DNA from: Plumapathes pennacea
Lineage: Eukaryota; Cnidaria; Anthozoa; Antipatharia; Myriopathidae
Length of the DNA stretch: 64,000 nt
Direction: 5' to 3'
Assembly: GCA_964036295.1 (NCBI GenBank)
Contig: OZ038463.1
Span: forward strand, 34,735,295 to 34,799,294
A model generated the notes under the pieces. It made no database searches. It was given only the letters and a program-made list of their open reading frames with translations, and was not told the origin of the DNA. Shown in pieces: positions 1 through 64,000 of this stretch. Both the position numbers and the translations under genes were made by a program. Positions within the stretch are counted from its first letter, which is position 1. Each line of letters starts with the position of its first letter.

Positions 1-1
1 A

Positions 2-3000
2 GATGATGCACGGCAGCTTCTGAAATACATTGACGAAGGACTGGGGAAACCTCTTCCAGAACAGTCTTATGGAGAAGACTGTCGGCTGTATACTCCAGGG
101 CACCCCAAGGGAAATTTTCACACGTTCATGGTAAGTGTGTACCCCCAACCCCACCCATACAACACCTACACACTCCACCCACTACACCTCCACCATCACA
201 CCTCCACCTCCAGCCTATACACTTCACCCACTACACCTCCACCATCACACCTCCACCTACTACACCTCCAGCCTATACACTTCACCCACTACACCCCCAC
301 CATCACACCTCCACCCACTACACCTCCACCCACTACACCTCCACCCACTACACTTTACCCAAACCCCACCCCACCCACTACACCTCCAGCCTATACAATC
401 CACCTTATCACACCTCCACCCCAACTCACCCCCCCCCCCTCCCCCTCCACATTAATATGCTTATTGTAATTTTGATGGTTTCCATGGTATTCAGGAAAAA
501 TGGGATGTCTTTGTTCCTGCACATCTGTTTGGATGGTGGGCTAAGGTGAGACGTGCACTATAATATAAAAAGCATAACATGTTAAATGTACTATTTTAAT
601 ATGACATCATTTTCACTGTCATTTTAACTTTTGCAGGCCTTAATTTTACGTGACTATTGGCTGTGCACAGTGTTAAGTATTTTGTTTGAGATCTTGGAGT
701 ACACACTGGAACATCAGCTGCCCAACTTCTCTGAGTGCTGGTGGGATCATGTGAGTGAGCTTTAGTCCAGTTATTTGACTCTTTCAGTCTCTTACCAGAA
801 ATATATCATACAGTTTGGAGAACTTTGCTTTTGATACCTTGTTCATATTACAGCAGATTGAACTATCAATTCTCACTACATCACTCATACATTTTCCTCT
901 TAAAAGGTTGGGAGAATCTGCATTTTGATCCTGGGAGTGAAAGGGTTAAAGGGGCCCTCCCAACCACAGTCCTTTGCATGCCAAAATCCCTAGTTTCACC
1001 ATTATTTTTTAGGCTCACGAAAGTCAAAAGCTGAAAAGCAATCCACTTCCATCTGACTCCGACATCAGGAGATCGGTTTCTTTTGACCTAAAAATGCTAC
1101 TCAGTACTTAGTTTTACTTAGTATTTAGTACTTAATTTTTATACTTGGTCCCTCAGAAATACGAATTTCACAACCAATTTTCCTGGCTGCTGTTGATCTC
1201 TTTTGCAGTGGATTATGGATTTTCTGATTTGCAATGGCATAGGAATCCACCTTGGCATGAAGACGTGCGATTACTTGGTAATCAAGGTCAGTCATCCCTG
1301 GAAATAAATTGACCTTTTTCAGTTATTGTGTCATGTGACCTGAAATGGGACAACACATCAACATACAGCTCAGCTAAGTAGCAATAAGTTATCACGATGT
1401 TACCAGATTTTTCACTCTCAATCTGATAAATCACCCAGAAATAACTGAACATTTCATTGTTTTTTCGAGATGTTATTTTGGCGTGCTGTCCCATTTCAGG
1501 TCATGTGACACTAACTGAAAGAGTCAATATTATCCTGCATGTGCAGTAAGTATGAAATTCTTGTGCGGGAAACTGCCTCGTGCCCAGTCCTTCCTAGCGG
1601 GGCGCGCAAGTGAAGATGGGAAGGGGAGACACGCAATCATGAGGAAATACCTTGCTCGTGCCTTACACTCATGCCCAGCTTCCTCGCACTCTGCTCCAAT
1701 TGAACCAATCAAAGGAGAGCTTGTGGAGGAGGCAGTGCTGGGAACATTTCTTCTCAGGCCTCTTCAGAATGCACTATTTAACTCAAACTGCTGACCACGC
1801 ATGAATTTTGATTGCAGCCATATCACTGGAGAGGCTTGTGGAATATTCCTACGTACAAGTAAGACACTGTTGCCAACTTCATCAAATTTGCAGGCGGGAA
1901 ATACAGTCCAGGGTCTAGGTTGTCAAAAAATAAAAGAAATGGGAGTCGAAATGGCATCACTTTCTATGTTACATAAATTATAACTAAAAGCAAAGCCGGT
2001 TTGAACTAGCTCTACAAAGCGTAAGCTCGCGGATGATGAGAAACTGGATAACATTTTATACATTTATCTATTTTTAACGTCTATTTCAGGGGCAAGTTGA
2101 AACGAGTCGCTGAGCAGTTCACCCCGTACACTTGGCAGCCATACCACTGGAATGCAACCAAGACATTTAAACGTTGGCTTTTAGTTTGTCTCATCGTCAT
2201 CATGGTGAGTGGTGAGGTCTTTTTTAAAAATCCTCTCCATGGCACCCTGCCCTCAAATGAGTAAAAGCCGTTATTTGAGCTGTTTTAAAATTTGCACTGA
2301 AAAGAGCGACTTAAGTTATCGCTTTATGAAAACTAGTGTAAAAACCGTTCTACAATGGCCAAAAGTATGTGGGACACTCTGCAAAAATGCTATTTTTTCA
2401 CCATCACTCTTGTTCAACAACAAAAGCGGCTCCCCCTCCCCCTATACAATGTTGCTTAAAGAGTGTGCACTTTGCGCACACTCAGTCAACATTGTATGGG
2501 GGGAGGGGGGCTGGAAGTGTGAAAGTGTCATCATTTTCAGATAAAAAGCTAAGTGTCCCATGACTTTTGGCCAGGATTGTAGCTAATAATTATCTTTTAT
2601 GTCCTGTTCTGTTCTACAGTTCTCAATTGCAGAATTGAACCTGTTTTACCTCAAGTTCATTCTGTGGGTGCCACCGCCCCACTTCATTAATCTTGTGCGG
2701 ATGATGCTGTTGTTGGGAGTAGGAGCTGTTGCTCTGAACGAAACTTTCCAATACATGGATGACCCGTATGTACTGCAATGCTCTACTGTAAACCAAATTA
2801 CGCGCCATTGTCCGCGACGAAGTGCCGTTTGCATTTGAGAAGCTAGACATATATCATTCGACACCATACTGTTAAATTTTGAAATCTCGGTGAAGACCGA
2901 TGACCGCTCATTGCAAGTCCATGTCAACAACGCGCGCTATCTGAATAGTTTGTGTCTTCTTTGATTGCAGGAATGTCAAAAGGTTTGGTCAACAAGCCTG

Positions 3001-3214
3001 GGTGTGTAGTACGATTATTGTCACAGAGGTTCTGATCTGTTTGAAATTTGACTGGGAGCTCATTTTAAGGCCCCTACCGACACACATCGCTTGGTTCTGG
3101 ATCGTGTTCTTCGTTGTTTTGGTGCTTTGGACAGCGTGGCATTTTTTACCCTGGCGAGACCATCCCCTCGAAGCAGACCACCGCCGTATATCAGGAAGAG
3201 CTAAGCGTGATTGA
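2..3214 (+). CDS. PTDSS2: Phosphatidylserine synthase 2, C-terminal part (5' end outside window)
   Basis: Base-exchange enzyme of the ER membrane that makes phosphatidylserine by swapping serine for the head group of another phospholipid. Exons read by splice sites and frame: 2-130, 495-545, 637-750, 1209-1277, 1818-1858, 2090-2204, 2620-2765, 2971-3214 (stop TGA). They join without a frame break into 302 residues. Family hallmarks are seen: DDARQ at the start, [10 protein letters not shown], the signature [50 protein letters not shown] and [13 protein letters not shown], then several hydrophobic membrane segments. [15 protein letters not shown] and [10 protein letters not shown] match the PTDSS2 type better than PTDSS1. 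The C-terminus is short and basic. The N-terminal exons are missing only because the window starts inside the gene. Confidence 0.95.
135..455. repeat. C-rich minisatellite in PTDSS2 intron
   Basis: Degenerate tandem repeat built on ACACCTCCACCCACT-like units of about 15 bp, filling most of the intron between exons 2-130 and 495-545. It gives spurious Pro/His/Thr-rich ORFs. Confidence 0.85.
1308..1528. mobile_element. MITE-like inverted-repeat element in PTDSS2 intron
   Basis: The two ends (about 1308-1355 and 1480-1528) are imperfect inverted repeats of about 48 bp sharing the core CATGTGACCTGAAATGGGAC. The 221-bp element has no coding capacity and sits inside the intron after exon 1209-1277. 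Confidence 0.7.
2350..2582. mobile_element. MITE-like element, CTACAAT...ATTGTAG ends
   Basis: A 233-bp element with inverted ends reading CTACAATGGCCAAAAGT and the complement of ACTTTTGGCCAGGATTGTAG. An internal inverted pair lies around 2445-2510, with TACAATGTTG facing CAACATTGTA. It lies in the PTDSS2 intron before exon 2620-2765, with no ORF of its own. Confidence 0.7.
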
Positions 3215-3888
3215 CCTCCTGCTTGCCCAGTGTTTTCCCCTCGACGATGTTAAATCTCCCCAACCATTGCTATTAATGGGGGTTTATGGAATTTTTATTA
3301 GGGTGTGATAGCTTTGCTTCTCTGAACTAATTCGTAACAGGGTAATTTTGTTTTGATTACGAAGCTTTAAAGGCCGCAACGCCACAAAAAAAAAAAAAAA
3401 AAAAAATCCCATCAACTTGTACGTAATTTGTCCAAATATCTGCGTACGTGCACACACGTTCAGTCACTCGTGCATCCACAAAATCTCACAGATTTATTAT
3501 CACAAGAAAGGCTAGGCTCGATTTTTGCCGCTCTCTCGAGTCCGACCCTCGCTCACTTTCCCGAGGCAGCGGCTGGTAATCAAGCTTGATGCGGCAGGCC
3601 TCACTTTGAAACAGAGGAAACAGGCATCTCGGAAATGACCATATTCCCTGGTCACTCAGTTTTAAATAGAATTTAATTCTGAGATTTTTGTTGGTACCTC
3701 TTGCTCAGACTCCAGCTTTGCCCACCGCAGACGTCATTAGCTAGATAAATTTGCTCTGATCGGGTAAAGTAACCAAGATGGTTGTTTCTTGTGATGTAAC
3801 CACGCACATTTAAATATAATTAACTAAGGCTTTTTAGCCAGCAAATATTGTTAGAACATGACTATGATACTGCAATTCAGTCTTCAGA

Positions 3889-3894
3889 AATAAA
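3889..3894 (+). terminator. Likely PTDSS2 polyadenylation signal
   Basis: AATAAA lies 675 bases after the PTDSS2 stop and just before a mobile element at 3927. The 3' UTR from 3215 also holds an A-run near 3386-3406. No other gene is seen between 3215 and 3889. Confidence 0.5.
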
Positions 3895-3926
3895 ACAGGG
3901 CTTTGAAACACATATCTTGTTTTTCT

Positions 3927-4166
3927 GGGCCCGGTTGTTCGTACGCCGATTGAGCTAATCTAGGATTAACGAAATTATTTCTCTCAACCTCTCTGCTAAT
4001 AAACTCCAGGGTTTTGTTCAAAGAAGGATTTAAGAGCTTGTTCCAGCTTAAAACGTATCTAGGAAGTCGTTGTGGACAAAACCTTTACCCTTTCAGGCTT
4101 ATAAATGACAAGAAAGTTTAGACCTAATCCAGGATTAGCCTAATCGTGCTTTGAAAAACCGGGCCC
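3927..4166. mobile_element. 240-bp TIR element, copy 1
   Basis: Starts GGGCCCGGTTGTTCG and ends GAAAAACCGGGCCC. Subterminal blocks (TAATCTAGGATTA at the left, TAATCCAGGATTAG at the right) are also inverted. Copies of exactly the same length, 240 bp, occur at 19333-19572 and, reversed, at 62104-62343. It lies between PTDSS2 and EIF4G2. Short, non-coding and inverted ends fit a MITE. Confidence 0.85.
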
Positions 4167-4599
4167 TGAAGATTTTCTTTCTTTGTCGAAACAAAATTAT
4201 GCTATTGAGGAGCAAGCATACCGAGTCCTCCTCCATTAGATCTCAAACTATCCTGCATCCACGTCTCTTTTTTTCCGCGAACCCATGTTTGTTGTTGTTG
4301 GTGCTGTTGTTGTTTTACCTTTTAAGACCAACCCCTCGGCCGACTGGGGCTGGGACCCTTCCTGACAGGTGTTATATGTTATATTCTTTGCACACTTCAG
4401 AAAAAAAAATCATTTTTGGTCTTCTTTCAGAATCGCATAAAACTTTCAGGAAACCTCCCTGGAACTATAATATAACTGTCCATGTGCAGTTAGCCCTTAG
4501 ACAATAACTTGTGCTGGCTGACTGTGGTAGCCTGGGAACGAAAATGCAAGCTTTGATGGCCTGGTAACGAGTTTCCGATTGCATCCTGGGATTGGTAAG

Positions 4600-4674
4600 G
4601 ATTTTTTTATTCAACTGGAACATTGTTGGGAGGAAGAAGAGAGTCTCGTAAAATCTGTACCTTCTTCCGTTCTG
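4600..4674 (+). other. EIF4G2: Candidate EIF4G2 5' UTR exon
   Basis: A purine-rich stretch ends in a good donor (TCTG|GTAAGA at 4675) ahead of the acceptor GTGCGCAG|ATT at 4818. If joined, the junction makes a TGA in frame with the coding sequence, so this exon cannot supply an upstream AUG start. The 5' edge is not resolved; 4600 is a nominal boundary. Confidence 0.4.
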
Positions 4675-4785
4675 GTAAGAAAACTATTAGTCCGCATGTT
4701 AAAATATCATTTCATTTCTCCAGTCATGCCATCTTAGAAAGCTGGGGCGTAAATCAGGGCTGAAATGAGCGAGTTTTTGTTTATC

Positions 4786-4860
4786 TAACTTCTGTCGTGT
4801 GTTCTTGATGTGCGCAGATTTTGGAACAAGTTGTCGTGTTTCAGAATTGCTTCAAAAGTG
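4786..4860 (+). promoter_or_regulatory. EIF4G2: Non-AUG (GTG) start context of EIF4G2
   Basis: The reading frame of the first coding exon has an in-frame TAA at 4786-4788 and no ATG before the MIF4G domain. GTG at 4858-4860 sits in a strong context (CAAAAGTGG: A at -3, G at +4). Vertebrate DAP5 is known to start only at a GUG, so this looks like the same start in a cnidarian. Confidence 0.7.
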
Positions 4861-7800
4861 GAAGGACGCGGGGTAAAGTCTCTCGATTTTCCTGGACCCA
4901 GGGAGGTGGTACCCGCGCCACTGCATGCGTTGCAACAACCAACTGCAGCATCGACTGAGGCAAAGGCACAAAGCTTCCCAGCAAGATGGGTTCCACAGTT
5001 TAATCGCGATGTCGATCCTAACGAACTTATCTTTCGAAGGGTCCGGGGGTCAGTATCGTTGCTTTCTGCTTTTTCCCCTGTAGAAGTGTTTACTTCTACT
5101 GTTCTAGTGCTTTTTTGCTTGAAGTTGAATGATTCCTGGAGGTTTTTTCCCCTCGATCAAAGAGAGCAGCATACGTTAATTGTCTTTGGGTAATATTTAA
5201 TGGCGTAACATCGCATCTGTTTTGTAAGACGACGCTTGATTTCTTCTGAGCGTCACTTCTCTCCTATTTTTGCGCCCAGTGAAATGAGAAATATGAGCCA
5301 TTATTCTTTTTTTTTTTTTTCGTGGTTCCTTCGGTAGGATCCTCAACAAGTTAACACCTGACAAATTCAGCAAACTCTGCTACGAACTCCTAAATGTGGG
5401 AATCGACACAAAATATATTTTGAAAGGAGTGATATTGTTGGTGAGTACACAGACATAAAAGGATTTGCATAAGTTAGGTGACTGTTCACTGTACATTTCA
5501 TATAGACACAACTTTTGAAAAGTTGATTTAAGTAATTGATTCTCTCCATATTACCAGTACATTTTTTCCTTGTGCAATTGGGAGAATTAGCATCAAGATC
5601 ACAACAGTTAATTTTGACTTGCTTTATAATGTTCTTGTAAATATTTGTAGTCTATTTGTAGTGTCACAGCTCCTGTTTGATACAATGCCAATGTGATGAC
5701 ATATTCTCTGTTCAAAAATACTTAAGGAAATATTGGTACTGTATGAGGTGTTCAGGCTTTGGTAGACATTACTGGAAAAGCCAAGCCATGTGAAATACAA
5801 ATTCTTTATTTGTACCACTGATAGTAATAAGTAATATTTAATTAACAATCATACAGGTATGGTGACAAAAAGGGAGCAGGGGAGATGATCGCTTTTGGAA
5901 TTTACTCATAGTACTAAGAGTGGACTAGTATACTTTCATAAGTACTGTGTGTTGCACCTGTTTACAATATTGTACGTGAGTGAGTTGGGTGGTGTTCTTG
6001 TCCTCCCAGGTGTTTGAAAAGGCTCTCGATGAACCAAAATACAGTTCCATGTACTCTCAGCTGTGCCTGCGGCTCAGCCAGGAGGCGCCAAATTTTGATG
6101 ACCCTGGAAAAACTGGCAATTCGGTAAAAAATGTGGCATCTTTCTTTGATACTATAGTATTCGGGGAGAGGAGACATTTTGTTCTTTTATGTTGACCAGT
6201 GAATAGAAATACTGTATGCAAGCACTTTGTGCACATGATCCGTGTATTTAATTTTTGCTGTTTGGCCATGATTCAACAAAAGTTTTATTGATTTCTCTTT
6301 TCAAAAAAAGCTTCTCTGTTCTCCTTTGATCAACACTTGAGTTGCAGCTTAATTCTCTCTCTTATTGCAGCACCACATTTAACTGATTTTGCTTATTTGT
6401 TTCTTGTAGACATTCCGGCGTTTACTACTTAAACAGTGTGAGGAGGAGTTTAACAACAGATCTAAGGCCACTCAGGGTAATGATTAAAAGTGATATTCTC
6501 CTCTAAATGCATAGTCAGCCATCTGCAGTTCACTATGGAGAAGGTGGTAGAGGGTTCAAGCTGGTCAGCCTATTAATAATATTTATTATGATCTCAATAC
6601 TCGTACATTATAATTATTCAGGGTAGTTTGGAAGGATTATCACTGGCAGAACCAGTTATACATCAGGGCTGAGGCTTTGTGAGATGTTTGGCAATGTCTG
6701 CAGTGGTTGAGGTCTAAGGGATACACCTAACAAAATTGTGTGGGGAGGTTCCACCCAGATTCAACCCTTACCATTTTGGGGTTGAAAGAGTGACCTATTT
6801 ACTTCTAGTAAGAATGTGCTCCCTTTTTATACAACTTTTGAACAGACAAACCTCTAGAAAAGAACTGCACAAGACACTCAACAATAATTATGTGAAAACG
6901 GCCTCAACCAACGAGTTTTACTTGGGATCCCCATAAATGCCGATACGATTTTCCACAGTCATGCGTTTTTTGTAACACCTTTCCTTATTGCTGCGGCATA
7001 CCTGAGCCCTTTCAGTAGGAGCCTCCCCATATAGCCCTTAGTACTGCCCCCATCTTTCCAGGGTTGAAGTTTATTACTGATTATTATGACTAAGCACATG
7101 CTTTTTCTTCACAGCTTTTGACAAGAAGGATGGCCCACTCACACCGGAAGAGGAGGAGCAGCGGGCTACTACCAAACGCAAGATGCTGGGGAACATCCGG
7201 TTCATCGGTACGTCATACGATACAAAGTGTTGTGATCTTTAATGCTACATGTCAATTGTGCAGTATGCTGTAATGCTTCAGTACAAATCAATGTCCATGT
7301 AGATGAGCCTGCCAGCTGTGTGACTAAAAATTTAATTATATAGACTACATGACTGTGTGCTTTAGCTGAGCTTCCCAGCAGATGGAGGGCCAACAGTTTG
7401 AAAAGGTTGAAATTGAATTTATAAGCAAGCTTACTGCATATTCCCAACAAGTGAAGGGCAAACACTCAAAGCAGTAATTAAATTATGTGTAGATAATGTT
7501 TCTAGAAGTCTAACTAATAAATTGTTCCCACATAGAATTTTTGTTTATGATTGTATGGTTGAGCCTGTCATTTTACAAGCCAGAGTGTGTTTTACTCCCA
7601 GGGGAGTTGGCAAAGCTGGACATGTTACATGAAGCAATCCTTCACAAGTGCATCAAACAGGTTTGTAATTAATAGAATCAAATGATGTACACTGTACTAT
7701 ATAATGAGATAGACGGTTTAAGACTCACTCAGTGACAAGAAAACTTGTTGTGAAATGTAAAGACATAACCAGTGCTTCCCAGTCAGTTGTATAGCAATCA

Positions 7801-10800
7801 TACACACATTGTAGTGGTTGTGGTGTGTCATCAATAAAATAGGGAAAACTTTTGTGATATTTTTGCTCATTATAATTATTCTTCTATATTCATTGATAGC
7901 TTCTGGATAAGAAGAAAAGGGCCACAGCAGCAGATTTCTCTGAAGATATGGAGTGTCTTTGTCACCTGATGAGGACAGTGGGACCACGTCTTGATGTTCA
8001 GAAAGCAAAGGTGAATCAGCTGTCCTTGCTGTGTCAATATGTTTACACTGTTTCACACCTTAGTAGTTCAGTACAAATTCTGTCATCAAAACACTGTAAT
8101 TTATTTATTTATTTATTTATTCATATTTGTTTGTTTGTTTGTTTGTTTGCAGCTGCTCATGGACCAGTACTTTGGTCGAATGCAACAGTTGATGACCCGG
8201 GAGGATGTTACTGTACGTATCAGGTTCATGATGCAGGACATACTGGAGCTCAGAGCCCACAAGGTAGATTTTCAACTCTAAATTATTTATCTGCATACTG
8301 TGGCTGGTATAGACCCTTTGCATAATGGTACTACAGCGCTCTACATTAACGGTTGCCTGGGGCAACCAAAACTTTTGGTCGGGCAGGTAAATTCTGGGCC
8401 AGGCAACTAGAAATTATGAAACTTTCTATTGCTTGAAGTCAATCTACAGTCTGAAGGGTAACCAACCTAAAACCTTAATGTCGAACACTGGTACTAACTA
8501 TATGCAAGATATACGCTTAGCCTCTCTTGTGTGCGTAAAAACATGTGTTGGGCATCTGCATGCAGGCTAAAAAAATGTAAGAGTATGCAAGAGAGGCTAA
8601 TGTATCTCACTCATGATTAGTGCCAGTTGTTTGCTCATTTTAGTCAATATCAATAGTGAACAATAGTTTTTGTCTTCAGTGGGTCCCAAGGAAGGCTGCT
8701 TGTGAAGCAGGCCCCAAAACAATCCACCAGATACGTCAAGAAAGCTGGCAGGTCAGTGCTTTGTTTATTACCAAGACTTTTTTAATATCAAGTAAACCAT
8801 AATACAGGCCCTTCATTAAGCTGGGGTTGGTGATTCAACAATAGGTTTTGGTAGCCATGTTGTTTTAAATAGCATTTGTTTCCTGGGTTTCCATAGGAAC
8901 ACGGCTTTCCCAGGAGAGTTGGTTACAGTGTGCCAGCTCAGAATTCCCCTCCTCAGCACCCTGGTGGCTGGTATGGTGGCCTGGCCAGGCCAGCAGCAGG
9001 GAGAGGCCTGGACCCCACCTACAGCAGGGGGCTGAGTGATGTGTTTGTGACAGATAATGGACTGGGCCCCAGGTTTGTTTTTTTATTTTATTACAGTTTT
9101 TTTGTTTTTTGTTTTTTGTTTTTTGCCAGAGTGAAGAATGGTAAATTTTTATTGCTGTGTATGTGGAGTGTTTTTATGTTTTTGCTTTTTGTGACCTGCA
9201 GTTTTCATGACTCCAAAGATTTTGATGAATTCTCTTCCCGAGACCCCTGGGAACAGCTGTCTGCAAACTTCAATGCCTCCTTTGTTCCCTCACAAAATCG
9301 CCCTCCGCCGATGAACAGTGGAATAAAGCAATCAGGTATTAACATTCAATATGTTTCTGAGTTTTATACCATTTACAGTATTTTCTTGAATCTTTCAACT
9401 CACAAGCCCAGCTACTTACCGTAATCCAGGACTAATCTCTCAATTTCTTTGTGAACAAAAGGCCTGGTATGTAGTTTTGGTCAAAAACCAACTGAAGATA
9501 TTACTTCTGGTTCAAGAGAAGTCTTTCAGTTATGTCCAGGCTTCCAGATTACTATCCCACACACTTTAGCCCATTATAAGATATGAAATGAATGCTGTGT
9601 GTTTATTCCAATTCCCAAACATTGTCAAAAATTGTTACTCAGTCTACTGTTAGTAGCACACTAACTCATGCTTCATAAATTTCTTTGATTCAAGTGTTCT
9701 TTTTCTGTAGGTCAGCGAAGAGTCGTCCCGATGCGAGCAGCACAGATGTACTCTGATGGGGAGGTGAGTGTGCACATCAAGTGTAATAAATTTGCCACCA
9801 TTCCCATTCCCAATGTCCTACAGCAGTATTTTTTTTTTTTTTCACTATAGACTTTCCTCCAGCCTATGCAATATAAGCCTCTGGCTTTGGCTATTAATTT
9901 CAAATATGTACAAAACATATAACAATAAAGGCAAATTGTATTGTATTGTATTGTAAAAGTAAGATAAGACATAATGCAAAATGCAAAGTTTACCTTACTT
10001 GTACCTGCAGATTAGCCTGAGACCTGCCAAGGATTCAATTGCCGCCCAGGCACCAAGCTTGATTAACAGAGGACCACAAGCATCTACCAAGCAGACACTG
10101 GTAAGACACTTTACCTAAATTACTAACTGTTGTCAACTGATGTTTCTCTATTATTTAACTTTATGTGTGAACTACATATTGTCAATGTTATATATACTAT
10201 ACCGTGTGCTGGGGTTCACCCCTCACACACTTAAAAATCATTCATATTTTCTCCTGTATCTGCCCCTGATAATCCTAACCTCTGCTCTGATTTCACCAGG
10301 AGCCCCCACACAGGAACAACATCCCAACTGTTGTTGAGAAAACCAAGCCTGTAACTAAGAAGGCAACAGCACCAAGCGGTGCTGACTTGGACAAACGTAT
10401 GGTTAGTGACGTTCAGCCCTTTTGTTCAAATGACGTACATGTGTTGATGTGAACAGTACAGAGAGCTACTACACTTCTTTCAACTGTCCTTAACCTGTTG
10501 TGTAGTGTTGATGGGCTTCCAAAACAAAATTTATAGGGGCACGATCTTTAGACTGTTTTCCAAAGCATGATTAAACTCTGTGCTATTGTTGGTGGCGCTT
10601 TTGATACCGCAGAGTGGTTTTTACTGTATGTAAATTATAATATGTTACCGGTAATATTTTATTTTTCTAGGAATCCATCATAGCCGAGGCTTACACTTCC
10701 AAGGATGAAGCAGCTTTTACATCTTCTGTAAAGGATATCATCTCACCGAAGTAAGTAGAATCTACACCTGCACCTTTGAGGTTTCCACTTTTAGAACATC

Positions 10801-13613
10801 CCTATTGTAGGAGCCTTTATAGGAGTATTGATAATGTTCATACCTGATGTCCTGATGGGTGTTCATTTTTAGCTTGATCAGAGTGTGCAATGACCAGTTT
10901 TTATGCTTTCCTCGGTTGCTTGAGTTTGGGTCCGGTCCCGCATGAAAATTAATCATTGGCTGTATTGCTTTGGTGTTTGAGTTCAAATGAATATCTGTGT
11001 TCTTCCTTTACCAGATGCGTAGTAAAGTTCATACAGATGTTAATGGAAGCAGCGCTGGAGAATGCTGAAGAGGATCGTACTTTTGCCTGCCGTTTGGTGT
11101 TTATTTTGCACCAGGAAGGGCTGTTGAATGGAGACGACTTCGTCAAGGTGACGGTTTATAACTTTTACTTAAATCCACAATTGGGCGTAAGAACTTGTTG
11201 ATGAGCGAGAACATGCGTGAACGAGAGAGTGAGAGTACGGTACGTGAGTTATTCTCGTTGCCAGGCTCTTTTCCCTATCCAGAGCCTGGAAACGAGGATG
11301 TACGTGAGCGAATCAATTAACAGTCAAGACAGTACGTGAGCCTGTGAGTGCGTGCGTGAGTAAGTGTGTGCGTGCGATGCGTGCGAGAGCGCATGCTTGA
11401 GTGTCTAGGCAACTTTGTGGGTTAGGGCCTGGTCGCACTAGGAAGTTTAGTCGATAATAACTCAGCATCGAGAACAATGCGACGGCTTCTTCAATCTTTG
11501 GTAGCAACTTGCTGACATCTATTTCTGGTGACAAGCGTTGTTTGCACTTTAAATGATGCAAATGTGGATATCAATGTCGGTAAAGTTACTAGTGCGACCG
11601 GAGTTTAAGTCAGAATATGGATCCAAGCTTTCGTGATTTTTGGTTTCTCAGGGAGTCAGTGAAGTGCTTAAACGAAATTCTGATGTGGAGAGTAAAGCCG
11701 CAGAAGTGAAGGCTTACACGGCAAAGTGTACTGCCACGGCTATCACTCAGGTCAGAACCTTGTTTTTTTTTTTTACTTTAGCTTTAGCTGGTACAGAGTA
11801 CATCAACTCAGTCAGAATTTTCCTTTCTACATAATGACGTGCAAACGTGTATTTTGCGGAATACGGGCGGTCCATGCAGGACTGTTGTATTGTAGGTTCA
11901 TTAAATGTTCTATAACATGCGTTGTGCACAAGGGAAATGGGGGTAATTTCGTAGCTAAAACTAAATAGCGAAGTTCCAATGGTGACAGTAATAATGATGA
12001 GCAAGCTGTCAGATTCCAATCTCTCCACGGTGTATGGTGTAAACTGGAGAGAACATTAAAGTCGATCACTACATGAACAGTACAAATAGTGGTAAAGATG
12101 ACCACTTTTATTGTCTCATTTCTCTGCAGAACATTGCCAAACTGAGTGAATTTAGTAAACTGTTTGAAGAAGGGAAACACTTCCCGACTTTCTTGCTTTG
12201 CCTGAAGGAGCTGAATGCAATGAAGGGCAAGGTCGGTCGGCTTTCATGATTGTTTGTTGTTTTTGTTGTGGTATTAGTTGATTGTTTCCATCTTCCGTGT
12301 CGTCGTCACACTCGTGTTGACATTAAGTTCCTCATTTTTTCAGGAATGGCTAACCAAAACTCTCAAAGAGGCCAAAGTGAACCTCTTGACAACTCTGTCA
12401 GGTGTGTATAAATTAATTTGTACAGATTTGTTTCATTTTCAACGGCACGTGATAACTGATCATCTATTTGATTATCTGATTATTTATTTTTGTCTGAACA
12501 GAATCGAACCGTACAAACGAGAGAGTGATAGAGATTCTTGAAGAGAAGGTAAATAAGACGAGAAGACTGAACTGATGTCCTCGATACACGATACAAATTA
12601 TCAGGCAACTCGACATTTCTTTCGAGCTTGTCCTGGGGGCAATTCAGTAAACATTTACAAGTGTATTTTACAAGTCGGACCAATTTCCCCACACGTTAAA
12701 CACATTTTAATCCAATACCATGACCAAATCAGTTCCAGTTATACATTTAAGGCCCGTATCTGTAATGTTCTGCAACCTTTTGTCCGATTGGAGTTCCGTT
12801 TAGTGATGTTTGAATAATGGTCCAACTTGTAAAATACACGTGTAAGTGTTTATTGAATTGGCCCCTGGTTTTCGGTGGCGTTTCTTTGTTACTTTTGTAG
12901 GTCGCGTCTTACAACTGTTTGTCGTCATTTTTTTTCATCTCCTTTTTTTAGTCGCTGGCATTCTTGTTTCCGCTGCTGCAAATCGAGGTGGACCTGTACA
13001 AGAAGATCGAGGAAGACCCGAGCGTCGCGTCCGTGTACAAGTGGATCAAGGTAAGGACGACGTCTGCATCGTTCGTTTTCAGGCAAAATTTGTTCGGGAG
13101 TAGAACTGGGGCCAGGATGTGTGTTAAGCGCGTGAATGTATTTTCTCCCCCTCCGCAGCCTCTGCCTCGCCCCAGTTCTACTCCTGAAAGAATTTACCTG
13201 AAAACGAACGGGAACGCCTGCATTGCAGGCTAACGTCTGCACGAAAAAAAATCCTACATTGACCACCAGGCCCCCGACCGAAAATCTTCAATGAGTCCCC
13301 TTTCGCACTTATGAAATTTAACGAAAATAATGTTGACCTTTACAGTTTTTTAAGTGTGAACGGCACTTTGTCGGTGACGAAATATTTTGTAAGTCGCTAT
13401 CAAACTTCAAAGAAGCCGTCGTTTGCACTTGAGAGGAAATGTCGACATTCACAACTTTTCAAGTGCGAGCGGCACTGTCGTTTTACAAATGTTGTAAGTC
13501 ACTGCTAAACGTCGAAGAAGCTGTCCTTTTTCTCTGAATGCTTGGTTATTTAACTGTACACTTTACTGCTCTCTGATTTTTTATGTTATGTTTTATTTTT
13601 ATTTTTTGTTTGT

Positions 13614-13668
<55 letters not shown>

Positions 13669-16220
13669 TTTTTTGTTGAAGGATAATGTCGATATCTCGC
13701 TGCAGTCAAGCCCTGACTTTATCAGCGTCATCACCACATGGTACGTTGCACGTAAATATCAACAATGTGTCCTTCGCGCGTGGCAAAACAGGGCAACACT
13801 TAAGAAACATGCGCCCGCGCTGGTATTGTTGCCGCCACAATGTGTCCTCGTTTTTGCCAGGCCTTTAGATAACTAGCCGTTTTGTTACTTGTCCGATTTT
13901 CGTCCAAGATTCTAAACAAGCAAATTGTCCACAACGAAGCTGTCATTTGTGTGTCAAGTGTTAGATCGAATCGGACTTCTCGCTTTTCTCGTACTCCGAA
14001 TATTGGAAAAGTCCAAACATTCTCCTTTCAACTATCAAGCGTCAATAACAATGAACGGAAGAAATAGACCAACCCCTCCCCTCATGTTATGTTAAATTCA
14101 ATTGTGACGTAATGTTGTAAAAGGAATGGGACGAGACACAACGTAGTGCACGAAGCGAGGAGTCCTCTGAGAATAAAATAGCGATATTTGTTCAACGCAA
14201 TGTACGAGACGTGAGTTGCAGTATACCCAGATTAAAGCCGGTATAGCAAGTGATCTGTTACTTTGCTCTTGGTCTAAGCTGGTCAGACTATCGTGACTCT
14301 TTGTTCTGAGCAACTTGGGAGAATTAGGGTCTAGATCTTATTGTTACGTGATTGGGGTCATCATACCCGTCCTGTAATGGAAATTTTTGATTAATAGAAG
14401 TCACTGACCTGATTACAACTTTCGAAGTTTACATACCTAACGTGGTGTTTGCAGTTTGTGTCTTTATATTTGTTTGATTTTTTGCGTGTTTTTTCTGTTG
14501 CTTAGCATTCTCAAGTATGCGACTGCTGATAGTACCGTAGCAGAAGGTGTGGACCTCACTCAGGTGCCAGATAAAGACCTGGTGGACAAGGAGAAGGCTT
14601 CGCTTAAGAGGCTACAGGTGTGTACATGTATGCTGTAAAATACAGATTCTCCCAACCTTTTAAGGGGAAATTATACGAGTGATGTAGTGAGAATTGATAG
14701 TTTAATCAGCTATCATCTGAGCAAGGTATCAAAAGCCAAGTTCTCCTTACTCTATGATAAATGTGTGCTGCCGAGACTAAAGCAGAAAATGAACTTGGTC
14801 ACTCTTGGGAGTGAAAGGGTTAATTACTCAAATCGTAATGGCATCAGACTGACATTTCATATGTGATGTTTGCCTGGAATTTGCGTCTTGTCACCGTCAT
14901 CGTCATGGCCATCATCACCGTCATCAGCATCTTCTTTACCGTTGTTGTTTTCTCTATCCTTGTAATCATCATCGACATCATTATCATCAACGTCATGGTC
15001 TTCAATACTGTCGTCGTTGTCATCCTCTGTTTTTATTCACTTATTTTTTGTTTGTTTTTCCCTTTTCTGTCGATTCGTTCGTAATTATTTTTCCTTCACC
15101 CACATAATTATGAACTGTTCTTTTCGTTCCGTTGCTTGCAGCCGCTGATCGAAAAGTTTGTGCATGAGCGAACGGAGCTGCAGGTAATTGAGTTAATTGC
15201 CGGCTGTTGCTGTAAGATACAGTACAGTACGTTGACCAATTCACTCCATATTTGCAGGTGTGTGTCTTGTATGCACTTCAAGTTTTCTGCCACCGCAGCA
15301 AATACCCCAAAGGTATGTTCCATTTACTGAGGTAAACACAATCTGTACCAGAAGAAGCATCATTTTTACCGGGAACAGTGAAGGAGCGTATGGGAAGATT
15401 TGAGGGTTTTTTTGATCGCTTTCCGAGTTCAGAATGTGCAAGAAACGTGTGCATAATCTGTTAATAATAAGAGTTTGATGGGAGCATTCCTGCTGGCAAA
15501 CTAGAATATATATATTTGTTAGTTTGCGGCTGTTTATTTGTGTGGGATTGTTTTGTAGGCCTACTGCTACGCATGTTTATGTTGTTGTACGACATGGAGG
15601 TGGTGGAGGAGGAAGCGTTTGTCAAGTGGAAAGAAGATGTCAATGATGACCACCCGGGCAAAGGAAAAGCCCTGTTCCAGGTAAAATAACTGCAGAGACA
15701 AAGACTTGACCGCGACAAAAGCAAAGACTTTCACACTTTACGTTTGTAAAGTTTCAGAGGTAGGCTTGAACTTGAACAAACTCTTGATTACTGTGATCAC
15801 TCTGTGACTAACTCCAGCTAGGTAACCCGGCAGCTTTGCGACCAGGCTAATGTCGTTGCACGTGGTATTTATCGTGGCGTGGTAGCCGTTAAAATCCGTT
15901 AAAATGTTCTAGTCTTAAAAATCTGTTGTTTTTGCTGCAAAATCTGCTCAAGATGTGCGTTTTTAGCGATCGACGAAAGTGATAGAAATTTGGAAAGTCC
16001 ATAAATTGTAAATTTTGCAGTAACAGTGTTGCGGTTTCGCGGCCAGTCGCTCGATTCTGATAGTTGTAGCCAACTGAAATAATCATGCAAATGTCCTATT
16101 GCTTTAAACGCCAGTCCATTTAATTGACGTTATAATTTCTTCTTGTGTTGTCAGGTGAACTCTTGGCTGACCTGGTTGGAAACAGCGGACGAGGAGGGGT
16201 CTGAGTCCGAGCCAGAATGA
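4858..16220 (+). CDS. EIF4G2: Eukaryotic translation initiation factor 4 gamma 2 (DAP5/p97/NAT1)
   Basis: Scaffold for cap-independent or eIF4E-independent initiation in the cytoplasm; binds eIF4A and eIF3 but lacks the PABP- and eIF4E-binding N-terminus of eIF4G1. Coding exons: 4858-5048, 5338-5440, 6010-6123, 6410-6476, 7115-7207, 7602-7660, 7900-8010, 8153-8263, 8680-8751, 8897-9072, 9202-9335, 9711-9763, 10011-10100, 10300-10401, 10671-10750, 11015-11147, 11652-11750, 12130-12231, 12344-12401, 12502-12548, 12952-13050, 13682-13740, 14506-14617, 15142-15183, 15258-15312, 15559-15680, 16155-16220. The total is 2550 nt, 849 residues (human about 907). MIF4G spans about 57-305 (LLNVGIDTKYILKGVILL, KYSSMYSQLCLRL, MLGNIRFIGELAKLD, LMRTVGPRLD). 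A Pro/Gly-rich linker follows, then MA3 at about 500-640 and the W2 domain at about 665-849, ending VNSWLTWLETADEE. That ending matches DAP5 rather than eIF4G1. Confidence 0.95.
8098..8151. repeat. (TTTA)n/(TTTG)n microsatellite at a splice acceptor
   Basis: Tetranucleotide runs of TTTA followed by TTTG directly precede the acceptor at 8152 in EIF4G2, and so serve as its pyrimidine-rich tract. Confidence 0.9.
9785..9957 (+). mobile_element. Short retroelement-like repeat in EIF4G2 intron
   Basis: About 170 bp including GACTTTCCTCCAGCCTATGC and TAATTTCAAATATGTACAAA, ending in a tandem (ATTGT)n tail. The same sequence is inverted at about 27800-27975 in a NAP1L intron. A short simple-repeat tail with no TIRs fits the 3' end of a non-LTR element or a SINE. 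Confidence 0.6.
11425..11604. mobile_element. GGTCGCACT element, copy 1
   Basis: About 180 bp beginning GGTCGCACTAGGAAG and ending TAGTGCGACC, so the termini are inverted repeats. Related copies lie at 39897-40069 and, reversed, at 60529-60704. Non-coding; sits in an EIF4G2 intron. Confidence 0.8.
13609..13672. repeat. (TTTA)n microsatellite
   Basis: About 14 consecutive TTTA units just upstream of the EIF4G2 acceptor at 13681, used as or close to its polypyrimidine tract. Confidence 0.95.
14638..14822. mobile_element. CCTTTCACTCCCAAG-family repeat in EIF4G2 intron
   Basis: Contains the family body (GATTCTCCCAACCTTTTAA, GTGATGTAGTGAGAA, ATCAGCTATCATCTGAGCAA) and the right end CTTGGGAGTGAAAGGG. 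The family recurs about ten times in this window and carries no gene. Confidence 0.7.
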
Positions 16221-17556
16221 ATGCGTGCAAGAGCAATGACGTCACGTCACGTGTGATGTGTCCACTGCTGGGAAACTTTGGCGCGCTGTCGAATTGTTCT
16301 CTGAACAAACCTGACCGAAGAAAGCCAGATTTAACGCTGTCAAATTTACACAATGTTCTTTGTCAGGGGCATTTCGCCCCATCTAGAAAATCTCGGCCTT
16401 TGCTTTTGTAAAATTTATGCTGTGTTACAGCTTTTGAATTTTACATACCAGTGGTAAAAACGAACGGCAGACATTGACATGTAGGTATTAAGCAGCAACC
16501 AAAAGGGTATTCAGTGCATTATTATATTGACATTTAGAGAGAAGCTTCTTACCTTCACTTCTGAAATACTCTACTGACATCTGGACCCAGCCTTTCACTC
16601 CCAAGCTCAAAACACAGATTCTCCTAACCTTGGAAGAAAATGTAAAAATGTTGTGATGAGAACTGATAGTTTCATCAGCTTTCATCTGAGCACGATATCA
16701 ATGTCCAAGTTCTTACTGTTTAACATCTGTAGTGAGAAACTGAAGGAGAATATTAAAGTTGATCACTATTGGGATTGAAAGGGTTGTAAAAAGCTAATCC
16801 TGAATTAGGTCCTAAACTTTGAAGATTTCGCTCACCAACGAAAGTGACGTCAGAAACGTATTTCTGTGGTGCCGTGATAACGGGCCTTTGCCAAATCCTT
16901 TCTTAATTTTCGACCTCTTGGCCAATGAACTGTTTGGTCAATTAATGTAGTCTTCTAACGAGCCACTTCGGCTGTCACCCTGACGTTGAAAGTCGTGGCC
17001 AAGTTTCTTTGGGAAATAACTGGGTCACGTTTATCTTTTAAAATGCGTGTGCAATGTAGTATACAAGTCTTAGTGTGTGCCTCGGCCTTCCCAGCTCGAA
17101 CTTCTCGCCCCAGAACTTTCTCGTTTTCCTTGTCAAATAGTATAGAAAACTAATACCCAATAAAAAAAATCCCTCGGTGGCCATGTTGTTGTTTGCTGAC
17201 GTAATTACCAAGGGGCGAGTTATTTACGATCGGTGGGAAGGTACATCTGTCACTTTCATTTCTGCATCTTGGAAATATGGACAACAACTTCGACGACAGC
17301 AACCTTGAGAAAAAAGGTAAAGGAAAACTAATTGAAGACGACAAAGGAACACGTGAATACCGTAAATGCTAAGCCCCACGCAAGGTAAATTTTTAAATAA
17401 GCACGGGGAGGGGGGCATCTGGATTCTCACCCCAGGGTCCGTCCGTGGGCTGGTTCGCGCCATTTACAAGATTAGATCACGTGATTTGAGACGACCCTCC
17501 GCTGACGTGTTGAATATTGTAAACGCTGGCGCGCCACATTTCTCCACCTCGTGGTA
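16221..17556. other. EIF4G2 3' UTR and intergenic region before NAP1L
   Basis: No supportable gene. Contains a repeat at 16591-16783 and an AATAAA at about 17159-17164 that is too uncertain to assign. Sequence with CACGTGATTTG and GGCGCGCC lies just before the presumed NAP1L first exon and may be part of its promoter. Confidence 0.6.
16591..16783. mobile_element. CCTTTCACTCCCAAG-family repeat
   Basis: Left end CCTTTCACTCCCAAGCTCAA and right end TTGGGATTGAAAGGG are inverted. The internal body is shared with 14638-14822. Confidence 0.75.
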
Positions 17557-17623
17557 GCTGAGAGATTTTTGTGCAGTTTATCGGCAGAAAAGAAGTGTCT
17601 TGTTGCAATTTAGACAGACCCAG
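17557..17623 (+). other. Candidate NAP1L non-coding first exon
   Basis: A stretch without an ATG ends in a strong donor, CCCAG|GTAAGA at 17624. The next acceptor is at about 19018 (TATGTAG), just before the NAP1L start codon. This spacing is usual for a 5' UTR exon. The left edge is a guess. Confidence 0.4.
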
Positions 17624-19033
17624 GTAAGAAAAAGAAAATAGATGTATATTTTAACAAATACTGGTTTTGAGTTATTCGTGATGATGAAGTTCGTCATGTT
17701 GGTTTCGAGGTATTACGACACAAACTGGCATATTTTTGGATTATAGCTACACGCATCTTTTTTTTAATGTGCAAGGGTTCTGTGTTGACCTAAGAACGTG
17801 GACACATGATTTCCAGTCGAACTTTCGGAATCAACCGATCGTTCTGCCAACTGGAAGAAATATAATGTAAAACTGGACTCGATCTTTTTCATCGTATTTA
17901 TTATTTGAACTGCACGAACAAAATTACAAAATAATTTCTACGACTGAAATTCTGATTACACTTTAAAAGTTTACACTAATGATTGAAAAGTGTATGCACT
18001 AAACGAATGATCTTGCGGGAATCAATCGAGGTCTTGAATCAAACTGGGGAAATACCCCTGCATTTCCACGTAACAGTGTGAATCAGAAATCTCCTTTCAG
18101 TTTAATACTGTAATATAGTAATTTTTTTATCTGTTTCCTTTGAATAAGGCATTTCAGATTCTCCACACTGTACGATGCTGTATTAGTATATGTGGTGAAA
18201 CACTGAAATATAATTGTATCATTAGTTACAGTAACAAATTTGTGAGCAACGCAAACATTAGGACAAGCTCAATAGTTCTGATCACCACAATATTTCACAT
18301 TGAAAACTAATAGGCTCATGGCAAGTGCAAACACAGATGCAAGCTTTTGCTTGCATTACAGGCTCATTTTTTTCTCTTGCACTTGTGCCTGCAAGACTGA
18401 GAGAAAATCAGACTTTATCAATATTAGTAACCCTGGTAAAAAATGAGGCAATTATTTAAGAAATATAATTATAAAAAGTCTCTGATAGCATCACAGGAAC
18501 ACAATAAAATAAAATTCATGTCAGCATGTAATATACTCTCATCTTACATGATTTTTAGCCAATCAGAACACACATAGTATCATTTTATTTTATAAATAAT
18601 TTATCAAAACATGATTTACAGACAGTGGTCGGGATTGTTTCATTATGGAACTGAGGTTTTCGTACAAATTTCATACATAAGACAGTGTTTGTAAAAGTAA
18701 AACATTCTCATCGAATGTTTTTATTAGTTGCTGATTTGCTCATTACACGGTGCCACTGTGTTGGTTTCAAAGCGAGGCTAACCTGGCACAAAATTTGCCA
18801 GGCAGCAAACAGGACGATACCCCATTCCTCTAAAGCAACTACACGTTTTACCTTAGGGAGGTACATACACAAATTCCCAAGGAAGCATCTCTAATTATGT
18901 CAGGGGAGCCTTGCTTTGAAGCAAGTGCTAGTTTCTGTGCAAGGAGCCCATTTAACCTTTTTTTTTTCTAATTTACGGTATATTGCACAAGTTTTTTAAC
19001 ACTTCATTTATATGTAGGTTGTCCTTGAACACA

Positions 19034-22000
19034 ATGTCAAATCCAGAAGATCAGGTATCCAGTGAGGGTGATCTTGGCAGCTCCCCACCAAGTTAGTAAT
19101 GCAAATTCTATCTTCTATTCAAGAGGAAAATGTATGAGTGATATCGTCAGAAGTGATATTAATCAACTTTAGCAAGCTATTGATAATAACCAAGTTCCTT
19201 GTATATAGCTTTATAAGATACATTTCCGATGAAGGAACAAGGCTAGAAAAAAAAATACCCTTGAAGTCATTGGAATTAACAATACTTGTAATTTGATACA
19301 GTCAAAGAAGTTAGAAACAGTAGTTAGAACCTGGGCCCGGTTTTTCGAAAGTCAATTAAGCTAATCCAGGATTAACGAAATTATTTCTCTCAACCTCTGC
19401 CAATAAACTGCTGGGTTTTGTTCGAAGATGGATTAGAAAGCTTGTTCCAGCTTAAAATGTTATCAAGAAAGTCGTTGGGGAGGAAACTTTCACGTTTTTA
19501 GGCTAAAAATATGACAAGAAAGTTTAGACCTAATCCTGGATTAGCCTAATCGTGCTTTGAAAAACCAGGCCCTGTAGAATATCTCCTCCACTGACCCTGC
19601 ATTTGCATCCTCTCCCTTCCTTTACACAGATAATCAAAATAACAACACAGTAGAAAAAAGCAAGTAACTGTTGGTGTTGGCATTGGTATATTCTTATTCA
19701 AATGATTGGTTTTGTTTCTTGAAACAGACGACACAGCGAGGGCGTTACTACAGAACCCAGAACTTCTGGCTGCTATGCAGGTATAGCATGGTTTCTTGAC
19801 AAATGTCCCAAGGAAACAGAAAGTGTTGTGGTCCTAAACTTCTTTCTTAAATTAGGTGAAAAAACTAAATGAATCTTTGCTCTGTGAACATTTAGACCTG
19901 TACTTCGGTCTTCTTCCTGACAGAATTTTCCCATTTTCAGTACTCAAGGCTTGATGTCATTTCTTGGCAGCTCACTAACCCAGATAATATATGTACACGT
20001 TGTACTAAACATGTGCATATAAAATTACTTTTTTCTGAGCAGGCTGTCTAGTAAATCTACAAGCCTGATAGCAAAGTATTTTAGCCCCACACTAGTGGAC
20101 ACGGCTTTTATCATGCCTTTAGTACTTTTTTGCAATCATTTAGGTCACTGCTGCAGTATTATTAATACAAAAGAATTCTTTGTTAAAATTATGGTACACT
20201 GTATTCATAATACTGTAACATTATTTTGAAGCTTGTTTTGTATTCATGTCTGGCTTGACATAGGGTGGACTTAACAAAATGATAGGAATACCATCAGGCT
20301 ACATCCAGAGGTAAATGTGTGACTTCTTGATATGTACAGGCTCTGCCTTTTGTGCGATAATTAACTTTACTTTAAAAAATGCAAAACAGTTGCAGAGCTA
20401 AAAATGAGGAAACATTTTCACAAACTACTGTCAAAATAGCTCAGAGTCTCACAGCATACATTGTGTACAAAACAAATAGATGCATTTTCAATAAACCTGT
20501 AGCAGTCTTAATTTTTTGTCAGTCACAAAAGCTGTATATTGGCAACCAAGTTGATTTAGATCTACAGTACAATGCACAGGAGTCTTAAGAGTTATTAAGT
20601 ACTGTAATCTATTCAGTACAACTACTGTGTTACTAACAAGTGGCTTTTCTCCTTGTAGTCTCCCCAAAGCAGTGAAAAGGAGGATCAAAGCATTAAAAAA
20701 CATACAGGTCAGATTTCTACACACCTTTTATCACAGTTTCCAGCATTACTTGTTTCCAAGATCACGTAATTTTATTTTAAGATGTATAATCCTTTCACTC
20801 CCAAGAGTGATCAACTTCAATTTTCTCTTTTCAGTCTTCCGCCAGAGATATATCATACAGTATGGAGAATTTGGCATTTGATACCTTTCTCAAATGACAG
20901 CTGATTAAAGCATAAGTTCTCTTTTCAACACTCATACATTTTCTTATTTTGTGGTTAGGAGAATTTGTATTTTGAGCTTGGGAGTGAAAGGGATAATCAT
21001 CTTGGAATGTACACTCAACTCCTTCTAAGACGGACACCCTCGGGACCAGCTCCGACTGTCCGTTTTAGAGGGGTGTCCAACTATCCATCAAGGAGTTCAG
21101 TTAGAATAAATGACTGAAGAAATGGCAGAGAAAGCTCCTACCAGGTCTTAGTTATAAATGTATTTTTGTTCCCAAGTTTTTGTGTGAGTCCTGGTTGAAG
21201 ATCCCTCAGGATTTCAAACATCTTGAAAGTGTTGGTTGGAAGAGATTCTTTGAGCTAGTTGCCCACCACTTTTCTGGCCCTACAGTGCATAAAAACGTTT
21301 TTCTGTAGGTTGAGTGTTGCAAACTGGAAGGCAAGTTTTATGAAGAAGTCCACGCTTTGGAATGTAAATATGAAGAATTATATAAACCACATTGTGAAAA
21401 GGTAGGTGCATTTTAACAGTCAAACTTGAAACCCTAATAATTACTTTAAACCCTAAGAATTATTCTCCCAGCATAGACTTTAAACAAAATTGTGTAACTT
21501 GTGATTTATGTAGGATAATATTGCCCCTTTGCAGCTGACTGCAAATTCACCACTTTGAGTACCATAAAAAAATAAGAAGACTGTGAACATGTACAGTACC
21601 CCAGAAAAATACTACCAGGATTGGTGTGTTTCTTATAAAAAGACCAGGTACTATTCATGCATTTATTTTCACCCCTTGTTTGTATTGAAACAGAGGCGAG
21701 ACATTGTAAATGGTGATTACGAACCAAAGGACGAGGAGTGTGAATGGGAAAGTGAGGAAGACGAAGATGAAAGTGATGGAGATGAAGGCAAAGAAGACAA
21801 AAAAGACGACCCTTCAACCCTTCCGGTAAAGTCTGAAACCGTGAGTGCTTTACCCAGCCTGTCATTTAGTTGCATACTTTGCTCAGACCCGTCTGATCAT
21901 TATTTATCATAATTCCCTTTTCAGACCGAAATGGAAGAAAAGGCAAAGCTAGAAGACGAGGAGAAAATAGAGACAGAGGAGTTATCAGAAGGTCTGTAAA

Positions 22001-25000
22001 CTGGCCTGCCACTCTCTCCTACGAGAAAAAAATGATGCCTTTTGACGTTTCCTTTTTTTACCATCTGCTGAGACTGCCAGCTACACAGGCTACGATTAAG
22101 CTGTGGTAGTTGACTCAGTACGACTGTAGGGGGTTCAAGCTTGATGTACCAGTGTACTTAACCCTTTCCCATTTTCTAATTAACAATCCTGGGACCATCA
22201 ATTTACATGTTCACTAATTAATGCTCAAGACCCAGTTGCATTAGCTAGTAAGATGTGACCCTTTTGAGTGTGCACAGCAATGAATTTTTATTTTTCTGCT
22301 GCAGATACCAAAGGAATTCCTGAGTTCTGGCTTACAGCCATGAAAAATGTTGACCTGGTTGGTGATATGATTCAGGTAACACTGCAATACAGTAAATGTT
22401 ATTGTTTTTAATGTAATTTACACGTTGGAAGAAACTTGATTGACTTAACGTGGATTCTTTCCTGGTGTGGCTTTACATTTTGAGTCAGATTATAGATACA
22501 CATACTTTGTGTAGAATGGTTTATTGAGGCCCACGAGGTTTGCATGTACTCTGTTGAAATTTTTTTTTGGGCAGCGTTTATTGAAACGTTCTTGCTCACT
22601 GTCAAAGCAAAGGAATGTTGTGGGAAATTTATGCAGTTTTCAGTTTGATACAGCCCATAGACCCAGTGTGAACTCAAAACAATCAAACTCAATCATTGCA
22701 CTCTTGTGGCATCAAGAAAAACCAAATGCCAATGTGACCGCCTTGCATATAATCATTCTGCGGTATGGAATGTATGGAAAATACAGCAACAATGCTGTAC
22801 CAATGTGTATATATCTAGAATGATAGGGTAGGCAGCATTTCACTTTCATTATGGAATTCCTAGTTAATAAATTTTCTTCATCACTGTGCATTATGTGATG
22901 TTTCAGGAACATGATGAACCGATCCTGAAACACCTGACAGATATTAGAGTTGTGTTCACCGGACCAGACAGCAATGTACACAACACGGCGTATCCACAAC
23001 CAACACCAATGGTTAGTAAATAGAGGATATTACATGGCGGCGCGAAGATATGAATTTTATTTTTGAGTGGTAAAATATTGTTTTTACCACGAGAAAATAA
23101 AATCCATATCTTCAAGCCACCGTGTAATTTTCTTTTTATTATATTAGACATGAGTGTTTTACACACAAACAAGCGGGAAATGATGCCAATGATATCCTCA
23201 CTAAGTGAGGATATGGAAAATACACCACTCGGGTCCCGGATGTAGTTTCGTATGGATTTTATGCACGGTATATTTTCCAGTAAAACACTCGTGTCTATAT
23301 AATAATACTGAATAAGTTTTGTTATGTTGTTACTACAGTAGATACCTGCTATACCAAACTCTCAAGGGAAGCGAGAATTAGTTCGAGATAGTGGGGGATC
23401 AAGATAGCGGGGGTCTACCAAGGGAAACTTTTACCAAGTTCATTTCCGAGGCAAATTGGATTCTGTTCAAGTGAGCAGGGAAGTGAGAAACAGTTCAAGA
23501 TAATGGGGGATTGAGATAGTGGGGGATCAAGATAGCAGGGGTCTACCAAGGGAAACTTTTACCAAGTTCATTTCCGAGGCAAATTGGATTCTGTTCAAGT
23601 GAGCAGGGAAGTGAGAAACAGTTCAAGATAATGGGGGATTGAGATAGTGGGGGATCAAGATAGCAGGGGTCTACCAAGGGAAACTTTTACCAAGTTCATT
23701 TCCGAGGCAAATTGGATTCTGTTCAAGTGAGCAGGGAGTTTGAGATAACCAAGTTCAAGATAGTGGAGTTCTACTCTATTCTGTACCCAATAGGCCCTTT
23801 GCAGTGGCGGGTCACATGACCAAAAATCCACCACTTGACTGAAAATTGATCACCTCAGGCTCAGGCTTTTTGAGTTCCAGAAATGGAAAGAGCACAAAAA
23901 ATAAAAAACATGCTGTGAACCAGTCACAGGGTGAATTTTTAGTCATGTGACTAGCTACTACAAAGGGCCTATTGTTTAAATGATAGCTTGGGCTAATTCT
24001 GAATTTTGTCTTACCTTTGCTTGGATCTTTTTGCCTGAAGACGAAAAGGTGTTGCTCACAACAGAAGTTTGATAACTTTATAATTTGAGTTTTAAAGTAT
24101 TAAGCTAATTTAGTTAGTCTTTTGACACAAAACTTTGCAATGTTTTGTACTGTAGCTTTTAGTTTTGGGGGCTATACCATCTTTTTACACAGTACATGCA
24201 TGTAAGCAGATCAATTTAGTCAAACTATATCCCCCAGGCCAACAGAGCAGACCTATATTCCTAGCCATTACTGTAGCAAATTGACTTTTCAAGACATCCT
24301 TATATGAGTGAGGTACCATACAGTTTTTGTACATAATACTAAAAATTAATATTATTACTGTTTGACCACAAACTCATGGGCATCTTTAGTGCATTCTGAC
24401 TCTTGCATGCTTTGTTCCAGGGCTTTGTTTTAGAGTTCCACTTCTCACCAAATGCTCATTTCACCAACACCGTAAGTTCTGGTTCAGTGATATTTTGTGT
24501 TTTACCGTAATGCATTATTTTTTCTTGTATTTTTCTTCCATAAGCTCCCTCATCGATGTCTAGATCCTGGAGCATTGTAATTAATAATGCTGGGCATTTC
24601 CACATGGTTTTATCTATTTTGTCACAGATTACGTACTCATTCCATTCATACAGGTGTTAACCAAGAGTTACAAGATGAAATGTGAACCAGATGAAGGTGA
24701 CCCCTTCTCATTTGAGGGCCCAGAAATCATCAGTGCAACTGGGTATGTCCAGAATCTTACTCCATAACTACTAATACTTTAGCAGTCAAGCGAATAAAAA
24801 GGTTCTGGTACTTTGGAGAAAGATCAGCTAATATTGCTACAGGTAGCCCATTCCAAAAACTAACCTAGTGAACTTTTAAGCTTTGTGTTAAAGTCTAAAC
24901 CTCAGAATATTTTGAAAGCTTGTCTAGGAACATATGACTGTACTTTTCTACCAGTGAATTTACAGACTGAGACGTTTTACTTCCAGATGTCAGATAGACT

Positions 25001-28000
25001 GGAAGAAAGGGAAAAATGTGACTCAAAAAGTTGTTAAGAAGAAGCAACGGCGTAAAGGTACAATAGAAAAAATTATATGTTTATACTGTATATTGATAAA
25101 CAAGGGTCTGCTTACCTACTTATAAATGTCACTTGTGAAAACCACTCTTAATGACTCTTAGAAATATGCTTTTTACATAAAAAGAAAATCTTGGTTGAAT
25201 TTTGCAAGGTTATATGTGGATGATACAATAATGGCAAGGGCCCCACTTACGCTGATCTTTGTTTGACAGGGCGAGGTCAGACACGATTTGTGAGCAAGAC
25301 TATCAAGAATGACTCATTCTTCAACTTCTTTTCTCCTCCGGAGGGTAGGTACTGTCATCTGTACACCCACACAGCAGGCTAACAGTGCTTTTGTCTCAAG
25401 CTCTATCCTCTGTCCCAGCAGAATGCTATCAGGTATCCACAGCGCCTTTGCTACCTCAGTAATACTGTGTTCAGTTTTTATTCTTCCTTAACGGCTGATA
25501 AACAACTTTATCAATGCTGCAAAAGTTACAGACAGAATCTATAGCAGAGTTGTCACCCATCCATACATTCTTACTATTGTTTTGCAGTTTTAAAAAGGTT
25601 GTTTCTCAAAATGTTTTCACTGGATAAACTTCCAATTTTTGGTAATTACTGAGTCTGGTATGATCTCCTGATTTATGGAGTCTGTTTGTATTTACAAGTA
25701 TACTGTAGCTCATTCAACTCTCACACTGAAGCAAAGCGTGAGTAAAAGTAACAAACTTACAAAATAATGTCTTTGTGTGTTCTAGTTCCAGAGGATGAAG
25801 CTGATATGGTAGGTCCTTTTTGATTTTTGGCCAACTTATCCAGGCTCAGTTGTTCTCGAGACTCAAAAATCTGTCTTTAGTTTTGAGCACATTGACTTTC
25901 TCAGCTCCAGCAGAATTGTTTGAACATTCTGATCTTGGTTTGAGTTAACTAAGAGGCTTTTTTTTTTCTTTCTTTCTTTCTTTCTTTCTTTTTTTGACAG
26001 GATGAAGACACAGAGGTACTGCTAGCTGCTGATTTTGAAATTGGTCATTTCATGAGAGAGAGATTAATACCCAGGGTAAGGGAGTTACTGTAGTTCTAAC
26101 TATAATTTAGTACATACTTGTGAAACCAGTATGCACTCTCTCATTTTTGTGGACACAGACAGCCTTTGTAGTTTACCTAATGCTCTGTCTTTCCCCAGGG
26201 TGTTCTCTACTTCACTGGTGAAGCAATGGATGATGATGAGGTATGTATGGACCAATAGATCAATGTTTGATTCTAGAAACTACTTTTAGTTTAGTTGTAC
26301 AAAGGACTCTCTCTAAGGTGAACACTCTTGGGACTAGCATTTAGAGCCTCCTCAGAGAGAGTTCAGTCACAGAGAAACAAGTGAAAATCGGCAAGGACCA
26401 AATCTGCATGCTGTCCACCTCAGAGAGAGTTCAGTCACAAAGAACCAAGTGAAAATCGGCAAGGACCAAATCTGCATGCTGTCCACCTTAGAGAGAGTTC
26501 AGTTACAGAGAAACAAGTGAAAATCGGCAAGGACCAAATCTGCATGCTGTCCACCTTAGAGAGAGTTCAGTCACAGAGAAACAAGTAAAAATCGGCAAGG
26601 ACCAAATCTGTATGCTGTCCACCTTAGAGAGGTGTCCGCTAAGAGAGAGTTGACTGGAAATGCAGTGTGAACATAACATTATTTTATCCTCTTCTCTCCT
26701 GGAAAGTCAGTGGAATTTTCGAATTTCATTTTCCAGGCCTGGAAAGTCATGGAATTTAAGTGTGGGCCATGAGTCGGGAAATGAGTCGGGAAACGGACAG
26801 TTTTTGTTAATTTTCGAAAACAACTGGTCAACTTTAAAATGGAAAACATGGAAAACTTTAAAAGGTCATGGAAAGTCATGAAATTTCAAAAGTACGAACC
26901 CTGCCAGTGGAAAGAGATGCAGTACAGGTGCCAAGTAATCTAGAAATGAACAAATAGTTTTATGCACCTGAATTTGTCCACACAGCATCTTCTCTGTTCA
27001 GTTCAAGCATGCATGTGCTTTTGACCAATGTTTTTGTTTCAGTTTGATGAAGAAGACGAGGACGGTGACATGGAGGTATTAATTTTGGTTGTTGCTTTTA
27101 CTGATTGCAGATGCCACATTTCACAGAGCGTTTTGACATTATATTTATTCTGTTAGTGACACTAAAAAGCATCTTGTGTGGTTATAGGAGGGAGATGATG
27201 ATGAAGATGAGGATGAAGATCCCGATTACCAACCTCCCAAGGTGAGAACATAATTATGCGAGCTGATCTTCCAAACATGTTAGCTAGGTCAAACCAGTTT
27301 CTATCTTGATAAACCAGTCATACAAGAAAGGCGTGCCACGCATGTGCGATATGGTAAATATGAGGCAACAATGAAAAAGTTGGGTTGGCTAAACCTTCTT
27401 CCTATATTTCTAGAGTTAAAAGAAACCAGTTTTTACTAGCCTACTGAAAGCAAACCAACGAGCGACTCCAAAGTAAAACGGGAGTCGCTCTTGGGTCTAC
27501 TGTCAGGAGGCTAGTTTTTACAGGCTTTTAAATTATTTTACTTATCAGATAAAGTCTATACCGTACTGTATCTCTATTTTTAACCTTGTGCATGTTCGAT
27601 AAAAGATCAAATGGTTACCAACAGGAATTTCTTCCTTGTCGTTTACGAAGTCGCAGTCACAGACAAACAGCAGGATAGTGTTTACTACATCATCTTCAGA
27701 TGTTATTTATCATTTTTGCGGGAATTAAGTTATCGTTGATCATTGAAAAACCCGCACGAGTTCCCGCAAACATTACCAGACACACTGTTGCTAGATATTC
27801 TTCAAGTAATAATAGTAATAATTTGCCTTTATTGTTTTATGATTTGTACATATTTGAAATTAATAGCCAAAGCCAGAGGCTTATATTGCATAGGCTGGAG
27901 GAAAGTCTATAGTGAAAAAAAATAAAAAATAAAAAATAAAATAAAATACTGCTGTAGGACATTGGGAATGGTGACGTCCATAATGAATTTTTGCGTGTCC

Positions 28001-28060
28001 GTGACTATCTGGGTTACCTTGCAGGATGGAAACAAGCCAGAAGAATGCAAACAACAGTGA
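19034..28060 (+). CDS. NAP1L1: Nucleosome assembly protein 1-like (histone H2A-H2B chaperone)
   Basis: Histone chaperone that shuttles between cytoplasm and nucleus and deposits or removes H2A-H2B. Coding exons: 19034-19091, 19728-19780, 20264-20310, 20659-20707, 21309-21401, 21694-21840, 21925-21991, 22305-22375, 22907-23011, 24421-24471, 24654-24742, 24987-25057, 25270-25344, 25786-25808, 26001-26075, 26199-26240, 27043-27075, 27188-27241, 28025-28060. The total is 1239 nt, 412 residues (human NAP1L1 is 391). The NAP fold runs from about 50 to 375, with LPKAVKRRIKALKN, DLVGDMIQEHDEPILKHL, FVLEFHFSPN, GCQIDWKKGKNVT, NDSFFNFFSPPE, AADFEIGHFMRERLIPR and VLYFTGEA. A very acidic tail follows and the protein ends CKQQ, a CaaX-like prenylation motif also found in NAP1L1. 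The vertebrate 1/4 split does not apply cleanly, so the symbol is the nearest match. Confidence 0.95.
19333..19572. mobile_element. 240-bp TIR element, copy 2
   Basis: Same orientation and exact length as 3927-4166. Starts GGGCCCGGTTTTTCG and ends CGTGCTTTGAAAAACCAGGC followed by CC. It lies in the second NAP1L intron. Confidence 0.85.
20791..20992. mobile_element. CCTTTCACTCCCAAG element, best-preserved copy
   Basis: Perfect 15-bp inverted ends CCTTTCACTCCCAAG and CTTGGGAGTGAAAGG bound a 202-bp non-coding body in a NAP1L intron. This copy defines the family ends. Confidence 0.85.
23029..23305. mobile_element. Two adjacent fold-back palindromes in NAP1L intron
   Basis: The first palindrome (23029-23127) pairs TTACATGGCGGC...AAGATATG with CATATCTTCAAGCCACCGTG and its continuation. 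The second (about 23141-23302) has GACATGAGTGTTTTAC facing GTAAAACACTCGTGTC. No ORF is seen. Probably one composite non-autonomous element. Confidence 0.65.
23340..23770. repeat. 128-bp tandem repeat in NAP1L intron
   Basis: Units starting CAAGATAGC(G/A)GGGGTCTACC recur at 23400, 23528 and 23656, an exact 128-bp period, with partial units at both sides. No coding sense. Confidence 0.9.
26353..26650. repeat. 68-bp tandem repeat in NAP1L intron
   Basis: Four near-identical units containing GAGAGAGTTCAGT and AAAATCGGCAAGGACCAAAT begin at about 26353, 26421, 26489 and 26557 (68-bp period). Confidence 0.9.
27800..27975 (-). mobile_element. Short retroelement-like repeat in last NAP1L intron
   Basis: Inverted copy of the repeat at 9785-9957. 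It shares the complement of GACTTTCCTCCAGCCTATGC and an A-rich stretch, and ends at its other side in an AATAATAGTAATAATTTGCC tail rather than (ATTGT)n. Confidence 0.6.
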
Positions 28061-28127
28061 AGAGTTGTAAACCTGCAAAGCACTCGCCTAATACATGGTC
28101 ATGCTGAGCAGGTTATTTAACAGATAT

Positions 28128-28549
28128 ATGAAGACCACTCCTATTTAAAAAGAGGGCGACACAACTCAGTTTCTTTGAGTTGTGGCTTTTCCATGAAAAG
28201 TTAGAGATCGTGCATGTTGGTACTTCCTTCATGCACAACACCGCGGAAATACGTTTTTTAGCCGTGCGGTCAACTTGCTTTTAAGTCAGCGGTTATTGCA
28301 CAAACCATGGATTCAAGTGCAGACTTTGTAGTTAAATGTAACGCTCGTAAAACCTCAAGACTTAACCAAGAAAGTCAACACTTGGGATTTAGTTCAGTGT
28401 ATTTTCTATAACATAAGTTGTGTACAAGAAAAATGAGGCTTGCACACGATGTGGAATTTCACCTCGAATTATGAGAAGTTAGATAGCCATGGCGGCGAAC
28501 GCTGACCAACGGAAGAGTCGTCAAGAACATATTTCCGCGGTGTCTTCAT
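28128..28549 (-). mobile_element. ATGAAGAC / ACACCGCGGAAATA element, copy 1
   Basis: A 422-bp element with short inverted ends (ATGAAGAC at the left, GTCTTCAT at the right) and an internal inverted pair ACACCGCGGAAATACG and ATATTTCCGCGGTGTC. It has no full ORF. Relatives lie upstream of LU copies B (38581-39023) and D (54041-54455), in the opposite orientation. Confidence 0.75.
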
Positions 28550-28604
28550 ACACAGCTGCGTGGAACATGTAGGAATCGTAGAGCACCACCCAGGTGCGAA
28601 TAAG

Positions 28605-29052
28605 CGCCCAGTTGTTCAAAACTCAGTTGAGCTAATCCAGGGTTAACTTTTTCTCTCAACCACTTGGCCAACTTTATCTGCAGTTTTGAACAAAGCCCAT
28701 GTTATTCTAGCTGAGCCTTTTCTAGCTCAAACTAACAATAAGTAAATCCATGACCATAACATATTTCTCCATCACGGTAGTTCCCGTCAAAAGTACTTGC
28801 GATGTCTTTATTGCTGATTCGGGACTAACTGTTTGGACATGATTGGACATGATTGAATTTTTGCTCGTTTATGTAGACGCTGCAGTTCGCGCTTTTCATT
28901 TTGCCCCAGGGGCCTGGGAACAAGCTGATAAGCAGCCAAAATTTGGGTACACTGTGGTAGTGTTAAAGATTGAAATTTTCTCGACTTGAAGATGATAAAA
29001 AGTTAGGACTTAAACCAACATTTCTTTAATCGTGCTTTGAACAACTGGGCCC
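28605..29052. mobile_element. GCCCAGTTGTTCAAA-ended element
   Basis: Ends are inverted (GCCCAGTTGTTCAAAAC and GCTTTGAACAACTGGGC). Subterminal TAATCCAGGGTTAAC and the CTCTCAACC block resemble the 240-bp family, so it is probably a longer relative. Right-end fragments recur at about 36806-36875 and 49483-49552. Confidence 0.65.
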
Positions 29053-29149
29053 AGAGAAATAGTATTACTGTTTTGCTACAAAAATATGACATGGCAACAC
29101 TGTTATAGAATACTTGTAGAAATGTTGTTACAAGAATCTCCACGAAGTT

Positions 29150-29560
29150 TCGTGCCCGGGAGGGGCACTCATTATAATTTTGGGTGGGGGTGTGCCGCCC
29201 GGTCCCGAAAACCCTAACCCTCTTTCAGACCAAAATACCTGATTTTCTATACCCGATTTCAGACCTGACTCCAAAATGTATACCCTATTTCAGACCTTTG
29301 TTTAGAGATTTTTTGTTCTTTTGCAACGATTTCCGCCCTGTGTTTTCTTCCATTTGCCGTGCAATGTCCGCGGCGACATATTTCTGTTAAAATCGTACCT
29401 ATCCCAGACCAAAAAGACAAAATCGATACCCTATTTCAGACCAAAAAGGCAAAATCGATACCCTATTTCGGACTAAAAATGCTTGAAAATGATACCCTTT
29501 GGGGCGGCACATACCTATATGTCTTACATATGGGAGTACCCCTCCCCCCTGGGGTTTCGT
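29150..29560. repeat. GGGTATCATTTTC / CAGACC dispersed repeat
   Basis: Starts with a G-rich block (GGGAGGGGCACTC) and ends with a C-rich one (GGAGTACCCCTCCCCCC). Between them are repeated ACCCTATTTCAGACC motifs. A related copy with pure G and C runs at its ends lies at 49625-49898, and a truncated one at about 36949-37030. The long ORF here comes from the repeated motif, not a gene. Confidence 0.6.
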
Positions 29561-29837
29561 GTTGCTTGATGCTTGTTGCTTGCTAAATTTTCGGGCCTAA
29601 ACGACTTTTTTGTCCTTTATCTTGACTTGTGCTTAATTTCTTAGCGAATCTTCGACTTCCTCGTACGGACATATGAATCAAGAAAGCTTGAACTTTCGAG
29701 TACCTTTTGCCCATAGCTTGAAGTTGGAATCCAATACTAACAAAGAACAAAATTTGCTTTGGTTGCTTTACTTGTTTAATCATGAGCAGAATTATATACA
29801 GTTTCCACAGGGCGCAGAGGAGTTCGCTTGCTTACCA

Positions 29838-30040
29838 TTATGTAAAACCCTATATATTGACCTACATGAATGATACGTATCAATCGCAATCGCAAGACAA
29901 TCGCAATCGCAATCGCAAGACAATTTCATCGCGGGCGCGCGAAGGCATTCTAAATTTGTACTTGTGCCTTCGCGCGCCCGCGATGTAATCGTCCTGCGGT
30001 ATCCTTCGTGTAAGTCAATATATATAGGGTTTTACGAATT
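29838..30040. repeat. Long GC-centred hairpin
   Basis: Outer arms read TGTAAAACCCTATATATTGA and the complement of TCAATATATATAGGGTTTTA. Inner arms ATCGCGGGCGCGCGAAGGCA and TGCCTTCGCGCGCCCGCGAT are perfect inverted repeats around a loop of about 20 bp. Between the arms on the left are repeated CGCAAT units. Likely a fold-back element. Confidence 0.8.
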
Positions 30041-30146
30041 GGAACCAAACGAACGCCCTGTGCAGTTTCTCCCAACCATTCAAGAATATATGCGTACAAA
30101 TGACGTAGCGAGAACTGAATTCCTTTCAGACCCTCAACAATAACTA

Positions 30147-30420
30147 AAGGCCCTGTCCACACTCATCCGTTTTCGTTTTGAAAACGCAACATTTTTTTTT
30201 CTTTTCGAAAATTGTCTTCTTGCACTCTATATCGCTTTTGTCGTCCACACGTCAGAATTTTCGCCGTCTACACGACACCAGGAAAATTGCGTTTTCAAAA
30301 CATTCCACTCTGGAAAGCGTTTTCAAGAAGTTGCGTTTTCGTGACCAAAAATGTAGTCGACTTGGTGCGGACGGAAGGCCAAAACGACAAATCAAAGCAG
30401 CGGGGCCGCTGTAAGGTCGC
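30147..30420. repeat. GTCCACAC / GTTTTCGTTTTGAAAACG dispersed repeat
   Basis: Begins GGCCCTGTCCACACTCATCC with repeated GTTTTC and GAAAAC blocks and a second TCGTCCACACG. Looks like a degraded inverted-repeat element. No gene. Confidence 0.45.
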
Positions 30421-31263
30421 CCATATATGTTATACTGCCTGATTGGGACTATTAATTTTTTGCGCCAAAGTAAGAGAAAATCTGAGCAATCTCGTAGCCA
30501 GACCCTCCAATGTGGACGAAACTCGAAGGTTGGGAGGACGTTTTAAGAATTGGATCGCTAGTTGAACCCGTCAAGGGTAATCTAGTTTTAAATAGATCTC
30601 TGTAGTGCTAAGACGACTGGGAAAACTACCAACGGCCAGAAATGGCGAGCTTTCTAGAACGATGAAGTTGCAGGGACCCAGTTGATTTGGCGTTGCCATT
30701 GAGCTCGCGGCGTGAGTTGCGTGGAGACCAGATTATACTAAAATGGACAGAAGGGACAAGAGTGGAACTCTAAAGAGAGACTTCAGTTTCTCATCAGAAA
30801 AAGCTGTAGAAGCACCCTCGTTACAAAAGAGCGGCACAATGGGTGCATTTCATGATCACGGCATATTAGCCATGCAGTTTCATCATCTTCGTTCGACCGA
30901 ACATTCTCGCTCAATTGCGGTATGCTTCGTAATCACAGTACAGTGAGTGCCCTACCACTGTAGGAACACTCTGGCTCAATTAGCAAACGACAAGCTTCAA
31001 ATGTTTGACCACCATGATAAATAAATCAGGACAAGTTAACACGTTCGTCACGCCCAATTTTGGAATGCCCAAATTTGGATAGAACACAAAAGAACACATC
31101 TTTATATGGATTTCCATTGTGGACGCAGAGTGAATGGGGGACAACTCAATCCCATAAAGGTCGCCTCTCCACTTCGTGGAGTGGACGACCTCAAAAACGA
31201 ACTAGTGTGAACGAGGTCTTACTGTTTGATATATCTCAAATGAGTGATAGTCTGAAAGTTAAT

Positions 31264-31605
31264 AAATTTTCACTGGTTTGCCGTGGAGTGGGCTCTTATT
31301 AAGCACGATTTACGTCATCACATGGTCAAAATGTTGTGGACTCACGAGGCGCTTTGCCGAGTGAGTCCGCAACTAATTTTGACCATGTGATGACGTAAAT
31401 CGTGGTAAATAAGAGTCCACACCACGGCAAACCAGTGGAAATTTGTTTTTTACCACAATATTTAGAAATATACAGGAAAGTTTTGTTGTATTTCGCTGCA
31501 AAGCGTGACATGCTGGCGTCAGCCTCGTTGTCTGGACTCTTATTTACCACGGTAAACCGACCAATCAGAGAGCGAGAAACTAGTGTGTTGTGGTAAAAAG
31601 AAAAT
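31264..31605. mobile_element. Fold-back element with CRE-like TGACGTAA arms
   Basis: Arms of about 75 bp (31264-31333 and 31375-31444) contain GATTTACGTCATCACATGGT and its complement around a small loop. A further block to about 31605 repeats CTCTTATTTACCACGG and ends TGTTGTGGTAAAAAG, inverted to TTTTTTACCACAATA. No ORF of its own. Confidence 0.7.
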
Positions 31606-32381
31606 TGGAGATTACTGTCGAGAGTAAAAGGGTAAAAAAGAAACGAACCAATGTTTGCAGTGTTCAAGAGAACTGACAGTCGCATCATCTTGAATCAAGA
31701 GATCACTGCTATTGTGATTTCATACTGCACAAGACCGAGTATTATTATACTGCAGCTATAGCTATGTGTTGAAAGCAGAAGTTTACCTCGGTCTGATCAT
31801 TCTTTGTGATTTTTATAAAACCTAGGGAAAAGATGCATTTTTATTTCTACGCTCAGATACGAGATGTTACAGTTGTTCAAGAACAGGGCTCGAAAATCCG
31901 CCAGTCCGATCCGCATGGCTAGCACGCGTACAGCATCCGCTTAGAGGGGGGGGGTTCCTATATAAAAAGGAGCGGGAGGGGGGGGGGATTTTTCATATAA
32001 AGGAGCATCGGGAATTTTCGTTTTAACCCCCAAGAGGTACTAAAATGTGTGTGGCTCAAGCACATTTTGACCCCTAGAAGGTACCAATGAAGGCATACCA
32101 AGAACTTTCAGGAGTTTCCAGCTGAAAAGAACAGCCCGTTTGTCGTTTACAGTGCTGTAACTTCGGGAATGTGACCCATACAATAAAAGTAAAACCCGTG
32201 ATGTTAACCCCTAAGAGGTACGACGGGCATCCCCGTCCTTTTTTGTATGGTAGTCCCACAAGCTTTGCACTTGTACCAGTAGCTGATTCGAAACTCGCAG
32301 TTCGCTGTGCACGACGTAGAAGTAGCGCGATGTATGCATAGTGCCACAGAAACAACAACGTTTTATTGCTTACAAGTGTGC

Positions 32382-32387
32382 TTTATT
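32382..32387 (-). terminator. Polyadenylation signal of LU gene A
   Basis: AATAAA on the minus strand (TTTATT here), about 209 bases after the stop. It is conserved, with its flank GTTTTCCAATAAAGCAC, after LU copies B (37879-37884), C (44534-44539) and D (53304-53309). Confidence 0.7.
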
Positions 32388-32595
32388 GGAAAACATGCTG
32401 TGCAATTACAATAGAAACCTGCAGAAAAAGATATCTTGTGAAAAAAAAATAAGCTGCAACCATTCCGAACTGAAACCAATGCGGCTAATAAAAAGAACCT
32501 TGCTCCCAATCGAAAAAAGCACAGTTATATATCGAGCTAATTGCTTCTTTCCGAGCGCTATATGTGCTTGTTGGGAGACTGCTGACAGCCGTCAC

Positions 32596-34476
32596 TCACT
32601 GAAACAGTGCCAAGACAGCGCATGACAGGATCAGGATACCGCTGACCACAGGTGCTGCGCCTGCATTGCAGAGGTCTTTCTCGCAGCAGCTAGCTTTACA
32701 TGTAGAATCTTTGACATCCTTGCATGCTTTCATGGTTGTGTCCACAACGTCGCAGCTTGCCTTGGTAGAGCAGGTTCGTGCGAAGCTTTTAGTTTCCAAT
32801 GATCCCACCTTATATTGCATCTCCATAGACATGCATCTGAATTTTTCAGAAAAGATTTCTGTAAATGACTGAACCAGCATCGTTGTGTAGAGACAAATAG
32901 TGTACAAAGAAAACACAAGTACACTATAGTGTAAAATTAGAACAATATTTACCTGTCAGCAGCAGCTCCACAATCCGTTTCCTTATTTTCACACTTGTCC
33001 CAGCTCTCGGACGAAGAGCATACATAGCACTTTAAGGCTTGACCTAGCGGAGATAACGCGTTCCATGATCAGTGATCGAGTCAGTTCTGTTCACAGTTCA
33101 CTCATTCTTTTGTGCGGTTTCGTTGTATATTTTTCCGTATTCCTTTCTCCTAAACAGTGTCTTGACCAATACAGACCAAAAACTAATAGTTTTACTAATA
33201 ACAATAAATATTAATAATAACTTTACTGATCAGTGTTCTTATTCGTTCCAAGCAACGTGAAGTAACATCAACTGACTTTCGAGCTCATAAGCTGGGGACA
33301 GCCCGTCGGAGTTGACTGACAGACAAATAAAGCGGCGAGAGAAAAATTCCCTCAAGTTTTACCCAAGTTTTGGTTGCTGCATATTACCTTCAAATCGTCC
33401 AGTTTGTGAGCAGAATATCAATGAAGACTGAGACGCTATTTCATTTTCTAACGAATTTACTTCCAGTTGGACCGCAGATATCAACAATCAGGTTTGACAT
33501 GCAGTTATCTATACTGTGATATTGGGCATGCGGAGAGCAGACGCATTTATACCCGTTTCTCTCGCAAACTCAAAATACAGATTCTCCCAGCCTTTAAAAG
33601 GAAAGTGTATGAGTGATGTAGTGAGAACTGATAGTTTAATCAGCTTTCATCTCTGAGCAAGTTAGTGCAGAAATCAAAGGAGAAAAGTGAAATTAAAGTT
33701 GATGACTCGTGCAGTGAAAGAGTTGACGTTTTCAGTTAGGGCTATGAATTATATATAAACCTTGGGAACGCCCAGTTCGTGATCAGAATATCAATGAAGG
33801 GACGCCTAAACCTTCAATAAACAACTGGTAATTTTCAGTGCATCGAGGTATACACTTTGCAAGCAGAATATCAATGTGGGACGCTGTTCAAAACCAATGC
33901 ATTATTTAAAGCTGCTATTTAAAGTCGCTATCTGGTGGTTTTTAGAGCATCTGAGGTATATACCTTGGAAAACCCTTCCGCGCAGAATATCGGTGAAGCG
34001 GGATCAACGTTGCCTAGTACTTCAAGAACAAATTTTGTAAACATACCACCATACAGCTGTCAGCTAACTTATAACAAGGTAAAATAGTAGTCTATTTTTC
34101 CAGCTTAGGTTTGGAAGAGATTCTCGTGTAGCATGCAGGCTTGATACACATGGTCATGTTCATGTAAAGTTAGAGATTGAAGTTACTGAAGATAGATGCT
34201 GTAAATGCATTGAAATTAAACTAGACATACTTAGAATTATCGTGGCGAGGCCTCTTATTCGAGCAGAGCAAACATTAGCTTTATGATATTGACGCAATTC
34301 ACGAATTAACAAACAGACTTGTACTCGTTGTAGGCACAAACTCTGGACAAAAAACTGCTGCTTGCAGATCTTGGAATGCACAAGGAGACAGAAAGATCGA
34401 TAACGGTATTCATAACTAAGTTCTTACCGAGTCCAACAGTGACAAGAATCAACACAGCAATGACAGCGGCCTTCAT
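32596..34476 (-). CDS. LU-domain (Ly6/uPAR-type) GPI-anchored protein, copy A
   Basis: Small secreted cell-surface protein; ligand unknown. Three exons: 34428-34476 (signal MKAAVIAVLILVTVGLG), 32953-33043 and 32596-32836, 126 residues in all. The mature chain should begin near LKCYVC. Cysteines: LKCYVC, WDKC, TDC in exon 2; RCM, RTC, ASC, KAC, TC, then the family signature SCCEKDLCN. A C-terminal hydrophobic tail VVSGILILSCAVLALF after small residues fits a GPI-attachment signal. Exon 3 is placed at TTCAG|A because only this acceptor keeps frame (exon 2 ends in phase 2) and avoids a stop. Member of a minus-strand tandem family; the LU fold is shared with CD59 and uPAR. No function can be assigned. 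Confidence 0.85.
33044..34427. other. Intron 1 of LU gene A
   Basis: Holds a CCTTTCACTCCCAAG-family fragment (about 33560-33725) and recurring satellite-like motifs (GCAGAATATCAATGAAG, GCATCTGAGGTATA) found in other copies. No further exon is recognised. Confidence 0.6.
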
Positions 34477-35717
34477 CTTCGTTATTTTGCGGTGATAACA
34501 GGTTTTGTGGAGTACGCAGCTCAGCTCAGAGTTCTTCGACAAAATTAAGTTTTGTTTGTCACACCCTGACTAAAATGTCAAGACTAACAAAGCTATCCAA
34601 AAACAGCCAATCAGAATTCATCAATTGGCAGTCTGCATCATAGGTTTGATTCGTTTCTGAGCGACAGCTTGAGATCCTTGTCATTCAAATTGCTTTGTCT
34701 TTCTTCAATCAGTCAGGGAACAGATTGTGAGTGATGAGCTCATCACCTGGAAATTTTTGACGAAACAGAGGACGCAAATGAAACTTGTATTGCAATAGAC
34801 AAGCAAAGTAGAAGCAAATATTTTGAAGAACAGTAGTCTGGATGTTTAGCGCAAACCTTTAAGCAATACCGTGCGTTCAGTTGTGCGTGAATACACGCTT
34901 CTTTACTGAAAGCCTTGGCGCGGTACACATGAACTACACGGATAATCTAGTGTGCATTTTAAGCATCACTGTACTATAGGTACCGCCTGCGTAAAGACAA
35001 ATGATTTTGAAGCTTGGAAGGTACGCGTTCTTTATAGGCCTGAAGCGATGACGCACTTCACTCAGACACCCCGCCTCCCACTGACCTTGGGATTGCAAGG
35101 TCTTCTTACACTCCTTCGATACCAAACCGGAGTTGAACATTTTTTTTTTTTTTTTTTTTTGTCGCGTGATGCTTCTCATTTGCGCCATGCATTTAAAACT
35201 GGTATTTGTAGGCGTTGTCTGGAGGATTTTGCCGCATCTGATGCGAGATCCAGTTTGCAAACAGAGTATCAATATACTGATGCAGGAACGCTGTTCGAGA
35301 CCAATGCATTTACAGCTGTTATTTAAAGTCGTTATCTGGTGGTTCTTAGAGCATCTGAGGTCTGCGCAGAATATCGGTGGAGAATCAACTTTGCCTACTT
35401 CCAATAACAAATTTAGTTCATTGACCACTATAGCTGCCAGCTAACTTATAACAAGGTAAAATAGCAGTTTATAGTTTCCAGCTTGGGTTTGGAAGAGTTT
35501 ATCGTGTAGCACGCTTGATATACTTGGTAACGTTAAAAAACGATTGAATTAATTGAAGGGAGAGGCTGTAAACGCATTGGAGTTAGATCAGACGTAGAAT
35601 TATCGTGGCGGCGAGGCCTGTTATTCGAGCAGAGTAAACATAAATCTTGGAAAGAATTGCACAAGGAGGCAAAAAAAAAAAAATCGATAACAGTATTACG
35701 TACTAATAAGTTCTTAC

Positions 35718-35766
35718 CGAGTCCAACAGTGACAAGAATCAACACAGCAATCACAGCGACCTTCAT
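35718..35766 (-). pseudogene. Spare LU signal-peptide exon
   Basis: A 49-bp exon 1 coding MKVAVIAVLILVTVGLG with an intact donor (CTCG|GTAAGAAC), upstream of copy A's own exon 1 but with no exon 2 or 3 between the two. It could be an alternative first exon and promoter for copy A, or a relic of a lost copy. Confidence 0.65.
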
Positions 35767-37878
35767 CTTCGTTATTTGGTAGTGATAACAGGTTTTGTGG
35801 AGTACGCAGTTCAGCTTGACAGTGTTCTTCGGCAGAATGAAATTTTGTTTGTCACACCCAGAATAATGTCAAACATCATGGACTAACAAAGCTATCCAAA
35901 AACAGCCAATAGAATTCATCAATTATCAGTCTGGAGGCTGGACTCGTTCTTGAACGACAGCTTGAGATCCTTGTCAGTCAAATTGCTTCGTCGGCCTTCA
36001 ATCAGACGTCAAAGAACAGATCCAGTGTAAGCGCAGCACTGAAACATTTTGATAAAATGGAGGCCGCGAACAAAACCTGCACTTCAGTAGACACAACAAT
36101 TTCCAACTCAGAGTGCGCTGAGTACAAGCAAAAACCTTCTTTAATGAGTGAATACACGCTTCTTTACATAAGCTTTGGTGCGCAGTACACACACACTCAA
36201 ACTACACGAATAATCTACGCGTGAGTGTTAAGCATCACTGTACTCTAGGTACCGTCTGCGTAAAGACAAATGATTTTAAAGCTTGGAAGGTGCGTGTTGT
36301 TTATACGCTTGAAGCGATGACGCACTTCAGTTGACATCCACTGTCTCGCATTCTTGCCTGCCGCAAAGGTTTCTGCCCCTAGGCAATTGTTTGGCTCGCC
36401 TCTCAGATAAGGCGGGATTTGGAGGTCTCTGTCGGCTTAAAAAGTGTACAAAAAGGTGGTTTTATGGATGGAGGGAAGTTGGTGTGTAGAAAACAATATA
36501 TTTCATACAGTAAACAAGACTAATTGCCAGTGATCTCGTGCGTCATTGTACAGCGGGACAAAAAATGAATAGAATCAGGGACGCGGAGGTTCCGGGTGAG
36601 GAATTTTTGCCGCGCAAGGAGTACACGAAAATTTATGGTAAGAGTCAGTTTTTGACATGCCGGATCCAAGAACTCATATATTTCCCTTGCCCTCTTTTCT
36701 TCCAATTTCAGTATTTGTTGAGAGAAAGAGAGAGAGGGAGAGAAAAGGAAGGCCCCGTGAGAACTGAACCTTGACAAAGTGGAATATGATTCAGTTGTAC
36801 AGGCTTAAGATGATAAAAAGTTGGGACATCAATCCAACATTAGCTTAATCGTGCTTTGAACAACTGGCCCAGAGAAATAGTATTCCTTTTTTTCTACACT
36901 AGCAACCCTGTTATGGAAACTTGACTAGAAATTTTGTTGTCACATTGGATGGGGGGGGGGGGGGGTACTTCCATATATGTGTGTGCTGCCCCAAAGTGTA
37001 TCATTTTCAGCAGGGGGGGGGGGGGGGGTGGGAGGGGTCCTGCATAAAAAGGAGCATTGGGAATTTTCGTTTTGACCCCTAAACCCTAAAAGGAACTAAA
37101 ATGTGTGTGGCTCAAGGTTATTTTGACCCCTAAAAGGTACCAATGAAAGCATACGTGAAGAACTCTCGGGAGTTTCCAGCTGAAAAGAACAGCCCGTTTA
37201 TTGTTTACAGTGCTGTGAATTTGGGATATGGTGACCCATACAATAAAAGTAAAACCCGTGATGTTAACCCCTAAGAGGTACGACGACCATCCCCGTCCTT
37301 TTTTATGTGGGAGTCCCACGGGCTCCGCACGCATGTACCAATAGCTGAATGATCCGAAACTCGCACCCACACCCCTCCCCTCAAATTTTGCTAGCCATGT
37401 ATAAAATGAATCGACTAATGACGCCGTAAAAGAATTGAAAGAGGGTGATTCGGGTTGTGGTGGCAAATAAACAACCCGGCATATAAACAAAAAGACGACG
37501 AGAGTTATGATGCTGAATCATCTTCTTTCTCGTGGTGGATCCAGCAACGTAAAGCTTAATCTGAACATCTGTTTGTATGTGTGATACGGTTTACGGTTTT
37601 GAAGTGATTGTTGCCTAATGAAGGGGGCAGGCAGCACTCTCTCCACAGATTACTATTAGCATTGAAATGCTGAAGTGAAAACATGTATAAGGCGCATATC
37701 GTGCATGAACGACGATGTCGTTGGTTATTGTTATTATAATAGTCCAAACAAGATGTAACCATAACCGAGGAAAAAAACGATTAGAAGAACGTCGCAGTTC
37801 GATGTACACGATGTAGAAATAGCGCGATGTATGCATAGTGTCGCAAAAATAACAACGTATTATTTTTTCCAAATGTGC
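35767..37878. other. Intergenic region between LU copies A and B
   Basis: Made of duplicated array flanks: the CGTAAAGACAAATGATTTT block (36258) also seen at 34992 and 59810-59830, fragments of inverted-repeat elements (36806-36875), G-runs (36951-36966, 37016-37028) and the CCCCTAAGAGGTACGACG block found 3' of each LU copy. ORFs here have no family features. Confidence 0.55.
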
Positions 37879-38089
37879 TTTATTGGAAAACTTGCTGTGC
37901 AGCTACAATAGAAACCTGCAAAAGCAGTTATCTTGTGAAGAAAAAAAAAAAAAAAAAAAAGCGGCCAATGAAATGTGGCCAATGAAAAGAACCTCGCTCC
38001 CAATCGAAAAAAGCACCGTTATTTATCGAGCTAATGACTTCTTTCCGAGCGCTACGTATGCTTGTTGGGAGACTGGGGACAGCCGTCAC

Positions 38090-41000
38090 TCACTGAAACA
38101 GTGCCAAGACAGCACATGACAGGATCAGGATACCGCTGACCACAGGTGCTGCGCCTGCATTGCAGAGGTCTTTCTCGCAGCAGCTAGCTTTACATGTTGC
38201 ACCTTCGACATCCTTGCATGCTTTCATGGTTGTGTCCACAACGTCGCAGCTTGCCTTGGTAGAGCAGCTTCGTGCGAAGCTTTTAGTTTCCTTTGATCCC
38301 ACCTTATATTGTTGCTCCATAGTCATGCATCTGAATTTTTCAGAAAAGATTTCTGTAAATGGCCGAACCAGCATCGTTGTGTAGAGACAAATAAAGCAAA
38401 AAGAAAGCACAAACACTAGCCGTGTAAAGTTAGAACAATATTTACCTGTCAGAGAGAGATGTACAATCCTTTTCCTTATTTTCACACTTGTCCCAGCTCT
38501 CGGACGAAGAGCATACATAACACTTTATGGCTTGACCTAGTGGAGATAATTCCATGATCAGTGATCGAGTCTACTCTTCAGTGACACCGCGGAAATACGT
38601 TCTTGATGTCACTTCCGTTGGTCAGCGTTCGCCGCCATGGCTGTCTGACTTCTCACATTTCGAGTTAAAATTCACGTCATGTGCAAGCCTTATTTTTCTT
38701 GTGCTAAACTTATGTTATAGAAAATGCATGGAACTAACTTACAGTTGAGTGTCGAGTTCTATTATTGAGTTTCTTGGCCAAGTCTTGAGGTTTTACGAGC
38801 GTTACATTTAACTACAAAATCTGCACTTGAATCCATGGCTTTGTGCAATAACCGCTGACTCAAAAAGCAAGGTGACCGCACGATCGAAAAACGTATTTCC
38901 GCGGTGTCGTGCATGAAGAAACTACCAACATGCACAATCCCTAACTTCTTATGGAAAAGCCACAAATCAAAGAAGCTGAGTTGATTGTCGCCCCGGCTTC
39001 TTAAATAGGAGTGGCGTCTTCATCATTTCGGTTCAGGGTTCACTCAGTCTTTTGTGCGGGTTTCGTTGTTTAGTTTTCCGTTGCTGTGACGAATTCCTCT
39101 CTCCTACTTGTCTTCACCAACATACAGACCAAAGACTAGTACAGTAGTTAATAACAATAATAAGTTTTGTCGCATGAAAACGTGACAGATGCTGGGGTTT
39201 AATTTTATTGTGGAAACTATCCTCACGCATCATTAGAATTCTTTAATAGCAGTCTCTGGACTAGAGCAAGACTCCCAAGACTGATCAACTTCAATTTTCT
39301 TACCAGAAAAAATATTATACAGTATAGGGAACTTTGCCTTTGACATCTTGCTCAAATGAAATCTGATTTAGAACTACAAATTATAATTACAACACTCATA
39401 AACTAGTGCTTCAAAAGGTTGACATAATTTTGAGCTTGGTAGTGAAAGAGTCGGCCATGCCAGCAAAGTAACAGTAATGCGTGACTTATCTTATTTTCGT
39501 GTACAATCGATTTTGCCGAGGCCACGGTTAATATCAGCCTACGCTTTATTTATTTACCTATTTTTTTCTTCTTTTAAAATGCATTTCTTTTATCAGGCTT
39601 TCTGAATTTCCAGTCGGTCTGTTATATTTCAGAGCTATTATCACCGAGGTTTTGGTAAATTCGCGACGGTTGTTTGACAAGAGTATGTTAAAGTTGAAAA
39701 CCTGTGTTAACCGGGAGCGGCTTCAGCTTGTCGAAATGTTTCTATCGTTTGATTGTTTGCTTTGCTTCGCTTAATTTTCACCAGAAATAAAATACTGTAC
39801 ACAACTGGAAGAAGAATACGAAAGTGAATATAATTGAACAAAACTGCAAGGGTGCAACTATATATGTCAACAAAATCTCTACTTGAAACTAAGGGCCCGG
39901 TCGCACTAGGAAGTTTAGTCGATAATAACTCAGCATCGAGAGCAATACGACGGCTTCTTCAATGTTTGGTAGCAACTTGCTGACATATATTTCTGGTGAC
40001 AAGCGCTGTTTGCACTTTAAATGATGCAAATATCGATATTAATGTCGTCAAAGTTACGAGTGCGACCGGTTCCTAAGACAAAAATAAGAAAGGCTTCTAA
40101 ACCGCTTGCACGTGAACATTATCCAATCAAATTACAGTTTTTTTTTTGCTTCACATCATCAAACTCCAAAATCCTGGAGGGTGTTTTTTTTTATCAATTA
40201 CATACCTATACGCTTTGGCTTTCGGGTGAAGACAACTAACGGCCCAGCATAAACTAACTATATGCTATACTTTAGTGGAGAAACTGAAGGAGAACCTTAC
40301 ATTGAAATTGATCACTCTCGGGCAATTTAAAAAGGCTTAACATTTTAAGTTTGAGCACTTATGAATTATATATAAACCTTGGGACGCCCAGTTCGTGATC
40401 AGAATTTAAGCTTAAAAGTTCTGTTTTTGTCGTAATTTTTTGGATGTTTTTATTTGTTTGTTTTTTCGTTTTTTTTTTTTTTTTTTTAATGCGGATTGAC
40501 AAAACCTAGACTTAAACTGTTGCGCGAAGAGCCAACGCCTGTTTAACTCAATCCAGGCATTGCATAAGCGAGAAGAACTTAAGGTGATGTTACACGAGAC
40601 GATTTTTTTTTAACGACGATTTTTCGCCCAACACCTACGATTTTGTAGCTAGCGCTTTGGCTTTTACTCTAAAAACATGGCGAACCTTCGCCAAAGGCAG
40701 AATTTTGTGCAAAGATTGCTATTTATTGATAGTTCGACGACTACTAGGCAAGAAGTATAGAAAAAAAATGTTGCGCAAAAAATCGTTGTTAAAAATCGTC
40801 TCGTGTAACATCACCTTTATCAGTGAAGGCCAACGCACTCCAACTGCTGCGATAACCACCTAAATAATTTATTCCGTTTTCGTTTCAGTCAGGCTTCTTC
40901 TTGTGCGGTTCGACCAATGCAAGCCATTTAAACTGTTATTTATAACTTGTTATTTGGTGGCTTTTAGCGCATCTAAGGTACACAGTGCGAACGCTCACCT

Positions 41001-42546
41001 CGCGAGCAGAATATCTAATTCATCTAGGACGCTGCCACAATAACAAGCTTATTAATATTGATTCATTATTTTAGTCAGGTTTCTCCTTGTCGCTATCTGG
41101 TTGCTATTAGCCGCGTTTTCTAGTGGTTTTTAGCGCATTTGAGGTATACACCTTGCGCGGAGGTCCAGTTTGCAAGCAGAATATCAATATACAGGAACGC
41201 TGTTCGAGACCAATGCATTAAGTTGTTATTTAAAGTCGTTTACCTTGGGAACGCCCTTGTGCGCAGAAACAGTCAGTGAATGGTCAATGCTGTCCACTTC
41301 AATAGCAAATTTTGTTGACCACTAACTGTTAGCGAACTTATAACAAGGTAAAATATCATTACGAGCAGAATATCAATGATGAAGGGACGCTACTTCAATA
41401 ACAAAATCGATTATTTTTTTTGTCGTGATGTTTCTCATGTACGTATGCAAATAAAACTGTTATTTATACAAGTGTTGTCTGTTATTTTTTTTTTATTTGC
41501 GATCAGAATATCAACGAAGGGACTCTACTTCAATAACAAAGTAAATGCATTTAAAAATGATATTTATATAAGCGTTGTCTGGTGGTTTTAAGCGAGGTAC
41601 GGTGCGAACGTCCAGTTTGCGAGCAGAATATCAGCAAAGAGACGCTACTTCAACAATGGACTTGATAATTTTTTTTTTCTCGCCGTGATGTTTCTCATTG
41701 TGCGTAATGCATTTAAAATGATCACTATAAACGTTATCTGGTGGTTTTTAGCGCATCTGAGGTATACACCTTGCGAGGTACAGTTCACAAGCAGAATATC
41801 AAAGGAAGGGACGCAACTTCAATAACATGCAGCCTTGATCATTCCTTTTTTGTCGCCGTGAGGTTTCTCATACGCAACTGCATTTAAAGCTGTCATGATC
41901 ACTGTGATCGTTATCTGGTGCCTTTTAGCGCATCTGAGGTATACACCTTGCGAGGTACAGTTTGCAAGCAGAATATCAATATACAGGAACACTGTTCGAG
42001 ACCAATGCATTTTATAAAGCTGATATTTAAAGTCGTTTACCTTGGGAACGCCTTTGTGCGCAGAAACAGTCGGTGAATGGTCAATGCTGTCCACTTCAAT
42101 AACAAATTTTGTGGACCACTTTAACTGTTAGCGAACTTATAACAAGGTAAAATATCAGTCCATTTTTCCAGCTGGGGCTTGGAAGAGATTCTCGTATAGC
42201 ACGCTTGATATACACGGTCATGTTCATATTCCTTCGTATTTTAATATTGCACGTAGGCCGCGGAGAGGCGCTAAACGCATTGACTTAAGACGTAGAATTA
42301 TCGTGGCAGCGAGGTCTGTTATTCGAGCAGAACAAACAGTATTTGGCTTTATGATATTGACGCAATTCACAAATTATTAAAAAAGACTTGTGCTCGTTAT
42401 GGGCAAACTCCGGGCAAGAAAGTGCTGATCACCTGAAGATCTTGGAATACACAAGGAGGCAAAAAATCGATAACAGTATTCATAACTAAGTTCTTACCGA
42501 GCCCAACAGTGGCAAGAATCAACACAGCAATCGCAGCGATTTTCAT
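38090..42546 (-). CDS. LU-domain GPI-anchored protein, copy B
   Basis: Exons 42498-42546 (signal MKIAAIAVLILATVGLG), 38446-38536 and 38090-38330; 126 residues with the same exon sizes and phases as copy A. Exon 2 reads QAIKCYVCSSSESWDKC then EKDC; exon 3 starts RCMTMEQQYKVGSKETK and ends with SCCEKDLCN plus the hydrophobic GPI tail. The long intron 1 (about 4 kb) contains an inverted-repeat element right upstream of exon 2's conserved flank, a satellite-like array and a GGTCGCACT element, so the pairing with exon 42498-42546 is by order only. An ORF running through exon 2 and intron 2 in another frame (to 38518) is a by-product of the open 115-bp intron. Confidence 0.8.
38581..39023 (+). mobile_element. 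ACACCGCGGAAATA element, copy 2, in LU gene B
   Basis: Interrupts a flank that is continuous beside copy C: the sequence ATCGAGTCTACTCTTCAGT is followed by GTTCACTCAGTC at 45241-45290, but here about 440 bp lie between. Internal inverted repeats ACACCGCGGAAATACGTT and AACGTATTTCCGCGGTGT are near-perfect. Confidence 0.8.
39270..39452. mobile_element. CCTTTCACTCCCAAG-family fragment
   Basis: Contains CTCCCAAGACTGATCAACTT and GAGCTTGGTAGTGAAAGAG at its two ends; a diverged copy. A close duplicate lies at 54711-54898 in the equivalent place of LU copy D. Confidence 0.65.
39897..40069. mobile_element. GGTCGCACT element, copy 2
   Basis: Begins GGTCGCACTAGGAAG and ends CGAGTGCGACCGG. Colinear with 11425-11604. 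Lies in LU gene B intron 1. Confidence 0.8.
40970..42150. repeat. Satellite-like array in LU gene B intron 1
   Basis: Repeating degenerate units of about 140-200 bp carry GCGCATCTGAGGTATACACC, then GCAGAATATCAATAT or a similar block, then TTCAATAACAA and a T-run with GTCGTGATGTTTCTCAT. At least seven units are seen; single units are scattered through the introns of the other copies. Confidence 0.75.
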
Positions 42547-44530
42547 CTTCGTTATTTGGTGGCGATAACAGGATCTGTGGAGTACGCAGCTCAGCTCAGT
42601 GTTCTTCGGCGAAATGAAGTTTTGTTTTTCACACCCTGAATAATGTCAAGAATAACAAAGCTATCCAGACGTCAGGGAACAGATCGTAGTGAGCTCATCA
42701 CTAAAAAATGTTATAAAATAGAGGACGAAAATGAAACTTGTATTGCAATAGACAAGCAAAATACAAGCAAAAATCTTAAGGAAACAGAACTGAGTAAAAA
42801 CAGATATCCAAGTTTTGTTCAAAATATGTTTATAACAGTCGCGATATAAGCCACATTCTGATTGGTCGAAGAGCGGGCTCCATAACTTTATCGTGCACGC
42901 CCGTGCTCAATAATATGACGTGAGCAAATGCCGCTTCCTTTCGACTTTTTCTAGCTTTCCTCGTTTATAAATTAACAGAAGCTTTACAACCAAGAAGAAA
43001 ATAGCTTTATTTTCCGAAGAAATTTGTACTACATGAAGTTAAACCGGCACCCAAAGGAAATCAGTAATCAAGTCTGAAAAATTCTGTATTTCAACGGTCG
43101 GCACAGGAAATTGTATGAATCAAAACTCACCTATTTCTCGACGGCTTAATTCTCATGGACTAGTGAAATCCATCACAGCAAGGATAATATCCGTCAAGCC
43201 TTCAATGGCTTTGCAATGAAACGGCGTTCATTCACTCCGAAAGCCGCTATACTTGCAGTGTTTACAGTACAGTTTGCTGGCAGCTCGAATAACAAACAAG
43301 TCCGCTCGGCAAACATTTCCATCTCCTTCGCTTATGGTGATTGTTTACATTCTTCGACGGATCACTTTGCTTCTCCAGACCCGCACTGTCTGCTATAGTT
43401 CAAGGTGAATCTCACGTTGTTTTGAAGCGGCGACTTGAAGCGTTCATCTTCAACAATTGTACCGTTCAAAACATTTACATCGTCACGAATTCCAAAAGTC
43501 ACCGAAGGCTGCTGGCTTTCACCACGCCAGGTTAACAGTACTTTCAGTGTTTTCGTCGATTAAACGACATCTTTTTCATCGAAACTCATCAACTTTTAGG
43601 TGGCAGAAATGTTAGTAAATTGTGGCGTGTTTTCAATCATCCAATGGGAGAGTTAATTGCCTTTTGCGCGTCGAAAGAGAATTTTGCATTCAATCAGAAA
43701 TGAAAATTTGTTTTCGCTCGTAGTTTCGTGTGTCTATGTTATAAAAGAATAACTCACGCTAAGCATGAACCAATTCTTAATTATTCCTAGGCAAATTGAC
43801 TATAACAATAGCGTCTGCCAGCCTCCGAAATATGCGCGAAAATGTTTGAGGTCCCTGCCAGAATCGTCTCTAGGAAATGCAAAATACAACCTAACGTACA
43901 TCGATATGAAAACTATTATAACTTAAAAGACTAGAAAAAAGAAGATGTATTTTTATCCCTACGCTCAGATACGGCTTGTTACAGCTATTCAAGAACGGCG
44001 CTCGAAAATCTGCCAGTCCGATCCATGGCTATCATGTCTAGCATCCGCAACATCAGCTTGAAGTCCTGATATCCGCAACATCAGCTTAAGTCCTGCATAG
44101 AAAGGAGCAGGAGGGGAGGGGGGAGGGGTCTTTCATATAAAGGATCATCGGGAATTTTCGTTTTGACCCCCAAGAAGTACGCAAATGGGTGTGGCTCAAG
44201 CTTATTTTAACCCCTAAAAGGTACCAACGACAACATATCAAGAATTTATAGCTTCGGGAGTTTCCAGCTGAAAAGAACAGCCTGTTTATCGTTTACAGTG
44301 CTGTGACTTCAGGGTATGGTGACCCATACAATAAAAGTAAAACCCGTTGATGTTAACCCCCAAGAGGTGCGACGAGCATCCCCGTTCTTTTTCATATGGG
44401 AGTTCCCTAGGCTCCGTACGCATGTACCAATAGCTGATCCGAAACTCGCAGTTCTCTGTGCACAATGTAGAAATAGCGCGATGTATCCATAGTGTTACAA
44501 AAACAACAACGTATTATTGCTTACAAAATG
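42547..44530. other. Intergenic insert between LU copies B and C
   Basis: From about 42840 to 43800 lies sequence not seen elsewhere in the array, beginning near a TTATAACAGTCGCGATA stretch and ending near ATGTTATAAAAGAATAACTC. No ORF with family features. From about 43935 the usual 3' flank of an LU copy resumes. Confidence 0.5.
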
Positions 44531-44760
44531 TGCTTTATTGGAAAACATGCTGTGCAATTACAATAGAAGCCTGCAGAAAAAGTTATCTTGTGAAAAAAAG
44601 AAGCTGCAACCATCCCGAGCTGAAAACTCATTGCGGCTAATGAAAAGAACCTTGCTCCCAATCGAAAAAAAAAAAAAAAAAAGGCATCGTTATTTATCGA
44701 GCTAACTGCTTCTTTCCGAGCGCTACATGTGCTTGTTGGGAGACTGGGGACAGCCGTCAC

Positions 44761-47176
44761 TCACTGAAACAGTGCCAAGACAGCGCATGACAGGATCAGG
44801 ATACCGCTGACCACAGGTGCTGCGCCTGCATTGCAGAGGTCTTTCTCGCAGCAGCTAGCTTTACATGTTGCACCTTCGACATCCTTGCATGCTTTCATGG
44901 TTGTGTCCACAGCGTCGCAGAGTGCCTTGGTAGAGCAGGTTCGTGCGAAACTTTTTTTTTCCAATGATCCCATCTTATATTGTTGCTCCATAGTCATGCA
45001 TCTGAATTTTTCAGAAAAGATTTCTGTAAATGGCTGAACCAGCATCGTTGTGTAGAGACAAATAGTGTACAAAGAAAACACAAGTACACTATAGTGTAAA
45101 ATTAGAAAAATATTTACCTGTCAGAGGCAGCTCCACAATCCGTTTCCTTATTTTCACACTTGTCCCAGCTCTCAGTCGAAGTGCACGTGTAGCACTTTAA
45201 GGCTTGACCTAGCGGAGATAACGGGTTCCATGATCAGTGATCGAGTCTACTCTTCAGTTTTGTTCACGGTTCACTCAGTCTTTTGTGCTGTTTCGTTGTA
45301 TATTTTTCCGTATTCCTTTCTCCTAAACAGGGTCTTGACCAATATACAGACCAATAAAAGAAATAATAACTTTACTGATCACTGTTCTTATTCGTTCCAA
45401 GCAACGTGAAATAACATTACTGACTTTCTAAGCAACCTGGTATAACATTACTATAACTTTCGAGCTCATAAGCTGGGGCAGCCCGTCGGATTTGACAGAC
45501 AAATACAGGGGCGAGAGAAAAATGTCCTCGACTTTTAGCCAAATTTTGGTTACTGCATGAATTTCCTTGTATCGCATAATTACCCTAGAATCGTTTAGTT
45601 CGTGAGCAGAATATCAATGAAGACTGAGATATCAACTATCAGCTTTGACATGCGTTCATTCCAATCAACATATACTGAGATTTGCACTTAGAACACTGGC
45701 ATGCGAAGAGCAGAGATGCATTTAACCGTTCCACTCGCAAACTCAAAATACAGATTCTCCCAGCCTTTAAAAAGAAAGTTTATGAGGGATGTAGCGAGAA
45801 CTGATACTTTAATCAGCTTTTATCTCTGAGCAAGCTATCAAAAGCAAAGTTACTAACTGTATGCTATACTTAGTGCAGAAATCGAAGGAGAAAATTGAAG
45901 TTAAAGTTGATCACTCTCGGGCAATGAAAGAGTTGACGTTTTCAGTTAGGGCTATGAATTATATATAAACCTTGGGAACGCCCAGTTCGTGATCAGAATA
46001 TCAATGAAGGGAAGCCTACTTCAATAACAACTTAAGAGGGTTTTCGCTGTAAACGCCAGTAATTATCACGGAAAAACGAAACAATTCTTGTACCAACACA
46101 ATTTATTTGTAATGAGAATTTTTTGCCACTTCCTTGAAGACATTGATGCCAGACATCTTTCACTGTAGCACCGAAAGATAATTCACAAAACTGTCCAATA
46201 AGCAGGACGACTAATATTCCTACGAAACTCTATGAATTTTTGCAATGATAATGTACGTACTATTGCACATTTTGAGCTAGAAAGGCAACCAAAAACACTC
46301 ACATCTTCCCTTACACTTCTTGACTATTTTCGGTGTTACTCATACATGATCATCTTACATCAAACTAGGAAATCACAATAAATCACCGAAATAGTGCTTC
46401 TTTTTCCGGTACAGACTTTTGCGCGCATTGCTCGAATTTAGAGCAGAACTAACCTTTTTTTGTCTCGATGCTTCTCATTTGCGCAAAGCATTTAGAACTT
46501 TTTTAGGCATTGTCTGGTGGTTTTTAGCGCATCTGAGATATACACTTTGCGACTAGGTCTAGTTTGCAAGCAGAATATCAATGTGGGACGCTGTTCAAAA
46601 CCAACGCACTATTTAAAGCTGTTATTTAAATTTGTTATCTGGTGGTTTTAGAGTCTCTGTGATATATACCTTGGGAACACCCTTGTGCGCAGAATACAGA
46701 CTACTTCAGTAACAAATTTTGAGAATTGACCACAATAGCTGTGAACTAACATATAACAATCAGATAATAGCAGTCCGGCTATTTTTCCAGCTTGGGTTTG
46801 GAAGAGATTCTCGTGTAGCAGGCTTGATATACATGGTCATGTTCATGCATGTAAAGTTAGAGATTAAAGTCATTGAAGGGAGAGGCTGTAAACGCATTGA
46901 AATTAGATCAGACGTAGAATTATCGTGGCGGCGAAGTCTGTTAATTATTCGAGCAGAGCACTGAAACACTGGCTTTTATGATATTAACGCAATTCACGAA
47001 TGAACGAAAAGACTTTTACGCGTTGTGGGCACAAACTCTGGGCAAAAAAAACTGCTGCTTGCAGATCTTGAAATGCACAAAAAAGCAAAAAGGTCGATAA
47101 CAGTACTCCATAATTACAAGTTCTTACCGAGTCCAACAGTGGCAAGAATCAACACAGCAATGACAGCGACCTTCAT
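44761..47176 (-). CDS. LU-domain GPI-anchored protein, copy C
   Basis: Exons 47128-47176 (signal MKVAVIAVLILATVGLG), 45118-45208 and 44761-45001; 126 residues. Exon 2 reads QALKCYTCTSTESWDKC then ETDC, the most diverged exon 2 of the intact copies. Exon 3 starts RCMTMEQQYKMGSLEKK and keeps RTC, ALC, KAC, TC and SCCEKDLCN before the GPI-type tail. A polyadenylation signal lies at 44534-44539. A second intact exon 1 (48437-48485) sits further upstream. Surface protein of unknown ligand. Confidence 0.85.
46030..46245 (-). other. Small exon-like ORF, copy 1
   Basis: Minus-strand open stretch after an AG acceptor (AATTCATAG|AGTTTC). It reads VGILVVLLIGQFCELSFG (signal-like), then TVKDVWHQCLQGSGKKF, INCVGTRIVSFFRDNYW and a stop after LQRKPS. 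A homologue with the same order lies at 51025-51207. There is no ATG in frame upstream, so if real it is an internal exon. Protein family not recognised. It lies in LU gene C intron 1. Confidence 0.3.
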
Positions 47177-48436
47177 CTTCGTTACTTGGTGGTGATAACA
47201 GGTTTTGTGGAGTAGTCAGCTCAGCTCGACAGTGTTCTTCGGCAGAATGAATTTTGCTACTTTGTCACATCCTAAATAATGTCAAACATCATATGGACTA
47301 ACAAAGCTATCCAAAAACAGCCAATCAGAATTCATCACTTGACAGTCTGCATGGAGGTTGAATTCGTTCCTTAGCAACAACTTGAGAGGCCTTGTCAGTC
47401 AAATTGCTTTGTCTTTCTTCAATCAGTCAGGAAACAGATCCTGAGTGATGAGCGCATCACTAAAAAATTTATAAAATAGAGGACGCGAATGAAACATTGC
47501 AATATAGACACAAAAAATTCCAATTCAGAGTGCGCCGAGTGGGTTCAAGGAAAAAACTTGAGGAAACAGTAAGTCTACATGATTAGCGCAAACCTTTCGG
47601 TCAGTTGTGCGTGAATCGGTACGCTTCTCTGCTACAAAGCTTTGGCGCGCAGTACTGATAAACGCAAACTACACTGATAATCTACGCGTGAGTTTTAAGC
47701 ATCACTGTACTCCAGGTACCGTCGCATAAAGACGAATGATTTTGAAGCTTGGAAAGTACATGTTATTTATACACTAGAGGCACTTCAGTCAGACAACCAC
47801 CGTCTCGCACCCTTGCCTGCCGCAAAGTCTTCCGACACTCCTTCATTAACAAACCGGAGTTGAACATCTTTTTGTCGTGATGTTTCTTATTTGCGCAATG
47901 CATTTAAAACCGTAATTTGTAAGCGTTGTCTGGTGGGTTTTAGCGCATCATTCTGAGGTATACACCTTGCGAGGTCCAGTTTGCATGCAGAATATCAATG
48001 TACTGATGCAGTGATGCTGTTCGAGACCAGTGCATTTAAAATTCTTATTTAAAGTCGTTGTCTGGTGGGTTTTAGCGCATCTGAGGTGTGTACAGAATAT
48101 ATATCGGTGAAGGATCAACTTTGCCTACCTTCAATAAAAAAGTTTGTTGATTGACCACTATAACTGTCAGCTAGCTCTTATAACAAGGTAAAGTATCAGT
48201 ACATTCTTCCAGCTTGGGTTTGGAAGAGATTCTCCTGTAGCACGCTTGATATACTTGGTAATGTTCATAAGATATTGAATTCATTGAAGGGAGAGGCGGT
48301 AAACGCATTGAAATTAAACCAGAGGTATAATTATCGTGGCAGCGAGGTCTGTTATTCGAGCATAGCAAAGAAAGGTCTTGGAATTGCACAAGGAGGCAAA
48401 AAAGATTGATAACAGGATTCATATCTAAGTTCTTAC

Positions 48437-48485
48437 CGAGTCCAACAGTGGCAAGAATCAACACAGCAATGACAGCGACTTTCAT
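48437..48485 (-). pseudogene. Second spare LU signal-peptide exon
   Basis: Intact 49-bp exon 1 (MKVAVIAVLILATVGLG, donor CTCG|GTAAGAAC) about 1.3 kb upstream of copy C's nearest first exon. Either an alternative first exon for copy C or a leftover of a lost copy. Confidence 0.65.
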
Positions 48486-48714
48486 CTTCGTTATTTGGTG
48501 GTGATAACAGGTTTTGTGGAGTACGCAGCTCAGCTCGGCAGTGTTCTTCGGCAGAATGAATTTTGTTACTTTGTCACATCCTGAATAATGTCAAACATCA
48601 TGGACTAACAAAGCTATCCAAAAACAGCCAATAGAATTCATCAATTATCAGTCTGGAGGTTGGACTCGTTCTTGAACGACAGCTTGAGATCTTTGTCAGT
48701 CAAATTGCTTTGTC

Positions 48715-49270
48715 ATCGTTACATGGATGAAAAACTAGATCTATATAAGTGCAGTAATGCGGAAGTGCAGTGCAAATAGGAAAAAAAAGTGCCGTGCAGT
48801 GCAGTGCAGTAAAGTAAGCCAAACAAATAATACGACAAATCCTAGCTTGTAGGTATCTAGCAAAGTAGGCTATTTTTAAGTTTTGTTTTGAAAGCAGAAA
48901 TGCATGGAGAGTTTCGGATGTCAGAAGTGAGAGAGTTGAAAAATTTTGGACCTTGATAATGGATGGAAAACTGTCTAATTTGGGTTCTGCAGAAAGGTAG
49001 ATAGTAAGATTTGGCATTCCTTGTGTTATAGTTATGCACCTGTTTAACTAATGAAAAATAATCATCAAAGCATTGGGGGAGTAGCCCATTTTCGTACAAG
49101 AACATGAAATTCCCTAGTTGATATAAATAAATTTGCTCAAGTTTTAGCAACTTGAGGTCTTTAAAAATTGGATCTGTGTGAGCGTCATAAGAGTCCTTAT
49201 TAATAATTCTCATTACTCTTTTTTGGAGGACAACTAAACGGTTGAGGTTCGAAGGAAACGCCGGATCCAA
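48715..49270 (-). mobile_element. 5'-truncated LINE, 3' end of reverse transcriptase ORF
   Basis: The minus-strand ORF to the stop at 48857 gives LNRLVVLQKRVMRIINKD, DPIFKDLKLLKLEQIYLYQL, HNYNTRNAKSYYLPFCRT and YQGPKFFNSLTSDI, the conserved tail seen after the reverse transcriptase in many LINE elements of marine invertebrates. The catalytic part is absent. The 3' side holds repeated TGCACTGCAC. The insertion sits next to a deletion in the LU array. Confidence 0.75.
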
Positions 49271-49361
49271 GACCTCGACCGACATGCCGGATCCAAGAAC
49301 TCATATATTTCCCTTGCCCTCTAGTTCTTCCATTTTCGGTTTAACTGAAATTTCAGTATTT

Positions 49362-49365
<4 letters not shown>

Positions 49366-49422
<57 letters not shown>
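49366..49422. repeat. (GA)n microsatellite
   Basis: About 28 GA units. A shorter, impure version lies at the matching place 36721-36742, showing that the two blocks are duplicates. Confidence 0.95.
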
Positions 49423-49428
<6 letters not shown>

Positions 49429-49624
49429 AGGCCCCGTGAGAATTGAACTTTGACTAAGTGGAATATGAATGAGTTGTACAGGCTTAAGATGATAAAAAGT
49501 TGGGACTTAATCCAACATTAGCTTAAACGTGCTTTGAACAACTGGCCCAGAGAAATAGTGTTACTTTTTTGCTACACTGGCGACACTGTTATGGAAACTT
49601 GACTTGAAATTGTTGTCACATGGG

Positions 49625-49898
49625 ATATCCGGGGGGGGGGGGGGGGGGGGGAGTTACTCCCATATATGAGCCATATATGTATGTTCTGTCCCAAAGGGTA
49701 TCATTTTCAGCATTTTAGTCTGAAATAGGGTATCAATTTTGAGCCTTTGGTCTGAAATAGAGTCAGATATTTTGATATTTGGTCTGAAAAACGGTCGAAA
49801 ATCGCAAATGTTGGTCTAAAATTGGTAAGGGTGTCAGTCCCTGGCGGCACACTCCCACCCAAAACTTTGAGGAATACCCCCCCCCCCCCCCCCCCCCA
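49625..49898. repeat. Dispersed repeat bounded by G-run and C-run
   Basis: A pure G-run (49631-49651) and C-run (49877-49897) form inverted ends around GGTATCATTTTCAGC and GGTCTGAAATAG motifs. Related to 29150-29560 in reverse. Confidence 0.7.
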
Positions 49899-50888
49899 AA
49901 AAAAAATATATATATATAATATTATAACAGTCTAAACCAGCCCTTAATATATTGAATCAGAAAATACAAGATGTACACCATTTCCGTATTAACGCAATTG
50001 TCCCAGCTCTCGGACGAAGAGCATACATAGCACTTTATGGCTTGACCTAGCGGAGATAACGCGTTCCATGATCAGTGATAGAGTCAGTTTTGTTCACGGT
50101 TCACTCAGTCTTTTGTGCTGTTTCGTTGTATATTTTTCCGTGTTCCTTTCTCCTAAACAGTGTCTTGACCAATATACAGGCCAAAGACTAAAAGTTAATA
50201 ATAACAATAAAAAATAGTAATTACTTTGCTGACGAGTCAAATGTGTTCTTCTTCGTTCCAAGTAACCTGTTACTAAAACATTACTATGACGTTCGAGCTC
50301 ATAAGCTGGGGCAGCCCGTCGGAGCTGACAGACAAATAAAGCGGCGAGAGAAAAATGTCCTCGAGTTTTAGCCAAATTTTGGTTGCTGTATGAATTTCCT
50401 TGTATCGCATAATTCCCTTGAGCGGAATGTCAATGAAGACTGAGACGCTCTTTTAATTTCTAACGAGTTTACTTCCAGTTAGACCGAAGATATTAACAAT
50501 CAGGTTTGACATGCATTTATCAACATATACTGATATACTGGGCATGCAAAGAGCACACGAATTCAACCGTTTCTCTCGCAAACTCAAAAATACAGATTCT
50601 CCCAGCCTGTAAAAAGAAAGTGTATGAATGATGTCGTGAGAACTGATAGTCTAATCAGATTTCATCTCTGAGCAAGGTATCAAAAGCAAAGTTACTAACC
50701 ATATGCTATACTTTAGTGCAGAAATCGAAGGAGAATTAAATTGAAATTAAAGTTGATCATTCTCGGGCAATGAAAGAGTTGACGTTTTCAGTTAGGGCTA
50801 TGAAATATATATATAAACCTTGGGAACGTCCAGTTCGTGATCAGAATATTGATGAAGGGTCGACGTCTACTACTTAAATAACAACGTA

Positions 50889-51020
50889 AGAGGGTTTCCG
50901 CCGTAAACTCGAGTAATTATCACAGAGGGTTTCCGCTGTAAACTCGAGTAATTATCACAGAGGGTTTCCGCTGTAAACTCGAGTAATTATCACAGAGGGT
51001 TTCCGCTGTGTTTACTCTCC
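50889..51020. repeat. 35-bp tandem repeat
   Basis: Units beginning AGAGGGTTTCCGC(T/C)GTAAAC start at 50889, 50924, 50959 and 50994, an exact 35-bp period. The unit is an expansion of the 3' end of the neighbouring small ORF (RDNY, LQRKPS). Confidence 0.9.
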
Positions 51021-51024
51021 CTTA

Positions 51025-51207
51025 CTAGTAATTATCACGGAAAACCGAAACAATTCTTGTACCCACACAATTTATTTGTGAGAATATTTTGCCACTTCCT
51101 TGAAGATTTTGATGCGAGACATCTTTCACTGTAACGCCGAAAGATAATTCACAAAACTCTCCGAGAAACAGGAGGACCAATATTCCTATCAAACTCTTAT
51201 TTTGCAA
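51025..51207 (-). other. Small exon-like ORF, copy 2
   Basis: Homologue of 46030-46245: hydrophobic LIGILVLLFLGEFCELSFG, then TVKDVSHQNLQGSGKIF, INCVGTRIVSVFRDNY and a stop. One Cys of copy 1 is replaced (HQN for HQC). It starts at a TTG, not ATG, with a stop just upstream, so a complete gene cannot be claimed. Confidence 0.3.
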
Positions 51208-53549
51208 TTATGTTAACGCACGCAATTATGTTAACTCACATCTTCCCTTACACTTCTTGACTATTTTCGGTGTTACTCATACATGATCATCTTACATAAT
51301 GAAACTAGGAAATTAACATAAATCACAGAAATAGTGCTTCATTTTCTGGTACAGGCTTTTTGCGTGGGTTGTTCGAATTTACAGCAGAAAACCTCTTAAT
51401 TATTATTTTTTGTCGAGTGATGTTTCTCATAGTGCAAATCAACCAATCAATCAGTTTGTGAGCCGATTATCAAACTAAGGGACACTCTTTCAATGACAAA
51501 TCAGAGTTGGTCATCTTTTTGTCGTGATGCTTTATGATATTGACGCAATTCACGAATTAACGAACAGACTTGTACTCGTTGTAGGCACAAATTCTGGGCA
51601 AAAAAACTGCTCCTTGCAGATCTTGGAATGCACAAAGAGGCCAAAAGATCGATAACAGTATTCATAACTAAGTTCTTACCGAGTCCAACAGTGGCAAGAA
51701 TCAAAGCAATGACAGCAACCTTCATCTTCGTTATTCGATGGTGCAGTAACAGGTTTTGTGGAGTACGCAGCTCAGCTCAGTGTTCTTCGCCAAAATTAAG
51801 TTTTATTTGTCACACCCTGAATAATGTCAAGACTAACAAAGCTATCAAAGAACAGCCAATCACCAATATTGGCAGTCAGCATGAAGGTCCTTGAGATCCT
51901 TGTCAGTCAATTAAATTTCTTTGTCTTCCTTCAATCAGTCAGAGAACAGATCGTGAGTGATGAGCGCATCACTGAAAAATTTTATAAGAGAACGCAAATG
52001 AAACTTGTATTGTAATAGATATAAAAATTTCCAATTCAGAGTGCGCCGAGTACAAGCAAAAAAAAAAAAGTCTGTACGATTAGCGCAAACCGTTACGCAT
52101 CACCGTGCGCTCAGTTGTGCGTGAATACACGCTTCTTTACTATAAGCTTTGGCGCGCGCGCAGTACACTTAAATAATAATAATACACTTGAAGCGATGAC
52201 GCACTTCAGTTGACATCCACTGTCTCGCATTCTTGCCTGCCGCAAAGTCTTCTACCCCAAGGCAAACCTTTGGCTCACAGATAAGGCGGAACCTGGAGGT
52301 CTCAGTCGGCTTAAAATGTGTAAAAAAGATGTGCATGAGGGAAGCGGGGACCTTGTTAAGCTTGGTGTGTAGACAAACAACATATTTCATAGAGTAAACA
52401 AGACAGGAGTTACCAATGATCTCGCGCGTCATTCCAGTGGGACAAAAAATGAATAGAATCAAGGAGGCGTGGGTTTCGGGTGGGGAGCATCGGAAATTTT
52501 CGTTTTAACCCCTAAGCCCTAAGAGGTACTAAAATACCAATAAACATACCAAGAAGTTATAGTTTTGGGAGTTTCCAGCTGAAAAGAACAGCCCATCAGT
52601 ATCGTTTACATTGCTGTGACTTCGGGAATGTGATCTAATGCAATAAAAGTAAAACCCGTGATGTTAACCCTTAAGAGGTGCGACGAGCATCCCCGTCCTT
52701 TTTCATATGGGAGTCCCACGGGCTCCGCACGCATGTACCAATAGCTGATCCGAAACTCGCACCCCCCACCCCTCCCCTCAAATTTTGCTAGCCATGTATA
52801 AAACGAATCGACTTATGACGCCGTAAAAGAATTGAAAGAGGGTGATTCGGGTTGTGGTGGCATAAAGAACCCGGCATATAAACAACGACATGACGAGGTT
52901 TATAATGCTGAATCATCATCTTTCCCGTGGTGGGATCCAGCAACGTAAAGCTTAATCTAAACATCCGTTGGTATGTGTGCTACGGTTTACGGTTTTGAAG
53001 TGATTGTTGCAAAATGCAGGGACAGGCAGCACCCTCTTCACAGATTGCATTAGCATTGAAATGCTGAAGTGAAAACTTGTACAAGGTGCATATCGTGCAT
53101 GAACGACGATGTCGTGTGTTGTTATTATAATAGTCTGAACCAGCCCTTATTATATTGAAACAGAAAACGCAAGATGTACACCATAACCGTGGAAAATAGA
53201 AACGATTAGAAGAACGTCGCAGTTCGCTATACACGATGTAGAAATAGCGCGATGTATGCATAGTGACACAAAAACAACAACGTATTATTGCTTACAAATG
53301 TGCTTTATTGGAAAACTTGCCGTGCAACTACAATAGAAACCTGCAAAAGCAGTTATCTTGTGAAAAAAAAAAACAAAACAAAACAAAACAAAAACCAAAA
53401 AAAAAACTGCAACTATCCCAAGCAGAAATTAATGCGAATGATTAAAAAACCTTGCTCCCAGTAGAAAAAAAGTACCGTTATTTATCGAGCTAATTGCTTC
53501 TTTCCGAGCGCTACATATGCTTGTTGGGAGACTGGGCTCAAGCCGTCAC

Positions 53550-56500
53550 TCACTGAAACAGTGCCAAGACAGCGCATGACAGGATCAGGATGCCGCTGAC
53601 CACAGGTGCTGCGCCTGCATTGCAGAGGTCTTTCTCGCAGCAGCTAGCTTTACATGTAGAATCTTTGGCATCCTTGCATGCTTTCATGGTTGTGTCCACA
53701 GCGTCGCAGAGTTTCTCGGTAGAGCAGGTTCGTGCGAAGCTTTTAGTTTCCAGTGCTCCCACTTTAAATTGCATCTCCATAGACATGCATCTGAATTTTT
53801 CAATAAAGATTTCTGTAAATGGCTGAACCAGCATCGTTGTGTAGAGACAAATACTGTACAAAGAAAACACAAGCACTAGCCGTGTAAAGTTTGGGCAAAA
53901 GTTACCTGTCAGAGCCAGATGGACAATCCTTTTCCTCATTTTTACACTTGTCCCAGCTCTCGGACGAAGAGCATACATAACACTTTATGGCTTGACCTAT
54001 TGGAGATAATTTCATGATCAGTGATCGAGTCTACTCTTCAGTGACACCGCGGAAATACGTTCTTGACGTCACTTCCGTTGGTCAGTGTTCGCCGCCATGG
54101 CTGTCTAACTTCTCATAAAACTCGAGTTAAAATCCCGCATTCGCAAACCTTATTTTTCTTGTGCAAAACTTATGCTATAGAAAATGCATGGCACTAGCTT
54201 GTAGTTGAGTGTCGAGTAATCGCATTGAGTTTCTTGTCTTTGGTTTTACGAGCGTTACATTTAACTACAAAATCTGTACTTGAATCCACCGGTTTTGTGC
54301 AATAACCGCTGACTCAAAAAGCAAGGTGACCGCACGATCGAAAAACGTATTTCCGCAGTGTCGTGCATGAAGAAAACTACCAACATGCACGATCCCTAAC
54401 TTTTCATGGAAAAGCCACAACTCAAAGACTGAGTTGAAAGTCGCCCCGGTTCTCCCATCAATTCGGTTAGTCAGCCGGGTTCACTGAGTCTTTTGTGCGG
54501 GTTTTCGTTGTTTAGTTTTCCGTTGCTGTGACGAATTCCTCCCTCCTTCTTGTCTTCACCAACATACAGACCAAAGACTAATACAATAGTTAATAATAAC
54601 AATAACTAATTTTGTCGCATGAAAACGCGACAGATGCTGGGGTTCAAGTTTATTGTGGAAACTATCCTCACGCATCATTAGAATTCTTAAATAGCAGTTT
54701 CTGGACTAGGGCAGGACTCCCAAGACTGATCAACTTCAATTTTCTCACCAGAAAAATGTCATACAGTATAGGGAACTTGGCCTTTGACACCTTGCTCAAA
54801 TGAAATCTGATTTAGAAACTACAAATTATAATTAAAACACTCATACACCAGTGCTTCAAAAGGTTGACATAATTTTGAGCTTGGTAGTGAAAGAGTCGGC
54901 CAGCAAAGCAACAGTAATGCATGACTTATCTCATTTTCGTGTACAGTCAGTTTTGCCGAGGCCACGATTAATCCAGCCTGCGCTTCATTACTTACCGATC
55001 TGTTTTTTCTTCTTCTAAAAGGCATTTCTTCCATCAGGCTTTCTGAATTTCCAGTCAGTCTGTTATATTTCAGAGCAGCTATTATCACCGAGGTTTTGGT
55101 AAATTCATGACGGTTGTTTGACAAGCCGGTATGTTAAAGTTGAAAAACTCGTAACAGCCGGGAGCGACTTCAGCTTGGCGAAATGTTTCTATCGTTTGAT
55201 TATGTTTGCTTTGTTTAGCTTAGTTTTCACCAGAAATAAAATTACTGTACACAACTGGAAGAAGAATGCGAAAGTGAATATAATTGAACAAAACCGCAAG
55301 GGCGCAATTACATGTCAACAAAAATCTCACATTACATATTTGAAAACTAAGCCAAAAATAAGAAAGGCTTCCAAACCGCTTGCACGTGAACATTATCCAA
55401 TCAAATGACAATATCCAATCAAATTAGATTTTTTTTTTTTTACTAAGATTTGATTTGGAATTTCCTTGTTTCGCATATTACCTTAGAATCGTTCAGTTCG
55501 TGATCAGAAATATCAATGAAGACTGAGACACCACTTTAAGTTGGACCGCAGATATCAACAATCAGCTTTGACATGCAGTTATCCCAATCAACATATGAGA
55601 TTTTCACTTAGAATACTGTGCAGGAAATTTTCTAATGCCGTGACAGGAAATTCTTTGCATTATTGTGATTTGAGTAGTCTGTAAGACAAGATCCTCCGAG
55701 CCAATGAGTGACTATGGGTGTGGTTAAATCTCAAGACAAAGTGAAAGGCAAGCGGATAGAGAGAGAGAGCTTTGTTGTTGTTCAGAGTAGTGAAAACATA
55801 CATCGAACTGTGATTATTGTGACCGTGTGAGTGTTCGTACTTCCGCACTTTGTGTTCTACACAGCTAGGCATGCAAAGACTGCATACGCATTCAACCGTG
55901 TTTCTCTCGCAAACTCAAAATACAGACTCCCAACCTTTAAAAAGAAAGTGTATGAGTGATCGTAGTGAGAACTGGTAGTTTAATCAGCTTTAGTTTCATC
56001 TCTGAGCAAGCTATCGAAAGCAAAGTTATTAACTGTATGCTTTACCCTAGTGGAAAAACTGAAGGAGAACATTGAAAGTAAATATGATCACTCTCGGGCA
56101 ATTAAAGGCTTTTAAAGGCGTTAAAACGATTTAAGTTTGGGCACTTATGAATTAAATATAAACCTTGGAGCACCTAGTTCGTGATCAGCATATCAATGAG
56201 GCTTAAAAATTCTGTTTTTGTTTTTTTTTTGTTGTTTTTTTTTTTTACATTGCATAGGCGAGAAGAATATCAGTGAAGGGAACAACACAACTGCTGCGAA
56301 AACAACCTTAATAATTTATTCCGTTTTCGTTTCAGTCAGGCTTCTTCTTGTGTGGTTCGACCAATGCAAGCCGTTTAAACTGTTATTTGACTCGTTATTT
56401 GGTGGCTATTAGCGCATCTAAGGTACACAGTGCGAACGCCCAGTTCGCGAGCAGAATATCTAATTTATTTCAACTGCGAGGTCCAGTCCACGAGATTACA

Positions 56501-57201
56501 AGGGACGCTACTTCGATAGCAGACTTAATCTTTTTTTTTTTTTTTTTTTTTTTTGTCGCCGTAATGTTTCTCATACTCAATGCATTTAAAACTGTCATGA
56601 TCACTATGGTCGTTATCTGGTGAGACCAATGCATTTGGGGCTGTTATTTTAAGTCGCTTACCTTGGGAACGCCCTTGTGCGCAGAACAGTCGTTGAATGG
56701 CCAACGCTGTCTACTTCAATAACAAATTGTGTTGACCATGCACTATAACTGTTAGCTAACTTATAACAAGGTACATTTAGTACATTCAGTACATTTTTCC
56801 AGCTTGGGTTTGGAAGACATTCTCGTGTAGCACGCTTGATAAACATGGTCATGTTCATATTCCTTCGTATTTCGATATTGCACGTAGGAAATGTAAGAGA
56901 TTGAAGACATCGAAGCTAGGGCGGAGAGACGTTAAACGCATTGACTTAAGACGTAGAATTATCGTGGCGGCGAGGTCTCTTATTCGAGCAGAGCAAACAG
57001 TAGCTTTATGATATTGACGCAATTCACGAATTAACGAACAGACTTGAACTCGTTGTGGGCACAAAGTCTGGGCAAAAAACTGTTGCTTGCAGATCTTGGG
57101 ATGCACAAGGAAACAAAAAGATCGATAACGGTATTCATAACTAAGTTCTTACCGAGTCCAACAGTGGCAAGAATCAACACAGCAATGACAGCGACCTTCA
57201 T
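53550..57201 (-). CDS. LU-domain GPI-anchored protein, copy D
   Basis: Exons 57153-57201 (signal MKVAVIAVLILATVGLG), 53906-53996 and 53550-53790; 126 residues. Exon 2 reads QAIKCYVCSSSESWDKC, then EEKDC. Exon 3 starts RCMSMEMQFKVGALETK, with RTC, KLC, KAC, TC and SCCEKDLCN and the same GPI-type tail. The signal for polyadenylation is at 53304-53309. Its intron carries the same inserted element as copy B, in the same place and orientation. The ORF running through exon 2 in another frame to 53978 is not the protein. Confidence 0.85.
54041..54455 (+). mobile_element. ACACCGCGGAAATA element, copy 3, in LU gene D
   Basis: Same insertion site and orientation as 38581-39023, with internal inverted repeats at 54044-54060 and about 54345-54362. 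The right end is eroded. Confidence 0.75.
54711..54898. mobile_element. CCTTTCACTCCCAAG-family fragment in LU gene D
   Basis: Duplicate of 39270-39452, in the same place relative to the LU gene, so duplicated with it. Confidence 0.65.
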
Positions 57202-57690
57202 CTTCGTTATTTTGCGGTGATAACAGGTTTTGTGAAGTACACAGTTCAGCTCAGTGTTCTTCGGCAGAATGAAGTTTTGTTTGTCACACCCTGAATAACG
57301 TCAAACATCGTGGACCAACAATGCTATCCAAAAACAGCCAATCAGAATTCATCACTTGAGCCTGGAGATTGGATTCGTTTCTGAGAGACAGCTGCTTGAG
57401 ATCCTTGTCAGTCAAATTGCTTCGACTTCCTTCAATCAGACGTCAAAGAACAGATCCAGTGTAAGCGCAGCACTGAATAATTGTGATAAAATAGAGCCCA
57501 GTCGCATTAGGGTGTTACTAAAAAGCGAAAGAAACACTAGTCCGTGTTTTAAAAACATCATGAAAACACCAGCCGGAAACCTGTTTACACAATCGCCTCA
57601 TCTGTCAGCAATTTGTCAAAACACCGCAGTTTATGGCGCGCCAAATGGTCCAAAAACAACTTTTTCTCATGCTACGTATTATTGACCGTA
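57202..57690. other. Right flank of the LU copy D duplication
   Basis: Carries the usual 5' flank of an LU first exon (AACAGGTTTTGTG, CAGCCAATCAGAATTCATCA) to about 57490, then repeat sequence with GGGTGTTACTAAAA also found at 60700-60716. No gene recognised. Confidence 0.5.
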
Positions 57691-58284
57691 TCGATAAACA
57701 TTACATACTTCAATGTTTATTTATACACCCCCCGGGGCCTGTCTGCATGCCATTAGTGCCCGAAATGCCACGTTAAAAATATGCTATTTAATATACTATG
57801 AAGAGTATATAATACGTTTCAATCAGAGCTATCACCTGAACTAGAATTATTAATATATTGTATATTTTTTGACTGGGGATCAGCCTTGCAAAGCAAAGCA
57901 AAGAAGAGACTAAGCATGTCTGTCTGTGTGCCAAGTGGTCCTCTGGAGTATATTAATTAGATCAACCCTTATCTTGACAGGGCACATTTGTGGGTGATTT
58001 GTGGGTGGCATCACAGGCGGTCTACACTTTGTAATAGTGCCTTACGTAGATGAGAGAGTGTTCCTCTGAATGTCCCCCGATATAAAAGTTCCATCCAAAG
58101 TTACGGACACTTTTTCCGCTTCCGCAAAGCGAGCGGTTCAGCTTTGATGGATTAAGTTCATGTACCTGGTAAATTTACGTGTCAACACTACATCACAAGT
58201 GTAACCGCGCACTGCTTCATGTTCACTTTTATATAGTAAGTAGTCTTCCACGCCGGCCGGAGTTCTACCGGCTATGTTTAAAAC

Positions 58285-58460
58285 CTGGAAGCGGGAACCC
58301 GGGAACCGGGAACCGGGAACGGGGAACCGGTAACCCGGGAACCGGGAACCCGGGAACCGGGAACCGGGAACCGGTAACCCGGGAATCGGGAACCGGGAAC
58401 CGGTAACCCGGGAACCCGGGAACCGGGAACCGGGAACCTGGGAACCGGGAACCGGGAAGC
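58285..58460. repeat. GGGAACC minisatellite
   Basis: Tandem GGGAACC/GGTAACCC units with inverted symmetry (GGTAACC, CCCGGG). Pro/Gly-rich ORFs on the minus strand here are by-products. Confidence 0.95.
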
Positions 58461-59020
58461 CAGTGACCGCTCATTACGCCTGTCTTTCGTTTCATCATCG
58501 CATAGTGCACGATGTCGGAGCAAACTGAAGGGTAAGCTAAGAAATATTCATCCTTTTGAGTCGTCCACAGTATACTTTTACTCACTGAAGATATTTTTAA
58601 TCCTTAGAGACAATGAAGTGGATCACGAAAGGGGGACGACATAACTGCATTGGTGCATACGGGTAGCTGGGGCGCTGTGTCGCAGAAGAGTGCGACAGAA
58701 CGCGAGACTTCTTTACCCAATACTCGCAACGACCAGAGTTGCGCTCCAACTGAATAAGCACGCCAGAATCGAAATTAACATTCAAGGAGGTTAACAATCT
58801 CCCAGAATGCACAGGTCACCTAAAACAGATGGATCTTCAGTGTTTTGAAATCGGTCGCTTCTTCGGATCAATCGGCCACAAGCCTCGATGAATTCATTCA
58901 TGTATTCTCTAGTTACCTTGGCACTTGCCATTATACCCTCGCGCTATGAGAATCCAAACAACAGAAAGCCGCACCACCCCAAAGGGAGGGAGGGTGGGGG
59001 ACTCGCGTAAAGTTGCAAGT

Positions 59021-59265
59021 CATCGATAGACTGTTTTGTGTGATCGATCGAGTTTTGTGCCATCGATCGAGTTTTGTGTCATCGATAGAGTTTTGTGCCA
59101 TCGATAGAGTCTTGTGCCATCGATAGTCTTGTGTCATCGATAAAGTTTTGTGCCATCGATAGAGTCTTGTGTCATCGATCGAGTTTTGTGCCATCAATCG
59201 AGTTTTGTGCCATCGATCAAGTTTTGTGTTATCAATCGAGTTGTGGTCATCGATCGAGTTGTGTG
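59021..59265. repeat. CATCGAT(C/A)GAGTTTTGTG minisatellite
   Basis: About 13 units of 17-22 bp, mostly 19 bp, each with an ATCGAT or ATCAAT core. No coding sense. Confidence 0.95.
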
Positions 59266-59324
59266 CCGAATAAATAAACATTGAAGTATGTAATGTTTAT
59301 CGATGGACCATTTGGCGCGCCATA

Positions 59325-60528
59325 GCTCTAGGTTTATAAATCGGCATTGTGGCAAGAATCACAACATTTCGTTGCTCACGTGGTATATTTAATTTGTTTC
59401 AGCGTAAACATAGAAAAGCGTTAACAAAGGTGTGCAAGGAAAGATTTCTTGCGGTATTTCGTTATTCTTGCAGATTTGCTATTAGTCATGCGTTACCTGT
59501 CGCGCGGCTAAAATTTGTACTTTTTTGTTTTGCACGACTGACGCGCAAGCCGCATGCTGCGCAGTTACGGGTAACACTAACGATCTGTTGACAGGTAGCT
59601 TCCGGCGAGAAAAAGAAAGATAAAATCCTTTCGTTTAAATATCTCGGGGAAAAAAATAGGTATCCAAATTTTGTTTTTAGAAACACAAGGTAAAACATGT
59701 GGTAATTTCGTTAAGCCAAAATATTGTTTTTCGAATCTGGCAAAGTCCGGAGGGTATCCTGATACCTTAAGTGTATAAACAAAAAGTACATTCCAAGCTT
59801 CAAAGTCATTCGTCTTTACGCAGGCGGCACCTGTAGAGTACAATGGCACAGGGGCGTAGCTAGCGATTTTGTAGCTGTACGCACAAAGAGACTAAGAGCC
59901 GGAGGCGCTCCTCTCTAGGGGGGTCTGCATGCTCCCCTAGAAAATTTTCAAATTTTGGCTCTTGGAAATGCCATTTCCTGCATTTTCCGTGGGATATTTC
60001 AATAAGTAAATACGTCAGTAAAACGAACCATTACAAATTCACAGTGATGTTAGCACTCGGTGCCACGTTTTAAAACGTGTAAACACAAGCAAGTAATAAC
60101 GCTCTTTCACCTCACAGAGATTTTGAAGGCGTTCTCTAGCAGTTTCGCACACTACAATACAAAAAAAAATGAAATGAATTCAAAATCAGCCAATTTAATG
60201 ATAAAAACGTCTCAGGCAATACAAAATTGTATTTTTGTCAGATTAAAAAATATTCTCCAGATTTCAGCTGTGCGCCCGTGCGTGTATGGTAGCTACGCCT
60301 TGAGTGGTGATTAATATTCGTACTAGATTATTCGTGTAGTTTGCGTGCGTATAGTGTACTGCGCGCCAAATCGTATTCACGCACAAGTGACGCACAATAT
60401 TGCGTGATATTTTCTGATTAGCAAGCAGACCATTGTTTCCTCAAGTTTCTTGCGTGCACTCAGGGCACTCTGAATTGGAAAATTTTGTGCCTATTGCAAT
60501 GCAAGCTTTTTTCGCGGCCTCTATGGCT
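59325..60528. other. Gene-free stretch right of the inverted-repeat segment
   Basis: Includes an array-flank fragment inverted near 59810-59830 (CTTCAAAGTCATTCGTCTTT) and AT-rich sequence. ORFs up to 90 codons show no family features. Confidence 0.5.
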
Positions 60529-60704
60529 CCGGTCGCACTCGTAACTTTAACGGCCTTAATATCAACATTTACATCATTTGAGGTGCAAACGGTGCTTGCC
60601 ATCAGAAAATAATATATGTCAGCAAGTTGCTACCAAACATTGAAGATGCCGCCGTATTGCTCTCGATGCTAATTTATTATCGACTAAACTTCCTAATGCG
60701 ACGG
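60529..60704. mobile_element. GGTCGCACT element, copy 3 (reversed)
   Basis: Begins CCGGTCGCACTCGTAACTTT and ends CGACTAAACTTCCTAATGCG; reverse complement of the copies at 11425 and 39897, with more substitutions. Confidence 0.75.
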
Positions 60705-61078
60705 GTGTTACTAAAACGCGAAACAGCGAAACAACGAAACAACGAAACAGCTAATTATTAACTAAAATTAACGGTAATAACTAATACCGAGATTATTACA
60801 GGGAAACAACTAAAATTTACTGCAATAGCTAATACCTATATATCTATATATGGTTTTAATCGATTGACTTGAAACTTGGCAAATATGTGAATCAATAAGG
60901 TGTCTCCGATTTTATTTCTTTTTTTTTTTCGTTCGGAAGATATGTCCGCTTTTGTCTTGCGCATAGCTAGAAATATGATCGGCCAACTTTAAAAGTCAAT
61001 AACTTTGTATATGGACAAGATATCAAAATTCGGAGATCATTGTGTTAACAGTAGGCTGAAACAATAAATAATCAAACC

Positions 61079-61546
61079 TTAAAGTACATTTATAAGCCCA
61101 AAAATGATATCTTTACAATAGAATCTACATAAAGGAAATACGTTAACTATTAGAATAAGTCTGCGTTTTAACGCTGCGCCTTTGAGTTATAAAGGTTTAT
61201 ATTTTGAATATGGTAATGACGTGACGTCAAAGAAGGAACAATTTATCATACAAAATCTTGTTGGCAGAGATAATGACATTTTATCAACGTCCATTTTATA
61301 TTTGAATTCTGTGTAAATGATTTTACCAAATACTTTGTATGAATCTGGAAACAGTTCCAATCACGAAGAGAAAGAAATAACATTGAATTACTCCTTTGAC
61401 GTCACGTCATTACCATATTCGAAATATAAACCTCTATAACTTATAGGCGCAATGTTGAAACACAGAAATAATCTAATAGTCAACTATTTACTTTATGTAG
61501 AATTGATTGTGAAGATATCATTTTTGGGCTTATGTGCACTTTAACA
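61079..61546. mobile_element. Large fold-back element
   Basis: Two arms of about 170 bp (61079-61256 and 61376-61546) are inverted and about 85% alike by eye, sharing TAAGCCCAAAAATGATATCT, TGGTAATGACGTGACGTCAA and TCTACATAAAG. The spacer is about 120 bp. No ORF. Confidence 0.75.
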
Positions 61547-61688
61547 GGATGAAGCACTTTAGCTGGCGGGCACTTTTGCCTGACGGAAGGTCTTCTGGCG
61601 TCGCTAGGCAATTGTTTGGTTCGCTTCTCAGATAAGGCGGGATTTAGGCAATTTAGGCTCTTTGGCAATCTGGTTAATAACCGACCAC

Positions 61689-63153
61689 TCACTGGAAAAT
61701 CACCAAAAAAGCGCATGGCAGCATCAGAACGGCGCTGATGACAGGAGCTGCGCCTGCGTTGCAGAGGTCTCCAATGCAGCAGCTGGCTTCACACGCTGAT
61801 TCACTTGCTGCCTTGCATACGCTCATGCTTTTATCCAAAACGTCGCATGTTGCCTTGACTGTACATCTTTTAGAAAAGCTTCTTGATTCAAATCTTCCCG
61901 ATTTGAAAACCATCTCCATTTTCAAGCATCTGAGTATTTCTGAGAAATTTCAGTGAGATGAGTGTTTCAGAGAAATTTCAGTGAGAACCAGCACCAGTGT
62001 AGAAAGATGAATTAAAAGAAAAGTATAGTAGACTTCGGTCTCCCTATAGTATGTGGGTTTTCAACATTATTTATTATGGTATACGCAAAACATTTGACAC
62101 TCTGGGCCCGGTTTTTCAAAGCACAATTAGGCTAATCCTGGATTAGGTCTAAACTTTCATGTCATTTATATGCCTGCAAATGTGAAGGTTTCGTCGACAA
62201 CAACTTCCTTTGTGCGTTTTTAAGCTGGAATAAGCTTTTTAATCCATCTTCGAACAAAACTCTGCAGTTTATTGGCAGAGGTGTTGAGAGAAATAATTTC
62301 GTTAATCCTGGATTAGCTTAATCGACTTTCGAAAACCGGGCCCAGGACAAAACTAATAGATGTATTGGCAATTCTTTTACAGGGTGGTTCTTCGTCTCTA
62401 TCAAATATTTCAGCGGCAATCAGTTTTGACAGGCTTTAGAGAAAATTTCAGGAAATATTTCCTTTTAGTTTCCTGTGAATTTACGGAATGTGTGTTTTGA
62501 CTAGCTGTTGACGGACAAGTAAAGTTGTTGGATTAGTCATTTGTAAATAATAAAACTAATAACTAAATTTTGCAATACCAGCCAAGAGAAGAGACTTCTC
62601 AGTAGGCTTAATATATAGCTTTTATAAAAGAGTCGTTATCTGATGGTTTTTAAGGCAATTGTACATCTTATAAACCTTGGGAAAGCCCAGTTCATGATTC
62701 AGACTTTATATCAATGAGCGTAGAACCCACGTCAATTTAATATAGTACGGCACATTTGTTGAACAGTGCAACTTTCAGCACATGATGATCAAATAAGAAT
62801 CCATTATTCCAGGTTGCATTTGAACTGGGGGCACTCGTGGAGGAATGGCAAGCTCACATTACATAGTCCATTCGTAATTGAAAACAAGTTATACGGTCCG
62901 CCGGAGGTAATATTTGAAACTCAAGACGGAAGTGGTGGTCAATAATCATTCGAGCACTTCAAGCATTGGGCTTTTTCATACATATGACGCAAATTCTCGA
63001 ATTACAAAGCGACTCGTTGTGGACATAAATAAAACCTACTAGAAAGTTCTTCTAAAAGACCTTGGAATGGGAAGCAGAGATCGATACTATCAAGAAGTTC
63101 TTACCGAGCCCAAGAGTGACAAGGATCAACACAGCAATGGCAGCGACCTTCAT
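61689..63153 (-). CDS. Divergent LU-domain protein, copy E (exon 2 not found)
   Basis: Exon 3 (61689-61929) is exactly 241 bp as in copies A-D, starting after CTCAG|A and reading RCLKMEMVFKSG, KRC, ATC, SVC, ACEASCCIGDLCN and a hydrophobic tail ISAVLMLPCAFLVIF. A matching exon 1 lies at 63105-63153 (MKVAAIAVLILVTLGLG; a second ATG precedes it). No exon 2 with CYxC was found between them, and a 240-bp element sits in that interval. Either exon 2 has diverged beyond recognition or the gene is broken. A diverged sequence with the frame kept in exon 3 argues for past selection. Confidence 0.6.
62104..62343. mobile_element. 240-bp TIR element, copy 3 (reversed)
   Basis: Starts GGGCCCGGTTTTTCAAAGCA and ends CGAAAACCGGGCCC; reverse complement of 3927-4166, again 240 bp. 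It lies in the intron space of LU copy E. Confidence 0.85.
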
Positions 63154-63887
63154 CATGGACTATTTGTGATAGTAACAGGCCTTAATTTGTAAGCACACAT
63201 TTCAGCTGACTGTTCTTTGCGAAATGAGCTTTTGAACGATAACAATGCAGCTGTTCAAAACAGTTCGACCAATCAGAGTGTTTCTTTCAATGACGGTTGG
63301 CGATCTTGGCCACGCTGCGGGTAGTGCGCCTACCGGGACGGAGAAATGGCCACAAATTTGCTCACAAATTAGGCTTTTGGCGTATTCGAGCTTGGGCTGC
63401 GTTTATGAGCGTCGTGTCAGGGAAAGGGAATTTATCTGGCGGATTGTCTCGTCCGTTCACGAGACGCCTTGAATTTTATGAGCGCTTCGAGTAAATCGAA
63501 TTCTGTGTTCTGTGTGAAAGTTTCAAGCCGATAGGAGAAAAACTAAGGGAGTTAGAAGGGTTTTTGTTTTGAAGGTCACGTCCCCGCGTCCCCAAGGTCA
63601 CGTCCCAGCGTCCCCGTCCCCATTTTGGCAACAGCCAAGAAAAAATAAGACATCTAACTAAATCATTCAAGACTCTAAGTTCCGATTGCTCTGACCGAAA
63701 TCGGTAGCCGAAACTGGTGACAGAAGAGTATTAAAACAATACTTCGAGGGAAAATGATCAGCATGCAGATTTTAATACATTCTGAAGTGATCGAGTTACA
63801 AAGGGATAGAATATATTTGTCACGGTGATTGTTCGATTTCCACTGACTGACCTTTGCTGCCTGTCCTTTTTGAATAACTATCCGAAT
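63154..63887. other. Gene-free stretch before the right edge
   Basis: Holds short CGTCCC(C/A)GCGTCCCC repeats near 63580-63622. No recognisable gene; small ORFs on both strands lack family features. Confidence 0.5.
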
Positions 63888-64000
63888 TTAACACAAAACG
63901 GCGTCTGAAGCTCCCGATTTGCTTTCAAGCGCTGTTCTCTTTGCGGAGTATTTTCTTCGGCCCGCTTCTGAAGCTGCCGATTTGCTTTCAGGCGCTGTTC
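63888..64000 (-). CDS. Partial ORF with charged peptide repeat, running off the window
   Basis: Read from the right edge on the minus strand: EQRLKANRQLQKRAEEN, then PQREQRLKANRELQ, a stop following at 63888-63890 after CVKFG. The repeat (about 23 residues, rich in Gln, Arg, Glu) is helical in character and resembles charged repeats seen in some Helitron- or helicase-linked proteins, but the part in view is too short to name. The residues after the repeat may be intron. Confidence 0.35.
   Translation of the reverse strand, partial: TAPESKSAASEAGRRKYSAKRTALESKSGASDAVLC

Follow-up and report, generated by a model that had tools for sequence, protein, structure and literature searches.

Genes A, B, C and D belong to a nine-copy array of LU (u-PAR/Ly-6) genes on the minus strand, which in this 290-Mb genome extends past the edge of the window (the whole stretch of 64,000 nucleotides that was analysed). 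Gains and losses have clearly occurred in the array, which contains 15 copies of exon 1 and nine each of exons 2 and 3; one remnant (X) is without exon 3, and in copy E an exon 2 was looked for and not found. A DNA search of the whole assembly gave eight matches, namely A to D, F, H and two distant ones, and no additional close copy of A to D.

Each of the four genes has three exons with the signal peptide alone on exon 1, as judged from splice sites read in the sequence (TAG acceptor and GTAAAT donor for exon 2 of gene A). Intron 1 is in phase 1 and intron 2, of 115-116 bp, in phase 2. All exons lie on the minus strand. In gene A the coding part of exon 3 up to the stop codon occupies 32596-32836, exon 2 occupies 32953-33043, and there are two copies of exon 1 (34428-34476 and 35718-35766). 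The corresponding positions are 38090-38330, 38446-38536 and a single exon 1 at 42498-42546 in gene B; 44761-45001, 45118-45208 and again two exon 1 copies, at 47128-47176 and 48437-48485, in gene C; and 53550-53790, 53906-53996 and 57153-57201 in gene D.

The spliced protein of A, and exons 2 and 3 together of B, C and D, match PF00021 with 32.0, 31.6, 33.2 and 35.7 bits, respectively, all above the curated cut-off of 24.8. PF00087 (Toxin_TOLIP, cut-off 21.2) is matched as well, with 21.4-26.1 bits, in every case at a lower score than PF00021. All four translations have the LU pattern of ten cysteines with an asparagine after the tenth, the pattern ending in CCEKDLCN; two further cysteines bring the mature part to 12. 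A hydrophobic C-terminal tail behind NAGAAP is found in A to D, F, H and E, and variants of it in G and I. By their sequence A to D are short LU proteins, predicted to be secreted and to carry a putative GPI-type tail. By analogy with other LU families they are likely to bind partners via their finger loops. A sequence search of solved structures gave no match at E <= 1, a protein search with spliced A gave 23 candidates but none at E <= 0.001, and a structure model of exon 3 alone had a confidence too low for use (mean pLDDT 42.9, pTM 0.24). The coding part of exon 3 (240 bases) is 90-95% identical among A to D. Variable codons lie in exon 2 and in codons 1-45 of exon 3, where 25 of 135 columns vary; the rest of exon 3 has 2 variable columns in 108, its last 35 codons differing only by two silent changes, and intron 2 has 23 in 113.

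Two types of unit make up this part of the array. A and C are of type 1, and B, D and F, the last lying to the right of the window, are of type 2. In the flanks A and C differ by 15% on the 3' side and 20% on the 5' side and B and D by 10% on either side, whereas the divergence between types is 54-61%. A region that can be aligned across A, B, C, D and F (32332-33067 in A, minus strand) lies between these flanks, and in each of the four genes A to D the unit type before the exchanged stretch is also the one after it, that of B and D being also the type of F. Directly outside the region type 1 and type 2 units seem unrelated, until two inserts of type 2 have been passed. One, of about 430 bp, lies at the 3' edge (37366-37791 in B), the other, of about 450 bp, at the 5' edge (38572-39022 in B), and both have copies in D and F. 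The latter is a dispersed repeat, 84% identical to 28544-28119. Because identity drops abruptly at both edges, a mobile cassette of exon 2 and exon 3 set in foreign flanks was considered; it was dropped, since the flanks are alike again beyond the two inserts.

The preliminary description held that A to D are mosaics in which all three possible groupings of four genes occur, and its motif sets and coordinates were all recovered. In exon 2 ETDCGAA is shared by A and C and EKDC by B and D (AC|BD). At codons 4 and 7 of exon 3 A and D have S and M, and B and C have T and Q; KDSTC is likewise found in A and D and EGATC in B and C (AD|BC). ASCDVVD is common to A and B, and LCDAVD to C and D (AB|CD). 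Among 32 two-against-two sites in the 736 bp alignable across A to D (33067-32332 in coordinates of A, which are used from here on), 20 show AC|BD, 8 AD|BC and 4 AB|CD. Along the genes they come in order: 13 AC|BD sites at 33048-32920 are followed by four AD|BC sites at 32829 and 32820-32818, three AB|CD sites at 32757, 32756 and 32747, four AD|BC sites at 32712-32704 and finally seven AC|BD sites together with one AB|CD site. Exon 3 thus contains three patches on the minus strand, in codons 4 and 7 (32818-32829), codons 28 and 31 (32747-32757) and codons 43-45 (32704-32712). All three splits do occur, and AC|BD and AD|BC are well supported; AB|CD, which rests mainly on the three sites of the middle patch, in two codons and by themselves not significant, is suggestive. 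Private differences within the region number 11 in A, 20 in B, 16 in C and 17 in D. In codons 1-45 of exon 3 B has none: codons 4, 7, 43 and 45 have the state of C, codon 28 that of A and codon 22 that of F, as has codon 14 in the nucleotide alignment (it is gapped in the protein alignment).

A single tree accounts poorly for these sites when each is counted separately. The best one, AC|BD, leaves 12 conflicting sites, where simulations gave 2.9 on average and never more than 10, and for each of the three trees none of 1000 simulations reached the observed conflict. When like sites up to 3 bp apart were merged it was reached by 24, 1 and 0 of 1000 simulations (AC|BD, AD|BC and AB|CD), and with merging up to 12 bp by 322, 81 and 141. 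The conflict in exon 3 consists of three tight clusters and loses much of its significance if these are taken as single events; with 12-bp merging a single tree with rate variation is not significantly contradicted (322 of 1000). Once sites were merged at 6 bp or more, runs tests gave no significant result. AC|BD events are unevenly placed: within codons 1-45 of exon 3 they make up 0 of 6 and elsewhere 13 of 14 (p = 1.8e-4), or 0 of 3 and 8 of 9 with merging up to 12 bp (p = 0.018).

Different stretches follow different trees. In AU tests, for which the block borders were picked after the sites had been seen, AC|BD was favoured by the 5' part, exon 2 and the first part of intron 2 (rivals p <= 1.2e-4) and again by the 3'UTR (0.038-0.039). 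AD|BC was favoured by the second part of intron 2 with codons 1-10 (0.014), by codons 41-80 (0.0027) and by exon 3 as a whole (0.047 and 0.0037), while for the AB|CD split by itself the rivals were not rejected (p = 0.058). AC|BD holds for the flanks, for exon 2 with the beginning of intron 2, and for the distal 3'UTR; from a point inside intron 2 and over most of exon 3 AD|BC is the best tree. At rho 0.005 a tree-switching HMM gave the path AC|BD, AD|BC, AC|BD with a log-likelihood of -1823.0, compared with -1830.9 without switching; at rho 0.001 its path had no switch, and AB|CD was not recovered as a segment. The AD|BC segment extends over 32454-32919 (minus strand) but is well supported only at about 32867-32647, since its posterior exceeds 0.5 only at sampled points from 32867 to 32647 and its 3' end is vague. 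A 3SEQ-like test with D as child and B and A as parents gave p = 1e-4, a value not corrected for the 60 tests made.

It had been proposed that the break points lie in and around intron 2. The HMM switch at 32920/32919 and a shift in the affiliation of D at the same place point to a break in or near it, but the breaks are not confined to the intron: further downstream, exon 3 or the 3'UTR must hold at least one more, at an uncertain place (32454 in the HMM path). The region has 23 columns in which A and C agree and differ from B and F, and 20 of them can be assigned for D. Read in order, D is type 2 in eight, then type 1 in seven (five of them intronic) and then type 2 again in five (p = 1.8e-4 for contiguity). 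The switch occurs inside intron 2, 83 bp ahead of exon 3, and the apparent tract in D has a length of between 146 and about 355 bp. Columns in which A and C are opposed to D and F, where B is often type 1, were left out of the evidence because these may be no more than new changes common to D and F. The second part of intron 2, in which D agrees with A and C against B and F, on its own fits one unrooted five-copy tree; it conflicts with a single tree only when the flanks are added.

The explanation for these observations probably lies in patchwise, non-reciprocal gene conversion between tandem copies of the two unit types. What is observed is the disagreement among trees, the sequence in which the patches follow one another, the flanks preserved on both sides and the edges at inserts, and it is the retention of flank type on both sides which argues for non-reciprocal exchange of patches. 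The stretch from exon 2 through intron 2 and exon 3 to the 3'UTR forms one block that is still similar between unit types, with the two type 2 inserts breaking the similarity on either side of it. Within the block short stretches would be copied from gene to gene; the inserts may confine the exchange, and the smallest patches (9-12 bp) may represent one transfer each. A direction can be suggested for each transfer, although neither donor nor direction can be read with certainty. The mechanism is an ordinary and broadly familiar mode of tandem-copy evolution.

It might be thought that repeated selection of the same few loop residues, i.e. parallel amino acid change, has made exon 3 alone look mosaic. 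Exon 3 has 20 variable codons, 16 of them with an amino acid change, so that such selection could mimic some of the patches; all seven exon 3 codons with split sites are of this kind, variability is piled up in codons 1-45 (25/135 columns against 2/108 in the rest), and the tree conflict is not significant once clusters count singly. However, the shared states are identical and involve several nucleotides (ATG against CAA, TCT against GCA), and D already shifts within the intron, 83 bp short of exon 3. Raised amino acid change, which the preliminary description had suggested looking for, was not found: pN did not significantly exceed pS in any of the six pairs of A to D, whether in exon 2, exon 3 or parts of exon 3 (for exon 2 and exon 3, Fisher p < 0.05 in none of the six). 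We regard parallel change as unlikely.

Errors of assembly or polishing, by which one copy was corrected with reads of another, are less probable still. The copies are alike on the scale of short reads (90-95% in the 240-base coding part of exon 3), but a flank divergence of 10-20% between units of one type, and inserts that set the types apart, should make the units easy to place. Moreover, each patch contains several linked differences, every copy has private differences in the region, and no extra close copy was found in the assembly. Unequal crossing-over, which had been offered as an alternative to gene conversion, fits an array that has gained and lost parts (the exon counts, X and E), but a single crossover swaps everything on one side, and flanks of the same type on both sides of A to D rule it out as the only cause, leaving it a very slight probability; of the cause proposed earlier it is gene conversion that stands.

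The neighbouring copy F is a special case. Its exon 3 patch has diverged strongly (30/120 between F and B in codons 1-45, against 4/112 in intron 2), and no donor was found for it, the whole-length matches being B (79%), A (78%) and D (77%) and four others partial. Private amino acid changes affect 21 of about 178 sites, compared with 6 of 404 noncoding sites (p = 3e-7). Private silent changes, at 5 of about 52 sites, are also above the noncoding level (p = 0.004), the numbers 178 and 52 being estimates. Since both classes are in excess alike (p = 0.81), import from a lost donor and selection are indistinguishable in F. Of the 35 private changes of F, 25 are counted here, together with three gaps. 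F scores 24.4 bits against PF00021, slightly under the cut-off of 24.8, and has a tyrosine in place of one cysteine of the CC pair; it may be decaying, a conserved cysteine having been lost.

LU genes diversify across many animals. Whole-gene trees of their tandem arrays can mislead, and for snakes an exchange of short exon segments is on record for which no mechanism has been accepted. We can offer it only as a tentative idea that short conversion patches in this array recombine a few loop motifs into new LU proteins and might supply the mechanism that is lacking for segment switching in three-finger genes. If this were true, patches would be traceable where donors are present, as in A to D, and a donor that is gone, as in F, would leave a seemingly unexplained segment replacement. 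With copies, flanks, edges and partners together in one array, the idea of short-tract conversion becomes testable.

Gene conversion among tandem paralogues is known as concerted evolution of multigene families. The array resembles it in the non-reciprocal exchange of patches between neighbours, with flanks kept and edges at insertions, but its tracts seem short (146 to about 355 bp in D, and 9-12 bp for the small patches if these are single events). Human LU genes likewise have three exons, occur in tandem clusters and carry a GPI signal in exon 3 (PMC6600238), which in A to D is putative. Their intron 2 is placed at the tip of loop 2 (PMC6600238), whereas that of A to D lies one residue before the fifth cysteine; the term gene conversion is absent from the main text of that review. 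Among invertebrates, Pdcyst-rich of the coral Pocillopora damicornis is described as a uPAR/Ly6/CD59-type protein with the family motif CCXXDXCN (PMC2728513). It shares with A to D the signal peptide, the LU-type domain and this motif, a likeness drawn from the published description, but it is described as one gene.

A further point of comparison for the patches is the accelerated segment switch in exons (ASSET) of snake three-finger toxin genes (PMC2474615, PMC2711939). There, too, genes have three exons and two introns, segments within exons agree or differ in shifting combinations, and cysteines are kept, as they are in A to D. The authors judged recombination unlikely, the segments being small, and left the mechanism open (PMC2474615, PMC2711939). 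In the present array, by contrast, candidate donors sit side by side, and the proteins of A to D have a putative GPI-type tail. Exon segments of A to D are also not more diverged than intron 2 (25/135 against 23/113), so that the excess of exon over intron divergence which characterises ASSET is seen in F alone. The parallel between this array and the switching of segments in snake three-finger genes deserves a test.

The LU (u-PAR/Ly-6) genes form a minus-strand array that starts at 32.6 kb of the window (C2:34735295-34799294 of a 290-Mb genome in 24 contigs) and extends about 28 kb past it. The genes are made up of a signal-peptide exon, a second exon, intron 2 and a last exon that encodes a hydrophobic tail. 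In the four neighbouring copies A, B, C and D the second exon measures 91 bp and intron 2 115-116 bp, and all four proteins match PF00021 above the cut-off. The joined 104-kb stretch contains, broken ones counted, nine copies of exon 3 (A to I), nine of exon 2 and 15 of exon 1. The signal-peptide exons lie at 34426-34476, 35716-35766, 42496, 47126, 48435, 51678, 57151 and 63103, with a further seven beyond the window's right-hand end. A, C and the further right-hand copy F have two candidate first exons apiece, and the surplus may represent alternative first exons or remnants of lost genes. An orphan unit (49978-52156) consists of exon 1 plus a truncated exon 2 and has flanks like those of A and C; a search for its exon 3 found none. 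Copy E (61692-63153) has exon 1 and an open exon 3, but the interval between the two yielded no exon 2; copy G, to which it is closely related, is located at C2:34814237. Other elements of the window are an open frame at 48860-49300 with 101 relatives at E <= 0.001, which resembles the terminal part of a reverse transcriptase from a retrotransposon, and two tandem repeats (23385-23766 and 26347-26631) that are 95-97% alike with spacings of 128 and 68 bp.

Alignment of five copies with their flanks revealed two types of unit: A and C share one set of flanks (type 1) and B, D and F another (type 2). Near flanks differ by 54-61% between the types, about as much as unrelated sequences would. Between about 33067 and 32332 (A coordinates) A to D are pairwise 71-99% alike in 100-bp windows, while F drops to 66-78% in the front part of exon 3. 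The edges of the alike region are due to two inserts in the type 2 units, a downstream one of about 430 bp and an upstream one of about 450 bp, past which the similarity between the flanks of A and B resumes (84% and 74%). The upstream insert, which delimits the exchange region on its 5' side in type 2 units, is a dispersed repeat (38572-39022 and 54043-54446) with 84% identity to an inverted copy at 28119-28544.

The preliminary description had held the four genes to be mosaics with three conflicting groupings, and every residue that it quoted is present in its place. When all two-against-two sites are listed from the 5' end, AC/BD sites begin in the 5' flank and carry on across exon 2 into intron 2, followed by AD/BC at exon 3 codons 4 and 7, AB/CD at codons 28 and 31, AD/BC again at codons 43-45, and mostly AC/BD in the 3'UTR. 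Two of the groupings are well supported; the third, AB/CD, is probably one more small patch. In a parametric bootstrap of the 736-bp region (HKY+G4, 1000 simulations per tree) 12 sites conflicted with the best tree, against a simulated mean of 2.9 and a maximum of 10, and no simulation reached the observed conflict under any of the three trees.

AU tests by block, whose borders were picked after the sites were known, favoured AC/BD in the 5' part (rivals p <= 1.2e-4), AD/BC in intron 2b plus codons 1-10 (0.014), AB/CD in codons 11-40 (0.058), AD/BC in codons 41-80 (0.0027) and AC/BD in the 3'UTR (0.038-0.039). Exon 3 as a whole gave AD/BC (rivals 0.047 and 0.0037) and the entire region AC/BD (0.0012 and 0.038). 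An HMM over the three trees, with rho from 0.005 to 0.05, assigned 33067-32920 to AC/BD, 32919-32454 to AD/BC and 32453-32332 to AC/BD, and no segment to AB/CD. At rho 0.005 switching raised the log-likelihood by 7.9; at rho 0.001 the path contained no switch. The right end of the AD/BC segment is vague, since its posterior, sampled every 20 columns, exceeded 0.5 only from 32867 to 32647. A 3SEQ-like permutation of 60 ordered triples gave, before correction, p = 1e-4 for D as child of B and A and p = 4e-4 for B as child of D and C; some triples with F reached the floor of 5e-5 but leaned on its odd patch.

As a control against over-counting, like sites were merged within a set distance and the simulations repeated. 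The observed conflict was then reached under AC/BD, AD/BC and AB/CD in 24, 1 and 0 of 1000 simulations at 3 bp, in 322, 81 and 141 at 12 bp, and in 310, 249 and 351 at 20 bp. Runs tests behaved similarly (p = 1e-5 without merging, then 0.013, 0.05, 0.64 and 0.79 at 3, 6, 12 and 20 bp). In our view counting one substitution per cluster is too strict, because a three- or four-base change recurs in identical form far less readily than a single-base one, yet it shows how much hangs on clustering. One contrast survives even 12-bp merging: AC/BD accounts for none of three events in codons 1-45 and for eight of nine outside (p = 0.018). The mosaic structure of A to D is real.

At 20 columns where A and C agree against B and F, D reads in order as eight of type 2, seven of type 1 and five of type 2 (three more columns could not be assigned). 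Its type 1 stretch spans 146 bp or more (32919-32774) and stops short of 32564. By themselves, these 20 columns are compatible with an unrooted tree that makes B and F sisters; such a tree is contradicted by the 3' flank, in which D differs from F by 2.8% and B is 10% away from both. Protein-level selection is no explanation for the type 1 columns in the intron, which are five of the seven. Unequal crossing-over as the sole cause, formerly offered beside gene conversion, is not supported, as A, B, C and D all keep their flank type on either side of the exchanged stretch. Short-tract conversion between the tandem copies is the best explanation of the mosaic.

Raised amino-acid change, which the preliminary description had thought worth seeking, did not emerge: for neither exon was pN significantly greater than pS in any of the six pairs. 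Variation in codons 1-45 of exon 3 is on a par with that in intron 2 (25 of 135 columns against 23 of 113), and very little is seen in the remainder of the exon (2 of 108; 3'UTR, 56 of 250), so the front of exon 3 is free to vary and its tail is held or homogenised. Diversifying selection on these exons is neither shown nor excluded.

In copy F the front of exon 3 (L009:4099-4323) is diverged between nearly identical flanks. F differs from D at 11 of 400 positions in the 3' flank and from B at 4 of 112 in intron 2, against 25-31% from A, B, C and D in codons 1-45, where it also has three in-frame gaps totalling five codons. Of the 35 differences peculiar to F, 25 fall within a 158-bp stretch (32833-32676, A coordinates). 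Both silent and amino-acid changes are elevated, and a search of the assembly found no donor. One conserved paired cysteine is gone from F.

The diverged patch of F resembles the segment replacements named ASSET in snakes. The authors of that work considered recombination too coarse and named no mechanism (PMC2711939, PMC2474615). No publication among the matches listed joined segment switching with gene conversion, which is weak evidence because the library was limited and open-access. The mechanism of the A to D mosaic is of a known kind, and the LU array is a clearly arranged example.
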